Source of the DNA: Morinoia aosen
Lineage: Eukaryota; Arthropoda; Malacostraca; Amphipoda; Talitridae
DNA: 64,000 nt
Reading direction: 5' to 3'
NCBI GenBank assembly: GCA_030386875.1
Contig: CM059562.1
Span: forward strand, 20,823,360-20,887,359
Shown here: one piece after another, positions 1-64,000 of the stretch
Position numbering within the stretch: the first letter of the stretch is position 1
Layout of the letters: the number at the start of each line of letters is the position of its first letter
Made by a program: the position numbers and the translations under genes
The notes under the pieces: model-generated
Database searches by the model: none
The model's input: only the letters and a program-made list of their open reading frames with translations
What the model was told of the DNA's origin: nothing

Positions 1-1018
1 AGGTTCTCACGGAAATGAGCGTGTGTGCCGCTACGGTCTACAACGCTGGTGCTGAAAATCTCGCACGATGTGTTGGAAATATTTCGTATCAGATTACAAT
101 TTCACGCTTCGGCTTGAGCTGACGTTCCCAAACCAGATAAGACGATCGAACTTGAGAAGGAATTGTTCACAGTGTTCAGATTTTTCTGCATCTCCAATTT
201 TATAGTGTTTTAGTCTCCGAGCTGGTGCGGGTCTCCTAGCCGCACTAGCATGTTTCCACAGAGAGTGCATTCATCCGGAACTTAGTATTGTAGCATCTCC
301 AGCTACATTCATTCTTCGTTTCGGGGTTATTAATAATATTGTTAGTTTCCTGCTCTGTAGATGAATAAAATGCATTCTGAAGAGGGCGAAGAGAAGGGAT
401 TTTTTAGCAAGGACAATAGAGATAGGAGAACAAATGCACGACAAATGTTCCCACGCTGAATACCTTGCGCATTAAAGCAGAAGGTTAGGAATGAAGAGGA
501 AGACAAGACAAAGAACTGATAGCGGAGGACGTATGAGCACTGAAAGAAACAAAGTGGCGATGGATTTAAATCCCGAAGACCACGCTATAGCTGATGTAAT
601 CCTACAGTCTCCCCTAGAATCAAGTATATTGTTGCCAAGTTGTATGTTGCGAGTATATTGTGTGCTTGTTGCTGTGGGTAACCTCAATTTTCAACTTAGT
701 TGCGCATCATCGAAAAGGTTCATCAGTTTGATTTGACAAGTTAACGTTGCGATGAAATGTAAATAAATATGAGGTTTCCAACTGTCGTTTCATCTTCTCT
801 CACGTCTACCATACGTAAATTGGTGCGCATTTCTAGTGCAAGAGCCTGCTGAGGGAGGATACTTCAACCGAGTTAGACGATTGTATGCTTGATATGTCGC
901 TTCTCGTCTGAGTATCTGAGAACATTTAGCGCTCTTCGTAAGAAACCATTGCCAATTTACTGGAAACTTGGCATTATTTTATTCAAGGTGATATGTTGTT
1001 TCATATCTCCTTAATGAG
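1..1018. other. No gene or repeat recognised
   Basis: AT-rich sequence with only short, unconvincing open frames. No splice-supported exon or terminal repeat was seen. Confidence 0.5.
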
Positions 1019-1031
1019 ATAGTCATTTTTA

Positions 1032-1388
1032 CCCCTCAGGGGGATACAGGTATTGTATCTATGGGAATTAGCGCTCCCAGGGGGGACTATGTGAGGGCCT
1101 GAGCTAAAGGTTAGGTAGGCTTCCTTTTGTTAAAATAGAATAGGTTTTTGTTTGGTCACGGACCATTTTTTTTCGGTTCACTGCTGTCCTGTTTTTCAAA
1201 ACCTACTACTTTCTTCTTCCACTTTTTATTGTTTCATGAACTTCTTTCTTAGCTTCCTGTTTCTGTGCTCCTTGTGCATAGATTCCGCGTTCCCTCAACT
1301 CCATACTAAATGGTGCCTTCCTCCTTCCTCTCTTAGAACATCTTTGTCGTGCAATAAAGGGAGGCTAAAACTTTCTTATATAATAATA
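1032..1388 (+). mobile_element. SINE-like repeat copy 1, full length
   Basis: The copy opens with CCCCTCAGGGGGATAC and TATTGTATCTATGGGAATTA, and ends in a GGGAGGCTAAAACT segment with an AT-rich tail. It is flanked by a 13-bp duplication, ATAGTCATTTTTA at 1019-1031 and ATAGTTATTTTTA at 1389-1401, with one mismatch. This defines a length of 357 bp. Confidence 0.8.
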
Positions 1389-1437
1389 ATAGTTATTTTT
1401 AATCTATCAATTTAGCATCATACTAAGTTTTGAAGGG

Positions 1438-1778
1438 GCGCTCTCGAGGGAAGATGTGAGGTCTAGAGGTGAAAGTTAAGCAAGTCTTTTATTTATTAAA
1501 GTAGAACAGGTTTTTGTATTTTTATGGACCATCCATTTTAGATTTGCTGCTGTTCTGTTTTTTAGCACTTATTATGTATTTCTTCAATTTTTATCTTGTT
1601 TGTTAGCCTTCCTTCTTAACTTCCTGTTTCTATACACAGGGGGTCTTGTGTGGGAACACACTGTGAGTTTAGATTCCCCATCCCCATAACTTTATAGTAA
1701 ATGGTGCCTTTCTCTCTTCAAAACACCTGTATTGTAATTAAGGAGGCGTAAACTAACTTATCTAATTTGATCTACGCC
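1438..1778 (+). mobile_element. SINE-like repeat copy 2
   Basis: A diverged copy of the same family as 1032-1388, recognisable from the GAGGTCTAGAGGTGAAAGTT start to the AAGGAGGCGTAAACTAACTT end. An 8-bp TTGAAGGG occurs at 1430-1437 and 1779-1786, a possible target-site duplication. Confidence 0.65.
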
Positions 1779-1961
1779 TTGAAGGGAAAGTATTTGCCTA
1801 ATATTGCGACAGTCCATCTAAGTTTGATTTACGACTATCACGGGTTAGATGCGAGTTCGGAACGAACGTCCTAGTTATTACTGCTAGCCTTTTCAGGAGG
1901 CATGGGATGTGTAGTAGGTTTAGGTTAGTTAAGTTTGTCCATCTTGAGCTATAAGAACTTG

Positions 1962-2245
1962 TGTCCCCAGAGGGGAGATTGTTAGTTACCTCAGCTATAG
2001 AAATGCCTTGAGGGATTCAATCTTTCGGGCTTTGGCTGCTTTTTTCAGTTTTCTTGCTTTCTCCGTTACTTCTTCTATGTCTTTTCTCATTCATCCTAAC
2101 TTGTGTCTATGCGGAGGGCATCCTGAGTGGAAAAACGTTTTCCACTCATTCTCCTTTTCTTTTAATCCCTACTAAATGGCGTCTCCTCTTTGCTCTCTTA
2201 AGAGCGCTTTCTTTCGGGGTTAAGGAGTCTTAAATTATAATGGTT
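1962..2245 (+). mobile_element. SINE-like repeat copy 3, diverged
   Basis: Weak but collinear similarity to the family: TCCCCAGAGGGGA near the start, then TACTAAATGGCGTCTCCTCT and GGGGTTAAGGAGTCTTAAAT at the end. This is the oldest-looking copy. Confidence 0.5.
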
Positions 2246-3219
2246 ATAATATCGATGCTGATACAATTTCTAGCCTAATTATCAGCGGGAAGAATTTTCT
2301 CAAAATTTTCTGCTATTGGAGCCATAACTAGGCTTGTAGTGCACTCGGACTACTACTAAGTAGCCAGTGAACGAGCGATACAATCAAAATATCCGTGTGA
2401 ATATCGAAGACAACTCGGTGCTCTAATTCTTAAGTGATACACCGTTGCGATTTCAATGCTAGTAATTATTTTATCTCGTACAGAACGCTAGCTCATGAGA
2501 ATTTCAGTCGCCAATTAGAAGATGTGAAACGTTTTTTATCATATTCAATACTTGGACCTTTTTCATGCGCACGCTTGACTCAGTGTTTTGAAATACCACA
2601 CGATTTGAATACAATGTATGGAATAAGTCAAAATTACCGAAAAAGACATCAATTAATCATCATACCGTCAGGTAACGTAAGTAGGCGTAGAACATACCAA
2701 GAAGCTACAGTGTGTTATCGCAAAACTTGGTAAGTTTGCGTGGATTATCTTCCATTCGCGTGTAACTATGAAGGGAAAACCAATACTGCTTTACGAAGGT
2801 AAATGACCATCGCTCTATCTAACCCTCTATGCACTGGCGTGAGGGGTATTTGGTGATAGCCGGGCTATTTCGCGGGTCAAAGCGTACGTAGATGCACAGC
2901 TGACGAGGCTCATCTATGAGCCCAATAGTGAAGTAGGAGTAGTACGTGGGATGGATGGAGATGTAGGTGTACCCGCTCCTATCACGCCTACTTCAGAAAG
3001 GAAGGAGTTATCAGTTTGTTTGAGTACTACATTTGAGTTGTATGGTTGGGAGCGCATTCACGTCAGCTATATCGTACGCTTGTTCACTCCGGAAGTATCC
3101 ATTATCATGCTGAGCCGTTCTGGCCGGGCTACTGCCGCTGCTGCTGCTGCGTCGCCACAAGCTGCCCTGCTGCTGCTCCATAACTCTCCGTCGTGTGCCT
3201 GCTGTTTGTTCTTGTGTTT
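2246..3219. other. No gene recognised
   Basis: Short open frames without family resemblance. A CTG/GCC-rich patch at 3128-3180 is open on both strands and looks like low complexity. Confidence 0.45.
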
Positions 3220-3580
3220 AGCCCCACAGGGAGTACGACTGTTGTACGAGGAGAAATTGTAACTTTGAGAGGTCCCGAGCTGAAAGTTATGCAGGCATTT
3301 TTTCGTTTTAATAGAATAAGTTGTTTTGTAACACATCTTTTTTTGGTTCACTCTTTTTTTCAGCACTTATTTACTTCTTAACTTTTTGTTTTGTTTGATA
3401 ATTTTTTTCAATTTTGCTGTTTCAATGCCCATAATATAGGGGAAATACCTTGTGCATAGATTTCCCGTCCTCCTAACTCCATGCTTTTCCATTCTCATGA
3501 TTCTTCTCTCTTTAACACCTGTGTCATTACAATTATTAGTTGGCTCAAACTTGCTCAAGATCTATAATTTATCTAATCTA
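3220..3580 (+). mobile_element. SINE-like repeat copy 4
   Basis: It starts with GCCCCACAGGGAGTACGACT, has the T-rich middle and TTTTCAGCAC, and ends in TTATCTAATCTA. Same orientation as its neighbours. Confidence 0.65.
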
Positions 3581-3695
3581 TGACGTTACGGGGTAGAGAT
3601 CCCTAGTATTATTGTAGGATTCATTTCGATAGGATCTCAATCCGGAATTCGACGACGACGAGGAGGCTTATTTCCAATCACTCTTATTGCTTTTT

Positions 3696-4054
3696 CCCTC
3701 AGGAATTATTGCAATTATTGTCTCTATAAGAATTAACGCTCCCAGGGGGATGTGTGAGGTTCCGAGCTCAAGGGTAGGTTCCTTTTTGTTGAAGTAGAAT
3801 AGATTTTTTATTTTTAGAGATAATTTTTTAAAATTTACTGCTATCCTGTTTTTCAACGCCTTCTACGTTTTTCCTCAACTTTTATATTGTTTCATAACCT
3901 CACTTCCCTCCCTACTATCTGTTTCTATGCGCGGGGGATTTTGGTGTTATTCCATATTCACTTGACTCCAAAATAAATAGTGCTCTCCTCGTTCCTATAT
4001 TTGATTCACCTTTGTTGTAATTTATCTTTTATAATTTACTCTTAATCTAATTAT
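3696..4054 (+). mobile_element. SINE-like repeat copy 5
   Basis: It starts with CCCTCAGGAATTATTGCAAT, continues with GAATTAACGCTCCCAGGGGG and ends in CTTAATCTAATTAT. Confidence 0.65.
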
Positions 4055-4096
4055 AAAGTTTGTTTGCCTCTAAATTTAACCGGGAATGGTCCAGAG

Positions 4097-4318
4097 CAGG
4101 GGTTTCCAAACTATGGCCCGCGGGCCAAATCCGGCCCGCCACATAACTCCATATGGCCCACTAAACAAATCCCTATGCGGTGATCTTGAAAAAATAAATA
4201 TCGTACGACTGGCATCGCTGAATTAAATTGTTCTTTTTCCAGTTTTCATTCCTTCGTCCCGCATGAGAGTGGGAAATAAATGATGTGGCCCTTACATTGA
4301 AAAGTTTGAAGACCCCTG
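4097..4318. mobile_element. Short non-autonomous hAT-type element
   Basis: Termini CAGGGGTTTCCAAACT and AGTTTGAAGACCCCTG are inverted repeats. They are flanked by GTCCAGAG (4089-4096) and GTCTAGAG (4319-4326), an 8-bp duplication with one mismatch. Both the 8-bp target and the CAGGGGT terminus fit hAT elements. No coding capacity in 222 bp. Confidence 0.75.
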
Positions 4319-4501
4319 GTCTAGAGCAAAGACACTCAGGTGTCCAGAGCTTGCGCGGCCTTTTCTAACCTCTAACTGTGACTCGAACTTGAAAACTGTG
4401 GGAAACTTTGTGTGGGGATAGTCGTCGAGCTAATACGGGGGTTAATTAACCTCTTCCCAATATATATGGAGAGAGTGTCATTTCGTTTTTAGATGAATTT
4501 A

Positions 4502-4533
4502 AAGGGAGGCTTCAATCTAGTCTAATCTAATCT
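4502..4533 (+). mobile_element. SINE-like 3' end fragment
   Basis: Only the terminal AGGGAGGCTTCAATCT motif and the TCTAATCTAATC tail of the family are present, as expected from strong 5' truncation. Confidence 0.45.
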
Positions 4534-4545
4534 TTAGATGAGTTT

Positions 4546-5798
4546 ATTAATTTTGGTTTTATGTAGAATTCTTACGGTGCTTGCGAAGGAAGACTTGTAT
4601 TTTTGATTGAATTCTTCTTTTAAAAGCACCTTTGGAGGCTAAAATGAATTTACTCGTTTTCCTATTACCTTATATTGAAGTTTTGAGAAGACTTGCCTCT
4701 AGACGTTGCGCATAATCGGCGGGTGAAAACGTACATTTGAAAATGTGAAAACGTACATTGTAAAAATACTTAATTGCTTGTAAGATCTGTGCAGTTTATC
4801 ATTCGTTGCATGTACGAATATTTAAATAAGCACAGATTTAGTTTTGTGTATTGGATGATCAGCTCTCTGGATGTGAATATTTAATGGTAAAAGTAAAATT
4901 TTAAAAATTAGATGGACTATCATGTAAGTTTTATTTCGTGTAAGACTATTTTGGTGTGAGACGAATGGTGTGAACCTCAAAAGCTGTAAACACGTGTAGA
5001 TTTTGCGGATTTTCAATGGTATTTAGCTTCAGTCGATCTTGAATTGGTCTTGCAGCAAATAAGATTCCCTACATTTGCGGGAACGTGTCAATTCAAGCTC
5101 GAGCACCTTCCCAAAATTGCTCCATAGCTAATGTCTTTACAGCTGCCAAGAGTAAAGCACCAGTACAAAGTCTAAAGATCCAGTTTTGTAGCTACGATTT
5201 ATGCCACTAGAACGAGTGAAAATAAAATTGTCTTCCATGGGCTTATATGTTGATAACCCTATCGTGCACCTATTGACGTTTAAGCAGACCCCTTTTTTGG
5301 TGACAGGCGGTAAATGCGTATTGCTTTGCGTAGGTTTAGTTTTTTTTTATGAACTGCTACACATCATCGCAAATTACTTATCATCGCGCACAACAATTAA
5401 TCTTGTTTTCACTTCATTTTTAAATTAGCATTTACGTTTATTAATTCCTAACAGAAGAGGAACTATAATTTCAGAGTATAGTTGATGGATGGAACGAGGC
5501 TAAAACTCAGATTAAATCACGGAATTCAGTGACAATTTCTTTATTTGGTATGGATTTGGTAATTATTTTTTTCAGCTCCTGTCCCTCGTCGATGCACATT
5601 TCATTTCACTGTAACAATTGTGAAAGGAAGATTAACCGCTGAATTTATCTTTTTTGGTTGGTGGCATGAACTCTTCACGCGGGTTGCGCGTTATTTATCT
5701 AGATTAGCACAGACGTCGTTTGCATTAGTAATTTGACCCTCACAAAAACTTGTCTGCAGTGCTAGCGCTGTAAAAAGCTCCCGGGCTAGAAATTGGGC
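4546..5798. other. No gene or repeat recognised
   Basis: AT-rich intergenic sequence. A local duplication of GAAAACGTACATTG lies at about 4726-4760. Confidence 0.45.
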
Positions 5799-6028
5799 TT
5801 AACACGTTGACTGCGACACGACCCACCGGTGGGTCGTGCTTAGGTTTTTCCTGCTGCGAAACGACCCATCGATGGGTCGTTTTGAAAAATTCTAACAACC
5901 TTTCTAAATTAGTGGTATTTAACAGGCCCAGTTAATGTTTGATATTTACAAATTTGCTTATCACTTTTGACTTTAAATTCAAGTTGAATACTGAACTTCG
6001 GTTTAACCCATCGCAACTAACGTGTTAA
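5799..6028. mobile_element. Piggybac-like TTAA MITE, copy A
   Basis: TTAA at both ends, with inverted termini AACACGTTGACTGCGA and AACACGTTAGTTGCGA. Two perfect palindromes lie near the left end (5817-5838 and 5859-5882). The 230-bp size and TTAA targets match other copies in the window. Confidence 0.7.
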
Positions 6029-6916
6029 CTGACCTTAAGCCAGTACACGAGTCACACAGAAATTTCTAAGCGTAAAACTAATAAATATACCGTATATGAA
6101 GTACTATGTGGTATAAATTTAAACATACGTTTGCGGAGTGTGAGAAATGATTATTTTCACAGTAGAACATTCGACGTTCGAGGGTTCATGGAATATGAAT
6201 ATTTCGCCGATTATTTGATTCTTTAGGAGGTTTGGCATCATTTTCTCCAGGCAGATTATATTTTCTCACCTTAGATCAAAAGATAGAGCATGAATGATTT
6301 GATGTGCTACGTGGTGCGGCTTTCTTATAAAGATGCTGAGGGCTGCAGGCTTAGATTTGAGCTCTTTTTTTGTCGTGAAATTTTGCGGGTCGAGACGCCT
6401 ATAATATTTCGTAGTCTTCGACATTTTTTTTGTTTGGGAATTTTTTCCTTCGATAGATGCTTATCTGCACATACATTGATAGTACATTTGGTTAAAAACA
6501 CGAACTATGACGTTGTTTCCTTTGTAACAAAGGAACAAATTGGAGGTACTCAACGCGCAAACTTTGCACTAGTATCAACTATCAACACATCTGTTACTGT
6601 CGTATCATGTTATCATGTCTAATAAATTTTCAACGTGCAGTGTCAAGCAACTAGTGCTCTACGAATAAATCATCTTTCGATCACTATAACTGCACAACCA
6701 ACACTGCGCAATGGTCTGCCAAAACTTGTTTCAGTTCGTTCTGTTTTCTATTATACATCACTCAGTGTTTTAGTGTGGTAGCCTATGTTTCAGTTCTTCA
6801 CACTCCTGCGGTTGCTAGAGCTTGAAAATTGAAATATTTGGCTTCTGATCAATCGTAATTGAAAGCAGCTGCCAAAAACTATTTTCAAAGAATTTTAAAT
6901 GGAACAATTAAGCACG
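6029..6916. other. No gene recognised
   Basis: One 110-codon open frame at 6290-6622 has no recognisable domain and AT-rich codon use. It is treated as chance. Confidence 0.4.
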
Positions 6917-6917
6917 T

Positions 6918-6948
<31 letters not shown>

Positions 6949-6950
6949 GG
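6917..6950 (+). repeat. T11-G23 homopolymer junction
   Basis: Eleven T followed by twenty-three G. The G-run could form a quadruplex. Exact length is likely to be unreliable in assembly. Confidence 0.8.
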
Positions 6951-7080
6951 AGATCATTCGTGGGGGGTCATTTCTTTATTTGTGTGCTAAATTTATTGTC
7001 TGCGTACTACTCAAAAAATCATTGGACAAATGACGCTTTTGACCTGGGGGATCGCAAGCTTTGCGGTTCGTGAAGTTATT

Positions 7081-7613
7081 TAAAATACTCTACAATTGAC
7101 CTGAAGTGTACGGTGCAGCGGCGTTGCAATCTATCTTGCCGCTGCAAATAATTAATTTAAAATACTCTACAATTGACCTGAAGTGTACGGTGCAGCGGCT
7201 TTGCAATCTATCTTGCCGCTGCAAATAATTAATTTAAAATACTCTACAATTGACCTGAAGTGTACGGTGCAGCTGCGTTGCAATCTATCTTGCCGCTGCA
7301 AATAATTAATATAAAATACTCTACAATTGACCTGAAGTGTACGGTGCAGCTGCGTTGCAATCTATCTTGCCGCTGCAAATAATTAATTTAAAATACTCTA
7401 CAATTGACCTGAAGTGTACGGTGCAGCGGCGTTGCAATCTATCTTGCCGCTGCAAATAATTAATTTAAAATACTCTACAATTGACCTGAAGTGTACGGTG
7501 CAGCGGCGTTGCAATCTATCTTGCCGCTGCAAATAATTAATTTAAAATACTCTACAATTGACCTGAAGTGTACGGTGCAGCGGCGTTGCAATCTATCTTG
7601 CCGCTGCAAATAA
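7081..7613 (+). repeat. 77-bp tandem repeat, seven copies
   Basis: Units start at 7081, 7158, 7235, 7312, 7389, 7466 and 7543; the last is truncated. Each carries TGCAGCGGC ... GCCGCTGCA, a 9-bp stem around a 15-base loop. Units 2, 3 and 4 have single changes on the left arm of the stem. Confidence 0.95.
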
Positions 7614-8145
7614 GGCCTCTGGTCTTACGAAAGGGCATTGGTCTTGAGCGGACTTGATGATATTTGAACCTCTGCAGATGCATTGGAGGTCGAGACGCAT
7701 TGCGTGCCTATTTGCTGGGGCTTCTTATGCTACACAACGCTGAGCCTGCATCTGTTCAGCTCATCTTGCCGACTTATGTAGCTTGTGCTGCCGCTTGTGG
7801 ACTTAATCGACTGCACAGAGATAGAAGATCCAACAGAGATAGAAGATCTGTTTGTTATAATAAAAACCACGTTTTTATCCATTCGAGTACTTACCTGACT
7901 TGATTGCTGCGGCTGCTGATTAAAGTATTTCCATTAGCCGAAATTCAAGCATCCTAAGAATGGAGTGTGTAGCTAACGTCTCCGTGCATCTCCAGGCATG
8001 CTCATAGAAATAGAGTTGTCACACTAATGCTACGAAATTTCGCACTATTTGTGGTGAATCCTAGGAGAAATTAAGTTAGCTCCAATCTATTTATGATTTC
8101 TTATGGAACGCAGCTTATAAGATATTGGAAAATCTCAAGAGATAT

Positions 8146-8517
8146 ACCCCCTCAGGGGGGATACAACTATTGTATCTATGGGAATTAGCGCTCCCAGGGG
8201 GACAATATGAGGGCCCGAGCTAAAGGTTAGGTAGGCTTTCTTTTTGTTAAAATAGAATAGGTTTTTGTTTTGTTATGGACCATCTTTTTTTCGGTTCACT
8301 GCTGTCCTGTTTTTCAGCACCTACTACTTTCTTCTTCAACTTTGATCTTGTTTCATGAACTTCTTTCTCATCTTGCTGTTTCTGTGCCCTTTCTGCATAG
8401 ATTCCACGTTCCCTTAACTCCATACTAAATGGTGCCTTCTTCCTTCCTCTCTTTGGATCTCATTTGTTGAGGATAGAGAGGCTTAAACTAACTAATAATC
8501 TAATAATCCAATAATCT
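8146..8517 (+). mobile_element. SINE-like repeat copy 6, full length with target-site duplication
   Basis: One of the best-preserved copies, with a perfect GATACAA/TTGTATC hairpin near the start and a TAATC-type 3' tail. The 15-bp AATCTCAAGAGATAT occurs immediately on both sides (8131-8145 and 8518-8532). Confidence 0.85.
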
Positions 8518-8681
8518 AATCTCAAGAGATATGCAATAACACTTCTGAGTAAATGAATGTAAAGAAAAATTCAGTTTCCTGTAGTAGTTCTTGCTTCGAG
8601 CCTGACTCAAACCCTCCCTGTCAGATTGAACTATATTTGTATGAAGGAGTATCATACTCAAGCATCTTTTTGGAATATTTG

Positions 8682-9039
8682 TAAGGCGGGGCTCCCCTCA
8701 GGGGAAGCGACTGTTGTATATCTATGGGAATTAGCACTATCAAGAGAAAAATGTGTGAGGGCCTGAGCTGAGAGGTTGGGCTTCTTTTTGTCGAAATAAA
8801 ATGTTGTATGTTAAGGAGCATCTTTTTTTCGGTTCACTGTTGTGTTTTTCATCACCTACTACTTCCTTCTTCAACTTTTATCTCGTTTCGTAAACTTCTT
8901 TCTCAATTTACTGTTTCTATGACCCTTCTGCCTAGATCCCGCGTTCCCTTATCTCCATACTAAGCAGTGCCTTCCTCTCTTTGGAACGCTTTTTTAGCTG
9001 TTAGGGAGGCTTAAACTAACATCTATTCAAATAGTTCCA
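8682..9039 (+). mobile_element. SINE-like repeat copy 7
   Basis: It runs from GGCTCCCCTCAGGGGAAGCG to TTAGGGAGGCTTAAACTAAC. GAATATTTG at 8673-8681 and 9040-9048 is a probable target-site duplication. Confidence 0.75.
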
Positions 9040-9164
9040 GAATATTTGAAAATATACATTTGTCATAGGAGCCAATTGAATGAAAATATCGACCTATAGC
9101 TTATACTTCCGATTTCGAAGACATAAGTAGAAAATTTTGTTGCAATATTTGTTATAACAGTCAA

Positions 9165-9374
9165 TCTATACTATAATAAGAGCCGCGTCCGTCCGTCCGA
9201 AGCCAGCCGTAAGTTTGTGATGAGCGTATCTGTGATACAAGCTCCAGCCCTATATATTTTGACGGGCCGTGTTCACGCGGCCTCATCAACTCTCGAGAGA
9301 TTGTATTTTTTAATTTCTTACGGCCTTTCTCTCATTTCGCCTTTTTTAATCTCAAATAAAGGGGGATGGACTAG
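9165..9374 (+). mobile_element. Short non-autonomous Helitron-like element, copy 1
   Basis: It begins TCTATACTATAATAAGAGCC after A and ends GGGGGATGGACTAG before T. This fits the 5'-TC...CTAG-3' ends and A/T target of Helitrons. A CTCTCGAGAG palindrome lies about 75 bases before the end. Confidence 0.6.
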
Positions 9375-11551
9375 TTACTAATATTATGGGCTTTGAACCT
9401 AGTCGCTACGTCAATAAACGTCGAAGATAAGCTAAATTAAAATTTACAATTTATTATTTATTTGTGCAAACTATAAAAGGGAAATATTAGGGTTGAATTC
9501 CCTATTGAGCAGATCTATCTAAAAATTGCATCACATACAGTATGTAAGTTAAAATTTGAAACTTTTTGCTCGTCGAAATTTTTCGATTTTTTGCATAGAA
9601 AAGGAGTTATTATGAAAAGAAAGATTTTATAGGGCACTTCTCGAGGCAAAATAAGAGTCAAACCAGTTGATTTGAAGAATTGTTTTTAGTGTTATTGCAC
9701 TCATGAAACAATGGTCTACGATCTCTATTTTTAAATTCAAATTTGTTGTTACACAAATATGATGTGTGAAGTGTCATATGTTACACATATGACACTTTAT
9801 AGAATGCGTATGTATTGTAATTGCCTCGATGCATAGAAATGCATTTGTGTATGCTTACGAGTTTGGTGTAAGTATGTGCGTGGGTATGTGTGTGCATGTG
9901 TATGTGTATATATTTACATGTATATGTGCACATATGTGTGTACTAGACTGACAACTAGCATTTTACTAGAGATAATAGTCTTTTTTCTGTTCGCTCTCAA
10001 CTTGTAACATTAGCTAACTCGTCATCTCTTTATTATTGTAAAGCATTCATGTACAAACTATATATTTGTTTTGCGATCATCCATTTATATTTAAATAAAA
10101 TGCTTATTAACTAACGACCGTTATATTAAAATTGTTGAATTAGAAATACAAAACTTATAATGTTTTTGGTCCTCATGCTTATGTGTACATGTATATATAT
10201 CTATATGTTTGTGTGTATGTATGTATAATATATACATGTACGTATATATATACATATATATGTATATGGATATGTATTTATATATTTTTTTCATGCTTCC
10301 TTAAAATGACACTTTTGAACATTGTCCGAAACAACCGATTCATATATTATTTCCTGGCATCAATAATTGCGAAGTTTCATGTCATGTACATGTAAACTGT
10401 CAAAAGTGTTTTCACCGCACAATGAAAATGCATCGTCCATGAAATTGTGTTATCTCTTATAATTATCATTACATGTATTATCAAATGTAGATTAAGCAAG
10501 ATTAGGAGTACATTGCCCTCAATCATTTCTTTTCGACTAGTGACATGGGTATTACAAGACTCATGTGTGTGTATCATTTAAGTGTGTTAATTCAAGATAT
10601 TTAAAAACGAATGATTGTAATATTGTACAATCTCTATTGGAAATAAAGTATTTTTTTTACTGACGTTTTCGGAATTGTTAAAAAAGACCCAAAAAAATAA
10701 TTTATTTATGATATAAAAAAATGAAAATCCTAATTGAAAATGTGTTGAATAGAGATTGAATTACATCTAATTACGAATAAAATGAGCCCTAAACCAAGTC
10801 GCTACGCCAATAAACACCAGCGGTATTCTACCTACATAAATGAACATTTCATTAAGGAGCGCCATGTTACGTCACATCTCTATCTGACAGCTGGAGTGTA
10901 ACTGAGGTGTCTTGACACTGTCTTCTGGAATCATAAGCTCTGATTGGCTGATTACTACATAGTTGAAACCAGTAATAACTCCTCTTTCATTAGTGCATTT
11001 TCAAAAGCGAAGAAATCACTAACATATTACCTAGCCAATAAGGCAGCTCTCCGACGCAGCGCGACCAGTAACTGCGCAACTTGACGTCGATATCTCCGGA
11101 ACCATTTGGTCTAGAAGCATGAAATTTAAACCAAAGCACAATGAAGCCTTTGCGCACTCATTCGAACAAGATAAAAGTAATTTTTTGTGTAAAAATGTAG
11201 AACAATCCCCTTAAATCTTTAGGGAGGGAAGTTATTGTTATTATTATAATTAGTTGCTTGCGACTTTTATTGATTCTTGTAAATGTGTTCTAATGTTTTT
11301 TTTTTCAATTTCAGAAACTTTGCTGCATGTAGGACACAGGTCGATTGTCGTTGGTCGTTTAGTTTCTTTTACTATGATTTTTCTCTTAATTGTGGAACGT
11401 ACGTTAAGTTGCTTAGCATGTTATTTCTTGAGTATAAGTTCAAGATAACCTCGATTTACATCATTGATTAGTTGTGCTAGAATTGTTGAAAATTTTCACA
11501 GTCGTTACATTGTTGGCGGAAGACGTCGTCCTGAGATTTGGTATCCGCGGT
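9375..11551. other. Intergenic sequence upstream of the SLC7 gene
   Basis: GT/AT-rich simple repeats lie at 9860-9945 and 10180-10290. AGTCGCTACGTCAATAAAC near 9402 recurs as AGTCGCTACGCCAATAAAC near 10796. Around 11080-11130, TATCTCCGGAACCATTTGGT and GAAGCATGAAATTT look like part of an interspersed repeat, recurring at 11908. No gene seen. Confidence 0.45.
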
Positions 11552-11557
11552 TCAGTT
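11552..11557 (+). promoter_or_regulatory. Candidate initiator (TCAGTT) of the SLC7 gene
   Basis: TCAGTT matches the arthropod initiator consensus and lies 41 bases before the start codon. No TATA box or clear downstream promoter element is visible. The motif is short and could occur by chance. Confidence 0.2.
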
Positions 11558-11592
11558 TTGCCTGGTTGTTTTAGCGCGTGACACAAGGGACG

Positions 11593-11869
11593 ATGGCGGC
11601 GGACCGACGGTCGTCCTCCCCTGAAGATATGGACCCACCCACGACTACCTCGTCAGTGTCTACAGACGCGGTGCTCATGTCGAGTCCCAATTCTCCCGTG
11701 CGAATTCGCTTCCCAGAAACTAACAAACCTGTCGATTATGTCGGAGAGGAAGAAAAAGCAATGTTGCAAGGAGGTGGGACTACAGAACATGAAGATAATT
11801 CCAATATTAAAATGCAACAACGGCTCGGACTTTGGAATGGCGTCGGCATAATAGTTGGCATCATTGTAG
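11593..11869 (+). CDS. SLC7 transporter exon 1 (residues 1-92)
   Basis: The exon starts at ATG with an ACG-ATG-G context and ends at a strong GTAAGT donor. It encodes the cytosolic N-terminus, which is rich in Ser, Thr and Pro, and the start of TM1 with [15 protein letters not shown]. The final G begins the codon for Gly93, completed in exon 2. Confidence 0.9.
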
Positions 11870-11934
11870 GTAAGTTTTAATTATAGCTTGTCCATAAAGG
11901 GCACGTATTTGGTCTAGAAGCATGAAATTTGGCA

Positions 11935-11976
<42 letters not shown>

Positions 11977-14900
11977 CGTGGCTGTTCAAGTATGAACTTT
12001 TCAAGTCTCAATAGTATACGAAGTTAATGTCATCATTCAATAATGTGTATTTTGCTCGACTATGCATTCTTGACTATATTTTTTTAGTCCTTTTGTGCAT
12101 TTCTTTGCAGATACATGAGTACAATGACTTAATTACTTCAGTCTACCATACAATATCTTAACACGCACCATCTACCCGTAAATCACCTTTTGAATCCTTT
12201 GTGCTTATTAATGACGTGTTGGTGATACCTTAAGACTTCCAGCCTGTGAATGGTGTTGGGTAACTTCACCATCTAATTACTGCGTAATGACTTGGTCCAT
12301 TGAACAACAGATTACTGTATAAAGTACAAAATTCGTACATTAACGAGTTTTCGAAAGTTAAAAAGTTATAAAAAAATTAATTGATCGCTGCATTTTAACT
12401 ATTTTTTGCCTTCTCATTGGAAGAAAACGCAATAGTGTGAACCTTCGTCGATAACAAACGACCGGACTCTGTTGAGACGCTTTTAATTTCTTCGTTGATT
12501 CGCTGTCAGTTTACAAGGCTCTGAATCTTTATCCATTTAAAGATTTCATATTTGTGTTCACAGATAACCTTTTTAACCAAAATGTTTAAAAGAAAACATT
12601 TCAGTAATTTTGTTAGATAGCAAATACTAAAGCTGTGCTTCCAACGCCATTAAGTCGTTTAATTACAAAATCGGGCGCATTCAGAGATTCAATATTCCGG
12701 CTGCATCCCAAGTCATATATATGACTACTTCCCATTCCCTCCGTTTTTCTTTCAGACGTTTTACATCCGTTTAAAGCGAAGAGATAACGTATAGTAAAAA
12801 TGTTTCTCTGTGATCAAGATTAAATCTGGAATTTAACGTAACTAAACTTGAAAGAGCTAATATTCGTTACTATTAGCTCTTGAACACAGCAATTGGTTCG
12901 TAGGTACTGATTCATGATTCAGGTAGGGTAAGTGATGGTCTTTAAGATAGTGATGAATTATGCGCTATCACCTTTAAGTTGAATACGACCAGCAGTTTGA
13001 TGAAAGATGAAAATCTTGAAGTGGGAACAACTTTGGTAGGAAACTAATTGTTTTGCAAAAATGCTTAATGTTAACATTTTCCGCATAGTAATATTAGCGC
13101 AATTAATTTATTAATCCATTAAAAGTTTGGTTGTTCGCTAAGACAGTTTTCTACGCACTTGATGTTTCAGCAGTTGCGCGATCGAATTGACTAGCTGCGA
13201 ACGCTTGGCTTGGCAAAGCATCGACCGTGTCGATGACATCGTTCGCACGAGTGTTTCTTGCTTAGAAATCCCCGTATTTGTATTAATTTATCAGTATTTC
13301 GCTAATTTAGCCTCCCGGTCTATTTCTCCTATCATTATTTGAGTGCGCGTAAGTATTTAGCTAAGTTACTTGATCAGTGTTGACATCAGGTGTGAGTGTT
13401 GTCGCCCGCCATGCGCGTCACTGACCGCTGCACTTGGTGAGCCAAGATTTCGTGTCGTTGCCTACATTGTTGTGCTGGGCACCCGCTGTCGCCGCTATGT
13501 TCGCGAGTAGCCCTCAAGTGTGCGCAGTTATTACCCTCAAAAGCGCGCAATTATTCTATCAGGTGATTCCTTGGTTCGTAGGTACTGATTCATGATTCAG
13601 GTAGGGTAAGTGATGATCTTTAAGATAGTGATGAATTATATGCTCCTGAAGCTCCACTAAGTAGGCTTCCTATTGAATAAAATCTTACATTCAGATTGCC
13701 TGATATTCGTTGCTCGAAAATGTTCGTAGCACTTCTGTCGCCGGAATCTGCCATGAGTGCTGTGTTTTTTTTGCATGGTTAAAATTCTACAGGCGAGACA
13801 GCTTCATCATGTTGAACGAGCTCAGGACCATCGCAGAGTATCTTCAGTCATCTACACTTGTAAATAGTGCCTTGCGAAACCACATGTACGTTCATATTGG
13901 GAGAAGCTTGCTCTTCTGAGAGCAGCGCTTCTGTAGTTCTGTCCATAATTCAAGTACTTGGCTTGATTGTCGCTATCTGTGTTCACTCTCATTGCTTGAT
14001 GTGTGGCAGTGTTACAAGTAAGGATAGAATTACTGGTCTTTGGGTATAATACTTTTGTTTATCCTCTTTATAATGTATGCGATTTAATTTCTGTGCTATT
14101 TTGATGTATGCTTCGGTAGCTTTACTTTTTGTAATTATACCTCATTTATTACTGCAGGTTCTGGTATTTTCGTGTCGCCGACGGGCGTGTTGCGCTACTC
14201 TGGTAGCGTTGCCATGTCGCTGATCGTGTGGGCGGTGTCGGGCATACTGTCTCTCGTGGGAGCCCTCTGCTACGCCGAACTCGGTCAGTGCTCAGTGCCT
14301 TCATCAATTGGCTGACTGGTATTGTTAATCCGCTTATCGTGTGTCACGCTCGTTACGCCGATATGGCTCGGTGGCACTATATCGTCTTGCTTGTCTTCTT
14401 TAATTGAGCTATGCTTGTGTATGCGTCACTTCTGCAGCGCCAAACTTTAACATTGCTGCTTCTATTGGTTAGCTTGCATGGTTGTTTAATTCACTTATTA
14501 CCTCTCGTATGTGCGTTTAAGAAGTGTGTTTTTCGCAATTGATCAATAAAGAAGATTGGTACTTACGACTACCTCAAAAAGGCATCTTCAAATACATCTT
14601 CTGTACTTATGAGCCTGCCTGAGTTCAGTGACTAATAGAGTATCTTATCAAAATGTTATTCTAAGGTAGATAATTATGATCACTACGCTTATCCCAGTGC
14701 ACTAGGGTTTACAAATAATAGGTTTACAGGGATTTCATATTTCAATTAACCTTTTAATTACGGGTGAAAGATATGAAAAGAGTACCTTGTAGGATAGGCT
14801 TAGGACCAATTTAATATCAGGGTGAATTTACCCCGTTTAAATGAAGAATCCCATGAACGATAAAGAAAAGTCTCGAAACTCGTGTATTATACTCAAACTG

Positions 14901-17900
14901 TGTCAAGAATCGCAAAATAATTAGCGTAAAATTGAACTTATTTCACTGTAACTGGTTACCCAGTGCATACATTACAATAATACTACGTATCACCCAGACC
15001 GCGCGGCTGGCATCGCTATTTGTTCTCTAATTAGGATTTCGCTATGCTCAGGCAACTTAGAACCAAACACCAGTTTTCTCTTCATCGTTATGATTATTCA
15101 ATTTGGTCTTCTTGAGGGACATAGAATGGGCAATAGACTTAGATTAATCATGTTTGTCAGTCTTTTGCAGTGTGAACTGCATGTCGACCACAGGGGGAAT
15201 ATTCTTGGGTTACCTCAGCTTTACAAAGGCCTTCAGAATGTCTTTTTTTTGTGTAAATAATATTCGAGTGTGAGTCCACCCCATTCGTCTACCAGAATTA
15301 GCATTGAGATACGCGCTCAATAGTGTAAATATTGGCTTCAATGTTTGTTCGTGTCGTATAATGTTTTGTTAGCCTCGTCAGACAATTTCTCGTTTCTAAC
15401 GTTCAGAAGTACCTATATTGTAACTGTAATTTTTTGAGTGTCAGTTTCATGATTTGCTTCATTTGTGTTGTAAAATGGTTTGGTTAGCATTATACAAGTC
15501 ATTTTCTTGTCTTCTTCCAGTGAATTTTTTGTTCTAACATTTTTTATGTAGGAAATATTAATTGGTTGTGTGGAAGAGAATTTTGTCCGAGCCAATTACT
15601 TGGTGTTCTACTGATACGTGAGCACGAATAGAAAGTTCAAAATTTTTACAATGTCGACCTTTTAGTGTTAGCCGCAAAATTATTTTTATTTACAGACTTC
15701 ACAATTAATATTATTTATTTCCTAATATATCGTAAACGCCTAAGTTCATGTTTCAATGTAAGTTGGCAATAACAAAAGCGTTTCTCATTAATGCGTCACT
15801 GGGGTTATGTGTTTACATTTAGTTTTGTTTTAAAATGCTTCGTCTAACTTATAACTTGATGAAGGGAATACATTTCTATGGTTTTCTGGCGATCATTTGC
15901 TCTCCAATTGATAATTATTTTATGAAATCCTTGTATATTCATCTACTACGGATCTTTATGTTCAGAAATTTTAAAAACCAATGTTGTTCATCGCATTATT
16001 TTTATGACATTCGCCGTGAGATCGCCTTTGTTGTGGTCAGGGAGTTTTAAACTGATTAATATAAAAAAGAATCTATACTATAGTAAGAGCCGCGTACGTC
16101 CGCGGGCGCGTCTGTCTCTCTGTCTGTCCGAAGCCAGCCGAAAGTGTGTGATGAGCGTATCTGTGATACAAGCTCCAGTCCTATATATATTTTGACGGGC
16201 TGTGTTCACGCGGACTCATCAACTCTCGAGAGATTGTTTTTTTTTATTTCTTACGGCTTTTCTCTCATTTCTCTCTCTTTTTTATTTCAAATGAAGGGGG
16301 GTTGACTAGTAATTATAATAGCTATAATCATGAAGTTGATTCCGTTCCAAGAGTATTCCTTCGTTTCCCTTGCTCGGTGAAATGATCCGTCCAGATGCAC
16401 AGAAAGTGTATTAATGGAAATTCTGCGGATAAGGAAGTTCAACCAACATATTTATTGGGGGTTGGGGAGCGGGGAGGGAGGTTTCTGGTTCAGTTACGTC
16501 CAAAGGTGTTGAATAAATCTTAACTCGATAATTATTCTATTGAACGTCTTTCAAATTCACTTAACTGTCACTACTTTTAAAATACTCAATGGAAATAGAG
16601 GATGAACTTGTTAACTTTATATATTTCGTATGATTTTTACGTACTACGGGAGTGCGATTTGAGTACTCCTCTCACGCTGCCGGCGCATGCATACCGTCTC
16701 TCACGGGAGCGGGTCGATGCAACATCCGCGCTGAACGGGCTGATCCAATTTTCGCCGCTGATTATTTTAGCTGCCCAACGTTACGGATATTGAAGTTTTG
16801 AAATTGAACGCATCTTTTACGTAATCAATATAAGTATATTTGTGTCCTAATTCAGCTGTGACGGGTTCTTAGCTCGTCGTCAATTTAATTATTTCCTTGC
16901 ATTTCTATTTTTAATGGCCCTTGTGTGTCCAAAATGACTGCTTCCGCAGGTTCGCACAAAATCTTAGTCTGGTTGGTGCAAAAGTAATGTCCGATTTTAA
17001 GATCTACGGTAAAAATGAATAAGCCAATGAGTTGGGAAATATTTATTCATTAACATACTTTCCATTGCATTTAGTGACCTCATTTCACCTTTCAACAAGC
17101 TTATAAATGCCTCGCTTGTAAAGTTCTATTGCTTTAGAATCAAAATACAAATTAAATTATTTTGCAATCTGTTTTTTTTTTGTGGTTAACCCAAGTATAT
17201 TCAATTGGTTCTGCACTCCTCGGAACAACTGGAAATTAGGAGCAGGTTGTATTGGCCACGTCTAACTGTCTTGCGATTTGGTAACTGTAGGATTCTCGGA
17301 CTCGTTCAACTAATCGGAATCAAGTGTTCTTGGACCACCTTTCTTTGGCTCATCATTTAGAGTGTAATCACCTCTTAGAAAACGAGAAAACAATCTCCTG
17401 CAACTCGTTTCATTCACTACATCATCCTCATAAGTGTTCTGAATAGATTTTGCTACTGCATTTGCATTAAAACTTTTATGAAACTACAACATCCGCGCAA
17501 CAGTAGAACATTTCTTTTGTGATCTTTAGATGCGACAAACATAGATGCCAATATTTATGAAAAATATAAACGTAACAGAGACGATCTGAAAGAAAATCGT
17601 TTAGTTTAGTCACAGAAATGTATTAGTGTTATTACAGAATACTAATAATTAACAAATCTAATTTTAAACGTCCGTATTAAAAATCGGACATTACTTTTGC
17701 ACCAACCTGATACAACATGTTTAGTCTCGGCACGACTCTTTCGTAATTGCCTTGCTTGTTGCCGACCATTTCTGTGCGGATTTTGTAATGTTGCGTGTTT
17801 GTCGCGCTGGCTGCTCTGCAGACGGTCAATGCCCTGTGCATGTGGTGCTCTATTCTCTTGCTCGTTACGCTTTACTCTCCTGCTCGTTATGCTTTACTCT

Positions 17901-20900
17901 CCTGCTCGTTATGCTTTACTCTCCTGCTCGTTATGCTTTACTCTCCTGCTCGTTATGCTTTACTCTCCTGCTCGTTATGCTTTACTCTCCTGCTCGTTAT
18001 GCTTTACTCTCCTGCTCGTTATGCTTTACTCTCCTGCTCGTTATGCTTTACTCTCCTGCTCGTTATGCTTTACTCTCCTGCTCGTTATGCTTTACTCTCC
18101 TGCTCGTTATGCTTTACTCTCCTGCTCGTTATGCTTTACTCTCCTGCTCGTTATGCTTTACTCTCCTGCTCGTTATGCTTTACTCTCCTGCTCGTTATGC
18201 TTTACTCTCCTGCTCGTTATGCTTTACTCTCCTGCTCGTTATGCTTTACTCTCCTGCTCGTTATGCTTTACTCTCCTGCTCGTTATGCTTTATTCACTTG
18301 CTCATTTTGCTTTATTCCCTTGCTCGTTATGCTTTACTCTCCTGCTCGTTATGCTTTATTCACTTGCTCATTTTGCTTTATTCCCTTGCTCGTTATGCTT
18401 TACTCTCCTGCTCGTTATGCTTTACTCTCCTGCTCGTTATGCTTTACTCTCCTGCTCGTTATGCTTTACTCTCCTGCTCGTTATGCTTTATTCACTTGCT
18501 CATTTTGCTTTATTCCCTTGCTCGTTATGCTTTACTCTCCTGCTCGTTATGCTTTACTCTCCTGCTCGTTATGCTTTACTCTCCTGCTCGGTATGCTTTA
18601 CTCTCCTGCTCGGTATGCTTTACTCTCCTGCTCGTTATGCTTTACTCTCCTGCTCGTTATGCTTTACTCTCCTTCTCGGTATGCTTTACTCTCCTGCTCG
18701 TTATGCTTTACTCTCCTGCTCGTTATGCTTTACTCTCCTGCTCGTTATGCTCTACTCTCCTGCTCGTTATGCTCTACTCTCCTGCTCGTTATGCTTTACT
18801 CTCCTGCTCGTTATGCTTTACTCTCCTGCTCGTTATGCTTTACTCTCCTGCTCGGTATGCTTTACTCTCCTGCTCGTTATGCTTTACTCTCCTGCTCGTT
18901 ATGCGTTACTCTCCTGGCTCGTTATGCTTTACTCTCCTGCTCGTTATGCTTTACTCTCCTGCTCGTTATGCTTTACTCTCCTGCTCGTTATGCTTTACTC
19001 TCCTGCTCGTTATGCTTTACTCTCCTGCTCGTTATGCTTTACTCTCCTGCTCGTTATGCTTTACTCTCCTGCTCGTTATGCTTTACTCTCCTGCTCGTTA
19101 TGCTTTACTCTCCTGCTCGTTATGCTTTACTCTCCTGCTCGTTATGCTTTACTCTCCTGCTCGTTATGCTTTACTCTCCTGCTCGTTATGCTTTACTCTC
19201 CTGCTCGTTATGCTTTACTCTCCTGCTCGTTATGCTTTACTCTCCTGCTCGTTATGCTTTACTCTCCTGCTCGTTATGCTTTACTCTCCTGCTCGTTATG
19301 CTTTACTCTCCTGCTCGTTATGCTTTACTCTCCTGCTCGTTATGCTTTACTCTCCTGCTCGTTATGCTTTACTCTCCTGGCTCGTTATGCTTTACTCTCC
19401 TGCTCGTTATGCTTTACTCTCCTGCTCGTTATGCTTTACTCTCCTGCTCGTTATGCTTTACTCTCCTGCTCGTTATGCTTTATTCACTTGCTCATTTTGC
19501 GTTAATAATGAATAATGAATAATAATAATGAAGGCATCTACGGATGCTTTATTTCTAATCAAGCCTGATACATATCACCTTGTACATTGGATTTTCAAAT
19601 GCCTAATAACTAACGCCAGGACGCCATGACGCTTTCCCCCGGTCAAGACCGGTACCCATTTCAGACACCTGGGTAGAGTGGGGTATTGTGCTTAGAATTT
19701 TTCTCCGATATCCAACAGAGAAAATCGCCACCGCCAGCGCCGAGTTTCGAACCCGGGTCTCTGCCGCACGGCGGCAGAACCTCTAGCACATGGCTATCGC
19801 GAGCACTTTATTCCCTTGCTCGTTATGCTTTACTCTCCTGTTCGTTATGCTTTACTCTCCTGTTTGTCTTGCTTTAGTCTCCTGTTTGTCTTGCTTTAGT
19901 CTCCTGTTTGTCTTGCTTTAGTCTCCTGTTTGTCTTGCTTTAGTCTCCTGTTTGTCGTGCTTTACTCTCCTGTTTGTCGTGCTTTACTCTCCTGTTTGTC
20001 GTGCTTTACTCTCCTGTTTGTCGTGCTTTACTCTCCTGTTTGTCGTGCTTTACTCTCCTGCTTGTCGTGCTTTACTCTCCTGCTTGTCGTGCTTTACTCT
20101 CCTGCTTGTCGTGCTTAACTCTCCTGTTTGATGTGCGTTATTCTTCTGCTTGTCTTGATTCACTTCACAATACTCGTTCTGCTTCCCTTGTATTGCTTGA
20201 TTGAGTGTTGATCCTGCTTGAGTTCTGCTGTGTTTACAGTGGCTTGCTACTCCTGGGGAATCAGTCACCTATTTCCTGTGTTTATTTACTACTTTTACCT
20301 CTTTTCCTGATGTTATTATTCTGTAAGTAAGGTACCGAACGCGTACAAGTGTGCTTTACTTTAGTTGAACGAATGAATGGGAAATACCATACCAGAAGTA
20401 ACTTGAGCCTTGTAATAATGCAACTCACTTGAGAAGGACACAAATATTGTATCTATGGAAATAAGCGCTCTCAGATGAAAGATGCGAGGTCCCAAGCTGA
20501 GGATTAAGCAGGCCTTCTTTGTGTTAAAATAGAAAATTTATTAGTTTTTTTATTACCCATCGTCCTTTTTCGGTTCACTGCTGTTGTTTTTTTAGCTCCC
20601 ATTACTTTCATCTTCAACTCTTATCTGTCTCATTAACTTCCTTCAGCCTTGCTGCTTTTTGTGCGAACAGTGTGGGGCGCTCCTTCGATCGTTCCCTTAA
20701 CATCCTAAAGGGTGCCTTCTTCTTTCCTCTCTTAGGATGCCTCAGAGGGATAAAACTATTGCATCTTGGAAATTAGCGCTTCCAGGGGGGAATGTGTGGT
20801 CCCAAGCTAAAGGTTATGTAAGTCTACCTTTTGTTGAGATAGAATAGGCTTTTCCCCCTGTTACGGACAATCTTTTTTCTGTTAACTGCTTTCCTGTTTT

Positions 20901-23900
20901 TCAGCACATACTGCTTTCATTTTCAACTATTATTTTGTTTCAAAAACTCCTTTTTTAACCCTTTGCCTCCCAAAGTTCAAACGGTTTAGGAATAATTTTT
21001 CAGGATTAAATAATGTCAGTGCCCTGAAATATCAGTGAAATTGCATTAGCGTGTTTTTTTCCTGCATAAGCTTCTTTTTAAATGAAAATATGTTTCGTTA
21101 AAAATGTTTGCTAAGCGAGACGAATCTTCGACACAAAAAAAAAAATAATCGAAAAATCCAAGAAAGACATCAATGAAGTTTTTCCATAAACATATCAGCA
21201 AATCAATGTGCGGATGAAAAACTTGCTCGAGTTAAATAAAAAAGGAATTAAATGTGTTGCACAGACCATGGAGCTTAAACTGAGGAAATCAAAAGCAAAT
21301 TGTGCGTGCCAGGCTCCTGGAGTCTAATGACATAGTTACATGAATGCTATTAATTGCCATAATTTTGTCATTTAGCTCAAAACATTTCCTTAATAATTAA
21401 AAAATCTTGAAATTTTGTAAATTTCTCTAAACTGGAAGAACTAGCCATCTTGGCACTGGAATAGCCGTTAGGCGACAAAACGTTAACTTACTGTTTCTAT
21501 GCACCTAGTGCATAGATTCCGCGTTCCCTTGACTAAATATTAAATGGTGCTTTCCTCCTTCTTCTCTTTGGAATGCCTCTTTTTACGGTTAGGGAGTCTA
21601 AAACTAATATCTAATCAGTCAATCTTCCCCTCTTAGGAACGCCATTTTTGAGCTTAGGGAGGCTTAAACAATCATTTAATCAAATCTTTGATACTCTTCG
21701 AGAAATTTAGGTATCAACTACCATTTAAAATCATCCTTTGACCTTCAAACTTAAAAGCTTTGTTGGCATCGATTTTCAAGAAGGGTGAATTACTTTTCCC
21801 ACACTGTGCAAGTGTCTCTTGCACGAGTACCTTCGTTTGTTTTAGGTTCTTTTTCTTCACACTTTATTTTCTCACTTCTTGGAGATGCTTGCGCGTCCCT
21901 GTTTTTGCCATTTGTTTCAATCTGTGCTAATTGAAGTCACTAATTTGCAACAAGAAATACATGGCTAGTAATGACTGTACAGAAAACGCTTTCATGAGCT
22001 CACTAAATTTCTAACTATCACACTGATCCAGATTTAATTTAGCGCTAACCCTCGTTCAACTCCAAATTTAATTAAAAAATTCACAGTTGAAACAGAAATT
22101 AGTTCCACCATGTTGCTGCCTTTCCTGTACTGTAGCCTGTGTCTATATTGCATCATGTCCTCCACCGATCATGTTTACATGGCGATTCTACAGTAGGTAA
22201 ATAATACGTCCTGATTTTTTTGTTCGTTACTCTCTGCCTTTGTACTCTATGTAGAACACGGCTTTTGGCACCGCGTCTATTCTATTATTGTGCAGTATGC
22301 TTTTATTCCATCTTTTCTTGCTCGCATGAAAGTGGACTCAATGGCATGTATCTTTCAACGTGCAATTATAGTGCTTCATAATTAGTACTTAACAATTATA
22401 TAACTGCATGGAGCACGAGATCTTTGCTTAAAAAGACACAAATGAATCGAAATAAAAACTTGATTTAAATGAGCGAGTTAAAGGGTTCGGTAAGCCTTCC
22501 TATTATTGAAATGAAAATAGGTTCTTGTTTTGTTTTGGATCTTTTCATTTTTTGGTGAACTATTCGTTTTTTCATTAATTAATTAATATAATTATTAATT
22601 TCTTCGTCTCTTTTTATCTTGTTTCGTAAACTTTCTTCGAAACGTAGTTTCTATGCGCATGGGATCATGGGTGAAATCGCATCTTGTACATAGATTCCCG
22701 TTTCCTTAATTCCATACTAAATGGTGCATTCCCCTTTTCTCTGTTTGAATCACATTTGTTGGGGCAAGGAAGGCTTACGCTAACTTAACTAATGATCGAA
22801 TAAGCTCTCTGATTAAGGCAAAGATTTCTAACTATGCATTGGTGCGAGCCAAGTTTTTCTTGTGATCACTACTACGAGGATGCACTGAAAGAGAAAAAGG
22901 TTCACCGAATTTGAGGACTTAGTGTTTCACGGGCGACGTTTGAATTTCTGAGCGCCATTTGACGTGTCTGTCCTCGTCTGCGTGTCTTGAGGAATAAGTA
23001 TTTTAGTGGTAAAACGTTGCGACTCCTCCCAAAATCATTAGTATTGTCTTGCCAATTGTTGTTGTAGGCTTATGGGTTATTAATTTTAGAGGAGGCTGCC
23101 TTTAAATGAGCGACACTGTTATAAATTACTGTGCCCCTCAGGGGGATACAACTATTGTATCTATGGGAATTAGTGCTCCCAGGGGAACCATGTGAGGGCC
23201 CGAGCTAAAGGTTAGGTAGGCTTCCTTTTTGTTGTAATAAAATAGGTTTTTGTTTTGTTACGGACCATATTTTTTCAGTTCACTGCTGTCCTGTTTTTCA
23301 GCACCTACTACTTTCTTCTTCAACTTTTTTCTTGTTTCATGAACTTCTTTCCTAGCTTACTGTTTCTGTGCACCTTGTGCATAGATTCCGCGTTCCCTCA
23401 ACTCCATACTAAATGGTGCCTTCCTCTTTCCTCTCTTGGAACATCTTTGTCGTGGTTAAGGGAGGCTAAAACTTTCTTATATAATAATAGTATAAATTAC
23501 TGTGAGGGATCTTCGGCTCATGCTGTAACTTCTTCTCGATTTAATTTTTTTATACTAACAAAAGATTATACTGCTTTTAAAAACTTAATTTTAAATGTAA
23601 AAAGTTGACTGTTTTCGGAAAATAAATTGTGCGATTCGATGCATGTATTTCTGAGGTTCCTCTAAAAAAAGTTCTATCTGTAAGAGGGTTAACTGCTCTC
23701 AAAACACTCGACCGATAACGATGTAAGTATATTGGAAAACTTCTACTCATTTTGTTTTTATAAGACTGGCATAGCTGACGATGAGATTTTTTCAAAACTT
23801 CTCACTGGAAACAACTTAAACCTTAAGTGAACAAGTAAATATGTTTTCTCACCAGCCGGTATATTATAACTTTTAATTTCATTGTTGTTTTTCTGCAACG

Positions 23901-26900
23901 ATGTATTTAGATCACCACCGGTAAATTGGATACACCAGCCTTACAACGTTTGGCCTTCGCACTTACCTACTTTACTCAAAAAATGCTATTGATAAGGTGA
24001 TACAGGTGAGTTTACTGGAGGAGTACGAGATGTCTATCATAATTGTTTTGTACCTCACCAGGCACGATGATCTACCAGAGCGGCGGCGACTACGCTTATA
24101 TCAACTACGCTTTCGGATCCCTACCTGCGTTCCTCTACCTCTGGGTGGCGCTGGTGATCATCATGCCCACGGGCAACACTGTCATCGCCCTCACATTTGC
24201 GAACTACATCCTGCAGCCCTTCTTTGATGGCTGTCCTCCTCCCGACACCGCCGTCAGACTACTAGCTGCTGTTGTTATTTGTAAGCTATCAAGACTCCCA
24301 TGCAGTAGTAGTTAGAAAAAGTCCAATCTCATGCTGCGACCGTTCAGTGTGTTTCGATTGATAGCCCTTTTTTTGGCTCGTATTCTCGACGACCCTCAGG
24401 AGTTGCCGAGCGAAGTGTACTCACTGTACTTTGTACCGCCAGTGACCAGCGTTAATTTTCTCTGAATGCTGCGACTATACTAGCGCACTAGTGCTTGTCT
24501 GCACCATGCTCGTCTTTTTACGCGCGTCTGTCGAACTTGGCTGTGGTGTTAGTGAGAGCGGCGTGCATGGGGCGCACTCAACTCTGCTGTGCTACTCTCT
24601 ACAGTACACTAACACAGTTTGGTTTTTCTCATTGATAAATCAAGATACAGTCATACTTCACCTTACGAAAAGAATTCGTTCCAGGAGTGGTTTCGTAACG
24701 TGAATTTTTCGTAAGTAGAATCGCATTTTACATGTAAATGGCCTGATGCGTTCCGAGGCCTCAATACTACCCCCTAAACACTTCAAAATTCATAAAAGTA
24801 TACCAATTTTGTATGAAATATGTGTTGAAGTAGAAGAAAACTATTAATACATTAAAATGAATAAAATATGCAAATCATTTACCATTGGGGTTGGGCTACC
24901 ATGCCCAAGATACGTAAGGGCGAGTGCGGAGCGAAGTGAAGGTCGTGGTGGATGAGGGAGGAGGAGGAGGCGGCAAACGTTTGGCAGCTCAGAGAAAACG
25001 CCAATCGCGTCAATTTCAAAACAAAACACACAAGTGCATTCACGTTTGAGGGGATTCGTGCGGCAGCGAAGCCGAGCGCGCATTATTTGAATTTTTGAGA
25101 CCTCGTGGTTCGTAACTTGACTGTTCTTTCGTATTCATCGACGAAAATTTTACGGAAAGGCGTTTCGTAACTGAGATTATTCGTTAGTTGGGTCTTATAT
25201 AAGGTGAGGTATGACTAGACAGTGTACATACTTGAAGGATGACCCGCTAAAAAAATGAATCAAATTTTAAACATTGGTGATTGCATTTGCCGTGTTATAT
25301 TTTCCCCGCATGGGGCCATTTCGTTCATCAACAGTTTTGTCGGTGAGAAAGTGCTTTTCGAATTCTCTCAGTAAACCTCTGTTGAATGAAGTTGATGTGT
25401 TAGGCAGAAAATACAAGGATCAAAAAATATCAGGCTAGTTAATTATTTTTTTTGAAGAAAACACATTTAATGCATCTGCCATTCGTTCAATGGATAATAT
25501 TAATCCTTTTTTATTACAGAAAAAGTTAATAGTAATTACTGTTTGTAAAATAACTGTTGCTTGCAATTCCTCGATTTACATTGTTTTCGCTACGCTGATA
25601 TTAAATCACTACTCTCGGATCTAACTAGTCACTTGACTGTTCAGTGGAACTATTGGAAAAACATTTTCTCACGAGCGAAAAAATGGTGAAAAAGAAAATT
25701 CTACTGCGTGCGATAATACCCAACTGTTATTCAGCTCCCCCATCAGGGGGACACAACTATTGTAGATATAAGAATTAGCGCTCCCAGGGGGAATGTGTGA
25801 GGGCCTGAGCTGAGAGTTAGGTAGGCCTTTTTTTTGTTGAAATAAATTTTTGATATGTTAAGGACCACTTTTTTTCGGTTCACTGCTGTCCTGTTATTCA
25901 GCACGTCTAACTTTCTTCTTCAGCTTTCATCTTATTTCATCGACTTCTTTCTCAACTTGCTGTTTCTATGCCCCTTCTGCATAGATTCCTCCTTCTCTTA
26001 TCTCCATACTAAATGGTGCCTTCCTCCTTCCTTTCTTTGATACGCTCTTTTTTGTAGCGGTTAGGGAGGCTCAAACTAATAATCTTTATTTGTTATTCAG
26101 CTTAAAGTGTTCGAAGTTCTTGTTGTAGGGACATCCTTTATTAGTCTGATGTGTGGTTTGTGACCACTTTTTTAATACTTTTTATGAAATCTGAGAAAGC
26201 TCGAATGACGGAAACAATCTTCAGTTTCTGCTACTTGAAATGTAAAGTATGTACTTCTTTATCGTTTTATTCGGTTTTTCAGGAGGAGGAGTCTAGTTTC
26301 TGATGCGACAGACTCTAACGAAGACCTTTATATAATCACATTTTTGATAGAGCTAGGAATTATTTGAATAGAATGCAGGTCGGCGTAGGTCGATTTCAAG
26401 ATCGCGTCTTTTCAAATATCGTAGTCAAACTTGATAGAGACTAACTGATTGTGTGTAATTCCTCTCATCTAAGTTCATCTCTGTAGTTTGAGGGGGTACT
26501 CCCATTTGCCTAGTTATACGCACTTGATGCTGAATTTGAGTTTCGATTCTTTAATGCTCATTCTTTTCGAAACAAGTGCACAAGTGATAGCGAAACTACA
26601 TATCACGAATGTGAAGATATTCACCATTCTTTGATCTCTCAGTGAAATGAAACGACTCTTTTGCCAGGTTTCTTAACTTGGGTGAACTGCACCAACGTGG
26701 ACTGGGCCACAAAAGTTCAAGACATTTTCACGGTGGCCAAGATCGTGGCGCTCATCATCATCATCGGGGCGGGGGTGTACTGGCTGGCCACGGGCCACAC
26801 GGAGAACTACAAGCACCCCTTCGAGGGCACCTTGTGGGAGGCGGGCGCCATTGCCACCGCCTTCTACCAGGGGCTCTTTTCTTTTGCCGGCTGGAATTAT

Positions 26901-29900
26901 CTCAATTTCGTCGTCGAGGAACTCAAGAATCCTTACAGGTAACGTTTTATTAGAATTTTTAAGTACGTTCAAATTCGTATATTGAAAAATTAATGCATTT
27001 GCGTTATTTTGAACTAAGAGCATCTTTAGATTTTAGTTGCTAATTATTACCTAATGCTTCGGGTTGGTATCATTCATGTTGGTGTAGAATGGGGTTGCTG
27101 GGAAAATATTTTTCAAACAATTTTTCTTCCTGAAGAGTCTAATCTTGTTCTCCGTGCTGAAAGAATGGCAATTAGCTAACTGCGTGTATCACTACGCATC
27201 AGAATTTTTTTAATGGTGTGTGATATTTTTTGCTTAATAGTGGTTATTTTGTTGGCGAATCCTGTTCTTGTATTACTACAGTACTTACGTTAGTCCGCTA
27301 CAATATTTTCTCATTTAATTTTTTTTGTTGTTTGGTGACCAGTATTATCTTGATTTTCCTTCCCTTCACGTCAGCTTTTACGTCAAATACTTTTAAAAAA
27401 TGATGCAATCTGTTATATTTTTTCAAGTTCCTCAAACTTTGAATTTCGTGTTCATCTTCCATTTGGCCAAGTGACAACGAACTCGTACGTATTTCCGTGA
27501 GGATTCTGGATCATGTAAAAAGAGTTCATGGTGCAAGTTCGTCTGAATAAAGCATATTAACCTCATCAGGGAAAAGTAATGTTGACAGTATTTCGGCCTC
27601 TTAAACCTTAGATCAATTGTCAGTTCGCGTGTCATTTCTTTACCTTTTTTAAATTTACTACAACTCCAAATAGAGGGCATTATGGAGATATTATGCGTAT
27701 TCTGTAACTTCAGTAACTAGCTAACTTTAGCTAGTTGCTGAACTAGCTTAAGTGTAACTTCAGTTCTGCAGCTTGTTCATCTAACTCTGACTAGGGCATT
27801 TGTTTGTATTTGAACGAGTTCGTTTCACATTCCGCCTTATAAACTCCAGGAACTTGCCACTAGCCATCATCATATCGCTGCCCATGGTGACGCTGGTGTA
27901 TTTCCTGGTCAACGTCGCTTACTTCGCCGTGCTCACTCCTTCTGAGATCTTGTCTTCCAATGCTGTCGCCGTTGTGAGTTTACGCATAATTTATACTTTT
28001 CTTTAAGTTTTATTCAGTCCGTCGTCATCCCCATAAAGGCTGAGATCGACTTCTTTCTCGGTAATGTGGCCACAAATAATTCACTGGGAAGATTTTTTGC
28101 ATCACAGTGACTCAGGGGGTACAACTATTGTGTCTATGGGAATTAGCACTCCCAGGGGGAAAATGTGTGGTTCTGAGCTAAGAGCCTTTTAAGTTGAAAG
28201 TAGGCCTTTGAAAGTAGGCCTAAGTAGGCCTTTTTTAAGTTGAAAATATGAAATAAAGTATTTTTTGTTTTGTTAAGGACCATCTTTTTTTGGGTTCACT
28301 GCCGTCCTGTTATTCAGCTCCTACTACTTTTTTCATTAACTTTAATCTTCTTTCATAAACTTCTTTGTAAATTTACTGTTTCTATGCATCTTATACATAA
28401 ATTCTGCGTTCCCTAAACTCCATTTCAAATGGTGCCTTCCTCCTTCCTCTCTTTGGAAACACCTTTGTTGCGGTTAGGGAGGCTTAAACTAATATCTAAT
28501 CTATAGTGATGGAAGGTACTGGTGTACACTGAAGTGTCAACTTCAACTGGGTCTTCGGTGCTTATGCATTATAATAAAGTAAAATTGAAGAATGTAATAG
28601 GATGACGAACAGAATTTAGCCTATGGAAAATTCAAGTTCTAAATCAGGTAAATAATAATGGTGAGATGTAATAAAACTTGCCAAAAATATTCCTGGGGTT
28701 ATTGTCATCTTACTTTCCAGCTATACGAATTGAGGCATGTCCAGTTGTGATCGAATAATCTTCAAGGCGCTTTTTATCTACGTCGTACCGTTCTTATTTT
28801 TCGTCACCTGTAGCGTTGTAGTCGGTGTGCAGTCGTTCGGTGATCGGATGCTGGGCTACATGGCTTGGCTAATGCCTTTCTTCGTGGCCTGCTCCACGTT
28901 CGGCTCGCTGAACGGTGGCATCTTTGCTTCGTCGCGCCTCTTCTTCGTGGGGGCGAGAGAGGGACATCTGCCTCAGGCTCTCGGCCTCATCAACATCCAC
29001 TCCTACACTCCAATGCCTGCGCTTCTTTTCCTAGTGAGCCATATTTTAAGGATTAATTTTTTATCGTTCAACTACTTGACGTTGGCCATTAACTTGACTT
29101 TTTCTATGCGTGAAATGATAAACTGGCGACATACTGCTGTATTGAGTGTAAATTAGGTACATGAACATAGCCATTTTGTTTTCGAACTTTGTTTTAATTT
29201 CACCAATTATGCGACAGCAAAGCCCGTGTGCGAGTGGGGGGTGAAGCCTATTGACTTGGTGTTGAGGATATGATTCGCTTGATTGGGATGGTTTTCGTAA
29301 TAATTTTCTACTGATATCGATTTGTTTTATGATTTATTTTTTTTTAACCGTATAACCTCTAAGTTTTATACATGATTATTGTTTTTTCCTGACTCGAGAT
29401 TTTTTATTAATCATCGTAGAAAAGGTTGTTAGAATAAAAATGTACTTCTTGGTATGTCGTGGTCATGCCGTTTTCAATGATACTACTATTTTTATTTTTT
29501 TATTCGTAGGTGGAGCCATCTTACACATTGCACGTGCTTAAGTTCACGATTTAGCATTTTTCATCCACGTGCTTTGTAAACTCCTTTACTGATACGATTG
29601 ATTGCAGGGAGCCATGACGGTGTTCATGCTGATTACGGTGGAAGTGGAGGCCCTAATCAACTACATTTCATTCACCGAGTCTCTCTTCATCCTGGTGTCC
29701 ATCACTGCACTGCTGTACATGCGGTACAAGTATCCTGACATGGAGCGCCCTATCAAGGTGATGAACAAGTTTTCTTTTCGTTCATGCTCGTAGGTTATTT
29801 TTTGTTTCGAGGATGGGTTTATCATTACCCAAGTATGCGCACCTGGTCTAAATTCATTGCGTTGGTTACAACACGTGAGTCAAAATCTTCTAAAATTCTA

Positions 29901-31974
29901 GCGGTAAGTTGAGCTTGGGCATCGTGGTCATGTTGGGAACTAAGGTACCTCGAGGTGCAAATAAATTGAACTTTACTCATTAAAGACCACTTTTTGAACG
30001 TTGGGTTTCTATTCCATCAAACTATATGGGTTTATTTTGCAGTAAACAATAGAACTTCGAATAAGGTAGAAGTTGTTTAATTTTGTTTCCAATACGTTAA
30101 AAACCATCAACACTATTCCCAAAATACCATTTACTTGCTAATATTTTTACTCACTGGTCGTAAATGTATCGGTCTCTCTGTCATTTTTTTCAGGTTTGGC
30201 TGGGTTTTCCAATAATATTCTTCGTAATATGCGTATTTTTGGTGGCAACTCCGGTTGTCACTCGGCCTGTCGAGCTGGGCGTCGCTCTAGCGGTGATGGT
30301 GACAGGCGTGCCGGTCTACTTCTGCTGCATTTATTGGAAGAAGAAGCCCGCGTGTCTGCGCAACGCTGCGTGTAAGAATGACAAACGCGTATCTTTCTAT
30401 GTATTCTTATTCGCTATCGAGTTTTTTATTTCAAAAGGATTGAAAAATTTTTAACACTTTGACTGCGACGTGCGCCACCGGTGGTACACGGAGGTAATTT
30501 TCATAACGCTGCTGACCGACCGTGGTCGCAAACTCAATTTTCTTAAACACTTAATCAAAACTAAAAAAAACGGTGGACAATCAAAACTAGTCAATGAAGG
30601 CACGATGTCTGGTATTTTAAAAATAGTTAACAACAATTAACTTAAAATTTGAGTTTGGTGTTGAACTCAATATTTAGTAGTCACAGTCAAAGTGTTATAT
30701 CATTTTATGTAAATGAATCGTTATGTGTGTTAATTTTTAGCGAGTGCTTGAAATGTTATGCTATGGCTAAGCATATCACGTTGAACAAGAAAAACTATGC
30801 TTCGACCCCAATAGAGCTCTCGTGGTATCAACTCTTCAACTCATTGCGCTTACACTTCACTCATTCGTTTTTCTTCAAGTTTAGAATTTTAAAAATCATT
30901 TTAACATTATAATTGTAATGAAGGGATTAAGTAAGATTTGAAAAAACGCTTGAAGTTGAAATATATTTTCTATAGCTTTTTACTGAGCAATTCTTCCCTA
31001 ACAAATAAATTTCTTAAATTCAAGGTGATCTTGATGTCCTACTATGCGAAATACATTCGTAAAAAAAGCTTTGGAAATTGCAGTACGCTTCGTAATTCCA
31101 GGCGTAACTCTAATTTTCGTAACATCAACCAAACTACTTACGTGTGACGTGAGGTTTATTTTCAAATCATTAGGATATGACCGAAGGAAATTTGATACGG
31201 AAAGAAAACCCTACTAACAGTTAATAATGGCCAGAATAGCGAATTTTTGCTTTCAAAGAAAAAATGTTTGGTATTGAAGGGGGAAATGATTACTTTTCCG
31301 CGTGTCAATCCGCAACCTTTTAATATTTTGCTCAGGAAATGAAGAAATTACGCCGTGGTGCTGCAGTGACGAATGACTCGTTGCAAAGCTGATCATAGCT
31401 ATTGAAAAGATTTCAGCAAGTTGATTTCGCAATATTCCTGAAATCATCATGCAGTTCTTTATTTTAAGTCAATATAAAGAATGATGGGCTATTGCTGCCG
31501 CAATCTTTGATATTCTCAGATTGATGCTTGCTGTGGAGTGGCTGATGTGCTTTCATCGGCTGTAATTAGTTACTAAATTATGTTTTTAATTTAGGATAAC
31601 TGTACCTTCCTTGTGCTCAATACGAACTTTTCTGATTTTCAAATACATATTTTATCTTCCGTGAAGTGAGAATGCATTACTTAATTGTGCTGTATTTATT
31701 AATTCAGCGGTAGTTTAAGAAGGAGAAACCAACGTCTTCCATTACAATCAATAGAGTCTTTCACTAATGTCTTTTATCAATAGAAAAGTTGTCCTGAAAT
31801 AATTTACTCTAAGCTACGCTACCCATTTGAGAATTCGTTTTTCATTGCTATTTTGAATTTCTTTGCCCACTGCTCGGACCGATAGGTACTCACCCACTCT
31901 TTTCATTTCCAGACAAGCTGACGTTCCTGTGCCAGGTGCTGTGTCAGGCGATGCCCGAGTACAAACAGGAATGA
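11593..31974 (+). CDS. SLC7 family heteromeric amino-acid transporter light chain (LAT/y+LAT-like), complete, 9 exons
   Basis: Joining 11593-11869, 14158-14283, 24062-24280, 26668-26938, 27850-27973, 28833-29033, 29608-29757, 30194-30371 and 31913-31974 gives one open frame of 535 codons plus TGA. Every intron is GT-AG and all phases match. The protein is a polytopic membrane amino-acid exchanger of the APC superfamily. A hydrophilic Ser/Thr/Pro-rich N-terminus of about 80 residues precedes the substrate-binding GSGIF motif (residues 93-97). Cys192, in the loop after [12 protein letters not shown], aligns with the cysteine that LAT1-type light chains use for the disulfide to the 4F2hc/CD98 heavy chain. 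By family, the role is exchange of large neutral or cationic/neutral amino acids at the plasma membrane. Which subtype (minidiscs, JhI-21 or y+LAT) cannot be settled here. The ATG at 11593 is chosen over an in-frame GTG at 11578 because it has A at -3 and G at +4. Length is normal for the family. Confidence 0.93.
11936..11974 (+). repeat. AT dinucleotide microsatellite
   Basis: An almost pure (AT)n run in SLC7 intron 1, just after a segment (11908-11933) also found at 11103-11128. Confidence 0.85.
12893..13639 (+). repeat. Pair of 69-bp direct repeats in SLC7 intron 1
   Basis: The segment starting TTGGTTCGTAGGTACTGATT occurs at 12893-12961 and again at 13571-13639 with one mismatch (ATGGTC versus ATGATC). 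The interval is 678 bp. The intervening sequence includes a G+C-rich stretch (13390-13530). Confidence 0.85.
14158..14283 (+). CDS. SLC7 transporter exon 2 (residues 93-134)
   Basis: Acceptor ACTGCAG and donor GTCAGT bound the exon. It encodes [17 protein letters not shown] and the following hydrophobic helix, ending in CYAELG. Unwound TM1 with GSGIF is the amino-acid backbone binding site in this family. Entry and exit phases are both 1. Confidence 0.93.
14284..16071. other. First part of SLC7 intron 2, nothing recognised
   Basis: AT-rich with T-runs. No exon, inverted repeat or known element was identified before the Helitron at 16072. Confidence 0.45.
16072..16309 (+). mobile_element. Short non-autonomous Helitron-like element, copy 2
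   Basis: Same termini (TCTATACTATAGTAAGAGCC ... GGGGGTTGACTAG) between A and T as the copy at 9165, with about 28 extra bases near the left end. It lies in SLC7 intron 2. Confidence 0.6.
16967..17710 (-). mobile_element. Mariner deletion derivative with transposase remnant
   Basis: GGTTGGTGCAAAAGTAATGT at the left and its inverted copy at the right, with TA outside both ends, are classical mariner termini. The minus strand between about 17400 and 17230 keeps broken frames reading [17 protein letters not shown]-like residues and NPTV plus IARQLDV. These belong to the N-terminal DNA-binding part of a mariner transposase. The catalytic DDD half is deleted and the frame is broken. Confidence 0.8.
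17847..19500 (+). repeat. 22-bp minisatellite, about 75 units
   Basis: The unit begins CTCTCCTGCTCGTTATGCTT and is 22 bp. Units are nearly identical. A two-unit variant containing TATTCACTTGCTCATTTTGC occurs at 18291, 18357 and 18489, spaced by 66 and 132 bp, and again at 19481. Two units carry an extra G (CCTGGCTCG near 18915 and 19378). All three forward frames stay open for over 570 codons, purely because of the repeat. It lies in SLC7 intron 2. Confidence 0.95.
19501..19802 (-). mobile_element. tRNA-type SINE interrupting the minisatellite
   Basis: On the minus strand, TAGCCATGTGCTAGAGG (19796-19780) resembles an A box and GGGTTCGAAACTC (19754-19742) a B box, about 40 bases apart. An unrelated body follows, ending in an ATT-rich tail at 19503-19533. 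Minisatellite units resume on both sides. Confidence 0.55.
19803..20165 (+). repeat. 22-bp minisatellite, second block of diverged units
   Basis: About 16 units of the same period. The unit evolves from CTGCTCGTTATG through CTGTTTGTCTTG and CTGTTTGTCGTG to CTGCTTGTCGTG along the block. This gradient shows local homogenisation of variants. Confidence 0.9.
20439..20737 (+). mobile_element. SINE-like repeat copy 8, left part (split by a younger copy)
   Basis: The family is recognisable from ATATTGTATCTATGGAAATA to TTCTTTCCTCTCTTAGGA. The missing 3' end resumes at 21625, beyond a second copy inserted here. The junction repeat TTCCTCTCTTAGGA / TTCCCCTCTTAGGA is the duplicated target. Confidence 0.75.
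20738..21624 (+). mobile_element. SINE-like repeat copy 9, inserted in copy 8 and itself split by a TTAA element
   Basis: It starts with GCCTCAGAGGGATAAAACTA and ends in GGGAGTCTAAAACTAATATC. The middle is interrupted at 20955-21486. Removing that block and one TTAA restores the ACTCCTTTTTTAACTTACTG transition typical of other copies. Confidence 0.8.
20955..21486. mobile_element. Piggybac-like TTAA element inside SINE copy 9
   Basis: It starts TTAACCCTTTGCCTCCCAAA and ends TTAGGCGACAAAACGTTAA. TTAA is duplicated at 20955-20958 and 21483-21486. The flanking SINE becomes continuous when it is removed, which proves the insertion boundaries. About 530 bp, no ORF. Confidence 0.75.
21625..21690 (+). 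mobile_element. SINE-like repeat copy 8, right part
   Basis: It starts with the duplicated TTCCCCTCTTAGGA and continues AACGCC, then TTAGGGAGGCTTAAACAATC and a TTAATCAAATC tail. It is exactly the 3' end missing from the copy at 20439. Confidence 0.75.
21691..22469. other. SLC7 intron 2, nothing recognised
   Basis: No conserved frame or terminal repeat was found between the triple nest and the next SINE-like copy. Confidence 0.4.
22470..22796 (+). mobile_element. SINE-like repeat copy 10, 5'-truncated
   Basis: The collinear family sequence begins at GAGTTAAAGGGTTCGGTAAG and runs to AAGGAAGGCTTACGCTAACT. The CCCCTCAGGGGG start is absent. Confidence 0.65.
23134..23490 (+). mobile_element. SINE-like repeat copy 11, full length with 14-bp target-site duplication
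   Basis: It runs from CCCCTCAGGGGGATACAACT to TTCTTATATAATAATAG. The perfect 14-bp TATAAATTACTGTG occurs at 23120-23133 and 23491-23504. At 357 bp it matches copy 1 in length. It lies in SLC7 intron 2, in the sense orientation. Confidence 0.88.
24062..24280 (+). CDS. SLC7 transporter exon 3 (residues 135-207)
   Basis: The exon begins after CACCAG and ends at a GTAAGC donor. It encodes [20 protein letters not shown], then TM3 and the extracellular loop with Cys192, the expected disulfide partner of the heavy chain. It follows the 9.8-kb repeat-filled intron 2. Confidence 0.93.
24648..25217. mobile_element. Pogo/Tigger-like MITE in SLC7 intron 3
   Basis: Left end CAGTCATACTTCACCTTACG after TA; right end TATAAGGTGAGGTATGACT is its inverted repeat, with the last bases diverged. 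CAGTCATACC-type termini with a TA target are known for pogo/Tigger elements. No transposase frame is recognisable. Confidence 0.55.
25737..26090 (+). mobile_element. SINE-like repeat copy 12, full length with target-site duplication
   Basis: It starts CCCCATCAGGGGGACACAAC and ends GGGAGGCTCAAACTAATAAT. The 12-bp TGTTATTCAGCT is perfect at 25725-25736 and 26091-26102. It lies in SLC7 intron 3, in the sense orientation. Confidence 0.87.
26668..26938 (+). CDS. SLC7 transporter exon 4 (residues 208-297)
   Basis: Acceptor TTGCCAG, donor GTAACG. It encodes [20 protein letters not shown], a hydrophobic helix ([16 protein letters not shown]), and the conserved [18 protein letters not shown] stretch of TM6. 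The G+C content is clearly above that of the flanking introns. The last two bases AG join the first base of exon 5 to make Arg298. Confidence 0.95.
27850..27973 (+). CDS. SLC7 transporter exon 5 (residues 298-339)
   Basis: Acceptor CTCCAG, donor GTGAGT. The exon encodes [20 protein letters not shown] and ends at SSNAVAV, as in LAT-type transporters. It exits in phase 0. Confidence 0.93.
28111..28499 (+). mobile_element. SINE-like repeat copy 13
   Basis: It runs from CTCAGGGGGTACAACTATTG to GGGAGGCTTAAACTAATATC. An internal local duplication of AAGTAGGCCT-type sequence (28180-28245) lengthens it. It lies in SLC7 intron 5. Confidence 0.78.
28833..29033 (+). CDS. SLC7 transporter exon 6 (residues 340-406)
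   Basis: The exon begins after GTGTGCAG with TCG TTC GGT and ends at a GTGAGC donor. It encodes [17 protein letters not shown], then [20 protein letters not shown] and [10 protein letters not shown], the most diagnostic conserved block of the family. It is phase 0 on both sides. Confidence 0.95.
29608..29757 (+). CDS. SLC7 transporter exon 7 (residues 407-456)
   Basis: Acceptor ATTGCAG. The exon encodes [19 protein letters not shown], then [17 protein letters not shown] and ends in PDMERPIK. The donor reads GTGATG, a weak splice site, but the homology boundary and phase 0 fit exactly. Read-through would reach an in-frame stop at 29791-29793. Confidence 0.9.
30194..30371 (+). CDS. SLC7 transporter exon 8 (residues 457-515)
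   Basis: A long T-tract and CAG acceptor lead into [20 protein letters not shown]. The last helix ends in [21 protein letters not shown] strong GTAAGA donor lies at 30372. Without splicing the frame would run on to a TAA just after 30450 and end in AT-rich non-family sequence, so splicing to exon 9 is preferred. Confidence 0.88.
30451..30698. mobile_element. Piggybac-like TTAA MITE, copy B
   Basis: It begins TTAACACTTTGACTGCGACG and ends CACAGTCAAAGTGTTAT, so the termini are inverted repeats; the right TTAA has decayed to TTAT. It contains CCACCGGTGG at 30476-30485. It lies in SLC7 intron 8, 79 bases after the donor. Confidence 0.72.
31913..31974 (+). CDS. SLC7 transporter terminal exon 9 (residues 516-535, stop)
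   Basis: A pyrimidine-rich acceptor (TTTTCATTTCCAG) is followed by ACAAGCTGACG. With the T left over from exon 8 this reads [20 protein letters not shown] and stops at TGA 31972-31974. A short amphipathic C-terminal tail of this kind follows the last helix in LAT and y+LAT proteins. Confidence 0.85.
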
Positions 31975-32215
31975 AGAGACCAATTCAAAGTAGAATTTTT
32001 ACATCGCGTATCGTTTTCAGGTGGCGCTACGCATTACAATGCGTCGGCGCAGTTCTCACCGAAGACCAATAATTTATTCCACAAGTTCAAGTTTGTGCAA
32101 ATATGTATGACCACATGACCTAGAACTTTAATGATAGTTTTTTCATTGTAATTTTAATATTATGTGTGAATCCTGAACGTTGTTTCAGAATGCAATTTTA
32201 ATTTGATTTATATGT

Positions 32216-32221
32216 ATTAAA
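32216..32221 (+). promoter_or_regulatory. Candidate poly(A) signal ATTAAA for the SLC7 gene
   Basis: ATTAAA lies about 240 bases after the TGA at 31974, in AT-rich sequence followed by a GTG-containing stretch. It is the nearest plausible hexamer to the stop codon, but a longer 3' UTR is possible. Confidence 0.3.
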
Positions 32222-35200
32222 ACGTGCCATGGTAAAATCATAAGTGACTGCAAAATCTGCTTTGAAACGACAAAGCCGAAGAGGATTTGACGCTGTGCTG
32301 AACTATGGTGTTGTCTCTAGAGAAACAGTTGTATAAATGCTAGTATTTCGTCGTCTTCATCGTACAGGTAGTTTGGTGACAATGGCGTGCAAATTTGTTC
32401 ATTCCAGACCTGGCATTGGTTAGTCAGGATTGGTGATACCAGTTTAAAAGCGCAAGTTTTTCTCAATTCGCTGGAGAACTCGAAGAAACATATCCCAGAG
32501 GTACATTTCAAAATTGGGCGCTTGCTAGCAAAAGAAATTCATCAGTGTCAACGTCCGACGTTATGTTTGTATCCTGCACTTTGGTGTTACTCGTGAATTG
32601 TATCGCACTTGTCCCAAAGTGAATTATTGAAATTAGCTCTGAGTTTTAGTGGTTACCAATCTACTGAGTACAATTGCTCTATATATTGAATATTTTGCAT
32701 GCTAATTGAAAAAGTAGAAATTGCTCTTGACGCGATAATGACACTGGATGATTGCGATGATGCATCTTTGATGCGAACACCTACTCAGAGTACGATATAT
32801 TAATTTTGTGTTACATTAAGAGTACCATTGGGCGTTTCCGTTTTTTTATCTCTGACACATTAGAAAAAATAAACACTAGCGTTCTTGTCATGTGCAATTA
32901 CAATCGTAAATCGTTGCTAAACTATTTAAGGAGTGAGCGCGTCAGTCCCGTACATTTTATAAACTTTGTAAATACACTGATTTCTATAATTTTGCCCGTA
33001 GTTTCAAAAGTGTGAAGCTATATTTTGAAATAGTAATTTCATTTAAGCCTAGGAATATAAATGCTGTCAGTCTCGGGTATCATGAGATCCGATCCATAAA
33101 ACTCAGAAATGCGGGTAGTGCAAAGAAATGATGTACAGTAGTATATTTTTGTATATATTTTCCATTCCTTTCTTTTGGGTTACAATTCAAATAATCGTTT
33201 CGTGTTATTCTAAAGCTGCAAGATTCGTTCACTAGGCTGACGTTGCGGTGTTCTATTTTCTCAACGGCCTTGAGTATATCATTCTAAAAAGCAGCGATAT
33301 AAATAATTTTTTTCTGATGACAAATCCTCAGATTTTAAAACTATTTGATGGTTACTTGTATCTTGAATTTGGAATTAAATTGGTAGATTTAATAAAATCT
33401 TGCTACCGAAATTCACGCTGATTTTGCTTGTTTGCTCCTGTGCACCGTACGCACTTCATTTACATCAGCCGAATTCTTTTGCGCAAGGCTACTCAACGCC
33501 TATCGCCAGTGTTTTTTTTTTATTTCTGCAAGCCTTTTTCTCCAATTTTTTACTCATTCGTCTACATAACGTGTATCAGTATCAATAATGGTCGTGATTT
33601 TCGCGATTTGACCGGGGATGGGAAAAGACGCCATCTCACGACTTCATGCGAAGACTTACGTTTTTCATCTTTCAAGATTTGCATGCTTTCGGAGGTGTGT
33701 AAAACTTGTGGACTTTCTTCAAGTCATCTCGTTCGCTTCCCTAAATTTGGCACTCTTCTACAGTATGTTCTGACCTGATACTCTCGTGTGAGACAACCTC
33801 TGCTCTGTGTGGCCGTCAGCGGCACGTAAAACATGTAATTGAGGATCATCGTCAATGGAAGTGGTGTGTGACGGGACCGATAAAATTAGTGACCTTTTCA
33901 ACTGCGTTAGACCTGGATAACTGTGAATGAGATGCTTTCTTGTAGTGGCCCTTAATAACTCAAAGCAGTTTCAGCAATATAAGTTGCTGAAATCTTCTGA
34001 GTGATGCATTTGACTTGAGTGGCAGTTTAGTATTGTTTCCGAAGAAGTGGAATGCATTTCACTCAAGAAAATTTCCCCTCTAGCATGGATTATTTATTCC
34101 TGCTGTGTTTTCAATTTAAGGGTGACGCAGTGAATGAAAGCGATGTTTGCAACTCACTTTGTCTTGATACTTTATATTAAAATTCTTTGCCTGGCTACGT
34201 TGCATGTGCCATTTCTATTTTAGTTAGGTCATGTTGCTTCCTGATGTTCATTTTCTATGAGGCCAATTTATGATTGAATTTTACCCCTGATTTCATTTCA
34301 AAGAACCATTTAATGGCGGCGGCGGGAGCACGCATGCGATGAAATAAATTTCAAAATACTTTGACTACACAAGGATCTCTATATATAGCTTGCGCTGAAT
34401 GAAAATGACTTTCTGCGCCTTTTCTAAACCTTTAGTGTTGGGAAGATGAAGATTCTTGTTCACTCCCCTCGAGTACGATGAATAAGACAGTGCCACTGCC
34501 CTCGTCAATGTTATCTTGAAAACTTAGCGCTTCTAGTGGTTATATGACCGAACGTGTTTCACAAGTCCATTATGAATTTCGATTTGTAGTAAGGTAGGCT
34601 GTATCTTAATATTCTCAATATCTCTCTTGCGGGAAATGAAGGCAGACCACGACTTTTTGCACCAGTACATTCATTTCTGTATATTATTTGTTTCGTTTAA
34701 AATATTCCGTCTTTTTGCACAATTTCAGCGGGTTGTGCTAACGAAAATAAAATTTTGGGATTTTATGATGCCCCTCAAACTGTAATTTGTCTTCAATAAT
34801 CGTCTTCGGGACGTGGAATAAAGATTAAGCTTCAAATAAAAAATCAATTTATAAAGGTCTGTTCTGCAGTTCAATAATTCTCTTGCAATGAATTCTTGGC
34901 AATGGTTTTCAGCTATGAAGTACAGATAAATAATTTGCCTCTAAATACGATTCACCTATCCCTCCCCTTCAGGAGGTATGTCCGCATGTCATTGAAGGGG
35001 ATTGTCTTCTAACTCGATTTAGGACTAGAGCGCTCCTGTGAGGTATGTAGGATACTGGAGATACGCCCAAGGAGGAATGCTGACAGCGTCTGTCTTCGTC
35101 TGTGTACCTTAAGGAACGCTCTTCGGCGGTTATCTTAGCTACCCCTCTACGGAATCAGCACTTGTTGCGCGAGTGTTATTATTATTATTATTATTACTAT

Positions 35201-35748
35201 TTAACCACCATAGACGCAACGGGGCGATTCAACAGTGAATACCCATACAGTTTTTGAGTGTTTGTGTAGAGATTAGAATATTCCGTTTTCCTAGGTTTCG
35301 TTTAGTAGATTTGGTGATTAATTCATTTGCGTACACAGAGTCTTAGTGGTGGTAGCTGTTACCCAATCACGGGATTCCAGCAACTCACCAATGTTTTTCT
35401 GGCCGAGCGACTTACCCACCTGGAGTCACCTCTGAACAGAGTGTTCGAGTTAACAGCACTGTGCGCTCGACCATTATTTGACTTATTTGGCTAGTGTGTT
35501 TCAAGCTTCATTTAAATTTTAGGATATAGGTCTGTTTCTGTTAGGTACCTGTGTAAAGGGCCGTTGAGGGCGGTGGCAGCAGCTAGTGTTAATATATATA
35601 CGAGGAGGATTGCGCGAGTGTTGTAATTTATAGTGGGGTAGAGTGAGTAATTTATAGTGAGGTAGACCTCGTTTTTCTTTACTTCTCTGTCTCTTGAGGG
35701 GAGCCAGCGCACGGCGCCACTGTCCTATAGTTAGCTCGAGCGTTAATA
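32222..35748. other. Intergenic, no gene recognised
   Basis: Several short open frames (the longest 116 codons at 33428-33778) show no family resemblance. An ATT-repeat lies at 35178-35197. No terminal repeats were seen. Confidence 0.4.
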
Positions 35749-35969
35749 AGAATCCTGAGATGTACATCTTCTATTTGAGCTAATTTTTGGAAAAGACGTT
35801 CTTCATGTGACGTCCACTCGACTGCAAGCAATATTGGGTACGTGTTCGCATGCTTCTCATTGCCTCAAGCGAACACGCGCCCAATATTGCTTGCGGTCGA
35901 GTGGACGTCACATGAAGAATGCGTTTTCCAAAAATTAGTCCAAATAAAGGATCTAAATCTCAGGATTCT
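35749..35969. repeat. 221-bp long inverted repeat (hairpin)
   Basis: The arms run inward from AGAATCCTGAGAT at 35749 and its complement at 35969. A highly similar stretch of about 65 bp (CTTCATGTGACGTCCACTCG in the left arm) is followed by a short loop around 35850-35870. It could be a foldback element or a hairpin-RNA source. Confidence 0.85.
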
Positions 35970-36467
35970 GCTGCCGCTTTGTTCTCGAACATTCGTTCAT
36001 TGAATAAAAAATGATTGAAGATTTTTTCGGGTCCCGCATTTAATAACGCCAGTCTCTCCTGCTCGAGTAGCCAAGTTGTACTTCCAAGTTTGTGGCCTCG
36101 AACCCCTAAATTCGGAGGCACAGGCTCTTATTTCCATCCCCATGGCCTTAATTATAGCGAAATATACATACCTAATCGTAAGCGTCGCGGAAATTAGTAT
36201 TAACAACCAATTGCCGCATTCAATCAAGGTTTGTACAGGGACGGGGTGTACGAAAGAACGGGTACATCACGAGAACGTTTACGTTTCTCATCTATTTGAA
36301 AACCGTGGTCCTGTCAATAACAAGCTATGTCAAGTACTTATAAGACGCTCATCATTAAGCTGTGTAAAGCTTCAGAAAAATAAATTCTAACGTACATTGT
36401 GCTACAATGTATTAAAATATAATTTTTGTACAGAAATTCAAGAAAATTGAGGGTAAAAACTTTATCC

Positions 36468-36668
36468 ACAAGAATTAACGCCCCTATGGGGAATCTGTGA
36501 GATCACGAGTTGAGAAGCAGGCCTTCTTTTGTTGAAATATAATAAACATTTTATTTTGTTAACGAACATTTTTTTATGGTTCATTGCGGTCCTCTTTTTC
36601 AGCACCTACTACTATTTTTTCAACTTCTATCTTGTTTCAACTTCTTTCTCAACTTTGTTTCTATTCTA
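36468..36668 (+). mobile_element. SINE-like repeat copy 14, 3' part missing
   Basis: It starts at TTCCACAAGAATTAACGCCC-like sequence, keeps TTTTTCAGCACCTACTACTA, and stops after TCTTTCTCAACTTTGTTTCT. It is the last plus-oriented copy. Confidence 0.65.
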
Positions 36669-36820
36669 GCTCCCAGCAGAAGTGACTAATTCACCAGTGA
36701 ATCATAAATGAGCCAGGATAGAGAGCAATAAGGAAAAAAAATGAATCGAACGTACAGCAAACAGTTCCGCATAGGCTCCTACCACGAAAGAGATAGTGAC
36801 TCGAAAGGGTACTACAAACA

Positions 36821-37140
36821 GATTAGATGTTAGTTCTAGCCTCCTGAACACAGCAACAAAGGGGTTCCAAAGAGAGGAAGGAGAAAAACACCATCTAATA
36901 AGGACTTTTAAGGGAACGCAAAATCCATGCAAAAGGGGCTCAGAAACAGTAAGTTAAAGATAAAGTTCATGAAACAAGGAGAAAGTAATAGGTGCTGAAA
37001 AACAGGACAGCAGTGAAACGAAAAAGATGGTCCGTAACAAAAAAAACTATTTCAACAAAAAGCCTACCTAGCAGCTCGGGACCTCACATACCCGCATGGG
37101 AGCGCTAGTTCTTTTGAATACAATAGTTATATTCCTGAAG
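36821..37140 (-). mobile_element. SINE-like repeat copy 15
   Basis: The tail GATTAGATGTTAG is at the low-coordinate end. The reverse complements of the middle (GTGCTGAAAAACAGGACAGC) and of the start (TACAATAGTTATATTCCTGA) follow. It is the first copy in minus orientation. Confidence 0.75.
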
Positions 37141-37768
37141 TAGAATTAGTCCAATAGAGCTTTCAAAAATAAAAAGCTGAACATATGAAATTATATGAAT
37201 AACAATGAAAAACACCCAAATAAAAAACATCGATCTTACCTAAACTAAGGGCAAGAAATATTCTCGAAGTATTGCGTACAGACTGAACCGGTCAACTCGT
37301 AAACGCTTTTATAAATTCACAGGGTAACAGCCAAAAAATCGTCAGGGGTTTCTCAGCAGATTTAGACTAATTATGGTGTTCTGAGTCCGAATATCACATT
37401 GATTTTGCTCTGTCAGGTCAACTTTTCGAGATACAGCCATAGACATGAAGAGAGACAACCCAGCAGCTGCTCACACACGGGAATCGAAGGGAACTGAAGT
37501 AATTTGGATGCGTTGACTTTTATTTTTTAAGGAAAACGGAAAAGATCGTCACGGGTTTATTAGCTGATGATCCGCAGAAATTGTTTTTTACGAAAAACCG
37601 ATGTTTTTTCTGTAGAAAAAAATCCTGACCTGATTGAGCAAAACCAAGGTCATTTTCGGACTCAGAGCATCAAAATTAGTCTAATTCAGTTGAAAAACCC
37701 TGGACGATTTTCAAAACATATTTTTTGTTACCCAGTGTTTTGTTACCGTTATTTGCCATAACGGTAAT

Positions 37769-37830
37769 ATTCCGAAACATTGGTAATTCAGTAATTATAT
37801 ATAATTACTGAATTACCAATGTTTCGGAAT
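37769..37830. repeat. 62-bp perfect palindrome
   Basis: The sequence is its own reverse complement from 37769 to 37830, with no spacer and centre at 37799/37800. The left arm starts ATTCCGAAACATTGGTAATT. It is preceded by CCATAACGGTAATATT, also present at 39271-39286. Confidence 0.95.
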
Positions 37831-38426
37831 TGTATTTCGATCAACAAAAATAACAATTCAAGGAACAGCAGTAACTGAGAATGAACCGACGGTACGTAGA
37901 CAACAACAACAAAAAAAAGTTTCAGAATTTGTAGTGGGAAGCATTTGTCACTGCAAAAATTTTAGTTACTTCTTCGACACTTCAAAATGTACCAGCTGCA
38001 TACTGAATTTATCACAAATGGAAACAAAACGATAGAAGCTCATGCATCCCACAAAGTGCGAGAGAGCCGTCTCGAAAGTACGTTTAAAGTGCCACTTTTT
38101 TTTAGCGCGCCAATTGAATCATGACATAGTATTCTCAAGTAGTATTCTCAAACCTAGTCCAAAGTCAAGTCCCCAATGTTACACTCGATGTCTTCAGAAC
38201 GGGGCTTTATACAAGAAGTAGCTTTGTACTGGAGTTTCGTCGATCACACATACGCACACTTGTTCAAGTGTTCAAAAATAACTGGATTATAAAAATATTA
38301 CCCCGGTTATAACAGGCGAGGTTGATTGTAACAAAAGACGAAGCACACAAAAGGCAAAATGAGCGAGAAAACAGGAACCGTAAATGGCAAATGAAAAAAG
38401 AAGAAAAAGTTCGTTTCCAAAAAAGG

Positions 38427-38568
38427 TAATACAAAAACTATAACAGTAGGATTTTAAATTTCTAATTTAAAGATTTTGAATTCAATTAGTAGAAATGTAA
38501 TGCAAAAAACTATAACAGTTGCATTTTAAATTTCCAATTTGAAGATTTTGAATTCAATTGGTAGAACT
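38427..38568 (+). repeat. Two-copy 71-bp tandem duplication
   Basis: Segments starting TAATACAAAAACTATAACAG (38427) and TAATGCAAAAAACTATAACA (38498) are about 90 percent identical through AGTAGAA / GGTAGAA. Confidence 0.8.
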
Positions 38569-38736
38569 ATCGCAAATGAAAACGCAGATATATAGAAGTG
38601 GTTGAATCAATTAAGAGTAAAAAAGTAAAAATGTTTTCAGTTAGTTTACTTTAAGCTAGAAAATCCTATAAAACAACGGTTAGACGCAAAGGGAAACTCT
38701 GAAACGTTGACACAGAAATCGGTAAGAAAACGGCTC

Positions 38737-38790
38737 TCCAAACTACAACCCGCGGGCCACATGCGGCCTGCCGTTGTGACCAACCCTGTC
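38737..38790. mobile_element. Degenerate fragment of the hAT-type element
   Basis: CTCCAAACTACAACCCGCGG and GGCCACATGCGGCCTGCC resemble the left end of the element at 4097. No right terminus was found. Confidence 0.4.
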
Positions 38791-39118
38791 CGCGACAGCT
38801 CATGGCTTATTGTCATTGATGGTACGGTAAATAAACAAAAAACACAGAATACTTTAAAAATTATAGGTAATGGCAGGAAAATTAAAACGGTTTAGGCTCT
38901 TGGAACTTACTGGAGTAATCAGTATGACCCTAAGGCAGGAAAAGTTGGAGACCCGATGCTTAGAAGGGTCCTTCACATTGCTGGTACATGAGCCTGCACG
39001 ATGATGAGCTTAATTTCATAACGTCTTTAATTTGTGCCAGATGGTTGAACTAAATGATAAATCAAATTTTTCACATTGAATGAAGTACGTTTTAAATTAC
39101 AAAATTACTGAACATACA

Positions 39119-39320
39119 ACGTTACTTTCAAAAATAACAATAATAAATTGTATTTCTTATTCAATTTGTTCACTAATGTGTCCTTTGAACTTCACTGCCG
39201 AGTGGCAGTTCCTTCCCCATCTTGATAACAGTGACTACCTAATGCCAGTGTCGGTTTAGTGATAATATTTGCCATAACGGTAATATTAAGAGTATAAAAA
39301 ATGTGGGTTTGAAGGGTTAA
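39119..39320. mobile_element. Piggybac-like TTAA MITE, partial copy C
   Basis: It aligns with the copy at 51251-51479 across TTGTATTTCTTATTCAATTT, CTGCCGAGTGGCAGTTCCTT and the GAAGGGTTAA end. The left terminus is not preserved. Confidence 0.6.
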
Positions 39321-41277
39321 TTTATCTACAATCATACAAAAAAATGTACCAATAATATATCTGTGTATCCACACGTCCACAGCAACTTCAGTACCGTTAA
39401 CCCTAGAACTTAAACCCTATGGACAATGGTAACTTTCAAAAACCCCAGGTTAATATTATACAATTTTTAGAAAACAAAGATATATTGAAAGTCCAAAATT
39501 ATACGTAAAATAACACCTTATCGCTAATTTATCCTTGCACCAAAGATGCTTGCACAATGACGTAATCCTGTACAGGTGACTAAAAAATTCCGCGAAATGT
39601 TGACTTAGGTTAACATGGAATTTTGACTGAAACTGATTAGGGTTAATAAAGAAACAGTCAGTCCGTCAAGCCAGGGCTTTATAGCCAACGAAAAACTCTT
39701 CACAAAATACGTGGGACAAGTTCGATCAAATCGTCAGACATCTAAATAAATTTAAAATTACCTTTACTACGAGAAGAATATTTTAAATTTGAATATTTTT
39801 AAAGCAAAATTAAAAGTAATCTTGCAGTTCAAGTCCATAAAGCGAGTTTTCAAAAATTTACAATAATAAACAATCTCGACAAGTTCGAACTACTGCCAAG
39901 ACTATGAACGTCAGCATTCCAGATAATATCAACAGATTTACTCAACAGAACTTTAAAGTTCAATGCCCCATAAGTCTCCGACTTACGCTTTTGCTGATTA
40001 CATACGAGCTAAACGGACTGGCAATCAGTGTGCGCTGACAGTTAAATTTTCGAAAGCATCGAGTGCTGGGTAATAAATTGACTTGCAAGCCCCAAGTGCT
40101 GGTACGTTAGTTCACTAGGAAAACTTAGAGCTAACTCAATGAAGACGTAAGATATTTTTTAGTCCCTGTATCATCAGTGAAATAATTTACCACATAAAAA
40201 TAACTAATTTACAGTTTAACGTATGATGGGCGCGTGAACTACATCCTCCGAGGTGGAGGTCTCAGTTTGTGAACTTCCCTCTTATATTTATTGCACGCTG
40301 GAGCTGTACATTCTCTTAAATGTAGACTAAATGAAAGTGAACACTAACCGTAAGACGAGTTATCATTGTGGCTTTAGCGTAAAAATTTAACAAATTAATA
40401 AATTAGCAAACTCGCCTTTTATTATATGTTAGTCTTTGGTGCAGTTACAAACTAGCTTAGGTCAGAAAGAGCCTCTTTCAACTTCACTTGTTTTTTACTT
40501 CAACTTTCGTCCTCTCTTTTAACTCTATCAGACCCGAGACCCTGCATCTAACTATAAATTTAACTTTAAACCTCACAAAGTCGATTCAAGCACAAAGGGG
40601 GCATACATTTACAATGGCTCATGGCGAGGTTTGACCAGGATTAGTTGGTTATTTTTAGTTTACGACACTTTTTTACACGTACTAGGTGAAGAGCCAAATA
40701 TAGTGTACAGATGTATAGCCGCAGGTTCGAAAACTGCAGAAAAATCAGTACAGTGGTCTGGTAGGGTTAACCTCACCGATTCATTCAAAAGCTATTCGAT
40801 TATTTATCGTCTGAATCAGTGCGACCGATCAACTCTTGATTACCCACTTGTCACCTCTGGGTTTACAGGCACATTTTCCAAAATTTTTTTAAGTCAATGC
40901 ATACTTTCAATATATAACGATACTCGATCAATGAGAGAAATCGATTAATATCTGAAATTCAAACTTTCGCAAGATGTCAGATGCAGATCCGGATTAATTA
41001 ATTTCTGCAACTGGGTGACCAACCGGAAATAGTCACAGCTTCTAATGTGTTAGAAAAACATACATAAACTTACAAATTAAGAGTGCAACAATAGACTCTA
41101 ATTGTGAAACAAAAATGGCACAAGTAAGAAATAATATTTGGTATTAGACCTTAAGTGTAGCTCAAAGGAACTCTGTACGAAGCAACCAATTAAACCAGCA
41201 TTGTACCACTTGAACATTCACGTCTACGATTCTAGCAACCTTAAAACGATAAGTTTTTATGATGAAACACGCGGACA
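39321..41277. other. Intergenic, no gene recognised
   Basis: An open frame of 105 codons at 40631-40948 has no known motif and no splice support. Confidence 0.4.
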
Positions 41278-41650
41278 TGAGGGACAAATAAGTGAGGGAC
41301 AAATCAGAGAGGGACAAATCAGAGAGGGACAAATCAGAGAGGGACAAATCAGAGAGGGACAAATCAGAGAGGGACAAATCAGAGAGGGACAAATCAGAGA
41401 GGGACAAATCAGAGAGGGACAAATCAGAGAGGGACAAATCAGTGATGGGCAGATCAGAGAGGGACAAATCAGAGAGGGACAAATCAGAGAGGGACAAATC
41501 AGAGAGGGACAAATCAGAGAGGGACAAATCAGAGAGGGACATATCAGAGAGGGACAAATCAGAGAGGGACAAATCAGAGAGGGACAAATCAGTGATGGGC
41601 AGATCAGAGAGGGACAAATCAGAGAGGGATAAATCAGATAGGGACAAATA
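41278..41650 (+). repeat. 15-bp minisatellite, about 24 units
   Basis: The unit is GAGGGACAAATCAGA. A variant GTGATGGGCAGATCA occurs twice, 150 bp apart (41442 and 41592), marking a 10-unit higher-order duplication. The period is divisible by three, so long repeat-encoded frames exist on both strands. Confidence 0.95.
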
Positions 41651-41854
41651 AAATCATTACGAAACTAGAATTTATCCTACATTGAAGAGGAATAAAAATC
41701 ATTCTAAAACGCTCGCGTCTTCACTGGCGTCAGTAGAAATTCAATTCAATTTTCAGTTATTATGAGAGAGTATTGAGCGTTCATGTGTTAGCTTTTGACG
41801 CTTTACATCTGAAAACCATCAGATTAGTATTTAAACACGAGATTTAGATTTTAG

Positions 41855-42190
41855 AATATTAGTTAGTTTAGGCCTCCCTATCCGTCATAACGGTGATCCA
41901 ACGAGATGAAGGAGGAAGACAACATTTAGTATAAAGTTAAGGGAACGCAGAATCTATGTAGAAAGTGCATAGAAACAGTTAGTTGCGAAAAAATATTATG
42001 AAATAAGATCAAAGTCGAAGAAGAAAATAATAGGTACTGAAAAACAGGACAGCAGTGAACCGAAAAAAGATGTCCTAAACACGTCAAAAATATTTCATTT
42101 CAACAATAAGAAGGCCAAACTAACTCTCAGCTCTGGCCCTCACATTTTCCCCTAGGAGTGTTAATTCCCATTGCTACCATAGTAGTATTT
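41855..42190 (-). mobile_element. SINE-like repeat copy 16
   Basis: Minus-oriented family copy, from the AGTTAGTTTAGGCCTCCCTA end to the GGAGTGTTAATTCCCATTGC start region. The extreme 5' end is diverged. Confidence 0.75.
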
Positions 42191-43249
42191 GAACGCAAAT
42201 TTATACAAAATGGTACATCGATTAAATTCATAAGCTTTTTAAAGATTAAATTCTAAAGCTTTTTAACGACTGTTAGCTATGAGAAATTTTCACGAGTGCT
42301 TCAAACATACAGATTTTCGCCAGCTTCCTGCGGTCAAAACAAATATGACTTAATGAATCACATGTAACTTTACTACATTCTAGCCTACTGATGCTCGCAA
42401 GTATTGATCCTTTTATATACCTATGAAATATTTTTCACAAAAAAGGTAGTCCTTCTTCGACATTGTCCAAGGATCGAATTATTATCTTAATTGTGTTAAT
42501 ACATGCAAATTTTCAACCCTAAATGAATACAAACAAAAAACAATTAAACTCAAAAGCAGCCGCCAAAAAATAATATATTGGTCATTATTCTCTGCCAATA
42601 AAAGAGCGACTACCTTCGGAACTTTCAATCAAATTTGTGTGTACTTTCCAGAAAGTAAACGCACATTAATTGGATATGAGACACTGACATCGACGACGCC
42701 TCCTGTGAGCGAAGGTAAAAGGGACGAGTACATGGCCGTCAACCTCTCGTGCCACATGAGGTTGAAATTCGCAACATAATAATTTAAACGATAAGAAATA
42801 CATGTACATGTAGCCTTAAAAATAGCAAAAAGTACAATTTCAACGCTAACAAATTTACCAACAGGATGGGCTATGGCAATTTTAAAATAGGGAAACATAA
42901 AAGAACACTAAGGGTAGCAAAACATGAGCTTCCACATTGCAATAAGGTGTAATTCATGTTATCAGCGCAATGGGCTGCTCAAAAATCTCGTCAACCTGTA
43001 AACGAGCAACTTGAACACTTTTTTTTGCGCACATAAAAAAACGCCAAAAGCAATAAACATAATACAAAATTATTTTCTAAATTGTTCGACGCCGATAAAA
43101 ATTTTAACAATTAGAAGATAAATAGGTGGAATGCCAGTATCGAAGTAAAATAAACATACATTTTCATCTATATGAAGCGAGGTTGACTGGACCATACAAA
43201 GACAAAGAGATATTGAAAAATATGTGATCGTTTTTCAGTTTCTATCACT

Positions 43250-43847
43250 AAATGTACACGGTAACCGGCACCTCGTTGAACAAACTTTAACATAAGGTTG
43301 GGACGGTTGAAATAAACACTTTTTACTCATTAATCGTGTGGTCAAAAATGCTTCATGTAAGACTTATAAAAACTTGAAATTTGAAACGTATTGGAAAAAA
43401 AATCGCACTTTGAGAGTGGCAGGGAAGTGAAATGTAGAAGTTAGGAAAGCATTTTTATCAGGAACACAAGAAACAGAATGACACCCTTAATAATTATGGC
43501 CACAAAAGACAAATTTTCAAATAACACAGGTGCAATTATTGCCGGACGCCGTCGAAAATAGCAAGGGGTTTTACGAATCCTTACAAAGGCTTCAACAATT
43601 CTGCCAATAAGGTCTTCTTCGGAATGAATCGGTGTTTCGTACCCCAAACTCTTCAATGTCCTCAAAAGTAAAAATCTAGGGGCATAATATCAGGAGACCA
43701 TTGTAACCTAGTGAAAATTTCAAGATTTTATAACTCTTCAGCGAATCACTTTTGAACATACGATTAATGAGTAAAAAGTATTTACTTCAACGGTCACAAC
43801 CTCATGTTAAAGTTCGTTCAAGAAAGTCCTCGTTACCGTTTATATTT
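43250..43847 (-). mobile_element. DNA transposon remnant with about 120-bp terminal inverted repeats
   Basis: 43251-43382 and the reverse complement of 43722-43847 align for about 120 bp, including AACTTTAACATAAGGTTG-type and TTTTTACTCATTAATCGT sequence. Between them the minus strand keeps the end of a DDE transposase. The remaining element is about 600 bp. Confidence 0.7.
43440..43715 (-). pseudogene. C-terminal fragment of a DDE-superfamily transposase
   Basis: The minus strand reads WSPDIMPLDFYF, then a TGA and a frame change, then LKSLGYETPIHSEEDLIGRI and VEAFVRIRKTP. The SPDxxPLDF motif with the following xxxYETPxxSEEDL tail is typical of arthropod DDE transposases often paired with a DUF4817 helix-turn-helix. 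Stops and frameshifts make it non-functional. Confidence 0.65.
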
Positions 43848-45383
43848 TAGACTAATTCCCAACGAATTACATTGAATCGAAATCTGGCCTAAAAAATAAG
43901 GCTATTTCCTGCTCAATCACATAATATTTAGTCTTCTGAAAGAACCAAGTGAAAATTGTCCGTCCAATATTAGCAGGTAAACAAAAACACCAGCTCTTAA
44001 ATATTGCGTTCAGAAGTCCTCAATAACCCTATTAAAGCTAACCACCGAATGTTAGAAGTTATACCAATCAATGAAAAGCACGTGCACGGGATATTCATTT
44101 CTGTGAATTACTGTAGAATCAATTTCTCAGTTTCGAAACAAATATTATAACACGGATTTTAAATATCTATTGAATGTGTAGAAAAAAGCTTGTGCTGCCA
44201 CTGAAATACTTGTCTTTGCATAGCTGCTCTCGAAGCTAATCAAAGAGTTGCTTCCACTTTGCAGCGCACAATCATCGTCACAAAACAAGCACAAGAGCTC
44301 GTTCGGCACGAGTGGTGACCTTCATGCAGAGTACGAGCTGCCTGGAATAATTTTAGATACGCAAAACGACAATAACAATACACAATAAGAGGACACACAG
44401 TACACGTGATAAGAATTTAAGAAATAACGCCTTAGAAAATGGGTTCATACAGTAGATGAGGGACCTTATTTTACACGAAAATGAGACGACACGCAGAATC
44501 GAAGTAAAAAATAGTGTTCCACTGTTTTTGTGCAAGGAATATGTTCTTACTGTGCTATTTCACAGACGAATGACTAGCATAATGAACTGATGCACCCAGT
44601 GACTACCTCGTGCCCGTCCCCAGTCACTTCTTCAACTTTTGGGCAACTTCACGAGCCATCCCAATTCTTCATCTGTAAATTAAATGGTATTTACTCCACG
44701 ATATTCCTTCTATCTCCAGTTGAATCCCTCTCACAATTCTACGTAGTTATGCGTACATGTTAAAGGATATCTAAAAAACTAATCTGAATACAATTTGTGC
44801 GGATATCGCTTAAAAATAAGTTGCATGGTCAAAAAGAAAAAATTAATATAAACACACAGAAAAACAAATTGATCTAGAATTGTTCCCCATAAAATACCCA
44901 GAATACCCAGCCAGCCTAACATCAATAAAGTCATCTTTCTCAAAATCTCGCTTGTTTTGTTTTATGGAGCAGACGATGTTTAAACGAAAGTTCTACACAG
45001 GGTTTTGTTCACACAAAACTTTCTCAACTTTGGTTGGATCAGTCGGTATTTCCACTGAACTTATCGCTAATCACTTGATTTTGCATGTGAAACTGTAGTA
45101 GCAAAAAAGTGGATCATACTGCAGCCCACGGCTGCAAAAGCTTTCTCAATTTTTGGGAACGTATTTACATGGCTATTCAGAGAGCATACATTACAAGAAT
45201 TATTTAAGCAAATCATTTATAAAACCAAACAAACATTAGAAACAGTACTCGACAATAAATTTGAAGTTCTGCACTCAATAATGTGCGAGGTATTCGGAAC
45301 ATCACAGTGCAATTGTGCTTTTATGTTTTATTTATTACTCTTTTATTCAAGGTATCACCTTCGTTAGCGATTGTCAGAGGCTT
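43848..45383. other. Intergenic, no gene recognised
   Basis: AT-rich, with short open frames only. A stretch at 45125-45300 (GCAAAAGCTTTCTCAATTTT onward) looks like an old transposon fragment but could not be assigned. Confidence 0.35.
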
Positions 45384-45396
45384 GGTGTAGTTCAAA

Positions 45397-45763
45397 GATT
45401 AGATTAGATTATAAGTTAGTTTAAGCCTCCCTAACCGCTACAAAAATAGAGCGTATCGAAGAGAGGAAAGAGGAAGGCACCATTTAGTATGGAGATAAGA
45501 AAATGAGGAATCTATGCTGAAGGGGCATAGAAACAGTAAGATGAGAAAGAAGTTCATGAAATAAGATAAAAGTTGAAGAAGAAAGAGAGAGGTGCTGAAA
45601 AACAGGACAGCAGTGAACTGAAAAAAGGTGGTCCGTAACATAAAAAACTATTATTTCAACAAAAAGAAGGCCTACCAAACTCTCAGCTCGGGCCCTCACA
45701 TTTTCCCCTGGGAGCGCTAATTCCCATAGATACAATAGTTGTATCCCCCTGAGGAGGGGGGGG
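45397..45763 (-). mobile_element. SINE-like repeat copy 17, full length with target-site duplication
   Basis: A GATTAGATTAGATTA tail and a CCCCCTGAGGAGGGGG terminus bound the copy. The perfect 13-bp GGTGTAGTTCAAA lies at 45384-45396 and 45764-45776. Confidence 0.87.
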
Positions 45764-46740
45764 GGTGTAGTTCAAATGCAAAGGGGCACCGCAAGAGCGC
45801 AAAATTTGAGTGTTTTAGCGAACACAGCCAGCTATGCTGACGAAAGAAGGCGCGAGCATCTTTAAGAGAAGAAAATATGAAATGAGATTAAAGAATTCGA
45901 AGACAAAACCCTCGTGCACAAATTCAGTTGCAAGGTACGTCGATGTCCTTAATTAGAGGGGAGAGTTGTTGAGAATAAAAGGCAAGGTCTGATTGCAAAT
46001 CAGAACAAACGAGACTTGCAATAAGTGTGGCTGATATTGTGATGAGCAGCTAAGGCAACTATTACGGAGTGTCCATTTCCAAGGCACACAAACCAAGGAA
46101 GAAAAAAGCAGCACGAGTGGAGCTCAGGAATCCTACACACAATTTAGAAGCGCAGAGATGCGTTGAAGGACATAGCCTTTCACGATGCCCCATGGAAGAT
46201 TTGTACACGGAATAAATTAAATAAAAATTAAATCTAAGTTAAAACCGCTACTCACCATCGGTTCATTTAACATCCATACAGGCTTGGATTTCACTCATTT
46301 CAAATTAAAACTATATTATCACTCGTCTTAGATTAACCAGCATATATAGGTTATAACAGATTAATTTTAAATGGTAACTACTGTCGTGTTCAAGATTTGA
46401 CAACTGTTTCATCAGCCTGGTCTAACGTATGTTATTTGCAGTAACTATCATGAATTCTAATCCACGGCATAATCGTTAATAGATTCTATGGCGTCTCTAT
46501 TCACTGCACTGCTATTAAAGACTCGTTGATAGGTACTTCCTAGGTTACAAAACAAAGAAAATCCAGTAAGGAACAGTGCTCAATGCAAAGTTGCCAACTA
46601 AAACTTTTTTTTTGGGACAAAGATTGAAAAGTTGCATCATTTATCCCCCTTGTTTATGTGATGGGGGCGATAAAGTAAACAAGTGTATTATTTCCGCCCT
46701 AAATTTTCCCTGAGCTATAATAAATATTAAATATTATTTT

Positions 46741-47055
46741 ATTAATTAGTTTGAGGATCCCCAGTCACAGCAAAGGTGATTGCAAGACAGTGAAGAGAAG
46801 GACTATTTAGTATGGACTGTAAAAAACAGGGAATCTATACATAGGGTGACTTTCCACGCAGGATACCCTGCGGACAGAAACAGTGAGTCAGGAAGGAAGA
46901 AAAAGAAGAGATAGCTGAGAAAGCAGGAAAACTGAAGGAAGCAAATTGGGCACGAGAGATAGAAGTCACGAAGGCCTACCTAAAGCTGAGGCAACCTTTA
47001 AAAACCTATTCCCTGAGGGCGCCAGTTCCCATGGCACAGAATAGACAAACCTAAC
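46741..47055 (-). mobile_element. SINE-like repeat copy 18, diverged
   Basis: Collinear in minus orientation, with AAGGACTATTTAGTATGGAC and AGGGCGCCAGTTCCCATGGC. It carries an extra segment, GGTGACTTTCCACGCAGGAT, also present in related form near 62500. Confidence 0.6.
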
Positions 47056-48343
47056 TTACCTAAATCTATTGTCCATCCTATGTTACCTCAGGGGTTCAAA
47101 CCATAATTTTGAACTGGCTAAAAGTACTTAGTTCAGGACAATAATAGAGAAACAAAGAACTAGCATTAAAAACGCTTCAAAAGAAATACTAAATCACCCA
47201 GAAAAATACGCCGTTTATGGATGGGAAAGTATACATATATCAAGTGACGCTCAATAAGTTAAAGGACAAAAAACACAGCGTCTTTCAGAGCAATTTCAAC
47301 TAATTACACACTGAATTTCAAGAAATTAACATGGATTTCTTATTTCTCTGCATTGCATCAGCCACTGATATTTATAACAAACACTTGGGCGCAAAATGTG
47401 CACACAGAACTCTATCAAAATCCCTCTCAAATGCTCCAAGAAAGTCACTGATGCTTTCGTGTCATCACAAAAACTCATCAGTAGGAATCAAGGCACTCAG
47501 TTTGTAGAGAAGGTAAAGCAACTACCGAGGTTGCTTCTTACACACTCGTATCACTTCTACGCATAGCGTCCAATGTCACACCCTAGACAATGATGTCGGT
47601 AACATTAGATCTCACCCTCTGATTCCCCCCCCCCCCCCAAAAAAAAAAAACAGCCAAAAATTCAAGAAAATTCAAGCGCTAACTAGTCAAATTTGATCTA
47701 GCCAGTCTTATACAGCAAAAGATGGTTTATGTTAGGTAGAAACATGCGCAGAGGTTGCCGCGAGGATGTGCTCTTGAGTCCACACACACGACATCCTTTA
47801 TTTATTTGAAAATATTTTTGACTAGATCCTTAGTTCCAGTTGCGATAGAAATGAGCGTTTACATGCGCTCAATAACTTATCATACATCATACAAGATAAT
47901 AGACCAACAAGGAACATTTAAGTAGCTCAAAGAAAACGTGCGAATACACTTGCATGCAACAAGCTAGATGAGCTCAAGTACTAACACTGCTGCTCGTCCA
48001 ACAATGCACATTATTGCCTTACCCGTTGCGGCGCCTCATGACGTTCACATTCCCCAGCCACACAATAAAATAAAGTTTAAATTACTAATAGATTTTTCCA
48101 ACCAAGTAACACACTAGAAGTTAACGCACACACTAGTTGAGTATTCTCAGAACTGCATCTTCCACGAAGTCCCATGATATAACCCGAGAGTTATCAGAAG
48201 TTGAGATTATTGAAATGGTATGATTGTCTCCAACATCAAAATTTCCAATGAATATTTCTGACATGCAAATACAACTTCGACTTCGACTTTACCGAGAAAA
48301 AGTTGGAAAAAAGTTGTGGCAAGTCCTACCAATAACGACCGCT
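47056..48343. other. Intergenic, no gene recognised
   Basis: Contains the C14-A12 run at 47625 and otherwise unremarkable sequence. Confidence 0.4.
47625..47650 (+). repeat. C14-A12 homopolymer junction
   Basis: Fourteen C followed by twelve A. This is the reverse complement form of the T11-G23 junction at 6917. Confidence 0.8.
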
Positions 48344-49489
48344 TTAAGGGGACCATCCCGTGCCAAATTGGGTCCCCGAATGGAAATGCGTGTTTTTGTT
48401 GAAAAAGGATCCTTAGGGGGCGGGTTATTGTGCCATGAAATTTTATGGCGCTACGGACGCTAGAAACCCCCCCACGGGGGGTCCAAAGGGGACCGATAAA
48501 CATCATTTTTGGACCCAATTTTTTTTATTGTTGAAAAAGGATCCTTAGGGGTTGGGTTATTGTGCCATGAAATTTTATGGCGCTACGGACGCTAGAAACC
48601 CCCCCACGGGAGGTCCAAAGGGGACCCCCCGGGGGTCCAATGGGGTCCCCCCGGGGGGGGGACCCCTCCACGAATTTTTCGAAAAATAATTAAAAACTAA
48701 GGCCTGAATCGAAAAAGTGACAGGAGTAAAAAAGGTTTACTTTCAACAAATACATATACTGGCCAGTTTTCAAACGAATCGGACGAAAAAAGTTGGTGAG
48801 ACCTCAATATGACTGAGTACTCAAAAGAACTGTAATATTTCTCTATAATTTTATGCAATATATTTATCGTGTTTCATTAAAATTCAAGAGGGAAAACGTT
48901 GCTCATAATTCGTACATAGAAATAAATCATGGAAACTGCATTCATGTACTAAAATTTTCATGATATTCCAATTCAATGGACATACTTTGTTTTTGGGCTC
49001 TAGTGAAAAATTACCGTTTTTACCATTCAAATCGTATCAGGGCATTGAGTTTTGATGCTAGAACAAAACCAAAGACAGTTTTAGAATCCTTGGAAAATTT
49101 CTAACAAAAGTACATTCTCTTTGCTTTCAAATTCAAATATTTCGAAAAAATATATTGTTCTAAACCCAAAAAGTTTTCAAGGGTTTAGAAAATTGGAGAA
49201 AATAGAAAAAATTCGAATTTCCAAAAAAAATAAATGTACTTTTGTTAGAAATGTTCCAAGGATTCTAAAACTGTCTTTGGTTTTGTTCTGACATCAAAAC
49301 TCAATGCCCTGATAGGATTTGAATGGTACCTAAATATGCCCCAAAAAACGAATTTTTCGTAAAAAAAAAATAAGGCCTAAATCGAAAAAGTGACGACAAG
49401 TGACGGTTTACTTTCAACAAATACATATACTGGCCAATTTTCAAACGAATCGGACGAAATTAGTTCAACCCCCCGGATGGTCCCCTTAA
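48344..49489. mobile_element. 1.15-kb TTAA-flanked composite element
   Basis: Termini TTAAGGGGACCATCC and GGATGGTCCCCTTAA are perfect inverted repeats bounded by TTAA, as in piggybac-like elements. Inside there is a direct duplication of a G/C-homopolymer-rich block (about 48390-48500 and 48530-48640). There is also a direct repeat of a 100-bp segment (48700-48800 and 49373-49470), and a long internal inverted repeat (about 49018-49115 and 49230-49330). No convincing ORF. Confidence 0.72.
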
Positions 49490-50933
49490 ACTGACACAGA
49501 TATTATTTCCTCCAGCAAACACGAAAGCCATTGAAACTCACGGCTCTACGAACACAGAGACCGACAGTGACGGTGTCCATGTTTCACCAGCGAAGAGTCC
49601 AAAATTTGGAATAAAAAATAAATTTGCATCTAAAATTTTTTTAAAAAACAGCGGTCCGTATTGGTCAACAAATAGAAGTCGAGCTACGTGTGAAAATGTA
49701 AATCGTCTTACAATTCAAGCTCTACTCTATTTTCGATCTTCAGTTTTATAAATTGGAAACTCGCCGTTTGAGTACAAGGTGTACAGGTTGAAATGTCCTA
49801 ATTTTCCGTAGAAAAATAAATTTTACCTTGAAAAAAGGTTGCAAATGCTTGATTCCAGGTATGCGCCATCACAAGCTATACGTTTTGCGCCGGTCCTGTA
49901 AGTGACGGGTGCCCTCCGAGAATAATCTCACATTTTGACATGATCCATGCAGCGAGTAAGCCATTTTACAGCATTTACGCAATTGTTCAAGTGCTGCTGG
50001 GAAACTGCATGAGGCATCCATGATAACTAGCTGTAGTCCGAAGGGGCCAAGTCTGGTGAGTACTGCGAGTGAGGGCAAGAGTCCCTCGGCAAGCGCAGAG
50101 GTGATATCTCTGCCTTTACGAATTGCTGCGTAACTATAAAAAATACTACATTATATTGCTGTAAAATCACTTGACCGCGCCTTGTGGCCTAATTCAACAG
50201 TTTTTGATGATTGCATGGTTCAAATTGGTCAGTTGACGATATCGAACGGCTCTTTCCCCAGGCTTCAGAAGCTCATGGCACACCACACTTGTCTGATGCT
50301 CCCAATTGCACTCTTTGTCTCTTCTGAAGCGATTCGGTTTCCAGTCAATGGGGATGGTTAGCTGGGTCAACCAAAAACTTTTCACGTGTCGAATTTTCGA
50401 AGTAAATCCATTTTTCATCTCCACTTTCAATCCAATGCCGGAAAGACCTCATCGTGTCAAGAAAACAACACACAGTTTCGCACATACCCTTAGCTTGGTT
50501 CGTAAGTAGATCAAATACAGTATAAATGTTTACTATTAATTCGAACTTGAACTCTGTTCCATACTAACGGTGGTTTGACAGGCTTTGTCTTACTGTTCAA
50601 TTGGCATAAATATTGAGACCGTAAACAAACCCCTACTTCCATCATCATCCAGTGAAAAACTGGAGAATAATTGACAAGCACACATGCTGTTTTCCGAATC
50701 TCTGGTTCAAAAATGTACCATAATAGCAAAGAAGAAAAATGTTTTCAAATCCTCAAAAGCTCTTGGGAGGAAGTTTTCGTTTATGAGACGAGCAGTACTT
50801 TCCATTAACCAGAACCAAGTGATTTCCATCTATGGAATTTGAATTCCTTGAACTTTCTTTACATATTTTTTTCTCTATTTGCGAAGTGGGGTTGCACTCG
50901 CATCTGTGTTATTCACTCTTTCCCCTCTGTTAG
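49490..50933. other. Intergenic or intronic, no exon recognised
   Basis: If the candidate plus-strand gene ending at 51766 is real, its preceding exons should lie here or further left. None was found by family motif or paired splice signals. Confidence 0.35.
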
Positions 50934-51766
50934 GGAGGATTTTGGAGCAATGCTATGCATTCAGGCCCTCAAAATGCTCGCTACTCACATGACACTAGGA
51001 GCGGAGCCAGAGTTCCTCCAGCGAGCCAAGACAACGGCTACCCAGCTGCTTTACGTGGCTCGCCAGACTCTATACCGTGATCAGGTATCTCAACTACACC
51101 CTGATGATCTTTAAGGTGAATTCCCTCTGGATTTCTGGACGTTACTGTTAACCTTTTTCAGTGAGTGCATTTTGTGACACGCTCTCGGGAGGCAATCCCT
51201 GAAAATTTCAAAATGATTTCATTTCCGTACAATTTAAATCCGAACTTTCCTTAACCCTTTAACGCCCCAGAGGACACCAGTGTCCTCTTTCAAAAATACC
51301 CTCAATATATTGTATTTCTTGTTCAATTAGTTCCCTAATGTGTTCATTGAAGTTCTCTGCCGGGTGGCAGTTCCTATCCCATCCTGATATTGGTGACTGC
51401 CTGATGCCAGCGCCAGTTTACTGACGGTGGTTGTGTTAACGGTAATATGAGTACAAAAATTCGGACGTTAAAGGGTTAAGCTCGAGCATCTCACTAAAAC
51501 GACGACTTTTATTCCGAAAGATCATATGCTTTTTAAAAAAAATGTTTCGTAAAATAATTTTGTAAGTTCCTTACGGAAGCCGCAGCCATTTTTCATTGAA
51601 CTAAAATCACAGATCCCATTGGTTTCCTCAGAAAGCCATATACTAACGTGCAATCAACGCAATTCACTCTTGGTCCCAGGTTCAGGAAAGAAAACTCAAC
51701 AGAAGAGGATCAAGAGGCGGAAGGCTCATTAGTGGAATTTTCAGCATTGCTCCCATTTTGATTTAA
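50934..51766 (+). CDS. Candidate last two exons of an unrecognised plus-strand gene
   Basis: A strong polypyrimidine acceptor (CTTTCCCCTCTGTTAG) precedes 50934-51084, whose frame reads GAMLCIQALKMLATHMTLG and continues to LLYVARQTLYRDQ before CAG-GTATCT. A second good acceptor (CTTGGTCCCAG) precedes 51680. There the same phase continues as VQERKLNRRGSRGGRL, then ISGIFSIAPILI and TAA at 51764-51766. The helical, Ala/Leu/Lys-rich exon looks coding, but I do not recognise the family. A second frame of the first exon is also open, so the assignment is uncertain. If real, the gene ends 126 bases from the convergent fucosyltransferase. No upstream exon was identified. Confidence 0.3.
51251..51479. 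mobile_element. Piggybac-like TTAA MITE, copy D
   Basis: TTAACCCTTTAACG at the left is matched by CGTTAAAGGGTTAA at the right, a clean inverted repeat with TTAA ends. It lies between the two candidate plus-strand exons. Confidence 0.8.
51508..51513 (-). promoter_or_regulatory. Candidate poly(A) signal AATAAA for the fucosyltransferase
   Basis: TTTATT on the plus strand reads AATAAA on the minus strand, about 380 bases after the fucosyltransferase stop. If used, the 3' UTR would overlap the candidate plus-strand exon at 51680-51766. Confidence 0.2.
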
Positions 51767-51891
51767 TTATTGAAGCCTTTCATCTCCTTTTTTTTCCACA
51801 TAAAACGAACGAAGACTTGGAATCAACGGGTCCGTTGTGAGCAATTTGTACGGCGCTTAACGTAACAATGACCCTGCAAAGGAAACGAAGC

Positions 51892-52060
51892 TCATGAAAT
51901 CAACTTTGCAACCCTCGAATCATCACTGTTGATGCACTTTCCCTTTTCAAACCAGTCGTAGATGTCGTACGTTTTGGGCTCCGTGTCGGTGTGAAGTTTC
52001 TTGCAGAGGTCACACCAAGACTTGCTCGAGTCTTCGGAACTGCCATAATTTTCCCGCCAC
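51892..52060 (-). CDS. Fucosyltransferase terminal exon C (C-terminal cysteine motif, stop)
   Basis: Acceptor GTCTGTGCAG. It encodes [40 protein letters not shown] and [15 protein letters not shown], then TGA at 51894-51892. The closely spaced cysteines (WCDLCKK ... GKC) are the disulfide-forming C-terminal signature of animal alpha-1,3-fucosyltransferases. Confidence 0.9.
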
Positions 52061-55000
52061 CTGCACAGACAAATACACGAGTTGTTACAGATCCCACGTG
52101 TGATAACTGCATCATAAGCAGCAAGTATACTGTATTCCTTAATGAAATAAGTTTCATTCGTGCATGAATGTAAAATATTTCAGTACGTAAATAAGCTTAA
52201 CTCTTTGACGACGTGAGCCATCGGTGGTACACAGAGACAATTTTCATAATGCTACTGCCTAACCAGTAGTCACAGACTCAATCTTCATGAATACTTAATC
52301 GAAGCTAAATAAAGGCACGATTCAGTTTATGTTTTCTATTTCTAACATTGACCACTACAATTGACAAATTGTTGTTGAATATTGAACTTAATATTTACCA
52401 GCCGCAGTCAAAGTGTTAAAATGAACACTGCTACTTTGCATGCATCAAGAACAGTTTCGGCCTCTCAGGAACAACAAACGGGACAAAGGGGTAAACCGCG
52501 CGCGCTGTAAGTGACGAGCCCATAGCTCTGCTCTACTCTCTCTGTTCAAGTGAAGATGCTATGAAATATTCATTACCGTCTTGATTTTTTTAGGAGTGAT
52601 TTTAACTTTGCAAACTGCTTTTAACGAAATTAGTTTTGATCGAAAAAAGGAATCCTACTTCTCGGTCAATTCCGAAAGTAGAGTTATGACGGTTTTACCA
52701 AAATAACGAAGTGGCGAACGTTTACCTATGAATAACGAACGAAGTGGCGTTCCATATCACAAATATGAGTTCTTCCCTGGCAAGTTCCACAGCAAGCAGA
52801 GATCAAGGCCAGCCATAGCTACTTTGTTTAACACGTTCACCGCGTTTCCACAGTTGTTAAAGATTGGTTTGATTACGTTATACTCAACAGAATTGGGAAG
52901 TCGACTTCTCAGCTCGAATACATTTATATCCTTCCTAAAAAATATGAAAACGCAATTGCACGATAACATTTCGCCTCGAATGGTAGGAGTAATTTTTTAA
53001 AAAAGTTCGTGAAACAGTTGAAATGTCGTTCATTATTATTATTATTATATTCCTGGTTTTACCACCGCAGCCGCACAAGTGTTGATCTCAGCAGTGAGTC
53101 TCAGTTGTATTGGTTTGTTGCGTTAAATTTTTCTTGTCGTTTCCGTATCAGGGCGAGTTGGTTCTGTAGTAGTTAATCCATTGCGTGGGCAAGTTTCACT
53201 TTCAGATGTAGTTGTAGAAGTTTATTTGTCTGATAAAGTTGTACAACGGTCCCCCAAACCTCACCTGGTCGCCATCTCCAAGGTAACCCTCCAAGGTGTC
53301 CGGGGGACGTCCGCTAAACTAAATGTTCCGCGCAGCATCATGACACCGACACTCGAAAAGTATGTGGTGCACTGTCAGTGGAGCCTCACAAGCCCCGCAC
53401 GTCGGTGCCACGCCCCCCTCCATCAAATGTTCATAAGTGGCGTGCGTGTGGCCAATGCGTAGTCGGCATAGTTTCACTTCCCAAGGGCGGTTTTGCTGGT
53501 AGCTGGTAGCGAAGGGCACTATTGATTCTTTTAATGATCGCAGTTTGTTGTCCGCTTAGGCTGCCCACTCCTCTGCCCACTTTCGATCAACCTTACTCTT
53601 TATTGCTGCTTTGTAGTCAGTTGAGGGAATTGGCTTTCGTACGATGGTTTGCCGGTGGGTTGCCAGAACGGCAGCAGTATCCGCCCGCTCGTTGCCCCTC
53701 ACCCCAACGTGACTAGGTACCCAGCAGAGCGCAATCCGTTTCCCACTTTGCTGTATCGCCAGTTGGATTGCAAGGCTGAGAGGGTGTCGAGGTTTGTATT
53801 GTGCAATCCCCATAAGCGCACTACGACAGTCAGACACAATGGTCACAGATCCCGTGGAAGCAAAGCGGCAGGCTTGGACAGCAGTCAGGATAGCATACAG
53901 TTCAGCTGTGTAGCTGGATGCTACTCGTTGGATCCTTTCAGATGTTTCATTATCCCCCCGTACTACAGCAAATCCAGTACCGGATTCATTACGAGCACAG
54001 TCCGTGTAATATATTGTTGACGCGCTGTGGGATGCCAAGTGGTCCAAGAACACCGATCGAGCTGCCACTGGCCCCACCTGCAATTTCCTCACATTGTACA
54101 TCTCCTTGCACAATCTTTGAGCACCTGCTTGCCAGGGTGGGAAGACGTATGGCATTTCCACCAGCACATTGTCGAAGCGTACATCGTAGTATTCCAGCAG
54201 ATTCGTGGCTCTCACGTAAAATGGTCGGGGTGTCGTCGATTCTGGAGCGTAGGTATGAGGCGGGATATTTCTAAGTTCTTGAAGTGTGTATGTATTGGGG
54301 TTTATTTGCAGGCGGAGAGAGTAGTTCATAATTTTTAATGCACGATATTGCTCTACTGTCTTGGTCCCGGTCTCGCTGTGTAGTGAATCTATGGGCGAGC
54401 TTCGAAAGGCGCCAGCTGCTATTCTCAAAGCTGCATTTTGGATCGGTTGTATAGTCGCCAGTAGCGAAGGGCAGGCGGATCCATAGGCTTCACATCCATA
54501 ATCAATTTTAGGTTTGATTAGGGCTATGTAGAGACGTAATAACAGTTTTTTGTCGGATCCGTATGACGAGTGGGCGAGGAACTTCAGGAGGTTCAGCCCT
54601 TTAATGCATAACGTCTTCAGTTGTTGAATGTGGGGTCGCCATGTTAGGCTCTCATCTATAGTTAAGCCGAGGTATTTGTATTTCTCCACCTGGTTGATGT
54701 TTTCCCCGTGTAGGACCAGTTGCGGTGCGATTTTGGTACACCCACGTACTCGGCAGATATGCATGCTGTTTGTCTTGGTAGTAGAAAAACGAAATCCAGT
54801 TCGGTCAGTCCAGCGCTCCAGTCGGTTTATTGCGATTTGGAGTTGTCTTTCCAGCGTGTCCGTTCGGTGTCCTGCTATATATACGGCAAAATCATCCACA
54901 TATAGGGAGCTTTTACATAAGAGAGGTAAGTCTTCTGCAATATCGTTGATCGCAATCAGAAAGCAGGTGCAGCTTAGCACACTGCCCTGGAGCACTCCTT

Positions 55001-58000
55001 CTTGTAAATATTTTGTGTCGGAGAAGGAATTCCCTACACGTACCTTTATCTTGCGATCGGTGAGAAAATTATTGACAAAGTGCAGTAGGTGTCCTCCGAG
55101 TCCTCCAGTGTGGAGCTTTTTAATTATATTATATCGCCATGCAGTATCATACGCCCTAGCCAAGTCGAAGAAGATGACCAGTAAGTGCTGCTTCTGACCC
55201 ATTGCCGTACGGATAGCGGTTTCTAGGCACACGACGTTGTCGGTCGTACTACGGAATGATCTGAAGCCGCACTGCACGTTTGTAATTTTATTATTTGCTT
55301 CTAAGAAGAACATGAGCGCCGTGAGTTGATTATTCTTTCCAATAGTTTGCTCAAGCAACTTGTGAGGGCAATCGGTCTGTAATTTCCCACGCACTGCGGG
55401 TCTCTTCCTGATTTGGGGATGGGGATTATTATTGCAGTTTTCCACTGGTCCGGGAATACATCGTGTAAAAAGATATAGTTGAATAGAAGTAATAGGAGCT
55501 GGTGGAAAGATTCATGCGCTCGTTTTACCATTGCATATGTGATGGTATCAGGTCCCGGGGCTTTTTCTTTACTTTTTGATAAGGCTCCGTGTAGTTCTTC
55601 TATAAGTGGAACATTGTAAACATCGTTGCTGTTTCCAAAACGTAGCACCTGGCTCTCCATTCTTTGCTTATGGGTACAGAAGTTAGCGCTGACGTTGGAG
55701 ATGTTGCTTGTCCTGGGTATGTGGTTGGCTCTCCTCGGTGTTTAGTATTTGTATTGCGTCTCTTATCATTAAATGTCGGATTGAAAGGCTCGAGTGTGTA
55801 TTTTACTTTGCTGTTGCAGCTCCTCCCGTTCCTCGCCACTCGCAGATGTGTTCTGCAATGGTTTTGGTGCCGGGGAGGTTGACAGAGAATTGCCTTCTGC
55901 ATTTCCTGTCTGGGAGATGTCCATGAAGTCCGGGGGCGGGTTGAAGTCGTCACCATCAAGTTGGGGGTTGGGGGGGGGGGGTTAAAGTTTGAAATATCCA
56001 TGGTTAATAGGTTAAGTCTCACCTGTGCCCTGAGCCGGCACCAGCTTTGGTCGGCCGCCAACAAGGGGAACCCTTCTGTCAGGCTCACGTAGTCCCGACG
56101 GGCACACTCACTAAGCACAGGCATAGCTCCTGGCACGAGCAGATGCAGCAGGTTGTAGCGCTTGACTAACCAGCGAGACGTTTCCGCGCCTCACTGGCGT
56201 TTAAACCGCCCCCCGCCTTTCCACCCGGCCATCGGCTAACCCTTGCCGCGCACGACTATCAAGCCGGCAGGTCGGGTCTAGGTCCCGGCCGGCCTTACAA
56301 TCAAATCCAAGGAGAGGTCAATGTGTGTCCAGGAGAGTATCCAGTTGTCAGCTCGGTTGTCAGTGTTGCCATCCCAGTTGGTCTGGATCTCGGCCCAAGC
56401 CTGTCTGTCATGGTTGAACCTGGGACAGCATAGCCTTGGGCTTCATTGAACACACAAGCCCCCTCCCCGTGACAAGGACAGGATGGCGTGAGGGGGAAAT
56501 GTCGTTCATTTATACCGGTTCGTGAATGGGCGATTTACCAGTTGGCACACTTGCAGCCCAATACGCAGGAAACGTATTAAAAAACTTGAAGGCGTCCGCA
56601 GCCACATGTTCAATAACTATGCGAATATAGAATAAAATATCAAGCATCTTATTTCTAACACGTTGACTACGCTTGCGGGGAAAACAGACTTTATACTTGA
56701 ATACATTTCCAACCTTTTTAAGAAAGGTGAAAAATATAACTGTATGATAATATTTTACCAAATAAGCAAAATCCACTTCAAAAAGACTTGTGAAATAAAT
56801 GAAATGTTATTCATTTATACCGGTACGTGAATGAGCAATTTACCAACCGATACACGTATGTCTTAATACGTAGTCAAAGTTTTAACTTCTGAAATTGAAC
56901 ACGTCGAATATCAGATTACAATATAATTTTCTTATGAGTCTGAATCGCCCAAATAAAACGATTTTATTCATTTGAAAACCGAAAACTTACATGGAATACG
57001 AAAGTACTTGAAAGGACATCCACTTCAAGAACGACTCTATACGCCGTTCTCTCCATACAACGATATTGTACGCCGCCTAAACACAACACAGCAAGAAAAA
57101 GGAGGTCTGATACCCACTGGAAGTATTCAGCGTAGGCGGTCACGTTGCGGCTTAGATATGTCATGTAGTCGGCGAGGTCTTCCACACTCTCGTAGTCAAG
57201 CACGTTGATATAGGAGTGGGGAGGCACCACATTTTCGTAGGGGCCCAACCCGTACACCACAGGCACGACGTTGTACCTGAAAGAACATTCCCGGTCAATA
57301 AGCTTGCAGCGGCTATCATTGATACTATTTTATTTTGCTCACCGTTGTATTTCTCAGATAACAATCTGAGTAGAGCCTCGAAGTGTGAGCCATCGTAATC
57401 ATGAGCAACGTGACAAGAAAAACCGTGAAAATAATGTTATACTTTAACAAACACTGTCCGTGCAAGGACGATAGCTCATGCACAAATTATAATTTTTGCA
57501 TGAGAACTTGCAATAATCTTGCTGAGCACATAGAACTTACAGGAAGAAGAGCTCCGGTAAACAACTAACGTTCACGAGTTCAGCAAATTCATTACTTACC
57601 CTTGCTCGAACAGTCCAAATTATCCTATACAAGACCCACCGCTAACTACTCAAGTAACAAAACTATGAGAAAACTTTGTCTTTCTTTACAGCATTCCAAG
57701 TTTCAAGTTTTCAATTCATTTTGGATACATACTCTTGCAAGCTTAAAAACCACGAGGTAAAAATGCTCAAGAGGCACAAATCCTCCAGACGCAAATTCAT
57801 AAGAGGGACAAATAATAGGAGAGACAAATTCCTAAGAGACACAAATCTTCAAGAGGGACAAATCCTAAAGAAACAAAAATTTCCATGAGGTAAAAATTTC
57901 CGAAAACGCACAAATCCTCTAAAGGCACAAACCCCCCTTGAGGCATAAATCATTAAAATGCAAAAATCACTATAAGTAGAATTTTACCAAAAACTACACA

Positions 58001-61000
58001 CTAACCACGAAGCACAAATCCACCAAGAGGTACAAGCCAACTAATCGGTCAATGCCCACTTAAAAGCACAAACCCACCAAGATGCACAAATTTACCGAAG
58101 GCACAAACCCACCAAGATGCACAAATTTACCGAAGGCACAAACCCATCAAGAGGCACAAGCCCACCAAGAGGCACAAACCCACCAAGAGGCACAAACCCA
58201 CCAAGAGGCACAAACCCACCATCAGCACAAATTCACAAAAAGCACACACCCACCCTCAGCACAAATTCACGAAAGGCACAAGCCCACCAAGAGGCACAAA
58301 TTCACAAAAGGCACAAGCCCACCAAGAGGCACAAATTCATAAAAGGCACAAACCCACCAAGATGCACACATTCACAAAAGGCACAAACCCACCATGAGGA
58401 ATAAGCTCACCAAGAAACACAAATCCACCAAAAGGCACAAGCCCACCGAGAGGCACAAGCGCACAACTGGTGCTCAGCCACGGGTCTACACACCTCCATA
58501 CACCAATACTTGCAATCGATTTAGTATTACCTGTCACCTGCCGAAGCACAAAGCGTCAATAAAGCTGTTCAATTATTGTAACCGTACAGGCACACGCTAA
58601 CCCCAGGGCGGATGTTACAACAGACCACGGCCAACTTTCCACCTATCACTCCGCTATCTGTCCAGCTGCCGACCAGTCATGAGAAATTCGCCCTCCCAAT
58701 ACTTTTCATCTGTTTGGTCCAAATTTGACTAAACTAATCAAGTATTGTACGAACACTTATTACTGAATTTTCGATTAATATTCTGACCTTTATCCCCCTT
58801 GAATTTCAAATAAAATAAAGCAATAAATTTCCGTAGTTATCGATGTTAAAATGAAGATTCCAGTGTTGATACAAACACGGGAACGACATGAAGCACGGAG
58901 ATGATTTTCATTTTGGGATGCAGCAGAGTAAAAATTTAATACTGCAGACTACTACCGAATCCTTTCAGTGGAAGACAAGTCAGGTAACAAACACAAGAAA
59001 TTTCAGCAAGCAATATTTGAGCGCATCAATATCCCACGAATTAAAGTTTGTTACCTGTAGGTGGCAAACAATTGGAACTAACAATAAGGAAGGAAATAAG
59101 AATATCAATTAAGAATATATCGGTCGAGACAACAAATACAAATAAGCATATGCCTCGGCATAATCCGCACTAACTTACATCAAGTACTTTTTCCCTCAAA
59201 ACAAAGTACTTTCACTTAACGCTTCACTTTTTACACCAATATCAGCGAAAGAGAGCTCTTCATCAACTCGATTATACACCAGGTTTAAGCACCGAACACA
59301 GATTGATTAAGATTGATTGTTCAAATACTGTGTACCTAACCACTTTCTTCCCTTGACAGAGGCTACAGAGCTCGCAAGTTGTATTTAATACACTTATGAC
59401 GAACAAAAATAGCACGTACTCTATTGTATACTTGAAATATGCAGGCATAAACTAACAATGAGCAAAAGAAACAATAAATCTATTAGATATTTAAATTATA
59501 TTCAATCAATAATATTTCGGGTAAAAAATGTTTTCGTATAGAACAAATTTCTCGTTCTTAGTTTGAACAAATACACTTTCCATCAAGTATTTGTTACTCG
59601 AACTGTCCAGTTCGTTCCAAAAATGTTGAAAGTTGTTACTTTGAGTTGTCAAGTGCAAACTTGTACATCTATCGTTAAGTGGTGTCGTGATAACGGTTAG
59701 GAGTAATGAGCTAACGAATTCTGTGAAAATCTTAATAATCGAACAATAGAAAGACGATAAAAATTGCAAGAAAATGTAAGAGAATTTTCCTATTCCTTTT
59801 CCCACCATTGCTTTATTTGTTCAGGGGTATACGAAATCAGGGTCATACAATAGTAGATTTGGTGCCCAACACAAGGTTTCCCAGAGATCCATATGGGACA
59901 TTATACAAGAAATTGGTAACAACCCAATGACCACAAGAAAGGGGTTGTAAGAAGATTCATTAGCTTCCGTGGATCACTACGAACTATAAGCAGTAAACTT
60001 CATAGGAATAAACTGAGGGCTACCCTCTCCTAGAAAAGCTCCAGTATTGACTAAAAGGCATAAAGTTGATCGTTTGAAATTTGCTTCAGAACATTAAGCT
60101 GAACCTGATACATTCTCGAAAATGTTTCATGAACTGACGATTGGAAAATTAAAATTTTTTGGACGAAATTTATGTAGAAACGTTTGGAGGAAAGATAGTA
60201 CCGCCTAAGCACAGAACAACACAATTCTCACTGTGAAGTTTGAAGGTGGCAAAATCATGGTGTGGAGGTGTTTTTCTGCAAATAGCACCGGTAATTCACG
60301 TGTGATAGATGGTAAAACGAATGCAGGGATGTATCAAAACATTTTGAACGATAATTTGCGGGCCTCCGTCGGTTTTGGCCTCCGTGCAAAACGCCACTCC
60401 AAGAAGAGTGCGTTTTACAACAGGATAACGATCCTTAGCACACGTGAAAGTTTACTAAACAATGGATTTCCCATCAAATTACAAAATTACTTGAATGGCC
60501 AAGTCAAAAACCAGATTTAAACCCCCTAGAGAACTTGTGGTAATATTTTAAAACTAAAATTCATGCATCAGCTCCGAAGTACATTGAAAATTTGAAGAAA
60601 TTTTGTTAAGGGGAATGAGACAAAATTCATAAAAAAAACGTGTGGCTCATTAATTAAAACTTACAGAAAACGATTGATTGCTGTACTTATGAATGAAAGT
60701 TATGCTACGTAGTATTAAACCAGATTTACTCATTAATTTTTTTCTGTACGAATACTTTTATCACCCTTAAATATTCAGTACAGAGTATAATTTCAATATT
60801 TAACGTTTGCTGCCGGTTTACCACAAGGTAAATTGTTCATTTACGCATCGGTGTGAATGAACAATATTTAAATTGTTTCAACAGCTTTTTTAGAAGAGAT
60901 TTAAGCATACGAGGAAAAACATCATCATGCTATTACTTTTTCCCACTTCTTATGAAAGATCCAATGTATTTTTTCGAGTAGCAAAGTCGTTTTTTAAACT

Positions 61001-62301
61001 CTGCTACTTACAACCTAAATTGATATGCGACCACAGGTGCGTTAAGCGGCAGCGAACCTATCAATAGATATTTTTGTATGGTCTTACTTTTAGCATACAT
61101 ATGCGAATGTAGAATCGGGTACATGCCTTTCTTGATCACAAATTTATAAAATAAAAAATCTCAACATGTACGAATATTTTTTTCCCCTAACTGTGCCCAG
61201 GCCCTCGGCGAATCGGAAGGCGCATTCGCATTTGTACTAACTGGAAAATAGCAATTAAAACATTACCCTGCTCCACACGTCGCAATAAAAGCTATGAGCT
61301 CACCTGGAGCTACGCCGCTGAAATCCTCAAGCAGCTCACCTCTTCTGACGTGAGTGCATATTATCGTGCGCGACTGTCGCTCACAAAATCAATAGTTCGA
61401 CAAGCTGCCAAGCAGGACCGCCACTTTATGTAAGTAAGGTGATTTAGACTCCCTACCCAAGAATTATTTCTGGTGCGAGCAAAATTCCTCTCGTTCAACG
61501 AAGCACAATATTTTCCAAAAATGTTTTTTCTTACGTTCATGTATTCTCATGTACTATAAAATTAGAACTTTTAGCGCGAGTTATTTTTCAATTCGTAAGC
61601 TAGAGCATCTACCGCCTCAACCATCGGACTAGTCTCGAGTGTAATCACTTCTCAGAAAGTGAAGAACGCAGCAGCTTCGTGCGAGTGGAGTACCTCCCAA
61701 ATCATTGTTGTATAGGGCTTTGAATATTTTTAGGGCATATTTTTCATTTCTCATTCAACTACCCTTGACAGAGATAGACTATTGGCATGCCACGTATGGT
61801 TTGTCTATTAGTACGCCTCGTATAGTTTGCCTATTATTATGTCTCGTATGACTTATCTATTTGTACACCTCTGATGGTTTGTCAATTAGTACTCCTCGTA
61901 TGGAACATTTGTTTTAGGATGTCCTATATTAAGAAACTTTTAAAAGCCAATATGTTGGCATGTATCTCATGTGACAACTTGGAAATACACATTTTTTTTC
62001 TTTTTCTTTGTAGACAGACCACAATTTCTTCTCAACAAGTGTGTTAGGGGGGAATACACCATGAAAAAGCAAAACATGCTAGAGCTATCACTACCAAGAG
62101 GACGGGCTCACACACTTGGCTAATTTGAAGAACTTCTCCGTGATGTAGTCCTGGCAGAGGGAGTTTTCAAACGCCAAGTAGAACCAGTAGCGCTGCTGGA
62201 GCATTTCGAGGCACTCGGAGGCCTGGTGGGAGGGGCAGCTGTGCGTCCCGCACTTGCCGTACACGTCCACCTGCACGTGCGCCTGCAGCCTCGACACCAG
62301 C
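51892..62301 (-). CDS. Alpha-1,3-fucosyltransferase (GT10), C-terminal three exons; 5' part not in window
   Basis: Exons 62301-62116, 57276-57118 and 52060-51892 join on the minus strand into about 170 codons ending in TGA. The product is the C-terminal half of the catalytic domain of a Golgi type II membrane enzyme that transfers fucose from GDP-fucose to N-acetylglucosamine of glycans. Visible family motifs in order: [27 protein letters not shown] (the GT10 donor-binding signature), [20 protein letters not shown], and a C-terminal WCDLCKKLH cysteine motif. NVT in exon B is a possible N-glycosylation site. Both internal junctions are phase 2. The membrane anchor, stem and N-terminal catalytic part were not found between 62302 and 64000 and probably lie to the right. 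Core (FucTA-like) versus antennal (FucTC-like) specificity cannot be decided. Confidence 0.9.
52197..52419. mobile_element. Piggybac-like TTAA MITE, copy E
   Basis: Left TTAACTCTTTGACGACGTGA, right GCAGTCAAAGTGTTAA. The interior (GGTGGTACACAGAGACAATT) is the same subfamily as 30451-30698. It lies in the fucosyltransferase intron next to exon C. Confidence 0.75.
53181..53519 (-). pseudogene. C-terminal cysteine-rich tail of the LINE polyprotein, out of frame
   Basis: After another frame change near 53540 the minus strand reads [18 protein letters not shown] and [20 protein letters not shown]. This is the CxxC...H...C tail found after RNase H in I- and jockey-type elements. A further shift near 53319 separates the last 40 or so residues. 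Confidence 0.85.
53556..55660 (-). pseudogene. Reverse transcriptase-RNase H polyprotein of the LINE, frameshifted
   Basis: One frame (55660-55301) carries the RT N-terminal part: [38 protein letters not shown] and [14 protein letters not shown] single-base shift near 55315 moves the reading to the next frame, which continues [20 protein letters not shown]. That frame has motif [13 protein letters not shown], the YVDD catalytic box ([14 protein letters not shown]) and the thumb. The RNase H domain follows, with acidic residues in [25 protein letters not shown] and [14 protein letters not shown]. The second frame is 629 codons without a stop, so the copy is fairly young. The shift makes it inactive as it stands. 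Confidence 0.9.
56655..56885. mobile_element. Piggybac-like TTAA MITE, copy G
   Basis: It starts CTAACACGTTGACTACGC and ends GTAGTCAAAGTTTTAA. The interior ATTCATTTATACCGGTACGT also occurs in copy F and, inverted, near 60840. Confidence 0.68.
57118..57276 (-). CDS. Fucosyltransferase exon B (YNVVPVVYG ... EYF)
   Basis: Acceptor TTCTTTCAG. It encodes [38 protein letters not shown] and [14 protein letters not shown]. The donor GTGGGT leaves CA, which joins G of the next exon as Gln and gives EYFQWRENYG, the expected continuation. Confidence 0.92.
57764..58470 (+). repeat. Degenerate 18-bp minisatellite in a fucosyltransferase intron
   Basis: The consensus unit is AGGCACAAACCCACCAAG. The left part (57764-57900) has AAGAGGGACAAAT-type units that resemble the 15-bp array at 41278. 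Variation in unit length is frequent. Confidence 0.85.
58471..59839. other. Fucosyltransferase intron, nothing recognised
   Basis: AT-rich sequence between the 18-bp minisatellite and the Tc1-like pseudogene. No exon seen on either strand. Confidence 0.4.
59840..60620 (+). pseudogene. Tc1-like transposase pseudogene
   Basis: Broken frames match a Tc1-type transposase in order: a degenerate helix-turn-helix linker region, then a KFNLFG-like stretch near 60160. After that come [20 protein letters not shown] and [17 protein letters not shown] (60233-60400), and finally EWPSQ and [10 protein letters not shown] in other frames near 60500-60540. The D-D motif segments are visible but stops and shifts separate them. 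Inverted ends were not identified. Confidence 0.75.
60800..61045. mobile_element. Piggybac-like TTAA MITE, diverged copy H (opposite orientation)
   Basis: TTAACG occurs at the left end and CGTTAA at the right. The interior AATTGTTCATTTACGCATCG and GTGTGAATGAACAATA is related to the inverted form of copy G. Confidence 0.5.
61201..61429 (+). CDS. Candidate orphan exon inside the fucosyltransferase intron
   Basis: A CCCCTAACTGTGCCCAG acceptor is followed by an open frame with [18 protein letters not shown], then [15 protein letters not shown] and [11 protein letters not shown]. It ends at a near-ideal TAT-GTAAGT donor. G+C content is higher than in the surroundings. It could be an exon of an overlapping plus-strand gene, a processed fragment or a transposon-derived ORF. 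The protein is not recognised, and no partner exon was found. Confidence 0.2.
62116..62301 (-). CDS. Fucosyltransferase exon A (VDVYGKCG ... FFKLA)
   Basis: The acceptor is ATTTGGGCAG, with only a weak pyrimidine tract. The first base G completes a codon from an upstream exon. The exon encodes [18 protein letters not shown], the cysteine-containing [19 protein letters not shown], and [14 protein letters not shown]. The exon ends AA before GTGTGT, a weak donor. It is chosen because AA plus G of the next exon restores Lys and the family-like [16 protein letters not shown] stronger-looking GTGAGC four bases on breaks the frame. Confidence 0.88.
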
Positions 62302-62390
62302 CTGCCCAAATCATAGTTCATACTCTCACGTTTGTGAAATGATTGATGAATTGCTTCCGATGTTCACGTTTGGGAGATGATTGATAAATT

Positions 62391-62782
62391 GTTTTAGTTT
62401 CAGCCTCTCTTACCACAACATAGATGATGTTCAAAGAGAGGAAGGATGAAAGCACCATTTTGTATGGAGTCAAGGCAACGCAGAATCTATAAACAAAGTG
62501 TGTTCCCACACAGGATCCACTACGCACAGAAACAGTGAGATAAGAAGGAAGGTTAGGAAACAAGATAAAAGTTGAAGAAGACAGTCACAGGTGCTGAAAA
62601 ACAGGACACCAGAGAACCAAAAAAAAGATTGCCTCTAACAAAACAAAATGAAAAATTTAATCCAACAAACAGAAAGCCTATCTAACTCTAGGCTCAGGAC
62701 CTCTCATTTTCCCTTGAAAATGATACAATAGTTGCATAGTTACAATGTAAAGATACAATAGTTGTATCTCTCTGAGAGATAC
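62391..62782 (-). mobile_element. SINE-like repeat copy 19
   Basis: A long-subtype copy with an extra ATTTTGTATGGAGTCAAGGC to CACACAGGATCCACTACGCA segment. It ends in a locally duplicated GATACAATAGTTG motif. It lies just upstream of fucosyltransferase exon A. Confidence 0.72.
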
Positions 62783-63159
62783 AGTTGAGAAAAAATGTTT
62801 CTGTTATCCAATTTGGAAATTTCTTGTAATACAAAAACGGTTTGTAGAAAATGCGGGATCCGAAGATTAAACATGAGGAAATATGGAACCGCTTAGCAAT
62901 AAAACAACTATACACAGAATCAGTCGTATGGTTACAAAGAATCGCTCTTTGACACTCATGCTGTCAATTTATTCCTAGAAAATTAACGAACAATTCTTAA
63001 CACCTTCTTATGAATAAAAAGAGGAACGCCCTCGAATTGAATCCTAACAAGCAAAGACTCGAGCGTAAAGCAGCAACAACACTGGTGCGACCATCCATGG
63101 TTTAACGCGGTGTCGGCCCATGCGAACCATTTTAAACTCGACATCTTTATAAACGAGGA

Positions 63160-63493
63160 TTAGATTAGATTAGTCGTTAGTTTTAGCCTCCCTACCTGCA
63201 GCAACAAATGCGATCCAAAGAGAGGAAAGCACCATTTAGTATGGAGTTAAGGAAAAGCGAAAACTACGCAGAAAGGGCATAGAAACAGTAGGTTGGGAAA
63301 GAAGATTATTAAACAAGATCAAAATTGAAGAAGGAAGTAGAAAGTGCTGAAAATCAGGACAGCAGAGAACAGAAAAAAGATGGTCCTTAACATAACAAAA
63401 ACATTTTATTTCAACAAAAAGAAGGTCTATCTAACTCTCAGCTAGGGCCCTCATATTGTCCCCCTGGGAGCGCTAATTCCCATAGATACAATA
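63160..63493 (-). mobile_element. SINE-like repeat copy 20 with target-site duplication
   Basis: The tail TTAGATTAGATTAG is at the left, and the copy ends at GATACAATA, so the CCCCTCAGGGGG terminus is missing. TTATAAACGAGGA is duplicated at 63147-63159 and 63494-63506. Confidence 0.85.
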
Positions 63494-63680
63494 TTATAAA
63501 CGAGGAAAGTGTCTGGATAATAATAATAATAATAATGAGGGGTGTTGATACAATCAACATTAAAGCACGGACACGGGTCCTTTACTTCTCCCCTTTATGC
63601 ATGTCGTCTGCGATCGAAAGGTCAATTTAGAACCTCATCATTAAAGGTAAGTCAATTGCAATGCAAAGTTACTGAAACAT

Positions 63681-64000
63681 TTAAATTAGGTCGTATACAT
63701 CTATCACACGAAGATAGTTCATTAATTCCTTGACGTCTAAATGGCGTCCCAATACCGTCTCGACGGTAGGTTGTAGCGTTTGGCAAGCCATTATACAATT
63801 TCTACTATTTGTTAGACTTTCACATTCTATGATTAGATGTTTGACATTTAGTGTTGAGTTGTTGCAAAACTCGCATACTGGTGCAATACCAGGTATCTCG
63901 TTGTTCATCAGGTAGCCATGCGTTAAGAATGTGTGTCCTATTCTGAGTCTGTTAACTATTATTTCCTCTTTACGTGATATTTTACCTAATTCCAATTTCG
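63681..64000 (-). pseudogene. C-terminus of a second, different non-LTR polyprotein, cut by the window edge
   Basis: The frame reads VNRLRIGHTFLTHGYLMNNE and VCEFCNNSTLNVKHLIIECE, then ends at a stop near 63681. The RLRIGHT and CxxC...KHLI.EC signature equals that of the element at 53181 but with low identity, so it is another family. The rest lies to the right of the window. The ATAATAATA run at 63519-63537 may mark its 3' end. Confidence 0.75.

What the first reader, a model, noticed from the sequence alone, without database searches (positions are those of the whole stretch)
1032..63493. A high-copy SINE-like family (about 355 bp) with precise target-site duplications but no evident pol III promoter
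About 20 copies in 64 kb share the same ends: CCCCTCAGGGGGATACAACT at the start, then GGGAGGCTTAAACTAA and a TAATC- or TAATA-type tail. Target-site duplications of 9-15 bp are seen directly at 1019/1389, 8131/8518, 8673/9040, 23120/23491, 25725/26091, 45384/45764 and 63147/63494, and a 14-bp pair with one mismatch at 20724/21625. Some copies are 5'-truncated. These are marks of LINE-mediated retroposition. Yet I see no tRNA, 7SL or 5S-like A/B-box pair, and the consensus contains several T4-T7 runs that would stop pol III. The 5' end is instead a chain of small hairpins (CCCCTcAGGGG, GATACAA-TTGTATC). It may be an unusual SINE class or a retroposed structured RNA.
Basis: partly seen in the sequence, partly recalled or inferred. 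Interest (0 to 1): 0.75.

Follow-up and report, generated by a model that had tools for sequence, protein, structure and literature searches.

The report
LINE-driven SINE-like repeat, non-standard head
This is a very abundant, still young family of short copy-and-paste repeats that carries the tail end of the genome's own larger jumping genes, but unlike ordinary repeats of this type it shows no recognisable RNA polymerase III start signal.

Summary
The window carries 23 BLAST hits that merge by eye to about 20 copies (7 hits full length, ~9% of the bases). Genome-wide there are about 36,000 near-exact 5' ends and 46,000 near-exact 3' ends. Of 52 distinct full-length copies, 39 have an exact TSD of at least 7 nt, usually 12-14, against 5.6% for re-paired flanks. 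Nested insertions give empty sites.

It is a LINE-mobilised, non-autonomous retroposon. New here: the last ~45 nt before the tail resemble the 3' ends of (TAA)n-tailed LINE-type elements of the same genome (three of six comparisons significant; best, SINE-B versus LINE-X, 0 of 20,000 random segments). The partner is probably an I-type LINE.

The rest, including the CCCCTCAGGGG 5' end, shows no tRNA, 5S, 7SL or snRNA ancestry. A/B-box resemblance is at chance level, and T5-T6 runs lie inside. The 5' hairpins exist in the consensus, but neither folding energy nor covariation supports selection on them. Host organism and transcription mechanism remain unknown.

The parts
1032..1388 (+). full-length copy, subfamily A
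   Evidence: TSD 1019/1389 with 1 mismatch
1438..1761 (+). old 5'-incomplete copy
3266..3430 (+). fragment
3712..4017 (+). old copy
8148..8504 (+). full-length copy, type B; TSD 8131/8518
8694..9020 (+). full-length older copy; TSD 8673/9040
16021..16061 (+). 3'-end fragment
20436..20733 (+). outer SINE copy, first part, split by a younger SINE
20740..21607 (+). inner SINE copy (20740-20953 and 21487-21607) with a ~530-bp insert that does not match the family
21624..21686 (+). outer SINE copy, second part
22474..22801 (+). old copy
23134..23489 (+). best copy of subfamily A in the window (99.2% to consensus), 14-bp exact TSD 23120/23491
25739..26083 (+). full-length type B copy; TSD 25725/26091
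28111..28503 (+). full-length copy with insertions
36472..36662 (+). fragment
36820..37135 (-). near full-length copy
41851..42188 (-). near full-length copy
45402..45754 (-). full-length type B copy; TSD 45384/45764
46733..46841 (-). 3' fragment
62394..62776 (-). copy in two aligned parts (62394-62713, 62751-62776); 5' hairpin reads TCTCTCAGAGAG
63163..63493 (-). 5'-truncated copy (starts at consensus 20) with exact 13-bp TSD 63147/63494
53034..56495 (-). internally deleted copy of LINE1 (RT and RNase H by Pfam; ends GGTGGTAAAACCAGGAATA(TAA)n), member of the candidate partner group; starts CCCCTCA after a TSD read by eye
35178..35609 (-). LINE-X: element with LINE-type 3' end GGTGGTTAAATAG(TAA)n, TSD AACACTCGCGCAA read by eye, no coding evidence; closest match to the SINE-B 3' end

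Best explanation
A high-copy, non-autonomous retroposon of ~340 bp plus tail. Shown: it ends in a LINE-type 3' segment (~45 nt, with a GGnGG(C)TWAAA motif about 20 nt before the tail) and a (TAA)n, (TAATC)n or (TAAAC)n tail, and insertions make TSDs mostly of 12-14 bp. Inferred: the protein of an I-type LINE (EN-RT-RNaseH, (TAA)n tail) recognises this 3' end in trans and copies the RNA by target-primed reverse transcription. Inferred: the RNA is not a pol III product; it is made by pol II or cut from a longer transcript, so that its 5' end is the fixed CCCCTCAGGGG. Subfamily A (15 of 18 sampled copies under 3% from consensus) is the recent wave; B is a set of older subfamilies.
For: TSDs of at least 7 nt in 39 of 52 distinct full copies versus 5.6% in re-paired flanks; 28 of 39 are 12-14 nt; 27 of 39 have no extra base before CCCC. 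Empty sites: in L068 a type-B copy splits an A copy and duplicates consensus 221-233; in L071 consensus 116-128 is duplicated the same way; also window 20436-21686. Copies lacking the 5' part but keeping the tail end are frequent, e.g. window 63163-63493 with its TSD. 3' homology: SB versus LINE-X score 32 (0/5000 shuffles, 0/20,000 random masked 60-mers); SB versus LINE2 29 (0/5000, 14/20,000); SA versus LINE2 27 (2/5000, 41/20,000). LINE1 is young: 25 listed copies keep a 1235-aa frame, two fetched 5' parts are 99.8% identical. A/B boxes at chance level, six (A) or seven (B) T4-T6 runs; no tRNA or Rfam match. Divergence.
Against: Three of the six SINE-LINE comparisons are not significant: SA-LINE1 (462/5000 shuffles), SB-LINE1 (461/5000), SA-LINE-X (357/5000). 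LINE-X itself is called LINE-type only from its 3' end. No LINE with a TAATC tail behind GGTGGTWAAAC was found: 0 exact matches genome-wide, so the (TAATC) tail of type B has no demonstrated LINE counterpart. The head has no known origin. No expression data. The A/B-box scan is a simple consensus scan without a positive control.
Confidence: 0.8

Rival explanations
1. A standard SINE whose tRNA, 5S or 7SL head has decayed or diverged beyond recognition and is still transcribed by pol III.
For: A B-box-like GGTTCACTGCT lies at consensus 144-154 (7 of 9 positions), in a relatively conserved stretch, 141-160 (8-9% mismatch).
Against: On the + strand that match is reached by 47 (A) and 39 (B) of 100 Markov shuffles; the best A+B pair by 8 and 17 of 100. 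It lies 144 nt in, behind T-runs at 93, 114, 120 and 137. ARAGORN and Rfam find nothing.
Confidence: 0.1
2. A short internally deleted LINE (SIDE-like): the 5' UTR start and 3' end of one I-type LINE joined, with LINE promoter or 5' processing signal retained.
For: LINE1 of the same genome starts (C)CCCCTCACGCC, sharing CCCCTCA with the SINE; the 3' end is LINE-type; an internally deleted LINE1 copy lies in the window.
Against: Beyond 7 nt the 5' ends do not match by eye; LINE2 starts quite differently. At E<=1e-5 the hits of the consensus in LINE-bearing loci that one search lists lie in flanks, not inside LINE1 or LINE2 (full-length hits were not listed there).
Confidence: 0.25
3. Retroposed structured RNA with a functional 5' hairpin chain.
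For: Three hairpins tile nt 1-47 of the consensus; nt 1-30 are among the least diverged parts (5.7-8.9% mismatch versus 8-21% elsewhere); one copy (62760) carries two compensated pairs. In 100 listed copies with T at position 3, A stands at positions 8, 9, 10, 11 in 7, 13, 14, 6: more at the two possible partners, 9 and 10.
Against: z -1.46 for nt 1-47 (16 of 200 shuffles as good) and -0.07 for nt 1-90. Pairs kept 91.8% versus 91.6% in shuffles; one double change versus 0.7; covariation score 0.083 versus 0.075, reached by 71 of 500 (the 62760 copy was not in that set). The position-3 test has no measured baseline for double changes, and some of its copies sit 34 or 40 bp apart in tandem. Local alignment favours well-matching ends, so the low divergence may be partly artefact.
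Confidence: 0.12

Closest known systems
SINEs with LINE-derived 3' tails (SINE1/2/3/U classes; passages of PMC7245038, and PMC8010984)
   Same: Short, high-copy, TSDs, simple-repeat tail, 3' end shared with a LINE of the same genome; [quoted passage not shown]
   Different: No 7SL, tRNA, 5S or snRNA head and no pol III boxes found; T-runs inside.
Trypanosomatid LINE / SINE-like / SIDER elements sharing the 77-nt Pr77 (starts of the abstracts of PMC8190864, PMC4748587, PMC4035085 seen in the listing)
   Same: Short elements that share their 5' end with a LINE; LINE1 and the SINE here share a CCCCTCA start.
   Different: Only 7 nt are shared here; no ribozyme or promoter shown for the SINE.
R2 SIDEs, internally deleted R2 elements (start of the abstract of PMC3414825 seen in the listing)
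   Same: Short element moved by the parent LINE using the 3' end.
   Different: SIDEs keep parental 5' sequence with the ribozyme (recalled); here the body was not found in LINE1 or LINE2.
SVA/LAVA composites and Entamoeba SINEs (recalled; PMC2996970 only seen in a listing)
   Same: LINE-mobilised elements without a classic pol III head (recalled).
   Different: Unrelated sequence and partner LINEs (recalled; not compared).

Membership tests
LINE-mobilised non-autonomous retroposon | Variable TSDs, simple-repeat 3' tail, 5' truncation, no coding capacity | tested here: met
   that no frame of 150 aa or more lies in a copy was read off
LINE-mobilised non-autonomous retroposon | 3' end homologous to a LINE of the same genome | tested here: met
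   significant in 3 of 6 comparisons (SB-LINE-X, SB-LINE2, SA-LINE2), not in SA-LINE1, SB-LINE1, SA-LINE-X
SINE in the strict sense | Internal pol III promoter in a 5' head from a small RNA gene | tested here: not met
   consensus scan only, no positive control run
SINE in the strict sense | Actual pol III transcription | not testable with these tools
   no expression data
SINE2 / SINE3 / SINE1 / SINEU | tRNA / 5S / 7SL / snRNA-derived head | tested here: not met
   ARAGORN none in the window; Rfam none at gathering in the window; one A copy up to E 5 gives only CRISPR-DR37 and NEAT1_2 below threshold; one B copy up to E 10 gives only n00280 and SmY (E 8, at the 3' end) below threshold
Internally deleted LINE (SIDE) | 5' and 3' parts both from one LINE | tested here: inconclusive
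   3' part LINE-type; 5' shares 7 nt with LINE1; only two LINE 5' ends were available
Fragment of a longer LINE or a DNA transposon | Belongs to a longer conserved unit, or has terminal inverted repeats and fixed TSD length | tested here: not met
   TSD abuts CCCC and tail, lengths 7-16; no common upstream extension among the hits listed except one host repeat
HDV-like ribozyme at the 5' end (as in R2, L1Tc) | Double pseudoknot P1-P4 with catalytic C | tested here: inconclusive
   No Rfam match at threshold for the SINE or LINE1; pairings considered by eye only

The most novel reading that the evidence does not exclude
A SINE-like class without any pol III head, whose 5' end is fixed by a C-rich signal (CCCCTCA) shared with its I-type LINE, so that LINE and SINE use the same non-pol III way (pol II start or RNA processing) to make an RNA with this exact end, parallel to the shared Pr77 end of trypanosomatid LINEs and their short partners.
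Probability: 0.18. Interest if true: 0.65.

Novelty: new variant of a known kind. Interest (0 to 1): 0.42.

Why it matters
SINEs are normally defined by a pol III head. A family with tens of thousands of copies, a young subfamily, a LINE-type 3' end and no recognisable such head would be a clean case for asking what else can launch a SINE, and for testing what an I-type LINE recognises at a 3' end. The short shared 3' motif (GGnGG(C)TWAAA plus tail) is directly testable.

Tried and rejected
Rejected: tRNA, 5S, 7SL or snRNA head; fragment of a longer LINE or DNA transposon. Not supported: selection on the 5' hairpins (the pattern test is inconclusive); HDV-like ribozyme in the SINE (pairings tried by eye only, and not kept between subfamilies). 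Led nowhere: search for a TAATC-tailed LINE with the GGTGGTWAAAC motif (0 matches); exact SINE patterns in viral and prokaryote contigs and a BLAST of one copy against phages (none); text search for four sequence words of the family (0 papers). Earlier runs of the 3'-end comparison: one search included the tails, which inflates scores; one search stopped with an error after SA-LINE1 (1143/5000, not significant) and SA-LINE2 (22/5000; 132/20,000 unmasked segments); one search is the masked, tail-free run. Dfam and Repbase are not available here, so whether the family is already named there is unknown. The host organism was not identified.

Rows dropped: copies with identical upstream flank were counted once (18 fetched loci of one host repeat carry the same insertion) and copies not spanning consensus 2 to 328 were left out. 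In some searches and 80 copies fetched because of their 5' end were left out. One search used 23 of the 45 5' ends, chosen by me because they reach or nearly reach the 5' terminus; some that do were left out because of indels.

Full report
OBSERVATION. The window (1.99-Gb genome, 29 contigs, C7:20823360-20887359) carries 23 BLAST hits to the family's two consensuses; merging three split pairs by eye leaves about 20 copies, 7 hits being full length, 5,979 bases in all. Genome-wide the first 28 nt occur 36,074 times with up to 2 mismatches (reversed control 0) and the 3' 16-mer 46,381 times with up to 1 mismatch (control 22).

MOBILITY. Of 52 distinct full-length copies with flanks, 39 have an exact TSD of at least 7 nt; 28 of these are 12-14 nt; re-paired flanks give 5.6%. 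In 27 of the 39 no base stands between TSD and the first C. Nested copies show the target before insertion: in L068 a B copy interrupts an A copy and duplicates consensus 221-233; in L071 consensus 116-128 is duplicated; window 20436-21686 is similar. 5'-truncated copies keep the tail, for example 63163-63493 (-), which starts at consensus 20 and has a 13-bp TSD. These are marks of target-primed retroposition.

SUBFAMILIES. Copies fall into A (tail ..TATATAATAATAATAA) and B (tails TAATC, TAAAC; a mixture). In an alignment of 45 distinct full copies, 18 are A and 27 B; A copies are 0.9-6.5% from their consensus (15 of 18 below 3%), B copies 5.3-20.9%; the two consensuses differ at 28 of 342 positions.

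PARTNER LINE. The window holds an internally deleted LINE1 copy (RVT_1 and RNase_H by Pfam) with about 2.9 kb missing relative to a 6.3-kb copy. Of the matches listed for its protein, 25 at ~95% identity keep a 1235-aa frame, and a second family, LINE2, is ~49% identical. LINE1 ends GGTGGTAAAACCAGGAATA(TAA)n, LINE2 GGTGGTTAAACAATTACAA(TAA)n; a third element, LINE-X at 35178-35609 (-), ends GGTGGTTAAATAG(TAA)n and has a TSD seen by eye. LINE-X is called LINE-type because its 3' end aligns with that of LINE1 (score 38; 0/5000 shuffles, 0/20,000 segments); LINE1-LINE2 score 41 (0, 0); LINE2-LINE-X 24 (117, 109). The last 60 nt of SINE-B before the tail align with LINE-X (32; 0 of 5000 shuffles, 0 of 20,000 random masked window 60-mers) and LINE2 (29; 0 and 14); SINE-A with LINE2 (27; 2 and 41). 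Not significant: SA-LINE1 (17; 462, 3793), SB-LINE1 (18; 461, 2865), SA-LINE-X (19; 357, 1623). LINE-X was noticed because of its tail, so it was not a blind pick. The shared part is about 45 nt and includes GGnGG(C)TWAAA. I conclude that the 3' end is LINE-type and that the partner is probably an EN-RT-RNaseH LINE with (TAA)n tail. 'EN' and 'I clade' are my placement from the LINE2 frame, domain order and tail, recalled, without a tree or a Pfam scan of the N-terminal half.

HEAD. ARAGORN and Rfam find no tRNA, 5S, 7SL or snRNA at threshold. On the + strand the best A+B box pair is reached by 8 of 100 (A) and 17 of 100 (B) Markov shuffles, the best B box by 47 and 39 of 100; T-runs of 4-6 lie at 93, 114, 120, 137, 161 and 192, and in B also at 313. 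The scan had no positive control. An RNA that starts with CCCC is an unusual start for pol II or pol III (recalled), which is one reason to consider RNA processing. LINE1 starts (C)CCCCTCACGCC, so CCCCTCA is shared; LINE2 starts otherwise.

STRUCTURE. The 5' hairpins are in the consensus, but z-scores are -1.03 (one A copy, 342 nt), -1.46 (nt 1-47) and -0.07 (nt 1-90), and 23 diverged 5' ends show no significant covariation: 91.8% of cells paired versus 91.6% in shuffles, one double change versus 0.7, score 0.083 versus 0.075 (71 of 500 shuffles reach it). One copy with two compensated pairs exists (62760) and was not in that set. Of 537 copies with T at position 3, the 100 listed have A at positions 8, 9, 10, 11 in 7, 13, 14, 6; 313 copies have A10 alone; some lie in tandem pairs. 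This leans slightly towards pairing but has no baseline, so it is inconclusive.

VERDICT. A real, abundant LINE-mobilised element with a young subfamily, a head of unknown origin and no recognisable pol III promoter. It works like a SINE; it fails the pol III head criterion of a SINE in the strict sense, as far as sequence can tell. Four sequence words of the family are in no paper of the library searched; whether it is in Dfam or Repbase could not be tested. Confidence was lowered from 0.82 to 0.80 on recheck because three of six 3'-end comparisons are not significant.

Noticed in passing
L082:1300-1435, L081:1265-1400, window ~56360-56495 (-): 5' end of LINE1 can form a 7-bp P1 (CCCCCTC/GAGGGGG), a 7-bp P2 (GCCATCC/GGATGGC) and a P4-like stem: a candidate HDV-like ribozyme drawn by eye. 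The centroid and the 41-nt fold show P1, the 136-nt minimum-energy fold does not, z is -0.04; no Rfam match at threshold.
   Followed up: partly
window 53034-56495 (-): LINE1 copy with both ends but ~2.9 kb deleted inside, an internally deleted element.
   Followed up: partly
window 35178-35609 (-): A ~430-bp element with (TAA)n tail and LINE-type 3' end, start TCCTCCTCG; could be a 5'-truncated LINE or a second non-autonomous family.
   Followed up: partly
window 17692-19515; 41204-41728; 6996-7690: Tandem arrays of 22, 15 and 77 bp; the 22- and 15-bp arrays are open in several frames.
   Followed up: no
SINE consensus ~154-168: CTGTCCTGTTTTTCAG looks like a 3' splice acceptor in sense orientation, read by eye.
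   Followed up: no
L010-L016, L018, L019, L021-L029: 18 fetched loci on different contigs share the same flanks and the same subfamily A insertion, so another repeat seems to have amplified with the SINE inside.
   Followed up: no
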